64,000 nt of DNA from Sipunculus nudus (taxonomy: Eukaryota; Annelida; Sipuncula; Golfingiida; Sipunculidae): assembly GCA_026874595.1 (NCBI GenBank), contig CM049314.1:70446300-70510299 (forward strand). The letters are read 5' to 3'. Position numbers and translations under genes: made by a program. This document shows, piece by piece, positions 1 to 64,000 of this stretch. The notes beneath the pieces are model-generated. The model searched no databases. It saw only the letters and a program-made list of their open reading frames with translations, and was not told the DNA's origin. Positions within the stretch are counted from its first letter, which is position 1. Each line of letters starts with the position of its first letter.

Positions 1-129
1 TCTTTATATCATATAAGTTAAACACATGACCAAAAACTCCTGAAAAATTTAAATATGCGTCGTTTAGTTCCTATCAGCTCACTACAAAAATATGCATCAG
101 AAAGAGCCGTGGATTTTCCACGGGTGCAG

Positions 130-245
130 CTTGTAATAATAATAATAAGGAAAATAGTAATAATAATAAAAATAATTATTATAATAATAATAACGATAAT
201 ATAATAATAATAATAATAATTATTATTATTATTATTAATATTATT
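130..245. repeat. Complex AAT/ATT microsatellite, unit A boundary
   Basis: AAT units pass into ATT units. Sequence to the right matches unit B; sequence to the left (1-130) does not. Nothing is recognised in 1-130. Confidence 0.9.
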
Positions 246-403
246 ATTGCTATTCCATTTTTTAAGGAAAGCCCGCACCAAAAGAGTCATCCAGCTGTGG
301 CCCTGAGCCAGGAGCAAAATACAATTAATATAAAAATCATGAACAATATGACAATACAAATAAATAAAATACAGTTTGCAGGATCTAATATACACCCCAC
401 TAG

Positions 404-694
404 CAGCGGTTGTATACTGTAGTCGTTCCAGATCTCCTTCGTTTCAACCGCTGCTTTGTTTGGATTTTTTTTCGGGGTGTCAACACCAGGGCTCGCATTG
501 GTCCAAGAATCAGACCAACGAAAGCGGGATGACCCGGATCTAAAATTCTCAGTTGGATTGACAATGCGATACCAAGCTCTTATCGGTCTGATCACAATCG
601 TCTGTCTGTGCGAGCCCTGGTGGTGTAACGCAGGGAATCTTGCTATGCAAAGCAGCGGTTAAAACGAAGGAGAACTGAAGTTGTATAACCGCTG
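404..694. mobile_element. MITE with ~53-bp terminal inverted repeats (unit A)
   Basis: The ends begin CAGCGGTT and finish AACCGCTG. The inner part of each TIR contains ATCTCCTTCGTTT and its complement next to an AACCGCTGCTTTG block. It is 291 bp with no coding capacity. Its duplicate is at 27666-27965, and a diverged partial relative lies near 23.6-23.83 kb. Superfamily not assigned. Confidence 0.7.
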
Positions 695-796
695 TGTGCA
701 GAGTATGATAACTGATACCTCAAATATTTCTTGCACATATTTTATTTTTTAAACCTGCCATTTGTTTGCTTTTATATCCAGGTCATGGATACTTAC

Positions 797-2498
797 AGCT
801 CTCGATGAATAGAGGACACCTCTGATGATCAAACGGGAAACTGTGAAGCCGCATGGGACAGGAGAGGCTTATTGTCAACCTGATCAAGAGAAAACAATTT
901 ATCCGTAATAAGATTATAAAACAAAATTAGATCAATGATAAGCATTATGTTAAAATCACAATGTGCTATTAAAAAAAGAAATATAGTTGATTACAGACTA
1001 TATGCTGGGAAATAAAGGAAATTACAGAAGAAAATTTTCATAGGAAAATACAGGAAAATGTAGAAAACAAAAGAGTCAAAAGGACCCCTGCTATGTCCAT
1101 GATTGTATATCTTACCGAACACTGTATAATATCCGTCCATCACTCTCTATTCGGAGCAGGCGGTTGGGTACTGTGATGTCATGTAAATATCCCTTTTTAT
1201 CGTTACGAAAGAAGAGGTCCGGAACCCATAACGAGGTTACGAACGAGCCGTCCAGTTCCAGTGACGTCACATTCAGCAGGTGTTCGTAGCGGAGGCGTTT
1301 GTCCAACCATATTTGACGGAAGTACAACGTAATCACGTAATCCTGTAAAACATCACTTACGGTATCACAGAGCAATCGTGCTAGTTATTATTATCCATAA
1401 AACCAATGATTATTAAATTCATAAAACACATTTAAAAGATTTCTTCAGTAAGTTTCCGATCTCTGGATTTAAACATTCGTTGTTTCCAATATTTGATAAC
1501 AACATACTATATACCATTTATTTATTTTTCTCATGAGAATGGTGTATATACTGGAAAAATGAAAGTAAGACATTCTGATTTTTAATGTTTATCTAATATC
1601 TTCATTATTATAAATATAATGGATGATGTGAAATAAAGCCGCGACATCTAATGATGTCGTATTAGAATTTTATACAGAAATATCGATAATACAATTCCCA
1701 CTTTTTTTTTTTTTTTTTATAAGACAGAAGTTTCGATTTACGTTATATGTCGTAAGTCGATCTCTCGTTAAACGATAAAATGTTGAACCTAAATTACATT
1801 CGGGTTAATAAAATTGACTTACCATGGAAAGTTCCGATACCGAATCGAAGCTGAGAATCCAAAGGTTCACGTCAACTGTGGTAGCTTTGCCTGAATAAAG
1901 AAGAATGATTATATCTATCTAACAGGGAAAATTTTAAGGAAATTTTTCCATCTAGCGCTGGCCATCAGCATAAAGGGAGACCTACAGGGCCGACAGTTGT
2001 TCAACTGCAAAGGAGTAGAAGGCCAAGGGACAAGGGGCGATTTAATATTAATGGTGGAGTTGTTATATATAGCTTTTTATATATAATACGAATATAATGA
2101 ATTGATTATTAATTAAAAAATGACAATACCACTTTATTATGACTATTTATATATAATATAACTATAACTATGACAAAAATATATCAGAATTTAGGCAAAC
2201 TCAAACCAGAGCCATTTAAATTGAGTAGCCTTAATATAAGTGACCGATGAATTTCAGTTATTTACTCATGACAGAACAGTGGTTATTCAGTCTGTGTCAG
2301 GAAGAAAACTTTAAATGTTAGAACTGCACAAATATAGAACTGGAAACTTTAAAATATTCCCTGTCCATGAGGTTTAACCAAAGGTAACATCAAGTGAATA
2401 AATAAGAATATTATTTATCGAAAAACAAAGTAAAATAAAAAGCCATAATTAGGGGGAAAAGAACACTTTCCGTTCTTGGTGTTGTCTTGGAAGAACAT

Positions 2499-2568
<70 letters not shown>

Positions 2569-4078
2569 AAATGATCTGACAATTAAATGCTTATCAAATC
2601 ATGTGATTAAAACATCACCTGACTGATCACGTGCTTACCTTCATTAAACCCTGGTGGCAGACGACGGTCATAACCGGAAAGAAGTTTGTTTAGGACAGAG
2701 GCCCTGAAACAACAAAGGTAAAGTAAGAGGTATGCTAGGAATAAAACATAGCAATTAGATTATGATATATTTATATCTCATATACTGGCAATACTATATA
2801 TAAACGTTGATATGTTATAACTTTACTCTTTAGCTCTTGTTAGTTACTAGTGATGATAAAATTAAAAAGTAAAAAATTTTTAGGTGTATTACTAAAATTA
2901 TAAAATGATGATACTCATCTTGTTGTCAGCTGGAATGAGGTATGTCATTATTAGAAAATGATATTGATAAAAGTCATTTAAGACAGTATCCTTGGCTAAA
3001 ACCAGGGATTTAAGATCAATACATGCAGAAGTTACTTCACATACATATTAGACCCCATCATGTATACATTACATTTTAAATTTGGTACGGAGATCTTTTT
3101 AATGTTATGTGTATTTTTGAAATCCACAAAAATGTTCATACGAAGTTTTCATATTTTTTTTTAATGGTACACGATTTAGGCAGCCAGTGATAGCAAACTA
3201 CTTTTTAATGCTCCAATATCAAACTAGATAACAATATCTCAGAATACCGTATTTTCCTCAAAAATGTTTTTCCTCAAAAGTGTATTATTTCTTACTAAAA
3301 TTGAATTCTAAAATTTAAGTTCAATAAAAAAATAAATTAATTTTGAAACAAAATTAAAATAAAAAGGTAAGATTAATATGAAAATGTATGTGAATTTCAT
3401 AAATACATATTACCATAATAAGAAAACTTACACTATGATCGAAATGCTATATACGTCAGGGATTTAATATAAATTGTAAATGCCTTTTGGATTTATTTTT
3501 TTTTTACTAGAGGATTGGCACCCGTTGGGTCCCGTTGCAGAGGAAGGGTAAAGTGCCGCGTAGCGTGTCTCGAGACCCGTAAGGATGGCGTTGTGGCCCC
3601 TCTCTATGATTGGCTGAGAGCAGCGGGGCCATAATTTAGAGGAGTACTTGTATAGGTGAAGGTGAGCAATGGCGAGGTCGAGAGCGACATCCTTTGATGT
3701 GATATGATGCACAAGGAATTCAACTGTGTGCAAGAAGAAGGGCCAAATGTTCTGTGTGCATTTTGTAATTTAGGGTATCTGACGGACGCTGAGAGCAAAA
3801 AAAAAGTTTTGATAAGATAAGATAGATGGATTGATAGACAGACAGATAGACAGCCAGACAGACACACAGACAGACAGACAGATTTAGAGGGATTCTGCCT
3901 CACCTGGTTGCGTTGAGCATGGTCTGGTCTGAGATTATGTTTGGTTCACCTGGTACAAACGTCAGAAGTTGGCAGAAAATTAAATAACCTGAAAACACTA
4001 TGGGAATTCGGAGGTAGTCCATATTGTACGCTGGATCATTAATTTAACAATGCCCTTTCGAGCTCCAATACTCAAGTT
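797..4078 (-). CDS. Glycine-receptor-like Cys-loop channel, copy A (5' part, coding exons 1-5)
   Basis: Tandem paralogue of the channel at 22.8-38.8 kb, same strand. Coding exons: 3904-4022 (ATG at 4022; the exon begins with 5'UTR at 4078), 2639-2703, 1823-1890, 1116-1342, 797-879. Lengths 119, 65, 68, 227 and 83 nt equal those of copy B, with identical phases and GT-AG sites. It encodes a signal peptide, the N-terminal ligand-binding domain, WVPDLFF and a complete Cys loop. Exon 4 differs from copy B at 5 of about 75 residues, with no stops or frameshifts. Exons 6-9 (loop C and all membrane segments) are not visible. Left of the ATT microsatellite at about 130-245, where copy B has exon 6, the sequence is unrelated. 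The gene either continues beyond the left edge or is truncated. Confidence 0.85.
2504..2565. repeat. (AT)n microsatellite, unit A
   Basis: About 62 bp of AT dinucleotides in intron 2 of channel copy A, orthologous to the tract at 30706-30758. Confidence 0.95.
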
Positions 4079-4525
4079 CTGAAAATAAATGAAAAGTTCC
4101 AAATATTTCATATAAGATTTTTTTTTTTCAAATTTCTGTTACGTTTGTCCTATTTACGTCCCCAGTGGATCGGCAATGCTAATTAGATATTGGATAGGTT
4201 TAAAGGTCACGTGACAAATTTTTATTTTCGCAAGTTATTCTTAAGTGATTTAAAGCGTAAGGATTTCATATTGCCTCATCCACTTAAGCCACGTACATAT
4301 TGGCAAAAATTCAAGGCGGTTTACAAATTGAAAATTTATTTTACAGATCGACTGAAATGTGATTTTGAGTTATGGAGAGCTATAGGCTACAGAAGAGATA
4401 TTTAAATTTTGGGGTCATAGGTTTAAAGTAGATTATGGATGAAGGTGTCGGTGGAAGTATGCGCTCTTTGGGTGCACGTATTGCCAAGCACGCACACACA
4501 TACTTAAAATCTCTGAAATCATAAA

Positions 4526-5223
4526 CAGGCTTGGGTCAAGTACAGGGGGTCTGTACTTCTACTTGAGTAAATTTCAGTTACAGTTTTGAGTTATTAAAAG
4601 ACAAATTGTAAGTTTTTGAAGTAAAAAAATAAAGTTATAATTGTGTGATAAAAGCCGCCAGTACACATATATATGTGTTAATTATGTAACATAAATATGT
4701 TACAGCTGTTTAAATGTAAGACGATTTGTATATTCTTAATTGGATCTATAGGCCCAGGCCTTCTTTTCCTGAATAAACTTGTCGTTACTTCATTACTTCA
4801 GTACAAGTACAAATTCTTAAGCCTTTGACAAGTCCAAGTACAGAAATTTTTAGGTGTACTTGAGGACAAGTACAAGTTCAGGAGTCTGTACTAAAGTATA
4901 AGTACAAGTACATTTATCATTTAATTCATTCAGGTAAAGATCAGTACACGAAATATGTCTAACTAGGTATGCCATTTGTGATGTGTTCATGGGTTGTCCA
5001 GGGGTTTGTTTTGTAATATTGAAATATCTACATCACAAGTAGATATAAGTTTCGTTTTTGTTTAAATTTTGTACTTGACTAGTACTTGTTTTTCAAGTGC
5101 ATTTCGGGCAAGTACATGGACAGTACAAGTACTGTACTTCGTTAAGAGTGCCAAGTACAAGTACAAGGCAAGTATTCGGATATTTGTACTTAACTACAAG
5201 TACATCTACTTGAACCAAGCCTA
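4526..5223. mobile_element. hAT-like non-autonomous element (unit A)
   Basis: The ends are CAGGCTTGGGTCAAGTA and, inverted, a matching ACTTGAACCAAGCCT. The flanks atcataaa and attataat resemble a decayed 8-bp target duplication. The interior carries many AAGTACAAGTAC-type motifs in both orientations. CAG/CTG ends plus an 8-bp duplication suggest hAT, which is inference. It has no transposase frame and lies upstream of channel exon 1. Confidence 0.55.
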
Positions 5224-5285
5224 ATTATAATATAACACCAAATTTGTGGTTTAAAAAAATGGGAATGAACAAAGCAGTCTCTTAC

Positions 5286-5344
5286 CTGTAGCTTTCCGAT
5301 AAACTTTGGCAGATGCGTAGGTTTCAATGTCGGGAGCTGTCTAC
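5286..5344 (-). other. Candidate 5'UTR exon, channel copy A
   Basis: Counterpart of the copy B segment at 40.1 kb. It keeps the CTACAG|GTAAG donor and part of the exon sequence, but carries insertions and a weaker, shifted acceptor. It may be non-functional. Confidence 0.22.
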
Positions 5345-5782
5345 CTGTATACATAAATGCTTATAATATTGTTTCACTAGTTGCATTGCTTTGATTATAA
5401 ATATTTAAAAAGAGCAAATATTATTCGATGCCCTGACAACGTGCCAGAAATTCTCTTTTTCTTTCATCCGTAGTGTTTCTGATTTAAAACTTAACGTTGT
5501 CAGAAATTCACATACGAGGGGCTAAAAAATGCACGTTGACGTTTTATCATAGAACCATTCCAAACGACAGTATGGTCATTCAGGACACAACATTTATCGT
5601 ATCCTCAAACTTAGTGTAATGTTTACCAGGTTTTAATAATTCACTAAAATAGTCTCTATAGGCTTGTAAAACACAGTGAGGCCGCTTACACTGGTACTCC
5701 TGCATAAGTTATTCAGAACGTTAGGACCCCAGATAACACCCAAAAACCGTTCCTTGTCACGCTACACAGCCATCGTGCTTTT

Positions 5783-8540
5783 TAGCGAATCTGTGAGCAT
5801 ATGCGATTGCGCGGCGACGTCCGTCCGGCGTCTGCCGTCCTTTGTACGTTAACCTATGATGTCCCCAGACCGTTAGAGATAGCGCCAAATCTTGTAGAAG
5901 AGTCACTCACATGTCAAACCGAATCGGATTTTGCTATCTGCATTTACTTTGATTTTATAGAGAAAAAGCTTAAAAACGTTAAAAAATCTTCTTTTCCGAA
6001 ACTGTCCGGTCAAATTGTTTAATATTATACAGAAATAATCTCTGAAACCATCTTTCCCGAGTGTGTTCAAATGATTCCAGTTTGGTGAATTTTAACCGAT
6101 TTACAGGAAGATGAACTTAGTCATTTGGCAAAAAGGTTACTAAAATTACAATATCAGAAACGGCAGAGAGCCACCTGCATCAACTTTTCTGTACAACGGT
6201 CATCGGTCATCAGTACATTAACCCATAATTTCTCAGGAACAGCAGGAGCAAGCACCCAAATTTTTTTTTTATGCAAAAATCTGTCATATATCAAATGTTC
6301 TGGGATTGGGTGTTTTGTTGCGCCATCTGCATTAACTTACATTTTACGGAAAAAAAGCTTTAAAAAACTTTGAAAATCTTAAAAATCTTTTTCTGGGAAA
6401 TCATTCAACTCAATTAATTAATATTTCACAGAAAAATTTCCAGATATTAGTTCTCTTATGTCTGTGCAAATGGTTCTGGTTTGATGAGTATTGGCCGAGT
6501 TACAGGAATTTTAACTCAGTCATTCGGCCAAGTTAACACACTGACATAAGAATCTTAGAAACGAGAGGAGCTAGCATCACAAAGTTTTGTGCAAATATTG
6601 GTCATATGACTTAAAATCGCAGTTTTTTGGGGGACACCTACTTCGACGTGTTTAAAAAAAAAACTCTCGGAATTTTAATCTATTTCAATTTAAAAATCTT
6701 TTTAAAATGAAACTGTAAAGCTGAATCGTTTATTTTTTTCACAAGTATTATCCTAGGGTAGGGCTGTTGATATTGTACAAGAATAGATTGGGTTTGTTGA
6801 TTTTGGTAGAGTCATAGAAAGCTGAAGTTGGTCTTCGGCCATTAGTAAGCCTATTTAAAACTAAGGACCGTCTTCTCCTTCTACACAGTTGTTTCAACTT
6901 TTGTAATATTGCACAAAAATGATTTGTAGGAGGTCTTTGTTCAAGTTTACTTAAATCATCTTTTTGCAGAATTATTGGACCTTAAGTCCTTTAACAATGA
7001 AAGGACTACATCTTTTATAGTTATAAACATTTGGATAAAAATATCTTATGGATATGTAGCCAAAGTCTAACAGTATGTGTAAACAGACTTACCTACAAGC
7101 CAAGATTGAGTCTGTATCTATAAATAGCTTGGCAGACTGCCAACTATTTCAGGTTTTGCAACAGGCCAAAGTTCAGTCTGGATCTATTTATAGCTTTGGT
7201 CGACTGCCAACCGTGTCAGATTATGCAACAAGTCAAGATTTCACTCAGTGCATCCAGGAACAGGTCAAGAGTTAACTCAGTGCAGCCAAGTGCAAATCAA
7301 GAGTTCACTCAGTGTAGTAGCTGGAGCAAGCAATTTGTTCGGGTTCACCTGGGGCAACTACTTTTCTCACATAAGCCTGTTTAGCCCAGTTCACCTATGT
7401 GGTGCTACCCGCCAAGTGTATGTCAAATGGAATTTAAAAAAGAAGTTTAATTAGTTATATGGTGCATTATCAGGTCAGGTTATATTAATTTGGAACATCA
7501 AATCATAAACTGTAGTCAGAGAGACGGAGTTGATAATATTTGGTAAAGTTGTATGTTGTTGTTGTCATCCGGATTGTTACTTCAGTTTCGAGGAGGCTGG
7601 TGGATTATTCAATAGTATTTTGTTTATTATGTAAGCAAATGGACTTACTGTACCATGTGTTATTATAATTAGATGACAGAATGTTCTAGAGAATTAAGGC
7701 AATGTGTAATTTCCAATAGTTAAATTCCAGAAAATCATGTAGGTGCTAGTCCTGACGAATAAAGACCTGATCTTTCTAGAGACGTCTGTAAGTGTCGGCC
7801 AGATATAAATAGGTGGTGTCAAAGCCGCTTAGTCAGGGAATGAATTTGGAAGCTAGTGTCAGCTGGTGACAGGTCATGTTATATCAACTACATATTAGGT
7901 ATACCCCAAGCGGGGTGTAGCTGTTAAATACTGCGAGGACATTATTAGTCCTGGAGACAGTACAAATAGTCACAGCCGAACAGGGCGTTAGAAGATTTCG
8001 TGACGTACTTTGTTGAAGACATTGTCATTGTGAGATTGGAGCAAGTCAACGACGACGGTGGCCAATTGTTGGATGTTACCGGATTAAACTTGTGTTTTTC
8101 CATATTTTGGACTTTTCAGAGTAAAAAAAAAACCTCGAGAATATATGTCCGCTGCGTGTGTGGTGTGACAACCTGACTCAAGAGATGTTTGATGTATTAA
8201 TATTATATTGTCCTGATATTTTGACTTGTCCATGCATCTTTGAAAGCTTTCTTTTTCACAAGACTGGTGTCACCACCTACAATGACTTTTGCACAGTGTA
8301 TGAGCTTGCTTATTTCTCTGGAGGGATTTGATATATCAGCCTGAAATTATGCATATTTATACATAGCGGATATATTTGTCGTATACATTACTAGTGTTCC
8401 ACCTACAATAGTTCCTGCACAGTTTATATCCCTGTTTATTTTTCAGAATGGTTGGACACATACTCTTGAAAAGTAATGGCCCAACATTGATGCATTACAC
8501 TTGGTGTATATCCCATTGCACAGGTTCGCATAAGGCCTGT
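5783..8540. mobile_element. ~2.75-kb repeat with GCGAACCTGTG-type inverted ends (unit A)
   Basis: It begins near a degenerate AGCGAATCTGTG and ends near CACAGGTTCGC, the inverse of the motif. The interior has GTCCGTCCGGCG at the left and AT-rich blocks that recur at 16.3-16.96 kb, plus a locally repeated block of about 67 bp near 7.1-7.2 kb. Small ORFs at 6.1 and 7.1-7.4 kb are not conserved in frame. No transposase is seen. It covers the otherwise gene-free interval between the candidate 5' exons. Confidence 0.5.
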
Positions 8541-9058
8541 ATGCCTTGTTCACAACTAGAACACCTCTTTCATGACAACATAGGTAAATTTTGTGTTAAC
8601 CAATCTACACTACAGTAATGTTATATTGGTAAATAATTTTATAATAATTTTGTTATTATCTTCATTTACCTCATAATGCAGCAGAGAACTGGTGAATTGT
8701 TAATATGATATTTCCGTTTTATACCAGAGGTATGAGTTTACGTGAATTATTGTGGTTGTTTAATATTAAATATTTAATATTCGCAAGGATGAATTTTTCG
8801 CGATTTTCAATAGAGGATTCCATTTTTGCCATGACATCATAAATTCACATACCATATTTATGGTGAATATTAGCTACGTCTTTTTGTTAATTAAAAATGT
8901 GTCTGTGAATATTTTATCTTATTTTTTTTTTTAGTTTTGGGGGCGCTTATGTGTGTGTCATTTTGTTTATAAATCTCGTGTCCCTATATATACATACTAT
9001 ATAATGTCGACTATCAACTTTTCATGAAAGCAGATAGCTTCTTATTTATATGACTTAC

Positions 9059-9280
9059 CAGGTATGGATGCGCTTGAGATGCCAGATGTGAAATAGTCAA
9101 ATCCATGCAAGCAGGTATAGGCCTGGTCTTATTTACGATCACGTTTTTCTCACACATGTCCAGTGTCTTCATAGAATGTAAAAGGTTGACGTTTGCTTCG
9201 ATCTGTTTAGTGGAATGTGATCTATGATATATAAAGTGAAATATGCGTTTGTAATGTATAATGGTGATTTTCATAATAAA
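9059..9280 (-). other. Candidate upstream 5'UTR exon, channel copy A
   Basis: Counterpart of the segment at 43.86 kb, with the same GTAAGTC donor and exon end at 9059. It lies about 5 kb upstream of the copy A start codon. The 5' boundary is approximate and promoter elements are not recognisable. Confidence 0.3.
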
Positions 9281-9471
9281 GAAAATGTTGCTTTATTTCT
9301 TAAATATTGCCCCCTAATTTCTATTTGCTTTCTCATATATTTAGATCAATAGGAAAAGGATATATAATCAATGAAAATTTGGAGGTCCGAAGGGCGGCAC
9401 AAGACGCTTATTCTGTCACCTATAACAGTTGTGATGTTTAAATGAGTTCATGAGCAGTCCCTGTATATTTT

Positions 9472-9860
9472 AGCCTAGGTCTCACCTACCTCGTCCTTCT
9501 TTGAGGTCTCACGGTTCCGCTACTACAAGCCAGAACGTCGCAGTGTCGGGAATGAACGTGATAAAAAAAGACGCGTTATCCTGACGTTCATGGCACGTTC
9601 TCCCCACGGTATTCCAAGTCCATCCACGATGCCGCTACGGCATTGGAACTGTTATAACCACGTTCTCCTACGGTAAACCTTAGCTTGCAGTAAAAGAACG
9701 TATGTAGGCCCCGTTCTTCCCAGTGCTTGCCATGTTCTCGCTACAGTCCTGACAGTGCTATACACCTTCTCCTTCGGCAGTGTCACGGTTATCACGTTCA
9801 GTCACATTTTCCTACGGTATCCTACGGCAACTGAGCACGTTTTTAGGTGCAAGAGGATTG
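9472..9860. mobile_element. Left part of a TIR element with CTACGGTA motifs (unit A, truncated)
   Basis: It starts AGCCTAGGTCTCACCTAC, like the complete element at 44.25 kb, and contains repeated TTCTCCTACGG motifs and their complements. The similarity ends near 9860 and the right terminus is absent. Confidence 0.5.
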
Positions 9861-10189
9861 AAGTGGAAACCCCTTTTTCATCCTAATTAATTATGCATTA
9901 TTTTTGTACTGGGAAGCTCTTCCCTTAAATGTAGAAACTGAAGTCTTTATTTTTAAACATACCAATTGTAATCTTGTGTGATTGATAAACCAATGCCTAA
10001 ATTTTATGACATATATAAGACATATAAAAAATTAATATTTTATTAATTCAGTGATTTCACAGTGAAAATCTGACTATTATAACTCTATGTGCTTTCAAAT
10101 ATCCTACTTGATATCAGCATGAGACTACAAACCTGATATCCTGACTAAAAAACAATTTTACTGTATAATAAACTGTGATATCCTTTATG

Positions 10190-10260
10190 TTATCAGTGTG
10201 GGCTCAGATGTGTAAGACAATAATTAAGTAAAAATTTTACTGTGTGATTATATCTGACGA

Positions 10261-10291
<31 letters not shown>

Positions 10292-13200
10292 AGATATCCT
10301 ACATGATATCAGCATGGGCCCGGATGTGTAAGACATTATTTGAGTGCAGAGTACACTGTGTGATAATATCTGACAATATCTCTCTCTCAAGATATCGTAC
10401 ATGATATCAGTGTGGGCCCGGATGTGTAAGATATTATTTAAGTAGAGAGTACACTGTGTGATAATATCTGACAATTTCTCTCTCTCCAGATATCGTACAT
10501 GATATCAGTGTGGGCCCGGATGTGTAAGATATTATTTAAGTACAGAGTACACTGTGTGATAATATCTGACAATATCTCTCTCTCCAGATATCGTACATGA
10601 TATCAGTGTGGGCCCGGATGTGTAAGATATTATTTAAGTACAGAGTACACTGTGTGATAATATCTGACAATTTCTCTCTCTCCAGATATCGTCCATGATA
10701 TCAGTGTGGGCCCGGATGTGTAAGATATTATTTAAGTACAGAGTACACTGTGTGATAATATCTGACAATATCTCTCTCTCCAGATATCGTACATGATATC
10801 AGTGTGGGCCCGGATGTGTAAGATATTATTTAGGTACAGAGTACACTGTGTGATAATATCTGACAATATCTCTCTCTCCAGATATCGTACATGATATCAG
10901 CGTGGGCCCGGATGTGTAAGATATTATTTAAGTACAGAGTACACTGTGTGATAATATCTGACAATTTCACTCTCTCCAGATATCGTACATGATATCAGCG
11001 TGGGCCCGGATGTGTAAAATATTATTTAAGTACAGAGTACACTGTGTGATAATATCTGACAATATCTCTCTCTCCAGATATCGTACATGATATCAGCGTG
11101 GGCCCGGATGTGTAAGATATTATTTAAGTACAGAGTACACTGTGTGATAATATCTGACAATTTCACTCTCTCCAGATATCGTACATGATATCAGCGTGGG
11201 CCCGGATGTGTAAGATATTATTTAAGTACAGAGTACACTGTGTGATAATATCTGACAATATCTCTCTCTCCAGATATCGTACATGATATCAGTGTGGGCC
11301 CGGATGTGTAAGATATTATTTAAGTACAGAGTACACTGTGTGATAATATCTTACAATATCTCTCTCTCCAGATATCGTACATGATATCAGTGTGGGCCCG
11401 GATGTGTAAGATATTATTTAAGTACAGAGTACACTGTGTGATAATATCTGACAATATCTCTCTCTCCAGATATCGTACATGATATCAGTGTGGGCCCGGA
11501 TGTGTAAGATATTATTTAAGTACAGAGAACACTGTGTGATAATATCTGACAATATATCTCTCTCAAGATATCGTACATGATATCAGTGTGGGCCCGGATG
11601 TGTAAGATATTATTTAAGTACAGAGTACACTGTGTGATAATATCTGACAATATCTCTCTCTCCAGATATCGTACATGATATCAGTGTGGGCCCGGATGTG
11701 TAAGATATTATTTAAGTACAGAGTACACTGTGTGATAATATCTGACAATTTCACTCTCTCCAGATATCGTACATGATATCAGCGTGGGCCCGGATGTGTA
11801 AAATATTATTTAAGTACAGAGTACACTGTGTGATAATATCTGACAATATCTCTCTCTCCAGATATCGTACATGATATCAGCGTGGGCCCGGATGTGTAAG
11901 ATATTATTTAAGTACAGAGTACACTGTGTGATAATATCTGACAATTTCACTCTCTCCAGATATCGTACATGATATCAGCGTGGGCCCGGATGTGTAAGAT
12001 ATTATTTAAGTACAGAGTACACTGTGTGATAATATCTGACAATATCTCTCTCTCCAGATATCGTACATGATATCAGTGTGGGCCCGGATGTGTAAGATAT
12101 TATTTAAGTACAGAGTACACTGTGTGATAATATCTTACAATATCTCTCTCTCCAGATATCGTACATGATATCAGTGTGGGCCCGGATGTGTAAGATATTA
12201 TTTAAGTACAGAGTACACTGTGTGATAATATCTGACAATATCTCTCTCTCCATATCGTACATGATATCAGTGTGGGCCCGGATGTGTAAGATATTATTTA
12301 AGTACAGAGAACACTGTGTGATAATATCTGACAATATATCTCTCTCCAGATATCGTACATGATATCAGTGTGGGCCCGGATGTGTAAGATATTATTTAAG
12401 TACAGAGTACACTGTGTGATAATATCTGACAATATCTCTCTCTCCAGATATCGTACATGATATCAGTGTGGGCCCGGATGTGTAAGATATTATTAAAGTA
12501 CAGAGTACACTGTGTGATAATATCTGACAATTTCTCTCTCTCCAGATATCGTACATGATATCAGTGTGGGCCCGGATGTGTAAGATATTATTTAAGTATA
12601 GAGTACACTGTGTGATAATATCTGACAATATCTCTCTCTCCAGATATCGTACATGATATCAGTGTCGGCCCGGATGTGTAAGATATTATTTAAGTACAGA
12701 GTACACTGTGTGATAATATCTTACAATATCTCTCTCTCCAGATATCGTACATGATATCAGTGTTGGCCCGGATGTGTAAGATATTATTTAAGTACAGAGT
12801 ACACTGTGTGATAATATCTGACAATATCTCTCTCTGCAGATATCGTACATGATATCAGTGTGGGCCCGGATGTGTAAGATATTATTTAAGTACAGAGTAC
12901 ACTGTGTGATAATATCTGACAATTTCTCTCTCTCCAGATATCGTACATGATATCAGTGTGGGCCCGGATGTGTAAGATATTATTTAAGTACAGAGTACAC
13001 TGTGTGATAATATCTGACAATATCTCTCTCTCCAGATATCGTACATGATATCAGTGTGGGCCCGGATGTGTAAGATATTATTTAAGTACAGAGTACACTG
13101 TGTGATAATATCTGACAATATCTCTCTCTCCAGATATCGTACATGATATCAGTGTGGGCCCGGATGTGTAAGATATTATTTAAGTACACTGTGTGATAAT

Positions 13201-14061
13201 ATCTGACAATATCTCTCTCTCCAGATATTGTACATGATATCAGCGTGGGCCCGGATGTGTAAGATATTATTTAAGTACAGAGTACACTGTGTGATAATAT
13301 CTGACAATATCTCTCTCTCTCCAGATATCGTACATGATATCAGCGTGGGCCCGGATGTGTAAGATATTATTTAAGTACAGAGTACACTCAGTGATAATAT
13401 CTGACAATATCTCTCTCTGCAGATATCGTACATGATATCAGTGTGGGCCCGGATGTGTAAGATATTATTTAAGTACAGAGTACACTGTGTGATAATATCT
13501 GACAATATCTCTCTCTCCAGATATCGTACATGATATCATTGTGGGCCCGGATGTGTAAGATATTATTTAAGTACAGAGTACACTGTGTGATAATATCTGA
13601 CAATATCTCTCTCTCCAGATATCGTACATGATATCAGCGTGGGCCCGGATGTGTAAAATATTATTTAAGTACAGAGTACACTGTGTGATAATATCTGACA
13701 ATATCTCTCTCTCTCTCCAGATATCGTACATGATATCACCGTGGGTCCGGATGTGTAAGATATTATTTAAGTACAGAGTACACTGTGTGATAATATCTGA
13801 CAATATCTCTCTCTCTCCAGATATCGTACATGATATCCGCGTGGGCCCGGATGTGTAAGATATTATTTAAGTACAGAGAACACTGTGTGATAATATCTGA
13901 CAATATCTCTCTCTCTCCAGATATCGTACATGATATCAGTGTGGGCCCGGATGTGTAAGATATTATTTAAGTACTGAGTACACTGTGAGATAATATCTGA
14001 CAATATCTCTCTCTCTCCAGATATCGTACATGATATCAGCGTGGGCCCGGATGTGTAAGAT
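10190..14061. repeat. Satellite/minisatellite array, 98-bp unit, ~38-39 copies
   Basis: GATATCGTACATGATATC starts recur at 10391, 10489, 10587 and 10685, an exact 98-bp period. Each unit has two GATATC sites 6 bp apart, GGGCCC, an AGTACAGAGTACACT near-palindrome and a CT run. Variation is a few point changes, a 10-bp deletion near 13180 and extra CT pairs in the last units. Decayed units extend left to about 10.1 kb. Because 98 is not a multiple of three, frames shift from unit to unit and the short ORFs here are not genes. Confidence 0.97.
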
Positions 14062-14296
14062 CTTGGGAACAGAGTTTCAAGAGTACAGGTCTGCCTCTTG
14101 TGGTGGGACCCGTCCTCAAAGCTGCCTCCCTCAAACCACAAGTGGCGCTAGTTGCCTGTGAGTAGCTTTGTAGTGTTCCTTATCATATCATAGTGTAGAC
14201 TGGTGCCTTGTGCTGCTTTTGGTTAACTTCAAAGTTTATAACATATCCCCGAATGTAGAAGTGTATGTTAGGCTGAAGCTCTAGCAAGGAATCAAG
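14062..14296 (+). other. Candidate 5'UTR exon ending in a strong donor
   Basis: Unique sequence begins where the satellite stops. It ends at ...AATCAA|GTAAGTG near 14296, 87 bp before the acceptor of the next predicted exon. There is no recognisable TATA box and the 5' limit is unknown. Confidence 0.25.
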
Positions 14297-14382
14297 TAAG
14301 TGAAAATAACTTACTGAGTATTTCTTGACCAAAATTTATGAACACAAATCCAGACTTGAATTCCAACTATTGTGTATTTCAG

Positions 14383-14444
14383 CGGATGACATGGCATCCA
14401 TGGAAGATGACACAGACTGGCAGTTTGTTACTATTGGTGACCAG
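14383..14444 (+). CDS. Candidate first coding exon of an unidentified gene
   Basis: Bounded by a TATTTCAG acceptor and a GACCAG|GTAAAA donor. ATG at 14391 opens an 18-codon acidic frame (MASMEDDTDWQFVTIGDQ) that ends in phase 0. A second in-frame ATG occurs at codon 4. Codon and residue composition look coding, but the exon is very short and I find no continuing exons in the next 8 kb. Function unknown; it may be a chance exon. Confidence 0.3.
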
Positions 14445-14589
14445 GTAAAAATACACGTATAGTGATACCTTAAATCATGAGGAGTGTATTTTTTCAAATT
14501 ACCAGTATTTCTGTTTTGATGCTTCAGTGGAAACCTTGAAAAAAATTTAACTAAGAGTGAATTACTTTAGACAATATTGCAACATGTTT

Positions 14590-15300
14590 TTTATACCCCC
14601 GCCACAAAGTGGCCGGGGCATATAGTTTTACCCATGTCCGTCATTCTGTCCTTCCGTCCGAAATCAAACAGTTGTACATATTTTTTTCCCAATGCCTGCA
14701 GATATTGGCCTGATTTTTGGTGTGTGGGCAGATAATGACTTGTCATGAAAATCATATTTTTCATCAAATTTTCTATGTTAGGGCACCGTCAAACGGTTAA
14801 AAGTAGGTCAACAAGGACAAAACGTATACGCGATCTGTAACTGGTCATTATGTGCCAACACACCAAAAATCAGGCCAATATCTGCAGATATTGCCAAAAA
14901 AAATCCGTACATGTGTATTTGTCATGAAAATTTCTATTTTTCATGAAATTTTCCATGTTAGGGCACCGTCAAACGGTCAAAAGTAGGTCAACTAGGACAA
15001 AACATAAACTCGATCTGTAACTGGTCATTATGTGCCAACTCACCCAAAATCAGGCCAATATCTGCAGACATTGCCAAAAAAAAGTCCGTACATGTGTATT
15101 TGTCATAAAAATTTCTATTTTCATGAAATTTTCTATGTTAGGGCACCGTCAAACGGTCAAAAGTAGGTCAACAAGGACGAAACGCGAACTGTAACTGGTC
15201 ATAACTTATTCACAGGTACAAATATAGTACAGCTGTCATGCACCAAAGCCTCAATATTTCAATCACTTCTTGTAAGAAATTTAATTTATCCGAATTAAAA
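14590..15300. repeat. Dispersed repeat with a 180-bp internal tandem (3 copies)
   Basis: It opens with a palindromic ACCCCCGCCAC...GTGGCCGGGG segment. The motif GTTAGGGCACCGTC then recurs at 14777, 14957 and 15137, exactly 180 bp apart. Part of the unit (CAGGCCAATATCTGCAG) is also present inverted near 14700. It is non-coding. The adjoining 15.3-16.0 kb shows nothing I recognise. Confidence 0.75.
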
Positions 15301-15989
15301 CATGAATATTTATATTTCGTTTAATATTTGCCTATCTGAACGATCATTTTCAGGAAACGTTTGCCATTTGGTTACAATGTTCACTGCTCCAATATTCATG
15401 GGTTATATGCGAAGCTTTACTGTTTATGTTAGAATACGGATATTATTGATACAGTGCTGCGGAGGTTACGTCTACGTTAAATGAGTAGTGATAACATACA
15501 CAGGTCAGATTTAACGAGATGCATGTACTATTAAATACTAAGTATGTTGAAGAACGTATATCCCTATATATAACCCTACCCTGAAACCATCGGCTTTAAC
15601 TTCTCAGGGGAACATGTTGTATGCATTTGTTTTTAGCATTTTATTTCTTGAATGATTTTTGCATGTGCTTTATGGTTTTGGACATTATCGAGGAAAACCT
15701 TTATATTTTTAATTTATAATTATAGCGGGTGACCTTAGTCGAAACATGTAACGCGAATTTTAATTATCACCAAACCATTGTTGCACTATTGAATATTCAT
15801 TATGAAATATTGACGTCATTCCGGTGTCGTTTTTGCTGCCCATTAACGTGTGTTTACGGTACTACAAGGGCTTACTGTCTGGTTTTCAGCCAGATTATGA
15901 ATAAATAAAGGTTTTCTTTGATTTTTCATGATGGTCTTACTTTTTCTTTCATTTTATGACTTTAGACGTTGAATTATAATTCCGTCTGA

Positions 15990-16170
15990 CCGGATTATGT
16001 GGTGCAGTGTCAGAGCACAGGGCTCAGAGCCGGATGATCGCGAGTTCGAATTAAGCAGAGGAATGGTGAGACCGTTAGATTTTTAGCTCAGCTGACCATA
16101 TGTCATTTGAGCTATAGTCGTGGTCCATTGTCCGTCGTCCGTCCGTCTGTCCGTCCGTCCGTAGATGTGG
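15990..16170. repeat. tRNA-like B box and (GTCC)n-bearing dispersed repeat
   Basis: A GAGTTCGAATT B-box-like motif occurs near 16039. A GTCC-rich tract follows at about 16130-16165, after an AGCTCAGCTGACC block. This looks like dispersed repeat sequence rather than a gene. Confidence 0.4.
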
Positions 16171-17103
16171 CACGTTTTAAAACTGTATGACCTAGGAATC
16201 CAAAATTCGGCATAATGTTAGATGTCCCCAAGATCTCCTACCAAACCGAAAACTGGGTCTTTGCGACTTCGTTATTTTGAGAAATTAAGGAAAAACCTCA
16301 ATTTTTAGCGAACCTGTGGGCTAATGCGATGGTGCGGCGTCGTCCGTCGTACGTCGTGTATCGTGCGTCGTCTGTACGTTAACTATAGCTATCTCAAAAA
16401 TGACAGGAGCTAGCATCACCAAATATTTTACAAATAATCAGTCATCTGAAAAACTCTATCGGATTTTGTTTATTTTTTTTCTAACTGCATTTTCTTAGAT
16501 TTTATAGGGAAAAAAGCTAAAAAAGCTTTAAAAATATTCTTCTCTGAAACTGTCCAGCCAAATTTTCCAATATTTAACAGAAATGATCCTGGAACAATTT
16601 CTCTCAAGTTTGTTCGAATAGTTCCAGTTCGGAGATTTTTGGCCGAGTTACAGGAGGTTGAACTTAGTCATATGTCCAAAAAAGCACACTAAAATTAAAA
16701 TCTCAGAAACGGCTAGAGCTATAATCACCAAATTTTATACCAATGTTTGTCACATATGTCCTATCTGATTTTGAGGTATTGGTGGCGCCACCTACATTGA
16801 TGTGTTTTTTACAAGCGAAAATGTAATTTTAAACTCTTCTAGCTTATACACTTGATTTATGATGAAACTGTAAAGCTGATTGGTTTAAACTTTACAAGAA
16901 TCATTCTATGGTAGGGTTCTGTCAGTTTTATAAGAATAGATTGGGTAAATACAGTTTTAAAAAAGCATTGTAGCCAATTGACAAAGGCTTTCTGTATTTG
17001 AAAACAGATTTGACAACATGCTGAGTTTCAGCACCCAAGTCAAGAGGTCACTCAGTACAAACAGGTGGGGTCCAGACATCACCATGGAAACTGACCTGGC
17101 TCG

Positions 17104-17172
17104 GGGGGGGGGGGGTGTCTAGACAATGTGTCTAGACGTCTAGACACAGCGTCTAGACGTCTAGACACAATG
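17104..17172. repeat. Poly(G) followed by XbaI-site palindromes
   Basis: A run of G at 17104-17115 is followed by repeated TCTAGACGTCTAGA palindromes. The one at 17127-17148 is a perfect 22-bp palindrome, and 17151-17166 is a perfect 16-bp one. Confidence 0.9.
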
Positions 17173-17459
17173 TTCAGATGCAGAATTCCCAGATTATTGG
17201 AACTATATCTTTCAACTGTTTGAAAAAAAAATTTTGCATTTTAAGCGAACCGGGTTTATCATCAGGTCACATGTGAACTACTGTGCCCTCATTTTTGGTT
17301 GACCACTGACCTTTCCTTGCTGCCCAGTGTCCATTTGTGCGTCTGTTTCCGCACATAAACCCGCATATCTGGGGAACCGTTTGACCGATCAGGCTAAAAC
17401 ATTTGCACAAATGTAGCCCTTTGATATCTTTATAACATACACTAAAATGGTGGCGCCAC

Positions 17460-18210
17460 CTGCAACCATTTTTGCAAAGCGTCCATCTGTTCATCTGCCT
17501 TGGGATAATGTCACTCATATCTCAGCAGTGGTTTGACTTATCCACCTGGAATTTTGCAAGTTTATACATCCTGGACAGCTTTCTCGATTTTATGACAGGT
17601 GGCGCCACCTACATTTATGTTTACTCTGCAGACATCCAAGCTCATATCTCGGGAACCGTTTGACCGATTTGGCCAAAATTTTGCATGTGTATAGATCTCA
17701 CATAGCTCGTCATCATAGGTAAAACTGGTGGCGCCACCTGCAACCATTTTTGCACAACGTGCATCTGTTCATCTGCCTTGGGATAATATCACTCATATCT
17801 CAGCAGTGGTTTGACTTTTCCACCTGCAATTTTGCAGGTTTATACATCCTGGACAGCTTTCTCGATTTTATGACAGGTGGCGCCACCTACATTCATGTTT
17901 ACTGTGCAGACATCCTAGCTCATATCTCTGGAACCATTTGACCGATTGGGCCTAAATTTTGCATGTGTATAGATCTCACATAGCTCTTCATCATGAGCAA
18001 AACTGGTGGCGCCACCTGCAACCACTTATGAACACCGTCCATCTGTTCATCTGCCTTGGGATAAAATCACATATCTCAGCAGTGGTTTGACTTATCCACC
18101 TGAAATTTTGCAGGTTTATACATCTTGGACAATTTTCTCGATTTTATGACAGGTGGCACCACCTACATTCACGTTTACGCTGCAGACATCCATGCTTATA
18201 TGCAACACAC
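17460..18210. repeat. 278-bp tandem repeat, nearly 3 copies
   Basis: The block CATCTGTTCATCTGCCTTGG recurs near 17486, 17764 and 18040. Copies contain GGTGGCGCCACC palindromes. Two 63-codon plus-strand ORFs are translations of successive units and show no family resemblance. Confidence 0.8.
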
Positions 18211-18533
18211 CTCACTCTTTTCTCCTTGCCACTTAATCCATGCCTCACTTCACCTGTTCCACTCTGATTTCTGCGGATACACATAGTCGCTTGTCGACTG
18301 CCCATATTCTAGTTTTAAAATGTCCTAGTCTGAAACTTGCAGGTCCGAAATGTCCATTTTGCTGAAATCATAATGACTAAGGTAGATATGCAGGACTTAA
18401 AAGGATCAATATTAAATTTTAAAAATAAACCTCCATTCATACTCCAAAACTTTGCACAGGTTCGCATTAGGCTTGTAGGCCTTGTTTATTAAAAACCTAT
18501 TTTCACACTTCAGGGCCGCCTAATATCAAAACC

Positions 18534-19135
18534 ACTCATCTGTTTTTCCTCATATATCATAAATATTCCTCTATATAGTTCCTATGTACATGCCAGAAAT
18601 AAGGTCTGCATTATATAATTTAAAAAAGTTATGGGCTCAAACAAAATGCATTTTGTAAAAAATCAGGAAAGATATTTGATCACTTAACACAAAAAAATGT
18701 TAAAACTAAGGACTTTTTTCCAGTAATATAACTTTGATTAATCAAAATTAAGTTGTATACCCAAAATTAGATTAAAATATTTAGATTTTTTAAAATATTA
18801 GCAAAATAAAAAAAATTGGAACCTTTGATTTTGCCCAACTCATCTGTTTTTCCTCAAATTTACCATATATATTCCTCTATAAAGTTCCTATATACAAGCC
18901 AGAAATAAGGTCTGTATTATATAATTTAAAAAAGTTATGGGCTGAAACATAATAAAAACATAATGAAAAGATAATTGATCGCTTAACACAAAACATGTTA
19001 AAGCTAAGGACTTTTTTCAGTAAAATAACTTTTAATTAATCAAAATTAAATTGTATACCCAAAATTAGATCAAAATCTTTTATTTTTTTTTTTAAATATT
19101 AGCAAAAATAAAAATTGGTACCTTAAAGTTTGACC
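18534..19135. repeat. ~304-bp direct repeat, two copies
   Basis: ACTCATCTGTTTTTCCTCA and the following 250 bp at 18534 recur at 18838 with scattered changes. AT-rich and non-coding. Confidence 0.7.
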
Positions 19136-21200
19136 AACTTTGGCCACGGCACGTTTTTTTCCTGTAAGTACTGTGGATTTAATTTTCACAGCATGTGCAC
19201 ATAAGCATTTTAACTGTTAAAATCTGAAATTTGAAAGTAAAAGCTGCAAAATTAGGAGGCTCTTGTTGTATTCCCTTACATTGTCAAGCAGTCCACTTTG
19301 GTGACTGTTAGGTCATTCAGTGCAGCTCTCTCCACGGAGTTGAGCTTGATCAGGCTGTCTGCAGTTAATACCATACCCCAGGAAGCCTTTTCCCCCCTCC
19401 CCATTCTGTTGACAGTCAATACCATAGATTCACCTTAGTCTATATCTTAGTCTTATCTATGTCTTTATCATAATCTTATCACAATCTGTTTCATAATCTA
19501 ATATCTGTCTTTATTCAGAAAGCTTTTGCCTTAGGAGGGTGTTTTCTGTTCTCGGAGTGTCATTCTGCATGAACATTCCTTTTAATGGCAAGATACTTAT
19601 TTATAAAAACCACCTATGACCATTAGAGATTCTGGTGTGACTAAATGAAATTTCCCCTTTTCTCGAAAAAACAAATAGTTATCGCTTGTTTGTAAACCTG
19701 AGAAAAAAATTCTTTTATTTCTGTAACATGAACGGGTCTTTACAACTCACTATGTCTCAAGTCGCTTGTTTTTTTTTCTTTGAGAATTTAGGGGCTCGTT
19801 AGAAATGTAACATTGTATATTTGAGATTGAAAAAGTAGCGTACTGGTGTAACTTAATTTACGAGTCTGCCATAAAGTGAATTTTTAATGCTCACTTTTTT
19901 ATGCATGAATAGTCCGGAGGTAGAGCAAAGGACTTAGACTCGGGCACGAAGGTGGTGGACTTTGAATCGAAGCTCATGGACTCAACTTGGACTCTGACAC
20001 GTACTGTAACCTACAACACATTTGAGAAGTTACCGCACTGTTAGGCTCGAAGTGACTGCAAATATTTTCGTCTTTTTTACAACGCTTCAGGGCCTACAGG
20101 TGTCACTTAAAGAAGATAAATCCAGTTGGGCAGAGATTTAATAACATACAAAGCTGTCAAGAATCGCTTGAGATCTAAGAAATAAACCCTTCACCCAACC
20201 TTTTTGGGCCCCAGGTGCTCAACGGGCTAAATAATGCACGGATGTATTTTGTCTGTGCGATGGATGCAAGTAATATGTTGTTTACACATACAGCAGCACC
20301 CCCTAATCAGCTACGTCATGGCTCTTACAAACGCACTTGAAAACGACGAAATAGCCGTTGAAAATGACGACATATTATACCGAAGCCACTTATCCTGTTG
20401 CTACACCAGGTTATGAAAATATCGTTCATGGTGAACTGTCATGACTAATATTTCAGATAAACAAGGTTTACCAGAGGATATGAACTAAATAAGATGAAAA
20501 AAAACCTTTCTAACAACACCTAATATATACGAGAAAATTTCTGTTGTAACTAAGCATATTGTTGAATAGCCTTGCATGTTTGTTCAATTTTGACCTCATG
20601 AACATGCATTTCTCTTGAGGGTAATTTGGCGAGCGCCAGCTTGTACGCAACACATTAATAATTTGTTACTAAAGAGATTGATTTACATTTTTGTCTGTGT
20701 GTTCACGTGGATTCTTTTGTGTTAATTCGTCATTCCTAATGTTAAGATTACCGGCTGTTTACCATGATATCGAAGCAATAGGATGGACGACCGTTGCAGT
20801 GCATTTCTTCCGCATTACTTGTGTCACGACTTAAGTAAGCTCTAATATAAATGCCTACTGAGTCGTGTGTTCATGGCTATGTGAACAGGATATGGTTCTA
20901 CAGAGATCCCATGGTTATGAATGGTTCTATGAAGAATCTTTTATACTTAGCAATGACATGTACTCATATTTCATAAAGACAATAACTAGATATTTGTTAT
21001 ATCCCTTCACTAGAGGGTGTGAATTTATAGACTTCGTCGAACTATGGACTGTTTATTTTTCCGGAATATACATTTTCAAAGACAACACCATAAAAAGAAT
21101 AACAAACCATGCATAGTTTAAATAATTTATTTAGAAATCCATATTATATATTTATATCTACAATAATCAATACATGTATGTACAATATTGACAAAATTTA
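19136..21200. other. Gene-free interval
   Basis: AT-rich sequence with only short ORFs (20234-20416, 20865-21116) that lack family motifs, supporting splice sites or duplicated counterparts. I see no feature I can support here. Confidence 0.4.
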
Positions 21201-21207
21201 AATATAT

Positions 21208-21275
<68 letters not shown>
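21201..21275. repeat. (AT)n microsatellite
   Basis: About 75 bp of AT dinucleotides, interrupted once. Confidence 0.95.
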
Positions 21276-21278
<3 letters not shown>

Positions 21279-21389
21279 TGCAGGTATTACTTTGTGCATT
21301 GAACAGATTATAGATTTACTTTTATTCACAGTTAGAATTATAGAATTATAATACAATAAAGTTAAGCCAGTCCATTTGGGATGGGGGAA

Positions 21390-21498
21390 TCATCCAGAAT
21401 TGGGCTCTTGCTGTTCGTCTGTGCTTATTTGTGACATCAAGTCAAGATGGCTTCGGGAGACAGACTGTGTTTGAGACTGTGACCACGCAGTCTGTTGG
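21390..21498 (-). CDS. Possible alternative 3'-terminal exon of channel copy B
   Basis: A TTTACAG acceptor ends at 21499. An open frame of 35 residues rich in Gln and Ser follows and ends in TGA at 21390. An AATAAA (minus) lies at 21321-21326, about 64 nt after the stop. The exon needs a phase-2 donor. Exon 9 of the channel contains an AT|GTAGAA site overlapping its stop codon, which would supply that phase and replace the stop with a C-terminal extension after TM4. The donor is weak and the composition could arise by chance, so this is inference; it could equally be nothing. Confidence 0.22.
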
Positions 21499-22365
21499 CT
21501 GTAAACCCTTAAATTGCAATGATATGTGATCTCTAATAAAAAACGGGACATTTTCCAGCGGAAGTTATCATAAGCACAGTTATCAATACTCCAGTTGGAA
21601 AAAATCATTGAGTTAAGTGAAAAGAATTTCCGGGATTTATATAAGAAGAGGAACCTTATGTTAACAGAAGATAAGTGCCGCGATTTATGTTATATCTATA
21701 ACTGGCGTTTGTGTTGTGGAGTCAGATGTGACGTCACTGTGTTCTTACCAGACGTTCGCTCGACGTTCGGATGTATTAGCCTAGCTTGTGTTCTCCTGTA
21801 GCAGCAGCTGGGAATTCGATGTTACAGGTCATCGGACATTTGAGCCCAACTTGTGTTACCGTCGCTTCGGACTATTAGTAAAGGGATCGTAAAACCATTG
21901 TACTTTCAGTACCAATGATTTTCTCAGATTTAGAATTAATACATGTTTTACTGGACTCGGGATGCATACTTTGGTCCTAGATTATTTAATTGTTGTGATT
22001 GATATTTAAGTAACTGCCCTTAGACTAGAATCCAGTAACCTGGTATAAATTCATATATTTGTACTCTCATATTTAATGTTTGTTATAACACTTGCACATT
22101 AGTACATGCTGTCATTTGCTATATTTTGTGATAGAGATTGCAGTAAGCTCAGGGCACAGCTGGGGTGACAAGGCAAATAGTCGGGGTCTTAACATGTTTT
22201 ACTCATTCAGGTCGGTCACAGACTTGGGTTGTACGGTGTTACAGTTAGCTGATCTACCTTATGAATATCGTCACCAGATACATTCAGTACATTCTGTAAG
22301 AATAGTCTATCTCATAACATAAATTAACAAGTAAATCTCCTTTCCATGAAAATGCTATGTCCTAC

Positions 22366-22612
22366 ATGGGGCCTGGACAGGTAAGTGGTAAAAACACTGG
22401 GCCCTCTCCGCTGGAGACCCGAGTTCGATTCCCGGCGTGGCTGTTAGAGTAGTTGTAGTCGCTCGTCCTAGGTCGGTGGTTTTCTTTTCACCCTCCGGCT
22501 TCCTCCATCCTTACCGAATACCGAGTGCCAACATTCGAGCCATAGAGAGTGCCTCGTATTAGTTATTGTAAGTTGTTGATCACTCCATGTACATAAATAA
22601 AGTTTATATATT
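22366..22612 (+). mobile_element. tRNA-derived SINE
   Basis: An A-box-like GGTAAGTGGT is followed by a consensus B box GAGTTCGATTCCC, then a body with a GGTTTTC...CCTCCGGCTTCCTCC block typical of invertebrate tRNA-SINEs, and an AT-rich tail ending near AATAAAGTTTATAT. It lies just beyond the 3' end of channel copy B in the opposite orientation. Confidence 0.65.
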
Positions 22613-22785
22613 TACATTAGCCTCAGGTATGGTAATTACATCTATAGGTTAATATTACTGTATAAACTTTACCATTTCACATATATCTTTTTATACCATG
22701 TAGATAGGTATTTACTTTAGGGTCTTTTTTCTCCCAACGGAAGGCTCCATCACCTCCTCCGCATCTGTTAATGCCATCAGTCTTT

Positions 22786-24446
22786 CTACATGAGCAGATA
22801 GAAACACCAGTAGAAGACGTTAAAAAGAAGAAATAATATCGGGAACACCAGACGTGCCAGTCTGTCCACCTTCTCTGCCTGTGACCTTCCTCCCTCTTTC
22901 TTCTCTCTGTCCTGCTGATCACGTGGGATGCGGACAAACTGTAAAATGTAAAACACAACTCCGCATTGGCTTTGTGTGCTAAGAGCATGTGATTGGGAAA
23001 AAAATTAAAAGGAGTACTGCAGAAGCATCCCCCATCCCGACATAAGAACACGCCCCTTATTACGATTAGGAAACCCCCCCCCCCCAAAAAAAAAATCCTG
23101 ACCAGATTATCATAACTACTAACATTTATTATGAAATATACATTTTCGTGACACGAAATGTTGCTTAATTTTCAGCAGTATATAAATTCTATTTGATATT
23201 TGATTTAAACATTAAAAATACTTTTATGACATCAGATGCAATATGATTAAAATCAATGCAAAATTATGAAAGATTATTGAGGAAAACATGACCAAACTAT
23301 AAACTAATTGATGGAAATATCTCAAAATTTATAATTACATTTTTATTGTTTATTTCCTCATAAATCAGATAGATAAAAAGATACATTGTCTAGAAAGGTA
23401 AGGTGGACATGCCCCCCTCTCTTTAGTCAGAGCATTTCCGTAACTCATGATGTGATCGGTTGCAATTGTGACGAAAATCCTTGATTTAGAAAGTAGTAAT
23501 CCTTCTGAATCTGTGCTCTAAGGTGTGCATATGGTTATTTGGTATGTATTAAATAAAATAGTGTCTTTAACCTTTTATAAATAACAAACATAAAAGCGCC
23601 CATCTGACGCTGCTCCTCACCCAAAACCGGTATAATCGCACCGACAAGAGCGTGTGTCGCATGAGTAAAATATGGAGCTGGATGGATACACAATGTAATA
23701 TCACGCTCCCATTGGTCTGATTACAATTCTTTGCTCTGTGCAAGAACCTTGCAAGAATCTTGCTCTATACAAAGCAGCAGTTACAACGATGGAGATCTTG
23801 GACGACTATAGTCTATAACGGTGAAAAGGTGACTTTACTTATAAACTTTTCATTTTTATTTGCGATGGTATGCATTTTGGCTCCTTTCTCTATCTCTCTC
23901 TCCGTGTGTGTGTGTGTGTGTGTGAAGGGGATGCCCGAAATTATTATAATAATTTAGGTGAATAGCTGGCTTAAATAATAAATCATGTTGTTCTAAAAAA
24001 ATTGAGGGGTACACCATTATCCTGGGAGCTAGTTTCAAGCTCGGTTAAGCAGTGACCCTGTTTCAGCGAGCGCTCGAGCGTGCTATTTCATGAATTAGTA
24101 ACGAGACAATCATGCAACTATAGGTTGCTCGTGTACTGCCCGTTTATGCGGCGGGGAAATCTATCTTTATTGGGTCAACCGTCTAATGATTTGAGTCGTA
24201 ATGCAAAATCTAATCAGGTCATACAAAGAATTGTTAATTTGGCGAGTTTCCAATGCATGTTGATAAGGCGTGTGACAATTTTATTCCTGTCTGCTATTTT
24301 AATTGTAATGATATATTACAATCGTTAAGACTAACTGAAGTCGGGTCTCTATTCAACCGAGCTTTGGACCTTGCTCCCAGGAAGCTGAATTGGATTCCGT
24401 CGATTGAATTAAATCTTTCGTTATGTGACACAGTTGTTCCAGAAAT

Positions 24447-24518
<72 letters not shown>

Positions 24519-25181
24519 ATATAAAATCCGAACATTGCATGAACAGGGTGTCCACCTAAGATCTACCTAAGATCTCGTAGGAACCAAAATAAAAGTAGTT
24601 CGGCTAAAGATAGCGGAAAAATTTGGGAATACGGTACCTTTCAGAATTCCTTTAGAAAAAATGGCCTCAACTGCGTCTCCGAAATATTTTCATTCATGCC
24701 ATCTATATCGCCCTCTTGCTACCTGTATTTTGTCCTATGTTGTCCGATATGAAGGGTCTTTATGTTAGATCGCCTGCTCATCCGTCATGCGAATACCAGG
24801 ATCTACGCAAACGCTTTTTTCTAATTAAAACAATAATATATAATATACCATAAAAAATTAAAATGTATTTGTTTGATTATCATAAAAATTTATTTCACAT
24901 TTATATACTCACAAACCTGTTCGATTGGATCCATTTTGTAGCCATATCGCGCCCATATTTCCTGACGGATTACTGCGGTGGGATCAAGCTGGTCACGTGT
25001 CGTCTTCGATTCAACCTTCTTCATACTTACGGCCAAGGCAAATCTCTTTCTCCGACGAGACAACACGTTAACCAACGCGAACTCCAGTAATCCCGCGAAA
25101 ACGAAAGCGAGGCAGACGAGCATCCAGATGTCAATGGCTTTGATGTAGGACACGTGGGGGAGTGCCTGAAGAGGGAGATTT

Positions 25182-25217
<36 letters not shown>

Positions 25218-27474
25218 GTAATATAATAAAGGGTTGAATGCAATTTAGGGAAAACTATTAATAGAACAACCTCCTCGCGATGGAGAGACATCCCGGTGAT
25301 TTGGCCAATCATATAAAGGGCTGTAGGTCTGGTGAGTTCTTGTGAATAGGGCGTGTTATATTCTGTGTACTATTTACTATTGTAAGGATGGATCTGATTT
25401 GCCGGTAAAATTTGTCCCCATCACATGTGCGCCTGTTTAAGATTCATGATATAGGAAGCCCGCTGAAGTAAAGTCTCTGCTCATGCAACCGGGGCGGATC
25501 CAGGAGTTAGGAAAAGGAGGGGTCCAACCCAGGAGGACTTATGTTAAAACCTTTAAAAACATCCACAGTTCCGGAAAGGGAGGTGGGGGGGGGGGGTCCA
25601 GGCCATCAAAATTGGTCTGAAACCCTCAAATAAATGGGTGGGGGTGCGGGGGGTGCGGTGGCTGAAATAAACCCCCTTGACCCTTCTCTGGATCCGATTC
25701 TGACCAAGCTGAATAAAACCACCTTGCCAGCTTTGGCAAATTAGGTCAAGGTCAAATATAAATTTCAAAACTATGACCTATGACTAATATTTGGCCTTGG
25801 ACAGTTTTTGCAAATCAGTCATATTTGACATCGAGCGCAAACACAGTACGGGAAGAAGGAGGAAAAAAAGAAAAGAAAACAAATTAGATTTTGCACTTTT
25901 GGGAGCCCATAAACATAATGACCCAAAATTAGATAAACATTTGTTGAAAAAAAAAGAAAAAAATGTCTAAGATATTGTCATCTGCGGGACAAAAAATTGG
26001 ACCCAAATGTGAATACAGAAATAAACTCATTAAGTGTATAAGAGAATCAAGATGTGATTATAAATTGAGATTTTTTTACAGTTAGAAGTGATAACGTATG
26101 TGGGACTGGAAAAAATCTTCATGTGTCCTGCTCAGACAAAAGAAAACATGTAATATTAGCGCTGTATGTGTGTTACCTGTATAGCGTAAGAGGCCTGTGT
26201 TGTTATTGTGAGGACCGTGATCACCCCCAGACTGATCCGGGCCGGGACAGCGTCCATACTGATCCAGAAGTTCACCCAGGAAAGCATCACCACTAGTAAC
26301 GTCGGGATGTACACCTGGATTATGTAATAACCTCGGTCTCGATGAAAATGGAAGTTGGCCAGTAGACATGCGAAACTTCCGGCTAGAGAAAGAGGAATAG
26401 GTTCTATACTTTACAATGTCAATCATTTATTCATTTTGTGTGGAATAAAAGTAAAGAATGCTTGGTTCATTTGGTATGTAAATGTTTATGTATAAATGTA
26501 TATTTCGCTGATGCCTGGCACGCATGTTTGTTGTGCATTGGATGTCCACCATTACTGAACCTCTGATGAAAAGCCCGGCCTTTGTAGGAGGTGTTATTGT
26601 AAGGAAGTCCGTCTCGCACTTCTGGCAAGAGAACAGGACAAGAAATAAGTGCCCAGATTCTGCGCACAACACCCGACTCAGTAGGCATTTATATTGGGCT
26701 GGTAAGCCTAACCTTATACATTCCAGTCATACAAGGAAATGTACTGCAACGGTTATCTGTCATGTTGCATTGATATCCTTGGAAACAGCCCACAATCTAC
26801 ACATTGCACATACAAACTAATTTGAATCTCCAAACAAGATTTAGCCAAATATTTCGGAATCACCGTAAATTCCAAAAAGGAATTTTGTTTGACATTTGTC
26901 CAATGCATGTTTGATGTTTTTGCGAATTTATTGTTAAACTTTATTTATCCTACATATATTGTACAACTAGTTATAATAATTATAATCGCGGCACTCTGCA
27001 CGGCTCAGGCGGTGGCGTTCGGTATTCTGTAGGGGTGGAGAACCCGGAGAAGACCATAGACCTTTGACCACATTCTGTTTGATGTTCTTACTTGGGCCGT
27101 AGATTGTGTTGCAGTTTTTCTTCGATTCAGCATTCTCAAGAAAGAACCTTGGCACCTGTAGATTGTCAGTATTTGAAATGGCAGGAACCCACCATCGCAG
27201 TTTGATAAATCGTTCAGTAAACGAATCTACAATATCAGTTGAAATTCTTAATAAAAATAATAATAATAATAATGATAACAATTAATTATTAGAATCATAA
27301 ATAAATAATAAAAATAAGAGTAATAATAATTATTATAATGAATTAATTATTATAAGATTAAATTAATAATAATAATAATAATAATAACAAAAATAACTTT
27401 TATAATCATAATAATAATAGTAATAATAATAATTATAATAATAATAATAATAATAATAATAATTATTATTATTA

Positions 27475-27521
<47 letters not shown>

Positions 27522-30500
27522 TTTATGATATTTATTATACTACTTTAAAGAGAACACCGTAAGAGTCATCCTGCTGTGGCCCTGAGTCAGGAGCAAAATA
27601 CAATTAACATAATAATCATGAACAATATGACAATACAAGTAAATAAAATACAGTTTGCAGGATGTAAGCGGTTATACACTGCAGTCATCCCGTATCTCCT
27701 TCGTTTCAACCGCTGCTTTGTTTGGCAAGTTTATCGGGGTCTCAACACCAGGGTGCGCAGTGGTCCAAGAATCAGACCACCGAAAGCGGGATGTCACGGA
27801 TCTAAAACTTGGAGCTGGATGGACAATGCGATACTACGTTCTTATCGGTCGGATAACAATCGTCTGCTCTGTGTGAGCCCTGGTGGTATAACCCCGGCAG
27901 TCTGGCTATGCAAAGCAGCGGTTAAAACGAAGGAGATCTCAAACGACTGAGTTGTATAACCGCTGCGTGTGGAATGTAGGTGTCATGTAGGACATTCATA
28001 AGTAAACCTATAAAAGGAAAATATGAATACGTTTTTCAAAAGACAATTAAAATCAACTGGTTACACAGATAAACAAAGAGCGGTAAGAAACTCAGGAACA
28101 AACTGACAATATTCTGTTGAATAACAAGTTATATTTCAAGACCCTGTTTTACGCTGTCGTAAAAAAATGTATGTATTTTAATGTGTAATATGTTACTCAA
28201 TGTGCGGTTTATGTTATACCTTACAACTAAATATATATCATATCGTGTTATTCATTTCATTAATGAGGGTATTTAAATATTTAAGAATAATGGCTTATAT
28301 ATCTTTAGATTACAGGTATCTCATGACTGATATACTCAAGTATTTCCTGCATATATTATATATATTTTTATATATAAACCTGCCATTTGTTTGCTTTTTA
28401 TAGCCAGGTCTCGGTTACTTACAGCTCTCGATGAATAGAGGACACTTTTGATGATCGAACGGGAAACTGTGAAGCCGCATGGGACAGGATAACGTCATTG
28501 TCAACCTGATGGCAAGAAAGAAATTTATTGATAATACAATAATAATACAAAAATATATATAAAATATATTGGTATCTGCTCACTTCTGTACACAATTGTA
28601 TATAAACTTGCAAAGAGCACGACCAGTGACGCAATACATAAATATAGTGCACACGCCACCTGGTGGCCGCAACACCCAACTTCACAAATAAAGATTTTTC
28701 AAGCCACAAACCATCTCGTTTCTGTGTATCTATTCTCATGCTTCTTCTCTTTGCACGGGAGTCGTCGCGCATGCAACTATCTTTACCGTATTCGTTAAGT
28801 GGAGTCTAATCGTAAAGGTCAATCTTGACTAAAAGACTATGTAAGGGGTCACACTAAGATCCTGAGAAATATAGGAATTTTATATTAGGACTTGAGACAA
28901 AATTATCGGCGTATATAAGAATTTCCAGCCCCCCCCCCCCCCAATGGGAAAGGATTACAATTTTCTATGCACAATCGTGGTATATTTACGTGGCCATCTA
29001 TCTATGGCAGCGGGTAAAGGTCTGTCTGACTGGTTTGGATGGCTACACTTAATTGTAAGACTGGACCACTTTTATGGACAATTCTACATTAAACTGTATG
29101 TTTTCAATAATAATTGGATTATATAACAATAATCATTCAATGATAAGCATTATGTTAAAATCACAGTTGGGCGAATAAAAAATAAAGGTGATTTATAGGT
29201 GATTACAGAATAAATGTAGGAAAATATAGGAAATTATAGGACACACTTTTTTCATAGGAAAATACAGGAAATGTAGGAAATATAAAGAGTCAAAGGGACC
29301 CCTGTTATGTCAATGATTGTATATCTTACCGAACACTGTATAATATCCGTCCATCACTCTCTATTCGGAGCAGGCGGTTGGGTACTGTGATGTCATGTAA
29401 ATATCCCTTTTTCTCGTTACGAAAGAAGAGGTCCGGAACCCATAACGAGGATACGAACGAGCGGTCCAGTTCCAGTGACGTCACATTCAGCAGGTGTTCG
29501 TAGCGGAGGCGTTTGTCCAACCATGATTGCCGGAAGTACAACGTCATCACGTAATCCTGTAAAATATCACTTACGCTATCACAGAGCAATCGTGCTAGTT
29601 ATTATTATCCTAAAGTAAAATCAATGATTATTAAATACATAAAACACATTTAAAAGATTTCTTCAGTTATTTTGCGATCTCTGGATTTAAACACTCGTTG
29701 TTTCCAATATTTGATAACAACATACTTTATACCATTTACTGATTTTTCTCATAAGAATGGTATATATACTGGAAAAATGAAAGTGAGACATTCTGATATT
29801 TAATGTTTATCTAATGACTTTTAATTATAAATATCACGGATGATATGAAATAAAGCCGCGACATCTGCCGATATCGTAATAGAAATACAGAAATATCTTT
29901 ACTTTTAGTCACACTTCATTTTATTTTATAAGACAAAAGCCTGATTTACGTTATATTTCGTCAATCAATCTGTCATGAAAGGATAAAATGTTGGACCTAA
30001 ATTACATTCGGGTTACTACAACTGACTTACCATGGAAAGTTCCGATACCGAGTCGAAGCTGATAATCAAAAGGTTCACGTCAACTTTGGTAGCTTTGCCT
30101 GAATAAAGAAGAATATATCTATCTTTCAGGGAATATTTTAAGAAAATTTGGCCATCAGCATAAAGGGAGGCCTACAGGGCCGACAGTTGTCCAACTGCAA
30201 TGCAGTAGACGGCCTACGGACAAGGTTCAATTGATACAGGGGCGATTAAATATTAAAATTGGAGTTTCTATATATAGCTTTTTAATATAATATGAATATC
30301 ATAATATATTATTAATTAAAATATGACAATACCACTTTATTATGATTATTTTTGTATAATGTAACTATAATTAAGACAGAAATATAACAGAATGTTGGCA
30401 AACTAATACAAAAGCCAGTTAAATTGAGTAGCCTTGATATGAGTGACCGATGAAATTTAGTAATTTACTCATGGACAGAACAGTGAGTATTCAGCCTGTG

Positions 30501-30701
30501 TCGGGAAGAAAACTCTAAATGTTAGAACTGCTAAAAATATAGAACTGTTTTTTTTAATATTCCCTGTCAATGAAGTTTTATCAAAAGTAACATTAAGTGA
30601 ATAAATAAGAATATTATTTATCGGAACCCAAAGTAAAATAAAAAGCCAGGATTAGGGGGAAAAGAACACTTTCCGTTCTTGGTGTTGTCTTGGAAGAACA
30701 T

Positions 30702-30761
<60 letters not shown>

Positions 30762-32433
30762 AAATCATCCGACAATTAAATGCTTATCACATCACGTGTT
30801 CAAAACATCACATGACTGATCACGTGTTACCTTCGTTAAACCCTGGTGGCAGACGACGGTCATAATCGGAAAGAAGTTTGTTTAAGACAGAGGCCCTGAA
30901 ACAACAAAGTTAAAGTAAAACATATACTAGGTATAAAACATATAATATAATATAATATAAAACAATAAGATTATGATATTTTTATATGTCATATACTAGC
31001 AATACATTATATAAACGTTGATATGTCACACCTTCATCTCTTGCTAGTTACAAGTGATGATAAAATCAAAAAGTAAATATTTGTAGGTGTAATACTAAAA
31101 TTATAAAATGATGATACACATCTTGTTGTCAGCTGGAATAAGGTATGTCATTATTAGAATATGATATTGATAAAAGTCAGTTAAGACAGCATCCTTGGCT
31201 AAAACCAGGGATTTAAGATCAATATATACAGAAGTTTCTTCACATACATATTAGACCCCATAATGTATACATAACATATTAAATTTGGTACGGAGATCTT
31301 TCTAATGTTATATGTATTTATGAAATCCACAAAAAATTTTCATACGAAATTTTTCATATTTTTTAATGGTACATGATTTAGGCAGCCAGTGATAGCAAAC
31401 CACTGTTTAATGCTCAAATATCAAACTAGATAACAATATCTCAAAACACGTATTTTCCTCAAAAACCGTTTTTCCTCAAAAGTGTATTCTTTCTTACTTA
31501 AATTGAAATTTTAGATTTAAATCAATAAACGAATTTAATTAACTCTAAAACAAAATTATAATAAAAATGTTAAGATTAATATGAAAATGAATGTGAATTT
31601 CATAAATACATATAACCATAATAAGAACACTACACCATCATCAAAATGCTATATACTTCAGGGATCTAATAATAATTGTAAATGCCTTTAGGGTTGATTT
31701 TTATTTTTTTACTAGAGAATGGGGACCCGTTGGGTCCCGTTGCAGAGAAAGGTTCTATTTGCCGCGTAGCGTGTCCCAAGACTTGTAAGATAGCGAACTC
31801 CACAGACCCGTAAGGTAGCGACGCCTTGTGCTGGATACGGAACCAGTTATTTATTTCTTTGTGGTAATAATAATAATAATAATAATAATTTTATTCAACT
31901 CAAGTGACCCCTTTCGAGGTATACAGAGTCATGCAAAACTATATTACAGTGTATATACAGGATGTGCTGTGACTACATGTAACTACATATAATAACTATA
32001 TCACAGGTAATACTTACACAATGAACACAGCTCTTATTTGTTTGAAAACATGCATTAAGTGTGTTAGTGTATATAAGTGTACATACAATCTACATCTTCT
32101 AGTGCAAGTGAACTATCAATAACTTGCTTGTAAACATTCAAGTTTGTATAAAAGTGTAGGTACAAACAGTACTACATATACTATAGAGTCATATCACAGG
32201 TATTAGGTGCAGTAACATTAAATATAAAAAGTTGCTGACTATATAATTTGGCCTCAGAAAGTTTCCTAAGGTGATAATAGTGTATATTATAAGGCACCTT
32301 GTCTATGATTTACTTCTATGTTTTTTGTACATTTAATGTATAATGAGATCAATCACTTATATGGTAGAGGTAGAGATGCCTTATATATGCATGTCAAGCA
32401 CATTTTGTTACATAAATTAGAAATAAACATATA

Positions 32434-32482
<49 letters not shown>

Positions 32483-35400
32483 TATATATACATACACGCA
32501 TGTGTTTTGATTTACTCTATAAGGATATAAATAGGAAAGCTTTTGTATGTCATGTCACTGCAAATACAAAATTGTATAATGGTAGAGAAAATAATACATA
32601 TATCACATAAATACTATATGGAGATAAATAAGTGCATAGAAAAATATAAAGCAGCTAGTTTACATGCACTGACTTGTACAACTGTATTTCTATGATATAG
32701 GTATGATTCCTAGAATAGACAATGCATATTTAATACCTAAGAATATAAATATATATGCACATAAATTCAATCTGTTGGGTTAACAATCAGATAGACAGTG
32801 ACTAGTTGCAAAATAAACATACAAATACAGTCTGGGTACAATCAAGATTTCTTACAAGATCTAGTATCACAGTTTCATTATGAGATCAATAAACACGACA
32901 GGTATTGCAGTTGTGTTGTTTATGCTGCTTAAGAATAACAAGCTTGCTCCATACTTTACAAGAAATGAATGAGCATTTCATACGTAAGAGGATAAACCTG
33001 GTTGAGCAAATATGAGGGTGATCATATATAGACATTGTAAATATTTTGTACATAGTATTCTAACTATAAATGAATGAACATTTCATACATATGGGAATAA
33101 ACCTGGTTGAACAAATATAAAGATGATCATATATGGGCATTGTAAATATTCTGTACAGGGTATATTTTAACTAAATTTGGATATAATCTTTTTAGCAAAC
33201 TTGGCTAGGTTTGACAGCTGAAGTTGGTCTGTGACACTGAATAATTCATGCATTTTTAGTGTGTTTGGTCTGGTTCTATAGTACTGGTTTATATAGTTGA
33301 GTCTTTCTTGTCTAAATTCAGGGCATATAAAAAGGTAGTGGAATTCATCACCCTGCTCATTCATGTTGCATAGGGTACATGCCTTAGAGCCAGTTAAGTG
33401 GTCAGGGTTGCTGTTGGATGCTGGCAGTTTATGATTTGCACAGCGAAATTTAGTGAGGGCTATTCTGTCAGCAAAATTTAATATGTTCAGATATTTTTCA
33501 AAGCCAAGATTCTTTTTGAAAATCCTGTAACTGCAACAGGATTTGAGTTCTGCTATTTCATTTTGCAAATTTTGCTGACTCATGTCATGTAGCCTTAGTT
33601 CAATGCTCTTTTTCAGCCATTTTTTGTTGACATTATGTCCCTCATCCCACATATTAGAGTAACCACATTTGTCCAGTATATCTTTAATCTTGGAAGCCCA
33701 CTTTGGTTTGAAGGTGGTTTTGTCAAACATACTTTTCTGGAGTTTAAACATAATACTAGAGAGTTTGCTTTGCCTGCCTTCTAATAACCTGATCCAGAAA
33801 TTAATCATTCTTCTTTCAACTAAACTAGTTATAGGAGTTCTGCCTATTTCCCCATATACCATGCAGTTTGTTGTATTTTTGTTCATTCTGAGCAGTTTCT
33901 TAAAGAATTTTTTCTCAAAAATTGCAATCTGATTTAGGTTCTGGAAGCCCCAAATTTCCGAGCCATAAAGTAATATTGGAATGACCAGTGAATCAAATAG
34001 CTCACATTGAAGATCTATGGGCAGTTTGAGTTTGCTTGCTTTTGTTATAAGGCTGAACATGGCTGGTTTAGCTTTGTTAACTTGCTTGTTGATGGCTTTA
34101 TGAAATAAACCATTATAATTAAACATTGTGCCTAGGTATACATATTCATCCACCACCTCTAGCATCTCGTTACCAAAAGAGAAGGATGGGAATGACCTGA
34201 CTTTTCCTTTGGCAAAAATAACCACTTTTGTCTTTTCTGTGTTGACGCTTAGATTCCATTTTCCACAATAATCATGGACAGCATTTAGGGCAGTCTGCAA
34301 ATCTTCAGGTGATTCTGCCATAACAATAGTATCATCCGCATAGAGGAGAGCATATAATCTTAGAAATAATTCAGTGTCATCATCACTGAGGTTGCTTCTT
34401 AAAGTATCGGCCAACAGGCCTAATCCATTATAGCTGCGGCTTATAAAAAATTCAAAATCATTTAAATATATGGCAAATAAAAGTGGAGACAGGTTTTCAC
34501 CCTGACGCACTCCAACATTACAAGAAAAGGAGTCAGATAAGAGTCTTCCATTTTTTATGCAAGATTTGGCGTTTTTGTACATGTTGTATATTACTGTTAA
34601 GAGTTTGCCGTTGATACCATTATTTATCAGCTTATACCACAGAGAGGATCTATCGATTAGGTCAAAAGCTTTCTTGTAGTCAATAAAAGCACAAAATACT
34701 CTTCGTTTGTTATGCATGTAAAGCTCAAGCAGTGAATGTAAAACAAAAATGTGGTCAAGGGTAGAATAACCCTCTCTAAACCCTGCCTGCTCATCGCCCA
34801 TTATTCCACAAGCATCTATGTAGTTGGCCAGCCTGACATTCAGTGTTGCTGTGAACAGCTTGCCAAGACAGCTTAATAAAGTTATGCCACGATAATTATC
34901 GGGGTTATCAGTAGCACCTTTCTTTTTATATATTGGTTGAATAATTCCGGTACACCAGTCATCAGGGACTAATCCAGTTTCTAAGACAATATTAAACATC
35001 TTTACTATAATATGTACAACTTTTTGGGGGCAGTTTTTAATAAATTCATTTAGGATATTATCTACACCACTTGCTTTATTGTTCTTGAGCTTTCTGATTA
35101 TTGGCACTACTTCCTCAACAGTGAAACATCCATTAATGAATTCATTAATGGTGTGACCTGCACTCTCTGGGTTAAAAGTTTCGCTACTTGTGTTTTCATT
35201 TGTGCATTTTTTATTGCCCAGGTTTTTAAAGTGATTCACAAAGGTTTCCATGTTAATATTTCCAGATTTATTTTGTGTGGAACAAGCACTATTAATAGTT
35301 TTCCAGTACTCTTTGGGGTTTGTGCTTTTTAGGTTTCTCAGGTTTATGTGGACTGCTGAGTAGTAATTTTTTTGTACTCGTTTGATAAATGTTTTATATT

Positions 35401-38400
35401 CTTTGCATTTTTGTTTGTACAGTAGCCTTGTCTCAGGTGTTTTTGCCTTTTCCCAGTTGTTTTTTGCTTTAAAGTAGTCATTTCTTTTAGTTTCACAGTC
35501 TTTGTTAAACCAAGGCTTGTGTTCGTGTTTTCTTGTCATACATTTGTTTGCCTTCTTTTTCCCTAAATACAGTGATTTTGTTATTCCTACTTGTTCAGCT
35601 GGTTTTATCAGTATTTTACATAAGTCTCTAGCTAGCTTGTCAATTTTTTCTTGGGTCATGGCTGTGGGATCAATCTTTTCCAGCTCTAACTCTAAATCTA
35701 AAATAATGTCTGGTTTGAACGCACTAATGTAATCGCCTACTAAATGATTTTGCCATCTGGATTTAACTTTGACAGCGCTGAAATTTTTGACGTTATCCTC
35801 AGGTAAGTCGGTTTCATAGTTATTAGCCGAGTCAGTGAGAGCCTGACATGGGTACCCTGTGCGGATTGTGATGCTGACTGGTTTATGCACATCAGATAGA
35901 AATGAGTCATAATTTTCGATTTTGAAACTTTTGATTTCAGGAAACAAGCATGAAGAAGCTACAACATAGTCGACCACACTGTTTCCTTGAGTGTTCTGAC
36001 ATGTAAATTCACCTTCTTGATCAGCTCCTAATCTTCCATTAACTATTTTTAAGTCACAGGTTTTACATAGATCAATTAGATTACGCCCGTTTTTATTTGT
36101 ACCTTTATCTTTGTTACATCTGCTGGTGTTAATACCGAGACTTTCAATTTTGCTCTTTGAGCATGGCACATCATACTCATCAAAGTTAAAATTGTCAATT
36201 ATCTCAGCATTTTCATCCTCTATGAAATCATCAAGCAATCCTGTTCTAGCATTGAAGTCTCCTATCAATATAAAAGGTTTGTTATACTTGCTCTTTAGAA
36301 ATACAATGTCATCAGCAATATCATTAAAACAGTTTTCTTGAAAATGCACAGAGCTTTCACATGGTAAATATACAATACCTAATATGTATTCTGTTTTGGA
36401 AGTATCTATACTAAGTTTGACCCACAGGACATTTTCTGAACATGTGTTGTGTAAGAAGTGCACAGATTTGAAATAATTTTCTCTGACAAATAAACAGATG
36501 CCGTGAACGCCCCCATGTCTATGACTATTACATTTTTTGGGCATAACTAATGGTTTGAAATTAGGTAAACAATCAATGTCAATTTCATCAGTTTTGGTTT
36601 CACACAGTCCTACCAAGTCAAAGGCTTGGACATACTTATCTAGTATACCATAGTTCAACTTACTTTTCAGGCCACATACGTTCAGTCCAAGTATCCTAAT
36701 TTGAACATTGTTAAAGTCATTTGCATAGCAGTGATCCAGGCACACGGTGTTGAAATCTGTAATCGGCTTTTTTAAATTACCTTTCTTGGATACTTTGTAG
36801 TCGTTTGAAGAATCTGGATTGTAGGGGTCAAGCCTGTCCTAGCATGTGTTGAAGAGTCCGGATTCCACTAGTTTTTCTTCATTCCACCCGATTTGTAGAA
36901 GGTCATCTGGAGACTCTATGACTTTCTTTGTTTCTTTGCCGCCCTCCATGAAGATGAGGAAGATCTTGCCATCTATAGTCCACACTTTTTTTACGTTTGT
37001 GTCTTTCTTCAGCTCATACACCATTTTGCTTCTTAACTGGGTCAGATCATCATTAAGGAACAGATGTTTGTGGGCACTTGTATTTCTTAGCTTTCTTTTG
37101 TTTTTCATGAGCATTGTTTTTGTGTCTCTCCTTACAAATTTTACAATAATTGGTCTTTTCTCACCTCTACCTGGTAGCCTGTGGCTAACACTGATGTCCT
37201 CTGGCTTTATGTCCACTCCGATGGCTTTACCTATGTTCATCACGATGCTGTTGGTGTTCTCGTTGTCAGATTCAGCCACACCGACAATTCTCACGTTCTC
37301 TTTGCGACTGTATTGCTCTAGTCTATCATATTCAAATTTCTGTTTCTGCAGTTCCTTTCTCAACAGGACGATTTCTTTCCTGCTTTGTTCTAGTTCCTTT
37401 GTTATTTCAGTTTTTATGTCCGTAAAAAGCTGTTTTGCTGATGTCGCCACTGCGGTTGTAACAGCAGAGGTGAGGGCTTCCACCAAAACCGGTTGAACTT
37501 GGCCGATCACCTGGGCCACTATGTCCCCTATTGTCGCCCCTGATGTTGCTTTGGAGGGTTTCTTTGACTTATTTCCATTTGACACGATATTCAGCTCACC
37601 TAGGGAAGCTTTCACAGCATCGTGTACTGCTTCGGTAACATTGCTAAGTAAAATATCATCTCCTGAATCGTTAGTTTCTGTTAGTTTTTCAAAGCGGTTA
37701 GCGTTGGTCGCCATCTTGCTTAGCTGCAATGGCCCACAAGCCCGTATTATAATGTGGTAATGGGCCACGGTGAAGGTTAGACTGGTTCCCCACTCTATAA
37801 TGGCCCCGCTGCTCTCGGAAGAATAGACTGGTACCCTGCTCTATTATGGCCCTCAGTCAAGCATAGAGACAGGCGTACAACGCCATCTTAGGTACTCCCA
37901 GTTGCAACTCCTGACTTACCTGTAGACTGGTTCCAACCCCAGTCTGCACGCTCATAGCGATTGTCATGGACGTTCACGCGATCCTGGTTGGTTATCCGTG
38001 AAGATTTCTTATAAAATTACCTTTTTTAGTTATTTAAAGTTTCCAAATATTTAAAATGAGTTGTTGCACAAAAATTGTTTGATGGATGTATAGTTGACAC
38101 GATATACTGAATCTTTGATATTCCACTGTAATTGGCATTGGTTTATTATCAATATCTATTAATCTAATTATAAATGTAACACGAAATGTACAGCAAACTT
38201 TTAACAACTTCTCTGAGCAAACGAAATGCTTAATTTTATTATATGTAATACATACTAGAGTTGGAACCAGTCTGCCGGGAGCACTGAAGATGGCGTTGTA
38301 CGCCCGTCTCTATGATTGGCCTGGAGCAGCGGTGCCATAATAGAGCGGGGTACCAGTCTATCGGAAGCACAGCGCCATTTTCAGTACCCATGGTAAACTG

Positions 38401-38823
38401 GTTCCAACTCCATTGTATATGAGAAAAATAAACATTTCGGGGAAGTTGCCAAAAGCTGGCTGTACATTTCATGTGATATTATCGACAAGATTGATAGATA
38501 TTATTGATAAATCAATGCAGGTTTTCTGGGACATACAAACAAACAGACAGGACAATTTTAGTAGTAATTAGAAGAAGATAGATAGATATAGATAGATAGA
38601 TTGAGAGGGATTCTGCCAGGGATGCTGCAAAAACATATACGTACTCACCTGGTTGTTTTGACCTTGGTCTGGTCTGAGAGTCTGTGTGGTTCACCTGGTA
38701 CAAACGTCAGAAGTTGGCAGAAAATTAAATAACCTGAAAACACTATTGGAATTCGGAGGTAATCCATTTTGTACGCTGGATCATTAATTATGCAATACCC
38801 TTTCAAACTTCGAAACTCAAGTT
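22786..38823 (-). CDS. Glycine-receptor-like anionic Cys-loop ligand-gated channel, copy B (complete, 9 coding exons)
   Basis: Predicted plasma-membrane pentameric chloride channel gated by an amino-acid transmitter. Coding exons (minus strand, first to last): 38649-38767, 30831-30895, 30031-30098, 29330-29556, 28423-28505, 27092-27226, 26177-26382, 24917-25165, 22786-22938. They sum to 1305 nt, i.e. 434 residues plus stop, and every junction keeps phase. Seen: signal peptide about 1-25; WVPDLFF in the ligand domain; a 13-residue Cys loop between C167 and C181 containing FPFD; a second cysteine pair C226/C238, as in GlyR and GluCl; TM1 about 251-273; PAR at 279-281 before TM2, the anion-selectivity signature; TM3 about 310-333; a short basic cytoplasmic loop; TM4 about 412-434 ending at the stop. 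Exon lengths of 68 and 83 nt resemble the known GlyR layout. The exon 8 donor is GTTTGT; a nearby GTGAGT would break the phase into exon 9. The ligand cannot be told: glycine, GABA and glutamate are all possible. Confidence 0.9.
23600..23830. mobile_element. Diverged partial copy of the CAGCGG MITE
   Basis: It shares the internal stretch (cattggtctgattacaat and the aaagcagc...ttacaacgatgg end) with the elements at 404 and 27666. The left end is not clear. It lies in the intron between channel exons 8 and 9. Confidence 0.4.
24449..24515. repeat. (AT)n microsatellite
   Basis: About 66 bp of pure AT in the intron between channel exons 8 and 9. Confidence 0.95.
27256..27530. repeat. Complex AAT/ATT microsatellite
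   Basis: About 275 bp of (AAT)n passing into (ATT)n, immediately upstream of the channel exon 6 acceptor. The corresponding tract in unit A (130-245) marks the left duplication boundary. Confidence 0.9.
27666..27965. mobile_element. MITE with ~53-bp terminal inverted repeats (unit B)
   Basis: Counterpart of the element at 404-694, about 300 bp, lying between channel exons 5 and 6. The two TIR arms match over about 53 bp with a few mismatches. Short ORFs across it are incidental. Confidence 0.7.
30706..30758. repeat. (AT)n microsatellite, unit B
   Basis: About 53 bp of AT, orthologous to 2504-2565. Confidence 0.95.
31893..33166 (-). other. LINE 3'UTR
   Basis: A gene-free stretch between the ORF2 stop and the ATT tail. 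It contains an (AT)n tract at 32437-32477 and two short direct repeats near 32960-33030 and 33060-33130 (GAGGATAAACCTGG and GGGAATAAACCTGG with their surroundings). Confidence 0.7.
32437..32477. repeat. (AT)n microsatellite in the LINE 3'UTR
   Basis: About 41 bp of AT. It lies inside the element and probably arose there. Confidence 0.9.
33167..36745 (-). CDS. LINE ORF2: endonuclease-reverse transcriptase polyprotein (1192 aa)
   Basis: It drives target-primed reverse transcription of the element RNA. An APE-like endonuclease occupies about residues 10-300: an early Asn, a CETK glutamate, GDFNAR, then a terminal SDVHKP in place of the usual SDH. The reverse transcriptase spans about 560-870: FIDYKKAFD near 685, the [13 protein letters not shown] block, and the catalytic YADDT near 803. 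The C-terminal region has a Cys/His cluster (CTLCN...[10 protein letters not shown]) near 1125-1145, seen in several invertebrate LINEs. The frame is uninterrupted over 3.6 kb, which argues for recent insertion. ORF1 lies just upstream. The first Met is taken as start; a downstream Met is possible. Confidence 0.93.
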   Translation of the reverse strand: MCLDHCYANDFNNVQIRILGLNVCGLKSKLNYGILDKYVQAFDLVGLCETKTDEIDIDCLPNFKPLVMPKKCNSHRHGGVHGICLFVRENYFKSVHFLHNTCSENVLWVKLSIDTSKTEYILGIVYLPCESSVHFQENCFNDIADDIVFLKSKYNKPFILIGDFNARTGLLDDFIEDENAEIIDNFNFDEYDVPCSKSKIESLGINTSRCNKDKGTNKNGRNLIDLCKTCDLKIVNGRLGADQEGEFTCQNTQGNSVVDYVVASSCLFPEIKSFKIENYDSFLSDVHKPVSITIRTGYPCQALTDSANNYETDLPEDNVKNFSAVKVKSRWQNHLVGDYISAFKPDIILDLELELEKIDPTAMTQEKIDKLARDLCKILIKPAEQVGITKSLYLGKKKANKCMTRKHEHKPWFNKDCETKRNDYFKAKNNWEKAKTPETRLLYKQKCKEYKTFIKRVQKNYYSAVHINLRNLKSTNPKEYWKTINSACSTQNKSGNINMETFVNHFKNLGNKKCTNENTSSETFNPESAGHTINEFINGCFTVEEVVPIIRKLKNNKASGVDNILNEFIKNCPQKVVHIIVKMFNIVLETGLVPDDWCTGIIQPIYKKKGATDNPDNYRGITLLSCLGKLFTATLNVRLANYIDACGIMGDEQAGFREGYSTLDHIFVLHSLLELYMHNKRRVFCAFIDYKKAFDLIDRSSLWYKLINNGINGKLLTVIYNMYKNAKSCIKNGRLLSDSFSCNVGVRQGENLSPLLFAIYLNDFEFFISRSYNGLGLLADTLRSNLSDDDTELFLRLYALLYADDTIVMAESPEDLQTALNAVHDYCGKWNLSVNTEKTKVVIFAKGKVRSFPSFSFGNEMLEVVDEYVYLGTMFNYNGLFHKAINKQVNKAKPAMFSLITKASKLKLPIDLQCELFDSLVIPILLYGSEIWGFQNLNQIAIFEKKFFKKLLRMNKNTTNCMVYGEIGRTPITSLVERRMINFWIRLLEGRQSKLSSIMFKLQKSMFDKTTFKPKWASKIKDILDKCGYSNMWDEGHNVNKKWLKKSIELRLHDMSQQNLQNEIAELKSCCSYRIFKKNLGFEKYLNILNFADRIALTKFRCANHKLPASNSNPDHLTGSKACTLCNMNEQGDEFHYLFICPEFRQERLNYINQYYRTRPNTLKMHELFSVTDQLQLSNLAKFAKKIISKFS
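36839..37768 (-). CDS. LINE ORF1: RNA-binding chaperone-like protein (309 aa)
   Basis: A likely nucleic-acid-binding partner of the ORF2 protein in the retrotransposon RNP. An N-terminal Ala/Thr-rich part is followed by a charged, heptad-like coiled coil (about residues 115-160, many Glu, Lys and Gln). Then comes an RRM-like block beginning [10 protein letters not shown] and continuing through [18 protein letters not shown], and a basic C-terminal part. This order is known from L1- and CR1-type ORF1 proteins. A second Met at codon 19 (MATNANRF) may be the true start, since the first 18 residues lie in repeat-rich leader. No frameshift is seen. Confidence 0.82.
   Translation of the reverse strand: MAHYHIIIRACGPLQLSKMATNANRFEKLTETNDSGDDILLSNVTEAVHDAVKASLGELNIVSNGNKSKKPSKATSGATIGDIVAQVIGQVQPVLVEALTSAVTTAVATSAKQLFTDIKTEITKELEQSRKEIVLLRKELQKQKFEYDRLEQYSRKENVRIVGVAESDNENTNSIVMNIGKAIGVDIKPEDISVSHRLPGRGEKRPIIVKFVRRDTKTMLMKNKRKLRNTSAHKHLFLNDDLTQLRSKMVYELKKDTNVKKVWTIDGKIFLIFMEGGKETKKVIESPDDLLQIGWNEEKLVESGLFNTC
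37780..37945 (-). repeat. LINE 5'UTR repeated modules
   Basis: Two imperfect modules with GAGCAGCGGGGCCAT (or relatives), TAGAG, then GGTACCAGTCT or GGAACCAGTCT, next to GATGGCGTTGTACGCC. A related block occurs inverted at 38262-38410 and, diverged, at about 3560-3640. Confidence 0.6.
38262..38410 (+). repeat. Inverted copy of LINE 5'UTR-like module
   Basis: The plus strand reads like the complement of 37830-37935: ACCAGTCTGCC, GATGGCGTTGTACGCC, CTCTATGATTGGC, GCCATAATAGAGC. Unit A holds the same module at about 3560-3640 without any LINE. Confidence 0.6.
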
Positions 38824-39377
38824 CTGAAAATAGATGAAAAGTTCCAAATATTTCATATTAGTATCTTTCAAGTTTCTGTTACGTTTGAAGTATTTAATTC
38901 CCCAGTGGATCGGTATTGCTAATTAGATATGGGAGAGGTTGAAAGGTCACGTGACAGATTTTTATTTTCGTAAGTTATTTGTTAATGATTTCAGGCTTAA
39001 GGATTGCATATTGCCTCATCCACTTAAGCCATGTATATATTGACAAAAATTCAAGGCAATTTACAAATTGAAAATTTATTTTACAGATCGACTTAAATGT
39101 GATTTTAATTTCATATTACTACATTTATCATAAAAAATTCATGTATTTCACAAGGTATTGCGATCCTATATGTTCAACCCTGTAGAAAATCACAACTATA
39201 ATGTTACGTACGTTTCAAATAAATTTCATTGAAATTTTGAGTTAGGGTGAGCTATAGGCTACAGAACAGATATTTAAATTGTGTGTTCATAGGTTAAACG
39301 TAGATTATGCATGAAAGTGTCAATGGAGGTATGCGCTCTTATGGTACTCACATACTTAAAATCTCTGAAATTATAAA

Positions 39378-40033
39378 CAGGCCGTCTGTATGGGGGTCTG
39401 TATTTCAGTACAAGTACAAATACCTCAGCTTTTGACATGTCTAAGTACAGAAATTGTTAGATGTACATGAGTACAAGTATTAGTACAGGAGTCTTTTTGG
39501 TTCTGTGAGGACATTTTAAGTTATAAAGATTAAGCTGCTAAGCAGTGCAGTGAAAGCACAAACTTGACTTTGTACCCTGACCAATGTTTGCACGCAATAT
39601 ATACTGTGTAGAAAACCCATATCAAACTGACCAAAAAAACATCAGTACACGAAATATGTCTGACTAGATATGCCATCTGTGTTGTGTACATGAGTTGTCC
39701 AGGGGTGTGTTTGTAATATTAGCTAGTCATCACCTTTCAAGCTTCAGAGTTATAATATGAGCAGTTATGATGAAATCTAGCGGGCAACAACTTTCTATTA
39801 GTCTGTCATCGTGCGAAGATATTCTGAACATCTTAAGTAGATATGTTTTTTTTTGGTTTAAATCTTGTACTTGACTAGTACTTTTTTACAAGTACATTTC
39901 TGGCAAGTACAAGTAGAGTACAAGTACTGTACTTGATTAAAAGTGCCAAGTACTATAGTACAGAGTAAATACTCGGATATTTTTACTTAAGTACAAACAC
40001 CAAGTACAAGTACATGTACTAGATCCGAGCCTG
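39378..40033. mobile_element. hAT-like non-autonomous element (unit B)
   Basis: Counterpart of the 4526-5223 element, starting CAGGC and ending GAGCCTG, with flanks attataaa and attaaaac. It is internally diverged, with a deletion and an unrelated insertion of about 100 bp, but keeps the AGTACAAGTAC motifs. Confidence 0.5.
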
Positions 40034-40096
40034 ATTAAAACATAACACCAAATCTGTGGTTTAAAAAAAGTGGGCATGAACTATGCAGTCTCTTAC

Positions 40097-40153
40097 CTGT
40101 AGCTTTGGCAGATCAATGTCGGGAGCTGAGAAAAGCTTCTTGACATCAGCTGC
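40097..40153 (-). other. Candidate 5' exon of channel copy B
   Basis: A 57-nt segment bounded by a CTTTTAG acceptor and a CTACAG|GTAAGA donor, upstream of coding exon 1, whose own acceptor ends at 38824. It is open in one frame (19 codons). The copy A counterpart near 5286-5344 keeps the donor but carries indels that are not multiples of three, which argues for 5'UTR rather than coding. Confidence 0.35.
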
Positions 40154-40616
40154 CTAAAAGCGTACATAAATGCTTATAATATTGTTTCACCAGTCGGATT
40201 AGTTTGATTATAAATATTTAAAAATAAGAAATATTATTCGGTCGCCCTGACAACGTGTCAGAACTTCTCTTTTTGTTTCATCCGGTGTGTTTCTGATTTT
40301 AACTCAACGTAGTCAGAAATTCATACCAGCCGCTAGACAATGCACGTTGACGATTTATAACAGAACCGTTCCACACAACAGATGGTCAGGCTGGACACAA
40401 CATTTATCGTATCCTCAAACTTTGTATTGATTATTTTTACTAATAGGTTTGAAAATACTGTAATGTTTGTACCAGTTCACTAAATTAGTCTCGGTAGGCT
40501 TGTAAAACACAGTTAGGCCGATAACACTGGTACTCCTTCATAAGTTATTCAGAACGTTAACACCAGATAACACCCAAAACAGTTCCTTGTCACGCTAGAC
40601 AGCTATGGTGCTTTTT

Positions 40617-43347
40617 TAAGCGAACCTGTGAGCATATTCGATTGCGCGGCGGCGTCCGTCCAGCGTGCGCCGTCCTTTGTACGTTAACCTTTGATGTCCC
40701 CCAGACCGTTAGAGATAACGCCAAATCTTGTCGAAGAGTCAATCGCATGTCAAATCGAATTGGAATTTGCTATATGCATTTACTTTGATTTAATAGAGAA
40801 AAAGCTTAAAAACTTTTAAAAAATCTTCTTGTCCGAAACTGTCCGGCCAAATATTATAGAGAAATAATATCTGAAACTATCTTTCCCAAGTGTGTTCGAA
40901 TGATTCCAGTTTGGAGAATTTTAGCCGAGTTACAGAAAGTTGAACTTAGTCATTTGGCAAAAAAAAGGGTAGTAAAATTACAATATCAGAAACGGCTGAG
41001 AGCCACCTGCATCAACCTTTTCTGTACAACGGTCATCGATGATAAGTACATTAACCCATAATTTCTCAGGAATAGCAAGAGCAAGCACCCAACAATTCTT
41101 TGTGCAAAAATCTGTCATATATCAAATGTTCTGGGATTGGGTGTTTTGTTGCGCCACCTGCATTAACTGGAAAAAAAGCTTAAAAAACTTTGAAAATCTT
41201 GAAAATCTTTTTCTCTGAAATCATTCAACTCAATTAATCAATATTTCACAGAAAAACATTTCCAGATGTTAGTTCTCTCATGTTTGTGCAAATGGTTTGG
41301 GTTTGATGAGTTTTGGCCGAGTTACAGGAATTTTAACTTAGCCTTTTGGGCAAGTAAGCACACTGACATAAGAATCTTAGAAATCAGAGGAGCTAGCATC
41401 ACAAAGTTTTGTGTAAATATTGGTCACATGACTCATACTTGAAATTGCAGTTTTTGTGGGGACACCTACATCGCCGTGTTTAAAAAAACTAATAATTTTA
41501 ATCTATTTCAATTTAAAAATCTTTTTACAATGAAACTGTAAAGCTGAATCGTTTATTTTTTTCACAAGAATTATCCTAGGGTAGGGCTGTTGATATTGTA
41601 CAAGAATAGATTGGGTTTGTTGATTTTTGGTAGAGTCATAGAAAGCTGAAGTTGGTCTTCGGCCATTAGTAAGCCTATTTAAAACTAGGGACCGTCTTCT
41701 CCTGGTAAACAGTTGTTTTAACTTCTGTAATATTACACAAAAATGATTTGTCCTTGTTCAAGTTTACTAAACTGATTTTTTTGCAGAATTATTGGACCTT
41801 TAGTCCTTTAACAATGAAAAGACTACATCTTTTATAATTCTAAACATTTTGATAAAAAAAAGTCTTATGGATATGTAGCCAAAGTCTGTCAGTATGTGTA
41901 AACAGACTTACCTAGAGGCCACGATTAAGTCTGTATTTATAAAAAGCTTGGCAGACTGCCAACTATTTCAGATTTGGCAAAAGGCCAAAGGTCAGTCTGG
42001 ATCTATTTATAGCTTTGGTCCACTGCCAACCGTGTCAGATTATGCAACAAGTCAAGACTCCACTCAGTGCATCCAGGAACAGGTCAAGAGTTAACTCAGT
42101 GCAGCCAAGTGCAAATCAAGAGTTCACTCAGTGCAGTAGCTGGAGCAAGCAATTTGTTCCGGTTCACTCGGGGCAACTACTTTTCTCACTTAAGCCTGTT
42201 TAGCCAAGTTCACCTATGTGGTGCTACCCGCCAAGTGTATGTCAAATGGAATTTCAAAAAGAAATTAAATTAGTTATACGGTGCATTAACAGGTCAGGTT
42301 ATATTAATTTGGAACATCAAATCATAAATTGTAGTCAGAGAGACGGAGTTGATAATATTTGGTAAAGTTATATGTTGTTGTTGTCATCCGGATTGTTATT
42401 ACAGTTCCAAGGAGGCTTGTGGATTATTTGTTTATCATGTAAGCAAATGGACTTACTGTACCATGTGTTATTATAATAACATGACAGAAGGTTCTAGAGA
42501 ATTAAGGCAATGTGTAATTTCCAATAGGTAAAATCCAGAAAATCCCGAAGGTGCTGGTCCTGACGGGAAAAGACCTGATCTTTCTAGAGACGTCTAGAAG
42601 TGTCGGCTACCCAGATATAAATAGGTGGTGTCAAGGCCGCTTAGTCAGTGAATGAATTTGGAAGCTAACGTCAACTGATGACAGGTCGTGTTATATCAAC
42701 GACATATTAGGTATACCCCAAGCTGGGTGTAGTTGTAAAATACCGCGAGGACATTATTATTCCTGGAGACAGTACATAAATTCACAGCCGAACAGGGCGT
42801 TAGAAGATTTCGTGACTTGTACTTTGTTGAAGACATTGTCATTGTGAGTTGGGAGCCAGTCAACGACGACGGTGGCCAATTGTTGGATGTAACCGGATTA
42901 AACGTGTGTTTTTCCATATTTTGGACTTTTCAGAGTAAAAAAAAAACCCTCGAGAATATATCTCCGCTGCGTGTGTGGTGTGACAACCTGACTCAAGAGA
43001 TGTTTGATGTATTAATATTATATTGTCCTGATATTTTGACTTGTCCATGCATCTTTGACGGCTTTCTTTTTCACAAGACTAGTGTCACCACCTACAATGA
43101 CTTTAGCACAGTGTATGAGCTTGCTTATTTATCTGGAGGGATTTGATATATCAGCCTAAAAAATCATGCATATTTATACATATCGGATATATTTGTCGTA
43201 TACAACACTAGTGTGCCACCTACAATAGTTCCTGCACAGTTTATGTCCCTGTTTATTTCTCAGGAGGGGTTTGACACATACACTTGAAAAGTAATGGCCC
43301 AACATTGATGCATTACACTTGGTGTATATCCCATTGCACAGGTTCGC
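40617..43347. mobile_element. ~2.7-kb repeat with GCGAACCTGTG-type inverted ends (unit B)
   Basis: The left end is AAGCGAACCTGTG; the right end is CACAGGTTCGCATTAGG. It is the duplicate of the 5783-8540 element, and a third, shorter relative is at 16309-18475. It is non-coding. Confidence 0.55.
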
Positions 43348-43857
43348 ATTAGGCCTGTATACTTTGTTCACAACTAGAAAACCTCTTTCATGACAACATA
43401 GGTAAATTTGGTGTTAATACAGTAATGTTATATTGGTAAATAATTTTATAATAATTTTGTTATTATCTTCATTTACTTCATAATGAAGCAGAGAAATGGT
43501 GAATTGTTAATATGATATTTCCGTTTTATACCAGAGGTATGATTTTACGTGAACTATTGTGGTTGATTTAATATTAAATATTTAATATTCGCAAGGTTGA
43601 ATTTTCGCGATTTTCAATAGAGGATTCCATTTTTGCCATGACACCATAAATTCACATATCATATTTATGGTGTATATTAGGTACGTCTTTTTGTTAATTA
43701 AAAATGTCTGTGAATATTTTTACTTATTTTTTTTACTTTTGGGGGCGCTTATGTGTGTATGTCATTTTGTTTATAAATCCCGTGTCCCTATATATGCATA
43801 CTATAAATAATGTCAACTTTTCATGAAAGCAGATAGCTCCTTATTTATATGACTTAC

Positions 43858-44080
43858 CAGGTATGGATGCGCTTGAGATGCCAGATAGGAAATAGTCAAA
43901 TCCATGCAAGCAGGCCTTATTTACTATCACGTTTTTATCACACATGTCCAGTGTCTTCATAGAAAGTAAATAAAAGGTTGACTTTTGCTTCGATCTGTTT
44001 AGTGGAATGTGATATATGATATATACAAGTGAAATATGCGTTAGTAATGTATAATGGTGATTTTCATAATAATGAAAATG
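43858..44080 (-). other. Candidate upstream 5'UTR exon, channel copy B
   Basis: A strong donor CTG|GTAAGTC with exon end at 43858 is conserved in the duplicated counterpart. The copy A frame is open, but the copy B frame has an early stop, so it is probably untranslated. The right-hand boundary (5' end) is not determined and is approximate. Confidence 0.3.
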
Positions 44081-44254
44081 TTGCTTTATTTCTTAAATAT
44101 TGCCCCCTAATTTCTATTTGTTTTCTCATATATTTAGATCAATAGGAAAAGGATATCCAATCTATGAAAATTGGCAGGACTGAAGGGCGCTTATTCTGTC
44201 ACCTATAACAGTTGTGATGTTTAAATGAGTTCATGAGCAGTCCCTGTATAATAT

Positions 44255-44888
44255 AGACTAGGTCTCACCTACTTCGTCCTTCTATGAGGTCACACGGTTC
44301 AGCTACTACATGCCAGAACGTCGCAGTGTCGGGAATGAACGTGATAAAAAAAGACGCGTTATCGTGACGTTAATGGCACGTTCTCCCCACGGTATTCCAA
44401 GTCCATCCACGATGCCGCTACGGCATTGGAACTGTTATAACCACGTTCTCCTACGGTAAACCGTGGCTTGCAGTAAAAGAACGTATGTAGGCCCCGTTCT
44501 TCCCAGTGCTTGCCATGTTCTCGCTACGGTCCTGATGGTGCTATACACCTTCTCCTACGGCAGTGTCACGGTAATCACGTTCAGTCACATTTTCCTACGT
44601 TATCCTACGGCAACTGAGCACGTTCTTAGGTGACAAAGAGGATTTAGTGGCGCAGCTCCCAGAGTCTGACACTCCAAGTCTGTTCGATCCAGGGTACCAT
44701 TACATGGGGGCATATTTCTATGTCAGGGACAACGTTCTGTCCCGTTCGTTTTGAACATTTCAAAACAAACGTTGACCTCGCACGGCCATCTACGATCATT
44801 CACTTTCTTCTTTATTGTCCTACGGTAAGGGGCACGTCTTATCAAGAACGTGATGAACCGTAGACAGAAGTAAGTGAGACCTGGGCTT
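44255..44888. mobile_element. TIR element with CTACGGTA motifs (unit B, complete)
   Basis: The left end AGACTAGGTCTCACCTAC and the right end AGTGAGACCTGGGCT are inverted relatives. It is about 634 bp and full of short CTACGG/CCGTAG inverted pairs. It contains a tRNA-like B box near 44683. It is non-coding and lies just upstream of the candidate first exon of channel copy B. Confidence 0.5.
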
Positions 44889-44889
44889 T

Positions 44890-45632
44890 AATCGACATCT
44901 GACAAATTAGAATTGTTTGACCTAACTCTAAAACCTGAGGTCCTTAAACTATATTTTGAATTTGTTCATTAATATTTAGGTAGTATGGATCAATGCCTGA
45001 ATCATCAATTCACCAGTTATTCTGATTCTTGTAAACTTCACTCGATGAAAGACTCAAAACGATTGTGAGATAACAAATACACTATGTATTGAATGCATTA
45101 ACTCGAAAGTAAATTTTGGGAAAGATCAAAGAAAATCCAATTAAACTTTTATAAATTAATAATATGACTTAAGATTCATATCAAAGGTACGTCCTTTATT
45201 GAACTTTTTAAATAATCCTTAATTAGTCACAGTTATCTTATTTTTCGATGTCCTGACATATATACCTTTCAGACTGTATTAGGTGAGCTTGTTTTACCAT
45301 AGTTTATAAGCGTCTGGGAACTGAGGGAGAGGTAATGTCAAATCCAGAAAAATATCTTTAATAGTGGAAAAATAAAAACGTTTCCAGCAATGTCCCCCTT
45401 CCACATTCTCCCTAATCGAGAGACCCTTGAACACAATTAGATTTACGTCTCCGTCAATTTACAAATTGTTAAGTATATAAAAGTTATATTTCCTGCGGCG
45501 TTTTTGCGTAGGTATCTAAAAGAAAACATTTGAATGGGATTTTGAATATTTAAGTTAATGCGGCAAGTTTATTTTTGTAATTTTCAGTTAACGCCTCGGA
45601 TCTACGAAATAGGGAAAAGAAGAAAAATTTAA
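44890..45632. other. Gene-free interval
   Basis: AT-rich sequence. Only a minus-strand AATAAA at 45568-45573, about 60 nt beyond the stop of the next candidate exon, is worth noting. Confidence 0.4.
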
Positions 45633-45914
45633 CTAAAAAAAATATAAGTACCAATAATCATAATATGAATTTATGACTTTTAATTCTGCATTTACGTTTA
45701 ATCTCAACCTTTCCCGTGTTTTCTTAACCATGCATATATATAGTCCGTCATTCATTCGTAGATTATTGTCGACAGGGGTCGCAGGCGGGCTAGGAGGATG
45801 AATCCCTTCAAATGAATATGGCAAGGTGTTGAATTGCTTGTCTTGCATCCCTGTGACAGATGTCAGACTACTCGGGACCCTAAACCAGTTGATTGCATCA
45901 CGGAAGTTTGCATC
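45633..45914 (-). CDS. Candidate 3'-terminal exon of an unidentified gene
   Basis: An ATTTTCAG acceptor at 45915 opens a phase-0 frame of 93 codons ending in a stop at 45633, with an AATAAA about 60 nt downstream. The predicted product has a Pro-rich patch (HPPSPPATPVDNN), a DGLYICMVKK segment and an aromatic C terminus. No domain recognised. Upstream exons would lie to the right, where a decayed retrotransposon begins, and I could not identify them. Coding status is inference from splice site, open length and composition. Confidence 0.38.
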   Translation of the reverse strand, partial: DANFRDAINWFRVPSSLTSVTGMQDKQFNTLPYSFEGIHPPSPPATPVDNNLRMNDGLYICMVKKTRERLRLNVNAELKVINSYYDYWYLYFF

Positions 45915-46254
45915 CTGAAAATCATGACTAACAAAAGTTTCGCTGTATAAATCTAGTATTTACTGTGCTACAACCAGAGCAATGCTAAACTGGGAATGAA
46001 TTGTTCACAAATGCGTCTCCATATTTTTTACATGAGGAATGTTACGTAGATTCCCTACATCATAACCTAACGCATTCATTTTAGAACACAGTCACTGTCC
46101 TGTTCACGAATGAATTACAAACCTCCAAGCTTCTAGGCATACTACAGTCCTTGTCCAGTAACCTGCAACCGAGAGCCGCGTTCTCATGCTCAAGAAGACA
46201 GAGATCCTTCTGTACTACAGTAGGGTTTTATTTTTCAATTGTTCATTCAATAAT

Positions 46255-46380
46255 AATTGTCTTTCTTTTTCCCTTTCAATCTGCAGTTTAAGGTAGTCCG
46301 TGGACAGAGCGCTCACAAGAGGTGAATCATTTAGCGAGGTCCTCACAGCGGCAGGTTCGAATCCTGTCGTATCATGGTCT
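46255..46380 (+). repeat. tRNA-like SINE head or tRNA pseudogene
   Basis: TAGTCCGTGGAC and the B box GGTTCGAATCCTG are spaced as in tRNA-derived SINEs. No complete cloverleaf could be drawn. Confidence 0.35.
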
Positions 46381-46785
46381 ACCTCGAACAATGGCTCAAT
46401 GTCTCATTTTGCTACATATTGTCCCCCATGTCTCTTGATGGGACGAAAACACTTCAAACATTTTCTATCCATAACTCGAGAATTATCCGCACACACTAGA
46501 AAATTCTAATAATTTTCACCAACTAGTAGGATTTCAACACGACAAAGTCAGCCGAAAATTAATGCGGGCATCGCTGGTTAGCCGTACAGCTGAAATTACC
46601 ACACAATGAGCAACAGAGTGCATTTACGTGCCCCCTGGCTGCGTGACGTAATACCGGCACGCTTCACTGCACAAGACAGTCCTTTACGTGCTTCCATTCT
46701 CCAACATTATTTCATTCATAAGCAGTAAAACTAATATACACTATTTTTTTGTGGCCGAACAACACAGGTATACGCTCCGCTTCGG

Positions 46786-47120
46786 CCTTTTGAAATCAAA
46801 ATCTAAACAAAAGGCCTCACTCACACCTCCTGTTGGGTCTTCCGGGGCTGGCATAAAACACAGAACGCGGAACTGGAGCTAAAATTAAATTTTAACAAAT
46901 AAATTTTATTACTAAAATTTATGACATGACAGATTCATCTTTTTAAAAATATTAACACATTTCATATCTGTGTTCCGTTCCGTTCCGAAAATTAGGCCCT
47001 TGTTCCGCGTTCCGCGTTTTGTGTTCCGTTCCATTCCGTATGTTAGACCGGCCCCGGAAAACCCCCGGGAGGTGTGAGTGAGGCTTTTTGTATTGACTTT
47101 GCCGAACTGATTTCAAAAGG
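46786..47120. repeat. Inverted repeat, ~70-bp arms
   Basis: The arms 46786-46853 and 47047-47120 share GCCTCACTCACACCTCC and CTTTTGAAATCA and their complements. The 193-bp loop contains a TTCCG-rich tract (GTTCCGTTCCG, GTTCCGCGTTCCGCG). Confidence 0.7.
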
Positions 47121-47375
47121 AAGAAGCGTAGTGAATGATATATCTTCCTCCAACCTCTCCATCAGTTGAAGGTCCGTTTGGTTTGCTGCCGTCACTGTCG
47201 CTGACCAATTCGGTCTTGAAACATGTGGCGGCGGCCAACATGGGTGCAGACAATCAACATTACATGCCTTATTCCATTTTCCTTTGATGTACACATAGGG
47301 GTTATTGTCCAATTCATGGATAGCCACACGCCCTACGCCACCACCATCAACCATGAAAAAGTAATTGCTATACAA
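47043..47375 (-). other. Unrecognised 110-codon open frame next to the inverted repeat
   Basis: An open frame with a balanced composition (HELDNNPYVYIKGKWNK, HPCWPPPHVS) that runs into the right arm of the inverted repeat at its 3' end. No family recognised. It could be an exon fragment, part of the neighbouring retroelement tail, or chance. Confidence 0.2.
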
Positions 47376-47619
47376 ACATTTTGGGTCTGAATGTGACGTT
47401 CATCTTTTGCACATCTCATCATCAAGCCACATTTGCCCTTCTTTAAATGTTTCCTCATGTCACGTTACTGGGGCCTTCTGTAATCTGTCTTGAACTCGCG
47501 ACATCTACATTTTTCTCATGTATGGGTTACTTAAATATGCCTCACCAGGGAGTTTAGACAGTTATAAGTTTGTCCGAAGACATCACACCTGTAACACATA
47601 CATTCTTCACGGACTGGCT

Positions 47620-50600
47620 CTATTTACTTGGCTGGCTGACTTGTCGGCCACTTCGGGTAAACACCTTTGAACTGGAGCCTGGCGGTTTAGAAGGTTGACT
47701 TCCGGTCGGTATTGTGAGAAACTTATGTGACACTGTAATTGGAAGTTTGCCAGACGGCAAAGCTGACGGTTTTAGGGTCGGTTCTGGCCTTTCGCTTCTA
47801 TCATGTGTTTCCTCTGCCGGCAGTTCCTGTGGCGGTTTCGGCGGTATTGATTGTGCAGAGTTTGCCTGCGGTTCTGTCGACGGTTCCACCGGCGGTTTTA
47901 GCGGTTGTTTGTCGTGCTCTATTTGACTGCAGGTCTGTCGACGGTTCAACCGACGGTTTTATAAACGGGTAAGACGGCCCTTCTACAGCTCTGTCATGTG
48001 TCTCATTTGATTGCCGTTTTGTAGCTGTACTAATTTTTCTAGTAAGAGTCTCAGACTTAAATCCGAAATCTACCGGGGGCTCTCCCGCTCATTTCTTTAA
48101 CCTGTCAGCATTGACTATCTTTGGATGGGATCGAGGACTGGCTTGGATCTTAAAGACGACATCAGATATTTTCTCCAGCACCACATACGGTCCTTTCGAG
48201 GAAAGAGTTAGCTTAGGTGAGACCCCTTCCTTCGCGCAGTTACGTGTAGCAATACGACATCACCTACTTTGTTTATACAAGGATGTACATTTCTATCATA
48301 ATGTCTCTTCTGAGTCTGTATTTCCCTCTGTATCAGTCTCTAGGCATGTCATGGCAAAGACGCAGCCTTACGTGCAGATCCTGTAAGTAATCGGGGGGAC
48401 TCAGATTATCTGCTCTCCTTCAGGCAGTGGGCAGTGCCACAGATCTACTGGAAGTGCAATATCCCTCCCAAGCGACATCATGTTGGGAGTTTCATGAGTT
48501 GTTTCGTGTTCAGTGGACCAATATGCTGTCATGAGTAAGCTCACATGTTTATCCAAGTCATCTTGTCTGTTTGATTCCAATGCACTCAACTAATATGGTG
48601 AGGTTCAAACATTCGACCATGCCATCAAACCTAGGATGATATGCAGTTGTATGTGTTTTTCGTATACCGAGTAGTCGGCACATTTCCTGGAATACCTGTG
48701 CCTAAAATCTGGACCCTTGGTCAAAATGCAGTTCCATGCGAACCCCAAATCTAGCAACTATATTGTCCACAAACACTTTTTAGGAATAGTTTCCGCTAGC
48801 TGGTTCAGAAGAGCGAAAGCAATTCTTTTGAACGGAGCACCGACACGGTAGCGGACAATCTTAGCCCTCTTAGAAAATGCTGGTGGTTTCCTCCGATATA
48901 CATCTCAAATCGCGCTACCCCTCTCACTGTGTCCTTCCTCATATTTGGCCGGTAGAATTTAGACCGCCTGACCAGCGACCATGTTTTGTGAACACCAAGG
49001 TTGCCCGCCATTTTCGATTCGTGACACAATTACAGGATACTTCTTCTCTTTGCGACAATAGCGTCAGCAATCTCAGTCGAATTTACTCTGTAGGCTTCTC
49101 AGGTTCCCATCTGATATACACTTAGACGTCATTAAACTCCAATTAATCCCGACGAGCCCACCAAAACTTCACTTCGGGGTCTTGATGCGACACTTCCTCC
49201 TGCGCGTACAGGATCTGATACCTCATCTGAGGCAACCGTCTTGAAGCTAGGCACTTCAAAATGAAACCCCTCTGGAACATCAGCCTCTTCACGGAAATAC
49301 TCTTTGAAGTATCTGCGAGAATGGGCATCAGCATTGCAAAGTCTGTGTCCTGACCGGTGCTCAATTTCGAACTGGAAAGAGCTCAATTTCTGAAACCATC
49401 TTGCTTACTGACATTGTAGTTCCTCCATCCGATACAATCATTTCAGAGGGGCAATCATTTCTTTCCGTATAGGCAATACCTGTATTAGTCAATGAAGTGC
49501 ACGACAGCAAACAGTCTTGTAACACACTAATTCCGCTATTACTCTTTTATCTCCATCCACCACCTGGGACAACACATAACCCATCGCACTTGCACTGCTG
49601 TCAGTGTCTAGGATAAACGGCGATTCTTGGTTTGAATAAGCAGGATAGGCGCAGAGACAAAACTCTGTTTGATATTCCATTGAAACCTCACATTCCTCAC
49701 ACAACTTAAATGATTTTCATTTCTCTGTCCGACGTTGTTAAGGTCTCACAATTTCGGGGTTTTTTTGGGTATAAATTTCAGACAAGATCCAGCCAATCCA
49801 GGAATGTCCTTACTTCACTCGGATTCTGAGGTTGTGGCCATTCAGTCACTTTTTTCTTACTAATTCCGGATTAGTTCCAATACCATCAGCGGAAAGTGTG
49901 ACCCAGAAAAGTGACCTCTGTTTGAAGCAGCTTACGTATCTTTGTGTTCAGCTTGAGTACTGCTTGCTCAAACCTTATCATTACCAGAGAAAGCCAATTA
50001 AGATGTTCTTCCACCGCTTTGACGTACACAATGACATCATATAAGCAAATTTAACACAACTAATATGCCACTGCAAACCTGCCAAAACCTTCTTCACTAA
50101 ATTCTGACAGGTCGATGGGGCATTGTAAAGACCGAACAGCATTATAATGACCTGTAATGGCCACCCCTTGTCGTTTTTTTCGCGATCACTCTCTTCTTCC
50201 TCTACCTCCCAATATTCTGACGTCATGTCCAATGTCGGAAAATTGTGAGGCTTTCAAAGCATTCAAATTGTTCTCAATATAAGGCAAGGGATGGGCGTCT
50301 CGAACTGTAAAGATTTTCAAGGCTCGATAATCAACAAAAATCCTTGATGAAACATTTCTCTCCTTGACAATGACTAGTGGAGATGCCGAAGGACTATTGC
50401 ATGGTTCCATTATGCCTCGCTTTTGCATTTTGTTAATCTGCGACTCTACCTCCTCTCTCTGACTCAGAGGGACTCTTCTTGGCCGTTGTTTCACCGGGGT
50501 TGCATCACTTGTTGGGATGTTGTCTTTAATAAGGTCAGTCCTTCCAATGGCCTCATCGGTTCAGAAAATTCATGCAAAAACCGACACACGAGTCTTCTTT

Positions 50601-52834
50601 ACTCCTCCCTTTGTTGTGTCGTTAGGCTTTGCTCCCCATCCGCATAAATCTACTGTAGATAATAAGGAATACCAGGCCCCTCTGCCCTACACTGTTGTTC
50701 AACGTTGCTAACCTCAGGAACACATACTGGTTCAAATTACCCGAAAGCTGTATCTTTAAACACCATGACAGAGTCAAAAGTAGAGTTGAGCAATCAAATT
50801 GGAATAGCATTGGAGCCAGTACGCACCAGTGGTGTCCGGTGGAGTCTGTTAACTGTCACGTAACACCAATTGTACAGGAGCCGTTAGTTTGTTTTCCCCC
50901 GGAATGACGATCATTACCTTCATTTTAACTTGGGAACACGCCAGTTTTGCACCCTGTCCTCTCGACGCTTGCACCACAAGCACATCGTTTTCCCAGTCCA
51001 ATTCACATTTGTGCGCTCTCATGAAATCAAATCCGAGAATTGCATCATCTTCAATATCTCCTATCTCAATCTTGTGTATAATGAGCTTATCATCCAATAC
51101 AATCTTCAGGCTTGTATGCTCCAAAACATTCAGGCTACTTCTGTCTGCGAGTCGTAACTCCTTATCGGGTTTGTGAATGTCCGGCTTATCGACCGAAGGT
51201 AGTCGCTGAAACACTCTACTACTGAGAAATGACGGAGCTGCGCCTGTATGAACCAAAAACTAGATTTGTTTTGGCCAAGGACCTCCCCCTGCTTAAACAG
51301 CCCAGACGATTTCATTGCGTAAGGTACCACCATCATTGGGGCCTTGCCATTTGCTTTAGATAGAAGAGAGTTCTCCCTCACTTCGACCTGCTTCGAGTCA
51401 TGCTTTTTCAGGCTCCCTCACTATACCCGTTTGGGTTATGGGTAATTTCACTTCTGTCATAGTCCGAGGTCAGCAGTCAGTCACACACGTGGACCTATCA
51501 TCAGTTTTTACGATTTCATTGGCTGATCCCGGGCCCTCGGGCTCAGCCTTTCCCTGTTTAAAGGCCGATTCTTGGGTTTATCCGGGCAGCTATCGATAAA
51601 ATGATCAAGGAAACCATATTGAAAACATAACTGCTGTTAGTAACTGTGCTTTTATCTGGCAGACTGATTTCACTTAGACAGTCCAGTCTCTCTCTTGGCT
51701 TGGTCTGTCAGATAATCCATTAAGTCTTTGTACAAGTTTTCCAATGGAAGAGTCTTCTTGTCCGTAAACTGAATCCTTCTGTTCTTGTCAGACTTGTCTA
51801 CATTCAAACAAGCGTCCATCTCGACAACAATATCCATTACCTCATCTAGTGTCGTTGGTTTACCTTGAACTTACGCATACTGGAGGTCTAAATTATCTGA
51901 AGAACACCTCAAGGATTCCACTACAAATTCTTCTTGACACAAGACTGAACTGTCCGGATATCCTTGACGGACCAACTGTCTGATGCTCTGTCCTAGATCA
52001 GCGATATTTGGCCAGATTTTCTTTTGTTACCTTTAAGTTCAGCCCGAGCGGAGGTGTAACGGTTACTTGTGCAAAATATCCTGGTCAACGCTTTCACAAT
52101 GCAACCGTAGTCCATTTAACATCGGTCAGTGCAGATGCGGGGCCTTTGAGCTAAACGAAAAGATAATCTGCCAGTTGTTGATTATACCATTCATTCAGTC
52201 TTGCCACTCTCTTGAAATGAATTAAGTACTCTAATGGCGTAGATCCATCATAATCGCGAACTTTGACATTCAACTTAATGTTCCCTTGACCTAAAGTATG
52301 TGAACCAATAGCTTTGTGCCCTTGTCTGTGAAGCTCAGTTGAAGATATTGGATCATCCAACCTGTCAAACTGAGTTCGAGCTGATCGAAGCAGATGTGCA
52401 GGGTTATCCTGCCCCATCTCAGTTCGACTTGGTTCATTTGCATTGGTCGGTAGCGCAAGGTACAGCGGTTTCTAGACCGCTGACGGTTCAACCGGCGGTG
52501 GTTGTCCCAGCATTTGCCCCAGCCGTTGATTGAATGACACCGGTGTCTGTTCCGTGTCCCACACAACGATACTCAGGCGGCTAAACGGCTTTCGCCAGAG
52601 GCGGTTCAGGGGTGCAAGCATGGCAGTGCTCCGGCGGTTTGATTGCATCTCCTTGCTGCAGTTCAGTGGCCGTATTATACCAGTGCTCTGGCCTAATATG
52701 CGCTGACAAGTCCTTCTATAGGTTTGAATCACACAAACAGGATCCAACAGCAGCTGCGTAAAGTCCGTCTTGGGGGCAACTCGTTGTTGTGGCCCTAGTA
52801 GCTCCGACTGAACACTAACGGCTCCCTCGTACAT
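47620..52834 (-). pseudogene. Decayed Ty3/gypsy LTR retrotransposon (gag-pol remnants)
   Basis: Minus-strand fragments in different frames follow the Ty3/gypsy order. Gag (52151-52834, YDGSTPLEYLIHF) is followed by a zinc-knuckle remnant near 51.6 kb, protease (50849-51256), reverse transcriptase (49981-50494), RNase H (49132-49704), integrase zinc domain (48805-49029), integrase core (48401-48589) and a Pro-rich tail ending near TRSGR (47620-47949). Breaks: His replaces the catalytic Asp in the protease; the reverse transcriptase catalytic box is frameshifted near 50.03 kb; the second knuckle Cys is Tyr; the CxxC of the integrase zinc domain is lost; there are many stops. No LTRs were found by eye. 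It is non-functional. Confidence 0.88.
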
Positions 52835-52851
52835 GTTGACTCCAGTGGGTG

Positions 52852-52854
<3 letters not shown>

Positions 52855-52903
<49 letters not shown>
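52855..52903. repeat. (GA)n microsatellite
   Basis: About 49 bp of GA at the 5' border of the gypsy remnant. Confidence 0.95.
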
Positions 52904-52906
<3 letters not shown>

Positions 52907-53893
52907 ACGCGGTGCATAACACAGAAATGTGACACGCGTGACCTAGGCGTGTGTCCATCATGGCACCGCTCGCCTGACGGCTCGCAAATCTCACGGGTAG
53001 CATTCTATCTACTGGGCTATAACCCATACGTATCTGTGTGAAAAGTTTGCTAGGGTTAATAACGCCAACCATTATTCCACACGCTCAAGCAATAACAATA
53101 ACTGTATCCTTCCGAAACCACACATCGAATCATTCATGTCTGCTTCAGTTTAGGCATGCAGCGCCCTCAGGAACACCCCCTCAACATCAAATGCGCCCCA
53201 AATTCACAGTGTTTAAAAAAATATCGCTTTCATACTTCATCAGTTTTGCAACAGTATCTTAGCTTCTAGTACTTACAAAGCCATTTTTCCGAACAAAGTT
53301 GTTTGCATCGTACTAATATTATCGCTCTAAGTTAATCCGAATGTACATGATAAGCTAATTATCTTAAAGTATGATGGCTCATTTTGTATTAGTTATTACA
53401 TTCTCAGTGATTCGTTTACATTTGAATTTTTACATGTATTTTATATCATTGTAAATCATATTTAAAATTTTTATACCTGACACAGAAGCGTTCTTCTGGT
53501 GCGGGCGACCCTGTAGGATGTTGTAAATAAATATATTCGCCACAGACGCCTTATATAAGAAACATATCTCAATAGGGATTACCGACAGTTTAGTTATATG
53601 TTTTTAGAGCAAACAAAAATCACAAAAATTATACAGATGAGGCAGGCGAATGGCTAACTTTAACCAAGCATCACATTCATCACTGCGGCAGCTAGTTTCT
53701 CAAACACGGGGCGTCAAATTAAGATACATTTATATTCATTAAACCCGAGACTCCTAGTCAAATTGCAATACATAATATTGTTAATATCTCCTGTATCTCA
53801 GCATGCGTAATAACTAATATATATCCATTTTCAAATAGATCTGGGTGTAAAACTGTATTTTAACGCTTTTTGTCACTTATGGCTTTCCGACAG

Positions 53894-53975
<82 letters not shown>

Positions 53976-54191
53976 CCAACATAAGGACTCATCATGGAAT
54001 AATGCCATAATCTATTAGAAACATGGGTATATGGGTATACACTATACAGCGGGTCTTGGCTATTGTTTACACAGCGACGCCAATGACGTTTTGAAGAATA
54101 TTATGACCAACGATTTGATTTTCTGGCAGATAAGACATAGTAGTACACAATCTGAAGTGCACAGTTATATTTAGTTAATATGTAACCCTTA

Positions 54192-54230
<39 letters not shown>

Positions 54231-54569
54231 TTGTGCACCTCATCTATAATACAGAGTATTAATAATGTTTATAAAATGTGTATATAATGTGAAAAAAATC
54301 AGATAAAAAATCTCTAAACTACATTTTTACTGGCCTTGCTACACGTGAATGCTCCCCTGTAATTAATTCCAATAGAAAAAAAAGCCTCGCATCCTTGTAG
54401 CATTTTTGTCTCTTTATTGTACTCTACACTGTGCGAGAGATATTGTATTTTGACATTGTGCTATACTTACACAACCCTTCCTTATTTAGCCCTTATTGTA
54501 CCGTTAAAACATTCCCAAACTGCCTTCTCATTATAAATCTAAAATTAGAAAAGTCTTGCAACCACGTAG

Positions 54570-54600
<31 letters not shown>

Positions 54601-54890
54601 GAAATCCATAATTTCTTCAAGGATTGTTAGTTAAAGCAAATTCTATGTAAACTCGTATTCTTTTTGGTAATCTAAAGAAAATGACTGGTCTGGAATAATT
54701 GCGAGACATTTACAACTGAAATCAGTGTAGTTCATATTCTTCGAATGAGCCGCGCCCTGTAATAGAAGACGCTAATTGTATTAGCAGCCGCGCCTTGTGT
54801 ACCACACGCTGGACATGATTAGTCACCGCGACGTATGTGAGAGTGTTGATAGGTTCCCGTGGTCAGTCTTCAGCTATATTGCGTAAAAAG
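52904..54890. other. Gene-free interval upstream of the protease gene
   Basis: It holds (CT)n at 53901-53932 running directly into (AT)n to 53969, (TTA)n at 54190-54228 and a poly(T) of about 28 at 54570-54597. No TATA box is obvious within 150 bp of the protease start codon. Confidence 0.5.
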
Positions 54891-57373
54891 ATGAGGCTGT
54901 ACTGTTCGCTGTTAGTGTGCCTCTATATCTTTATTATCCATAATGTCCAGGCTAAAGGTGAGTGAACTTTACTTTTTAATGTATTCCGTTAAGTGGTTTA
55001 AATCTGTTCTTTCTCGAAAAATCTCAAACGCATTTTAGAGATACAATTTTTTCTAATTACACGTTATAATTACTGCAGTTTACTCCTCAACCCTTGTCTA
55101 CAGAACCTTGAAGCTAGAATGGTTAGATAATAGCAGATTATTTTTTAATATAATTTCTTGATTGTAAGTGGTTCGCTTATTTATATAAAAATAAGATTGA
55201 AAAAAAATGTTATGAAGAGATAACGTAGTGGTTAGTTCAGGATTAGTTAGCATATAGGAAGCTTGATATGGTCGCGTTTAACTTAAAGTAATAGTATACT
55301 GTACCTATATATACATGTAGTATTAGAACTAATGGTGAATTTCGCATATCCGTAACCTCAAATATTCGAACAAATGTTATGTCGCCCAAACTATTCGGGT
55401 ATTTGAGGTTCTGCTCTACCTAATTTCAACATTTGATTTGATAGTTAAGGATTTTTTTATAATATATCCGCTCCCTCTCTGCATGTGTATTAACATAAAG
55501 TTATATAAAAAATCGAGAAAATAAAGTGGTACAAAACATACTTGAAAACATATGTTGTTGAACAGGGAAGCATCACATGACGTCAGAGGAAACAAGAGCG
55601 AGGCAAGTGCCTTTTATAGTAAATGGTTGGGAGGCCGCTAGAGGTCGCTGGCCGTGGCAAGTTTCTCTTGGCGTTGGTTCTCGACACATTTGTGGAGCTA
55701 TTCTGATTTCACAGAACCACATACTGACGGCCGCCCACTGTACGCTCTCGTAAGTATAGAAAAAGTCATATAACTCTATCCTATATATATATATATATGT
55801 CATGGCCAAGTGGACTAAGGCAGCCGCACCGGAAATCGGAAGATCGTGGGTTCGAATCCCACTGGAAGTGAACCACTTTTCTGTGTATACCCTTTCCATC
55901 TATAAAACAATGAACTAGCATGGCTATTCATACATCTTTATATATATAAATATATAAAATCTCTGTTTTACAAAAAACAACTGTTTCTAATTTTTTTTAC
56001 AGAAAAGTTTGTTATTGAGCGATAATTTACTTCACATGTGAACGTTATAGATAACCCACCAGGCAAAATAACTGACATTTGTTCGAATTGAAGCCTACGG
56101 AGAAATGTTGTACCATTTGATCATTGAAAGGTAATAAAAAGTGGCCAGTAAATAGACTTGGGATTTATTTATTAATGCTCAATATCATATAGGGGGCTAG
56201 ACCACTCCGCGTGACGTTCTCTTATTACAAACTTTTTTCTCTCAGAAAATTGCACCTTTCGGGGATTCCTCCGCGGTATGACGCAGCAATGGGGCGACTA
56301 CATGCCCAGGGCGACTACCTCCAATAGAAAAAAATAATTAATGAGGCCGTTAGGGGTCAATGGAAAACCACCCTTAACGTTGAACCACTTTTTACCCTGT
56401 CCTCAGTCATCAAGTCGGCAGGCTGCCTCATACACATAGGCTGAATTTAAAGAAACTGGCAAGAATAAACCTGTCAGGGTTTCAATAAGGGCGCCGAGAT
56501 GCGACATGCACGAAAATACTTCGAGCACAGCGTCTAGGCGAGAATCTGTGTGACCAGAGAGTTTGGTGTCAAACGAACTTGCATCGGCAATGTTTAGAGC
56601 GGAATGACGCTTTTTTATACCGTGCCCGAATAATCAAATTCTAGTTGGATTTAAACGTTTTCGGTCCCTTTTCCGCCCGAAAAAAATTATTCATTAAATA
56701 TACATTTTCCACGACCGCGTTGCGCGTGGGTTAAACCCGCGCGGAAAATAAAATGCGCGATGCACGATATTACCGAGCGCGTATAGGGATCATGGAAAAG
56801 GGACCTAATTTTTTACTACAGTGCAAACGGTCCTGTGGCCGATTTGTTATTACTTGTTTTTACTGATGTTTGTATTTTTTTAATATCATGTTGTCTTCTA
56901 TTTTAGCCCAGTAGACATGTATGACGCCTGGTTAGGGGTACATAACTTGACAAGACAAAGAGAAAGTCAGCTGGTCCATGTCCAAAAGAAAATTATAGTA
57001 CGTATATATAAGTCAACTCTCCCACGAGCATGCGCAGAGACCCGAATGTTCTTCTGTCGTGTCCATGTTCATGACCAGTTTTCAGGTTCTATATATCACC
57101 GTATAACGTGCAAATATTGATATAATCGGAAAGTATGATATCGAGTTTTAGCCATCATGTTTTAAATCAAATTCAAGCTCAACTCCTACACTGTTATTTT
57201 GGTCGTGCATCTTGTGTTTGAGATAAATGTCAGCTCCTATAGTTTGCCTCAGCTGTCGCCACCTGTCAAGCATTTCCCTGGCAACAAACGTAACTCTGTA
57301 ACCAACTCTTTAAGTGAAGTTACCCAACTGCTTAATCATAGAATTGATTGTTTTATTAACGGCTTTTATATGG

Positions 57374-57435
<62 letters not shown>

Positions 57436-58958
57436 CATTCGATAATTTACATAAAATGCTAATATAAGAATATATACACTTTTTATTCTGTCCTCTTGCG
57501 TTGGATTATGATTATTTCTAACACTTGCTCACAAAAATAAGTTAATTCCGACATTTTATCTGCAAATTTGTATTATCATGAAAACATTTGGAAGTATATT
57601 GTTGTATTCAGTATTATTATCTGTGTTTTTTAGCACCCGGAATACAACAGTTCAAATCCAGTCATAAGGGACGACATTGCGATCCTCGAGTTATCACGAT
57701 CCATAGAAATAACTGAGTTTGTCCGGCCGGCTCTACTTCCGACACCTGGTGACGACTTCCTGAACTATGAGTGTTACATAAGTGGCTTTGGGAAAATGGG
57801 CAAGTCAGTTTTTGGGCAGTTAACATATTGAACTTGGCAATGCAATAATTAATATGATAATTATCTCTTAAAGTCCAGTCAATGATTTCCAAATACAAGT
57901 CCGAATCGAGTAGAGCCCTCGTACGGGTCGAAGGTTCGAGTCAGGATCCACATTAATTGATTACCAGTCCCTGAAAACGTGGACACGATTCACTGATAAT
58001 CCTACGACTTTGCTGAGGAGGGCGCGGTCATTCCAAAAGCGTTCCTCCGGCTTCTATGTTGAAGATCTCCTGGCCACCAAGCTCTCTCCGTAGATATATT
58101 CCCACGCACCAGAGTCAGAGTGCTGTCCACTAGTATTACTGTCCCCTTATCATAACCTCACCTTGCGCAAACTTCGAAATCGCTCATGGAAGTAGCCATT
58201 TTGCGTACAGTTTAAATCCTATGCAACGCTTGTTATTTACAGCCCTCATAATACTAAGGACCTAAGTTGCACATCAGTGCTATTTTTTTATTGTTGTCTC
58301 TCATGTGCTTTATAGATGGACGGCATGATCTTTTTTCCGATGTTCTGCAAGAAGTTAAAATGCACGTCATAACCAACAAGGCCTGCAGTGCAATTTTGGG
58401 TGCAACTAGAGGCCGAATATTCGATACCAACATATGTGTATATGATTATTTCCAAAGGTCTTCAGGTTGCAAGGTAACCTTGTATTCTGTAATGATATTT
58501 ATAGACAGGTACCCGGTCCTAATTTTTATTTTTTTTATGAAATCTTTATTAAATAGTACTTGTATTTAAATATTATCATGCCTATATTATTATGATGATT
58601 ATAGAACTATTATAGGAATATTGTGAAGGTTGTTTAAATCACTTTCTTATGTCTTTAGTGTCTAAATCATTGTTGGTGGTGTATGATTATACATTTTAAT
58701 TGTTGTATTTATTGTATTAGTTATTAGTGTAATAATTATCAGGATAGCGTTTTGGAGCAAATTTGATGTACTACACAGTACATTGTCATTATTATTTTTA
58801 TCATTATCATTATTATTACTATTATTATTTTTATCATTTTCATTATTATTATTTTCATTATACTTATTATTATTATCATAAGTACTGGTAGTACTAGTGT
58901 TGTAGTAGTTGTTGTTGTTGTTAATGTTATTAATATTATAAATAAAATATTAATATTA

Positions 58959-59020
<62 letters not shown>

Positions 59021-59496
59021 TACAGGGGGACAGTGGGGGCCCGCTCCAGTGTCGACAAAGTCCAGGTCACCCATGGATAGTTGCAGGCGTTGCATCATGG
59101 GGAATTGGAAATAAAAATAACAGTTGCTTTCAGGGTTTCCCAAGCGTCTACACCCGGATAAGCAATTACATAGATTGGATCGAACAGAACACGAACTGTT
59201 CTATTAAGAGAAATGCTGATATAAATAATGTAGTAAATTACTCTGTAGAAACCAATCACTGTTTAACAGCAAACAACAGTGACGAGAAGCTGCCTAATGG
59301 GGGAGTGGAAACAATTAACGGCCAACACCCAGCGAAAAGGAATGAAACAATGTACGTTAAAAACCAAGCCCACATATCCACCAAGAAGCCAGACGTTATT
59401 TCCGGTTCCGGTACCGGTACCACCAGAGGTCGCTTCTTTCCCACGGTGTTGGTTCTGTCTCTACATGTAGCGGCAATATCTTTCAAGTACTTTTAG
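54891..59496 (+). CDS. Secreted S1 (chymotrypsin-fold) serine protease, 6 exons, 378 aa
   Basis: Exons 54891-54957, 55566-55749, 56907-56997, 57634-57799, 58316-58473 and 59026-59496 give 1137 nt in continuous phase. Signal peptide about 1-20. A short propeptide leads to IVNGWEA at residue 40. The triad is complete: H80 in TAAHC, D128 in DDIAIL, S225 in GDSGGP. The residue at the chymotrypsin-189 position is Ser (S219), and 226 is also Ser, suggesting chymotrypsin- or elastase-like rather than tryptic preference (inference). The residue before IVNG is Phe, not the usual Arg or Lys. After the domain (about 280) a 97-residue Asn-rich tail ends in a hydrophobic stretch, possibly a GPI-anchor signal. 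Exon 4 ends at a GC donor; the other introns are GT-AG. Confidence 0.92.
55795..55890 (+). repeat. tRNA-like SINE head in protease intron 2
   Basis: A good A box (TGGCCAAGTGG) and B box (GGTTCGAATCC) lie 50 bp apart, but the acceptor stem does not pair well. A tRNA-derived SINE or tRNA pseudogene is more likely than a functional tRNA. Confidence 0.5.
57377..57432. repeat. (GA)n microsatellite in protease intron 3
   Basis: About 56 bp of pure GA/AG. Confidence 0.95.
58780..59021. repeat. ATT-rich tract ending at the protease exon 6 acceptor
   Basis: Interrupted ATT repeats become pure (ATT)n at about 58960-59021. The acceptor TTTACAG of the last exon follows directly at 59025. Confidence 0.9.
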
Positions 59497-59569
59497 TCAA
59501 AATGCTAGAACTTTGGATTTGATCTCTTAATTTAAAGAACTGCTAATTTGATCGCTTTATTCGCTGTAG

Positions 59570-59575
59570 AATAAA
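59570..59575 (+). promoter_or_regulatory. Polyadenylation signal of the protease gene
   Basis: A canonical AATAAA, 74 nt after the protease stop codon, the first on the sense strand. Confidence 0.6.
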
Positions 59576-59599
59576 TGGTATATATTTATACAAATTCAT

Positions 59600-61880
59600 A
59601 CCAGGTGCGTCTCAGCGCCGTCTATTTTTTAATTCTGTGAAACAGCATGGCAGAGCGACATTCATACAAGGTACAGTGAATCCTCTATATAGTGGACAGT
59701 CAGGCGACGTGACGATTCGTCCGTGACAGAGGGGTGTCCATAAAATGAAATGGGTTAAAAACTCAGGTAGCAATGTTTATGCATCTGTGAATGTATATGT
59801 GTTTGTAAAATATATTTAAAACAAATGGCCCCGAGATGAATAAAACCGTAAAAATGTACAAACCAAGACTGTTATTTCAAATTTACCCCATCAAATGGTC
59901 TCCAATAAAATGCATTGTCAAATATATACTGTCCTTGTAATGTTTTTTCTTGATATGTCGAGTAGACAAAAAATAAACGATAGGCCTATCTTAGAGAGCA
60001 TGCGGACATAGTGTCATGATCTTCTACTGTGTTCTAGTGCAGAGCCGTCACCAAGAACGTCGCTGTCCAATACGTATACAGAAGGGTTCCCTTTTTAATC
60101 TCGTTGAAAACTTAGTGTCGCTGCTCGTCAACAGGTGCCGCCAGTGTGGGGAAAGGTCTGTTCTGTCCGCGGATCAATACAGAGTAATTAAATGGCTAAA
60201 TATACCACCGATGTGTCGATTTTATTAACATTAAAAAAAAATAACAGTATTATCAATATTTATTTATAACCAATGGTTTAATATCGTTAGTAACAGTTGG
60301 AAGGACGAGTGACAATATTCAAATTTAGGGAAAAATGGATGAGTTTTCAAAAGATAAAAAATACAGAATATTTTTAAAACAATAACGATATCCATACATA
60401 TTCATATCCGACTTTGGGTTCTTGGACCTTTGACCTCATAAAGGGTAGGAGCATTCTTGGGACTGTATCTCGAAGCCCTCGTTAAAACCCCCTTAACGAG
60501 AGTTTAACCAGATGATAAAGGGGGGTCAAGCAAGCAGTTAACGATCGTATCTCGAAGCACCGGTTAGGCACACGTGAAGTCCTCGTTAGATTTCTCTAGC
60601 GACATCGTTATGGTATTGTTCTCTGTGGGTACACCAACTTCAGGTAGTCCCTCGTTAACCTAATTTTCACACGTCCTCCCCAAAAGACGTTCTTTTGTTT
60701 CTAAAAATAGCATTTTCGATGGCAACCTCTCATCTGAACATGCGCAGTAGCTTTGGATGGTCGACTTCGAAAAATGGTAAAAACCTGAACATAGTGTCGT
60801 TCGATGGTGTCTGTAGAATGACATATTCAAACCCCGCTGATATCTGCTTTGAGATTTTTTTTTTTTAGGAGCGGCTATTAATTTTAATATTTTTAAAATA
60901 TAAAAAACATAGAATATACCTTATTACTATATATTAGTAGCCGATTTTCACATCTATGCACATATAGCATGTCTGAGTTATTTAGAGAAATGCTATATGT
61001 ATATATAGCGACTCCACAAGATTGGACTACAACAATTTATTTGTTAATTCAAATTTTAACCAAAGAATATAAAGATTAAATTACAAAACTATACTAGGCC
61101 ATAATCAAGCCTCGACATAAGATTGTATAGGTATTGTACTGTATAGGTATCGCCTTACTGGATTATGTTTCTGTTCATTGTAATTGTATCTGTTCTTGTG
61201 TAGTTTGTTTGTTTGTTATGTGTATACATAGTTTCACATTTTAATATTTTGGTACTGTCCTTATGTTGTTTCATGTGATGTATTCAATAAAAAATCAAAT
61301 TTTAAACAAAGAAAATACATTCATTTTCAATGTCGATCGAACGTTTTGTGTTAAACCAGTAAAAATTCCACTGTTCACATTTTGGTCCCATTAAAATCAT
61401 TTCATTAATTCAGCTTTATGTTATAATATTTCAAAGATAATATTTGAAATAGTTTGAAATAAATCTTTAAAAATTGGTATATTTAAAATATTCATTTTCT
61501 GTGAAATCCTACAGGCATTGTTCTAAATATTAATTTAACCAACTTAACAGTCTAAGTTGCAAATGTTGTAAATGTTGTTTCCTAGTTTTTTTAATGAAAT
61601 ATATTTGTTTTCAAAATAATTTGCTTCAAGTAAGATTAAAGGATAAAAAAGTCTTTTGTTTAAAATAACTCTGTTCAGTCTGGTACACTAAAACAATTAA
61701 CAATGGCTGGTGAGCTCGGTTTCTTATTTTCTTTTATTTTATCAACATTAATCCTATTTCGTTAATTTTAAAGGTTTCACCTTTTTGATATTTGTACTAG
61801 TATATATATATATAAACAACCTGTGTTGAGCACTTTAATGCGATTGTTTGGACAAAATAACCTTTTTTATATATATAATA

Positions 61881-61950
<70 letters not shown>

Positions 61951-62962
61951 CTAGTATATGTAAAATCGTAAGTTATCTTTGGTTAAAGCTCTCAAGCAAT
62001 TAAAAATTCCATAATCATGTGATAACCGCGGGCTTAATATAAGTATTAGGGCGTATGGAATGTCTCACAATGCTAATAAAATATTAAACTAAAATATTTG
62101 AAAATCTACACGTATTACAAATGTCTGTATTTCAAATTTTCTTAATTTTATTTTTTCCAAATTTTCTATTAAATAGAATATGACATATTTAACATTGAAG
62201 GTTCCCTTCATGTATTCCTCCAATGATTTTAAATTATTATTTCGGGTTCTGTGTAAATTTGAATTTTTATGCTGTTACCCCAGAGTATTGTGTTTTAATA
62301 TTTAATTATTATTTCTAAACTCTGAAATCCGCACATATTCCAAGATCGCATATACCAGCTAATTGGGAAAGCATTGAAAAATCTTTAATTTTCGGAACTG
62401 CTCCACAATGTCTGTATTTCTGATTTAGGCTATAATCGTAATTTTTAATACATATATACAAATGTTTTGTTTTTTTAGGAACTTGGCCAAATCTGCAGTT
62501 TTATCAAGTGAAACCTACATCGAGTGATGCACCCTCTTAATGAACATGTATTAACCCCAGATAGAATATTTCTCTTCAATTAAAATATACCTGATGGATT
62601 ACATATTATTATTCTATTGGTTATCCTCGTAACGTAATATTTTACCAACACCATTATATATATATATATATATATTTAAATGGTAATCAAATAAAGAACA
62701 AAGGTTTTATTTGCTGATATTCTATAAATATTTCAAGTTCAATTATAATGTTTGGAAAATATTAATTCTGTTTGTACGATAATAAATTTATACAAAAATA
62801 TAAAGTCATGCATCTGTTTATATAATATTAATAAGTTTAATAAAAAAAATATAATTTAAAATAAAAGTAAAATAAAAAATATAGTTTGGTAAACGATATT
62901 AGTTAATTAACTTTAGCTTTTTTTTTACAATTGAAGGGTTTAACAGAAATAGCATTACATAA

Positions 62963-63023
<61 letters not shown>

Positions 63024-63041
63024 GTATACTTGTATATATTT

Positions 63042-63076
<35 letters not shown>

Positions 63077-64000
63077 ATTAAACTTAATTTTAATTTTAAA
63101 GAATCATACATAGAAATCAAACTTTGTAAATGCTCCTGATGTTTCCAGCAGACCACAATAATGAAAAGTGGTCGTGTAACTGACTTTGAAAACACCATGG
63201 GAATCTAGAATTTGAATAAATTTTTGTTTTTGTTTTTAATTTTAAAATTTATATTGAATCATGAATCATAGAAGACCATTACAGTGAACATTACAACAGA
63301 GACACACCTCAAACTTCCACTGGCATTCTGCATGTGCATAAATTAACTTTGGGCCAATTTTCGATAACTGTTATGTTTTAAACAAATTTATATCAATATT
63401 TAGATAAGGTTTACACATTTATTGAAATGTTCCATAATTGTCATGGCCTTGTTCCCGTAAGATTGTGCAGAGAGACCTTTCTTTCATCTTTAGACTTGTT
63501 TCGACACCTACCTGGAGAGATCTTTATCGCCCTGTATATGAATGATAAGAAGTTGCACTACAAAGAGCGACATTTCCGTATCATTTATGCTATTTTAGGT
63601 TTCACAGACAGTTATGGCTATGGAATGTACGCTCAGTCTTACAGAGACTTTCATATAATTTAATATTTTTATAACATTAGCGAAAAAGGTTATTTTTTCC
63701 ATCTGTCTTTCGTCTGTTTGCTGTTTTTGAGATTTACTGCTTCATGTTATATAGAGATTAACCATGTAAGCATCCACTGGAATTTCGTGTGAATCAGGAT
63801 AAAGGAGTGGGTCCATGAGAATATTACTTTTTATTCAGTTGGGGTGTGCGGCCTTGTGTTTCATACCAATTTCCTAATGGCACTTCAAGAATCGAACAAT
63901 GTTTCATAATCTGACTGCAATAGAATAGAAAAGAAAAAGGCATTTTCGCTAAAATGTTCGGAGGGAATCAGTAGCCTTTTTTTAATTTTTCATATTTTAA
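59600..64000. other. Gene-free AT-rich interval
   Basis: It contains (AT)n at 61862-61946, 62656-62676 and 62965-63073, and a short inverted CTCGTTAA/TTAACGAG pair near 60480. The ORFs at 60016-60228 and 63427-63663 show no motif or splice context. No gene supported. Confidence 0.5.

Follow-up and report, generated by a model that had tools for sequence, protein, structure and literature searches.

A mosaic tandem array of five glycine-receptor-like channel genes in Sipunculus nudus

Introduction

When the gene for a ligand-gated channel is duplicated in tandem, do the copies remain the same receptor, or do they come to answer different transmitters? This question is raised by two neighboring genes, here called A and B, in a 64-kb stretch of Sipunculus nudus DNA (hereafter the window; positions below are counted from its first letter unless a contig is named). 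For inhibitory Cys-loop channels, arguments over which residues set the transmitter, and over the number of times that recognition of glutamate has arisen, have so far drawn largely on mutants and on distant receptors. Our reading of the locus, to which we assign a probability of about 0.82, is as follows: A and B are two members of a tandem set of five intact genes for glycine-receptor-like, anion-selective subunits that arose by successive segmental duplications, genes A, B and C have exchanged pieces with one another, and the pore is constrained while the ligand-binding part of the youngest copies is nearly free to change.

Results

Structure of genes A and B

Gene B lies on the minus strand and is complete within the window, with nine exons and an open reading frame of 434 codons. 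Its exon 1 (38649-38767, 119 nt) carries the ATG and a likely signal peptide, and is followed by exon 2 (30831-30895, 65 nt), exon 3 (30031-30098, 68 nt, with pocket position 37) and exon 4 (29330-29556, 227 nt), which contains pocket positions 54, 56, 93 and 121; codon 93, in loop A, is CGT, or Arg (29419-29421). Exon 5 (28423-28505, 83 nt) encodes the Cys loop and Glu149-Ser150, exon 6 (27092-27226, 135 nt) completes Tyr151 and supplies the first Cys of a second Cys pair, and exon 7 (26177-26382, 206 nt) contains the second Cys of that pair, M1, the PAR motif and M2. Exon 8 (24917-25165, 249 nt) encodes M3 and the start of the intracellular loop and has an in-frame alternative donor, GTAAGT, after 25031, a donor also present in A and C, and exon 9 (22786-22938, 153 nt including the stop codon) encodes M4. 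The region first singled out ends at position 38823, 56 nt before the ATG of B, and this base directly follows a TTTTCAG acceptor, so a non-coding 5' exon of this gene is likely.

Gene A, also on the minus strand, looks partial because the window ends inside it. Its exons 1 to 5 lie at 3904-4022 (119 nt), 2639-2703 (65 nt), 1823-1890 (68 nt), 1116-1342 (227 nt) and 797-879 (83 nt), codon 93 (1205-1207) is again CGT (Arg), and exons 6-9 were found to the left of the window edge at C9:70444293 down to 70439093. The original prediction had stated that exons 1-5 of A and B have the same lengths (119/65/68/227/83 nt) and that B is a complete copy with Cys loop, second Cys pair and PAR motif; both statements are correct, and the frames of exons 1-5 are open with AG/GT splice sites throughout in both genes. 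The array genes would be spliced as modeled here. It had also taken the shared exon phases as the mark of a special pair, and this we do not retain: 21 of the 21 other anion-channel exon 4s that were read (a count that leaves out one further match to the region, C3:4776940, at 29% identity) match exon 4 of B in the phase of their AG and GT, so identical phases are weak evidence of a pair, and identical exon lengths were rejected as such evidence for the same reason.

Assignment to the glycine-receptor-like channels

The protein predicted from gene B matches the Pfam families PF02931 (Neur_chan_LBD, 155 bits) and PF02932 (Neur_chan_memb, 122.7 bits), and Neur_chan_LBD is also found in exons 1-5 of A. 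The B protein has a C-x13-C Cys loop, the second Cys pair CNTIYGPTGSFAC and all of M1-M4, and PARISLG is present at the inner end of M2 in five of the five array genes. The label "glycine-receptor-like" holds up in two comparisons: a PDB search gave GlyR alpha-2 as the best match (350.7 bits; the best GABA-A chain scored 284.6 bits), with no chain named GluCl among the best 60 of 332 matches, and a midpoint-rooted tree of exon 4 alone joined the array with a gene at C10:19.78 Mb (support 0.887) inside a wider clade that includes human GlyR (0.803). The second Cys pair is reported to be present in GluCls as well (PMC13335744). The family is large in this genome, which has at least 152 matches to its ligand-binding domain when these are counted exon by exon. 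The array proteins are best described as putative GlyR-alpha-like anion channels; the PAR motif suggests that they would conduct anions, and each gene probably encodes one subunit of a presumed pentameric chloride channel whose opening ligand would be a small amino-acid transmitter.

An array of five genes that have exchanged pieces

The proposed expansion, which may be lineage-specific, proved to be bigger than a pair. A DNA search of the 1.43-Gb assembly with exon 4 gave five matching places (100, 97, 93, 88 and 82% identity; 5/5 candidates scored), all of them in one array, and found no sixth copy. The order on contig C9 is D, C, A and B on the minus strand and then E on the plus strand, and each of the five genes is intact, having all nine exons with open frames and splice sites. 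A recent duplication of A and B is demonstrated by the homology of their introns and flanking DNA: the segment from 9866 down to 136 (A copy, minus strand) is collinear with that from 44650 down to 27408 (B copy, minus strand), and both introns and upstream DNA take part in the alignment. Its blocks of 85 bp or more are 81-89% identical, and about 9.3 kb is aligned in total. Between B and A lies a 98-bp minisatellite of 38.6 copies (10281-14061), and matches between A and C that step by ~98 bp show that a repeat of this kind also lies upstream of gene C. We found no description of an array like this one in the titles and abstract openings listed by our searches of open-licence full texts.

Among themselves, genes A, B and C have a mosaic structure. 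The 5' half of A is 93-97.5% identical to C, with the upper value reached across a 6.6-kb 5' block, and from exon 8 to the 3' flank A is 96.5% identical to B and 88.4% identical to C. The informative sites change accordingly from AC-type (206 of 247) to AB-type (15 of 23) with a switch at exon 4 (Fisher test of AB vs AC, 1.4e-12). Within exon 4 there are 12 sites at which A and B agree against C, and because E has the A/B letter at 7 of them, this part of the AB signal is largely a change unique to C; C equals E at just 5 of the 12, D also agreeing with C and E at 2 of those, and a firm claim of A-B conversion in exon 4 was dropped. The same comparisons bear on the idea that the copies are assembly artefacts, that is, unmerged haplotypes. 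The close A-C identity across the 5' block is what that idea would predict, but from exon 5 through the 3' flank the aligned blocks of A and C are 9-21% apart, a single 79.8-Mb contig carries all five genes, and the exon-4 DNA search had no match on other contigs; from the mosaic structure and the copy count we judge an artefact to be very improbable. The five copies would instead have come from successive segmental duplication, with later exchange of pieces among A, B and C.

Selection on the copies

The expectation that dN/dS between A and B would be well below 1 was not borne out for exons 1-5 or the full coding sequence; by domain, the pore region is constrained and the ligand-binding domain is not. 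Omega for M1-M3 is 0.13 (p=0.0004); the values are 0.66 (p=0.15) for the full coding sequence, 0.71 (p=0.47) for exons 1-5 and 1.01 for the ligand-binding domain, where these p values are single-test values from 5 gene pairs x 4 regions and pairwise dN/dS is distorted by gene conversion. Genes A and C give 0.09 for the pore and 0.79 for the ligand-binding domain, which differs from 1 in neither pair. Counts of replacement to silent changes between A and B show the same difference between domains, being 26:9 in the ligand-binding domain vs 4:10 in M1-M3 (Fisher p=0.008). When a gene is compared with D or E, the older copies, dN/dS is well below 1.

Since omega of the whole coding sequence does not reject 1, that test is compatible with a loosening of constraint on either gene after A and B split. 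Could A, B and C then be decaying or relaxed duplicates whose ligand-binding domains drift while the older D and E do the work? The ligand-binding omegas near 1 argue for this, as does the A-B dS of 0.079 (NG86), which nearly equals the rate of substitution in a 5' flank block (0.072). On the other side, A, B and C all retain nine open exons with splice sites, and their pores are still constrained, and so we regard decay or relaxation as rather unlikely. Our preferred reading, of intact genes under uneven constraint, would have the pore strongly constrained in the array and the ligand-binding domain of its youngest members changing almost freely.

The transmitter pocket

Position 93 in loop A, a likely contributor to transmitter choice, differs among the five genes: it is Arg (CGT) in A and B, Asn (AAT) in C and His (CAT) in D and E. 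Published work on the GluCls of molluscs and flatworms identifies Arg at this position as their glutamate determinant; two of the five array genes have this residue and three do not. The nearest relatives, D, E and the outside gene at C10:19.78 Mb, all have His, and Arg93 is therefore most simply derived inside the array; the simplest course would be from His to Arg in A and B and to Asn in C. Two other GluCl features are absent: position 149 in loop B, where published work (PMC4338433 and, for Schistosoma, PMC3757052) would lead one to expect a small uncharged residue in a lophotrochozoan GluCl, is Glu in all five genes, as in glycine and GABA receptors, and the loop-G Arg37 of ecdysozoan GluCls is replaced by Leu in A, C, D and E and by Ile in B.

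It is thus conceivable that A and B became glutamate-gated chloride channels by a recent loop-A change from His to Arg, which would be a young and separate origin of the Arg known from Aplysia and Schistosoma channels. The pocket described for Aplysia GluClAc2 (PMC4178172, with the letters Ser121 and Thr198 taken from PMC4338433) is matched by A at 9 of 10 positions (37, 54, 56, 93, 121, 150, 151, 198 and 201), the exception being 119, which is reported as non-essential (PMC4178172), and by B at 8 of 10 (not 37 or 119). The match count alone, however, fails to single out A and B, because C, D and E each reach 8 of 10 as well (not 93 or 119). Three more distant genes on C5 also have Arg93, without Ser121. 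Nor is the Arg all-or-none, since the Aplysia R135A mutant, which gave no response to 1 mM glutamate, is reported to respond robustly at 50-100 mM (PMC4178172). Against the glutamate reading stands also Glu149: small residues at this loop-B position are reported to go with glutamate binding, and the A197E change, which places a Glu there in AVR-14B, abolished glutamate currents (PMC4338433, PMC3757052). Because all five genes keep this glycine/GABA-type Glu, we rejected filing A and B as GluCls, and consider it unlikely that they have become such channels. Staying with glycine-receptor-like subunits, we lean towards a glycine/beta-alanine/GABA-type pocket in D and E, and would entertain, tentatively and at clearly less than even odds, that A and B have moved towards glutamate.

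A more specific, and in our estimation improbable, proposal is that a single CAT to CGT transition (His to Arg) nearly completed an Aplysia-type glutamate pocket in A and B, after which exon 4 spread as a unit by exchange. Glutamate recognition would then have arisen here recently and separately, in a pocket with Glu149 that might respond to glutamate as well as to glycine/GABA-type ligands, with the ancestral His still present in the sister copies.

Discussion

The closest likeness of the array proteins is to the vertebrate GlyR alpha subunits, with which they share, besides the best PDB match, the Cys loop, the second Cys pair, the PAR motif, M1-M4, the loop-D Arg, the loop-E Ser and the loop-B Glu. 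They differ in that the vertebrate subunits have Ala at position 93, where the array genes have Arg, Asn or His, and a loop C one residue shorter than that of B, and in the five-copy mosaic arrangement found here. Aplysia GluClAc1 and GluClAc2 and Schistosoma SmGluCl have Arg93 in common with A and B, unlike C, D and E; Tyr54, Arg56, Ser121, Ser150, Tyr151, Thr198 and Phe201 as given for GluClAc2 also occur in the array, whereas SmGluCl is reported to have Gly at loop-B position 149 (PMC3757052) and the array genes have Glu. With ecdysozoan GluCls the general anionic Cys-loop architecture is shared, but those channels are described as having Arg37 and Thr54, in contrast to Leu/Ile and Tyr in the array. 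Nicotinic receptors are cation channels. Their families have been reported to be expanded in molluscs (PMC6896357), and these expansions follow the same duplication pattern; the present array differs in being predicted from its PAR motif to be anionic and in having five members.

The array is a further member of a known channel family, one in which the ligand-site difference among paralogues is unusually testable: five close natural paralogues with a nearly frozen pore and His, Asn or Arg at loop A would make the effect of this residue measurable in a well-matched background. It is also a case in which a receptor repertoire has been shaped by exchange among its members. If the change from His to Arg did create a glutamate pocket, the array would have caught in progress an origin of glutamate recognition that is both recent and separate. 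With copies that differ at this pocket position, the array could serve as a place in which to watch transmitter preference evolve.

Gene models and extent of the array

The five exon lengths of the original prediction for genes A and B (119, 65, 68, 227 and 83 nt) are exact in both, with AG/GT boundaries and open frames on the minus strand. B is indeed complete: its exons 6-9 reach a stop to give 434 codons, the Cys loop, second Cys pair, PAR anion motif and M4 are present, and Pfam matches both the ligand-binding (LBD) and membrane domains. A is truncated by the window edge alone, and its exons 6-9 lie in the assembly at C9:70444293 down to 70439093 (C9 is contig CM049314.1, with the window at 70446300-70510299). 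An in-frame GTAAGT lies within exon 8 in A, B and C but is absent from D and E (in B it is at window 25031, minus strand); if B used this donor, its intracellular loop would lose 38 residues.

The predicted expansion of Cys-loop channel genes extends beyond the pair, as the window and its flanks hold five nine-exon genes: D (C9:70399245-70392052), C (C9:70422502-70405563), A (C9:70450321-70439093) and B (C9:70485066-70469085) on the minus strand and E (C9:70541105-70556767) on the plus strand. Exons 2-8 have identical lengths in all five, and an exon-4 DNA search of the assembly (1.43 Gb, 153 contigs) matched the five array places. About 29 kb past E (C9:70585428, minus) is the remnant of a single M3 exon, interrupted by in-frame stops. 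The array's M2-M3 intron (window 26177-25165) is apparently missing in the relatives at C10:19780084 and C5:50731319, where M2 and M3 share one open frame. Eight other window ORFs were compared with Pfam, and matches were found only for the 1223-codon LINE frame (below) and a C-terminal piece of a trypsin-type serine protease (window 58954-59496, plus; PF00089, 37.8 bits).

The glycine-receptor-like assignment is supported: among solved structures the best matches are GlyR alpha chains (350.7 bits), followed by GABA-A beta-3 (284.6), and the best 60 of 332 PDB matches include no chain with the name GluCl. In an exon-4 tree (76 residues, midpoint-rooted; short and indicative only) the array joins C10:19.78 Mb (0.887), and human GlyR lies inside a wider clade (0.803). 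The genome has 152 LBD family matches, counted exon by exon, and such a large family fits the nicotinic expansions described for lophotrochozoans (PMC6896357).

Duplication and exchange between copies

The exon phases are equal in A and B as predicted, but they are not evidence for duplication, since in 21 of 21 exon-4s of other anion-channel genes in the genome the AG and GT (dinucleotides only) are phased as in B. These 21 (35.5-68.4% protein identity to B's exon 4) are the listed exon-4 places outside the array minus C3:4776940 (29% identity). We accept the A-B duplication because non-coding DNA is homologous: window 9866-136 (A) is collinear with 44650-27408 (B), with blocks of at least 85 bp that are 81-89% identical and about 9.3 kb aligned. 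B's 7.8 kb intron 1 holds a LINE (window 33167-37840, minus) with a 1223-aa open frame matching endonuclease and reverse transcriptase and a second frame of 333 aa without a Pfam match; A's intron 1 (1.2 kb) is too short for it. The insertion may be recent, because both frames are uninterrupted.

In blocks that run from roughly 8 kb upstream until shortly after exon 4, A and C are 93-97.5% identical. In exons 5-7 B is closer to C than to A (0, 4 and 4 differences for B-C, versus 8, 14 and 13 for A-B), and A from exon 8 through the 3' flank is 96.5% identical to B and 88.4% to C. Informative sites in the 5' block are mostly those where A and C agree (AC-type, 206/247), with a switch across exon 4 to AB-type (15/23); the intron-4 window has 7 AB, 11 AC and 12 BC sites, and exon 4 differs from it in site types (p=0.004). 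At 7 of the 12 exon-4 sites where A and B agree against C, E sides with A and B, and these are changes of C. Between B and A lies a 98-bp minisatellite (window 10281-14061, 38.6 copies, 96% match), and A-C matches in 98-bp steps point to a repeat of this kind upstream of C too. This minisatellite may have a role in unequal exchange.

Selection on pore and receptor domains

For A-B a dN/dS (omega) well below 1, the proposed sign of constraint, was found in M1-M3 (0.13, p=0.0004) but not in the whole coding sequence (0.66, p=0.15), exons 1-5 (0.71, p=0.47) or the LBD (1.01); these are pairwise codon models with nominal p values, and gene conversion violates the model. LBD and M1-M3 values are 0.79 and 0.09 (p=4e-5) for A-C and 0.62 (p=0.27) and 0.16 (p=0.09) for B-C, and in comparisons with the older copies D and E LBD omega is 0.29 (B-E) and 0.24 (D-E). 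In the LBD, A-B has 26 replacement and 9 silent codons and D-E has 41 and 45 (Fisher p=0.009); in M1-M3 the two pairs do not differ (4:10 versus 6:17, p=1). Therefore the youngest copies have kept the pore while the receptor part has loosened or diversified. Exon 6 (45 residues) holds 12 of the 42 A/B amino-acid differences.

The ligand pocket

GluClcryst numbering fits the array gap-free from 56 to 151 by spacing (56+37=93, 93+28=121, 121+30=151). All five genes share Tyr54, Arg56, Ser121, Glu149, Ser150, Tyr151 and a loop-C T-x-x-F. At position 93, A and B encode Arg (CGT), C encodes Asn (AAT), and D and E encode His (CAT). Arg93 would most simply have arisen by change inside the array, because the nearest outside relative (C10:19.78 Mb) carries His and the next (C10:20.00 Mb) Asn. 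Three other anion-channel genes (C5:50641442, 50642151 and 50737104) have Arg93 and lack the loop-E Ser121.

PMC4178172 predicts that Arg at 93 of Aplysia GluClAc2 binds the alpha-carboxyl of glutamate, and reports that R135A gave no response at 1 mM glutamate and retained one at 50-100 mM. At the ten pocket positions in that account A matches GluClAc2 at nine and B, C, D and E at eight each; the mismatches are 119 in all five, 37 also in B, and 93 also in C, D and E. According to PMC4338433, the Arg with which lophotrochozoan GluCls recognise glutamate lies in loop A, but AVR-14B loses its glutamate currents when the first residue of loop B is Glu. A and B therefore combine a glutamate-type feature, Arg93, with a glycine/GABA-type one, Glu149. 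We did not file A and B as GluCls, because loop-B position 149 is Glu.

As judged from its sequence, the array is real, its genes are intact, and its kind is familiar: a small tandem expansion of GlyR-like, putative chloride channel subunits. More unusual is that these close paralogues, whose pore is conserved, differ naturally at a ligand-related position, which is His, Asn or Arg.
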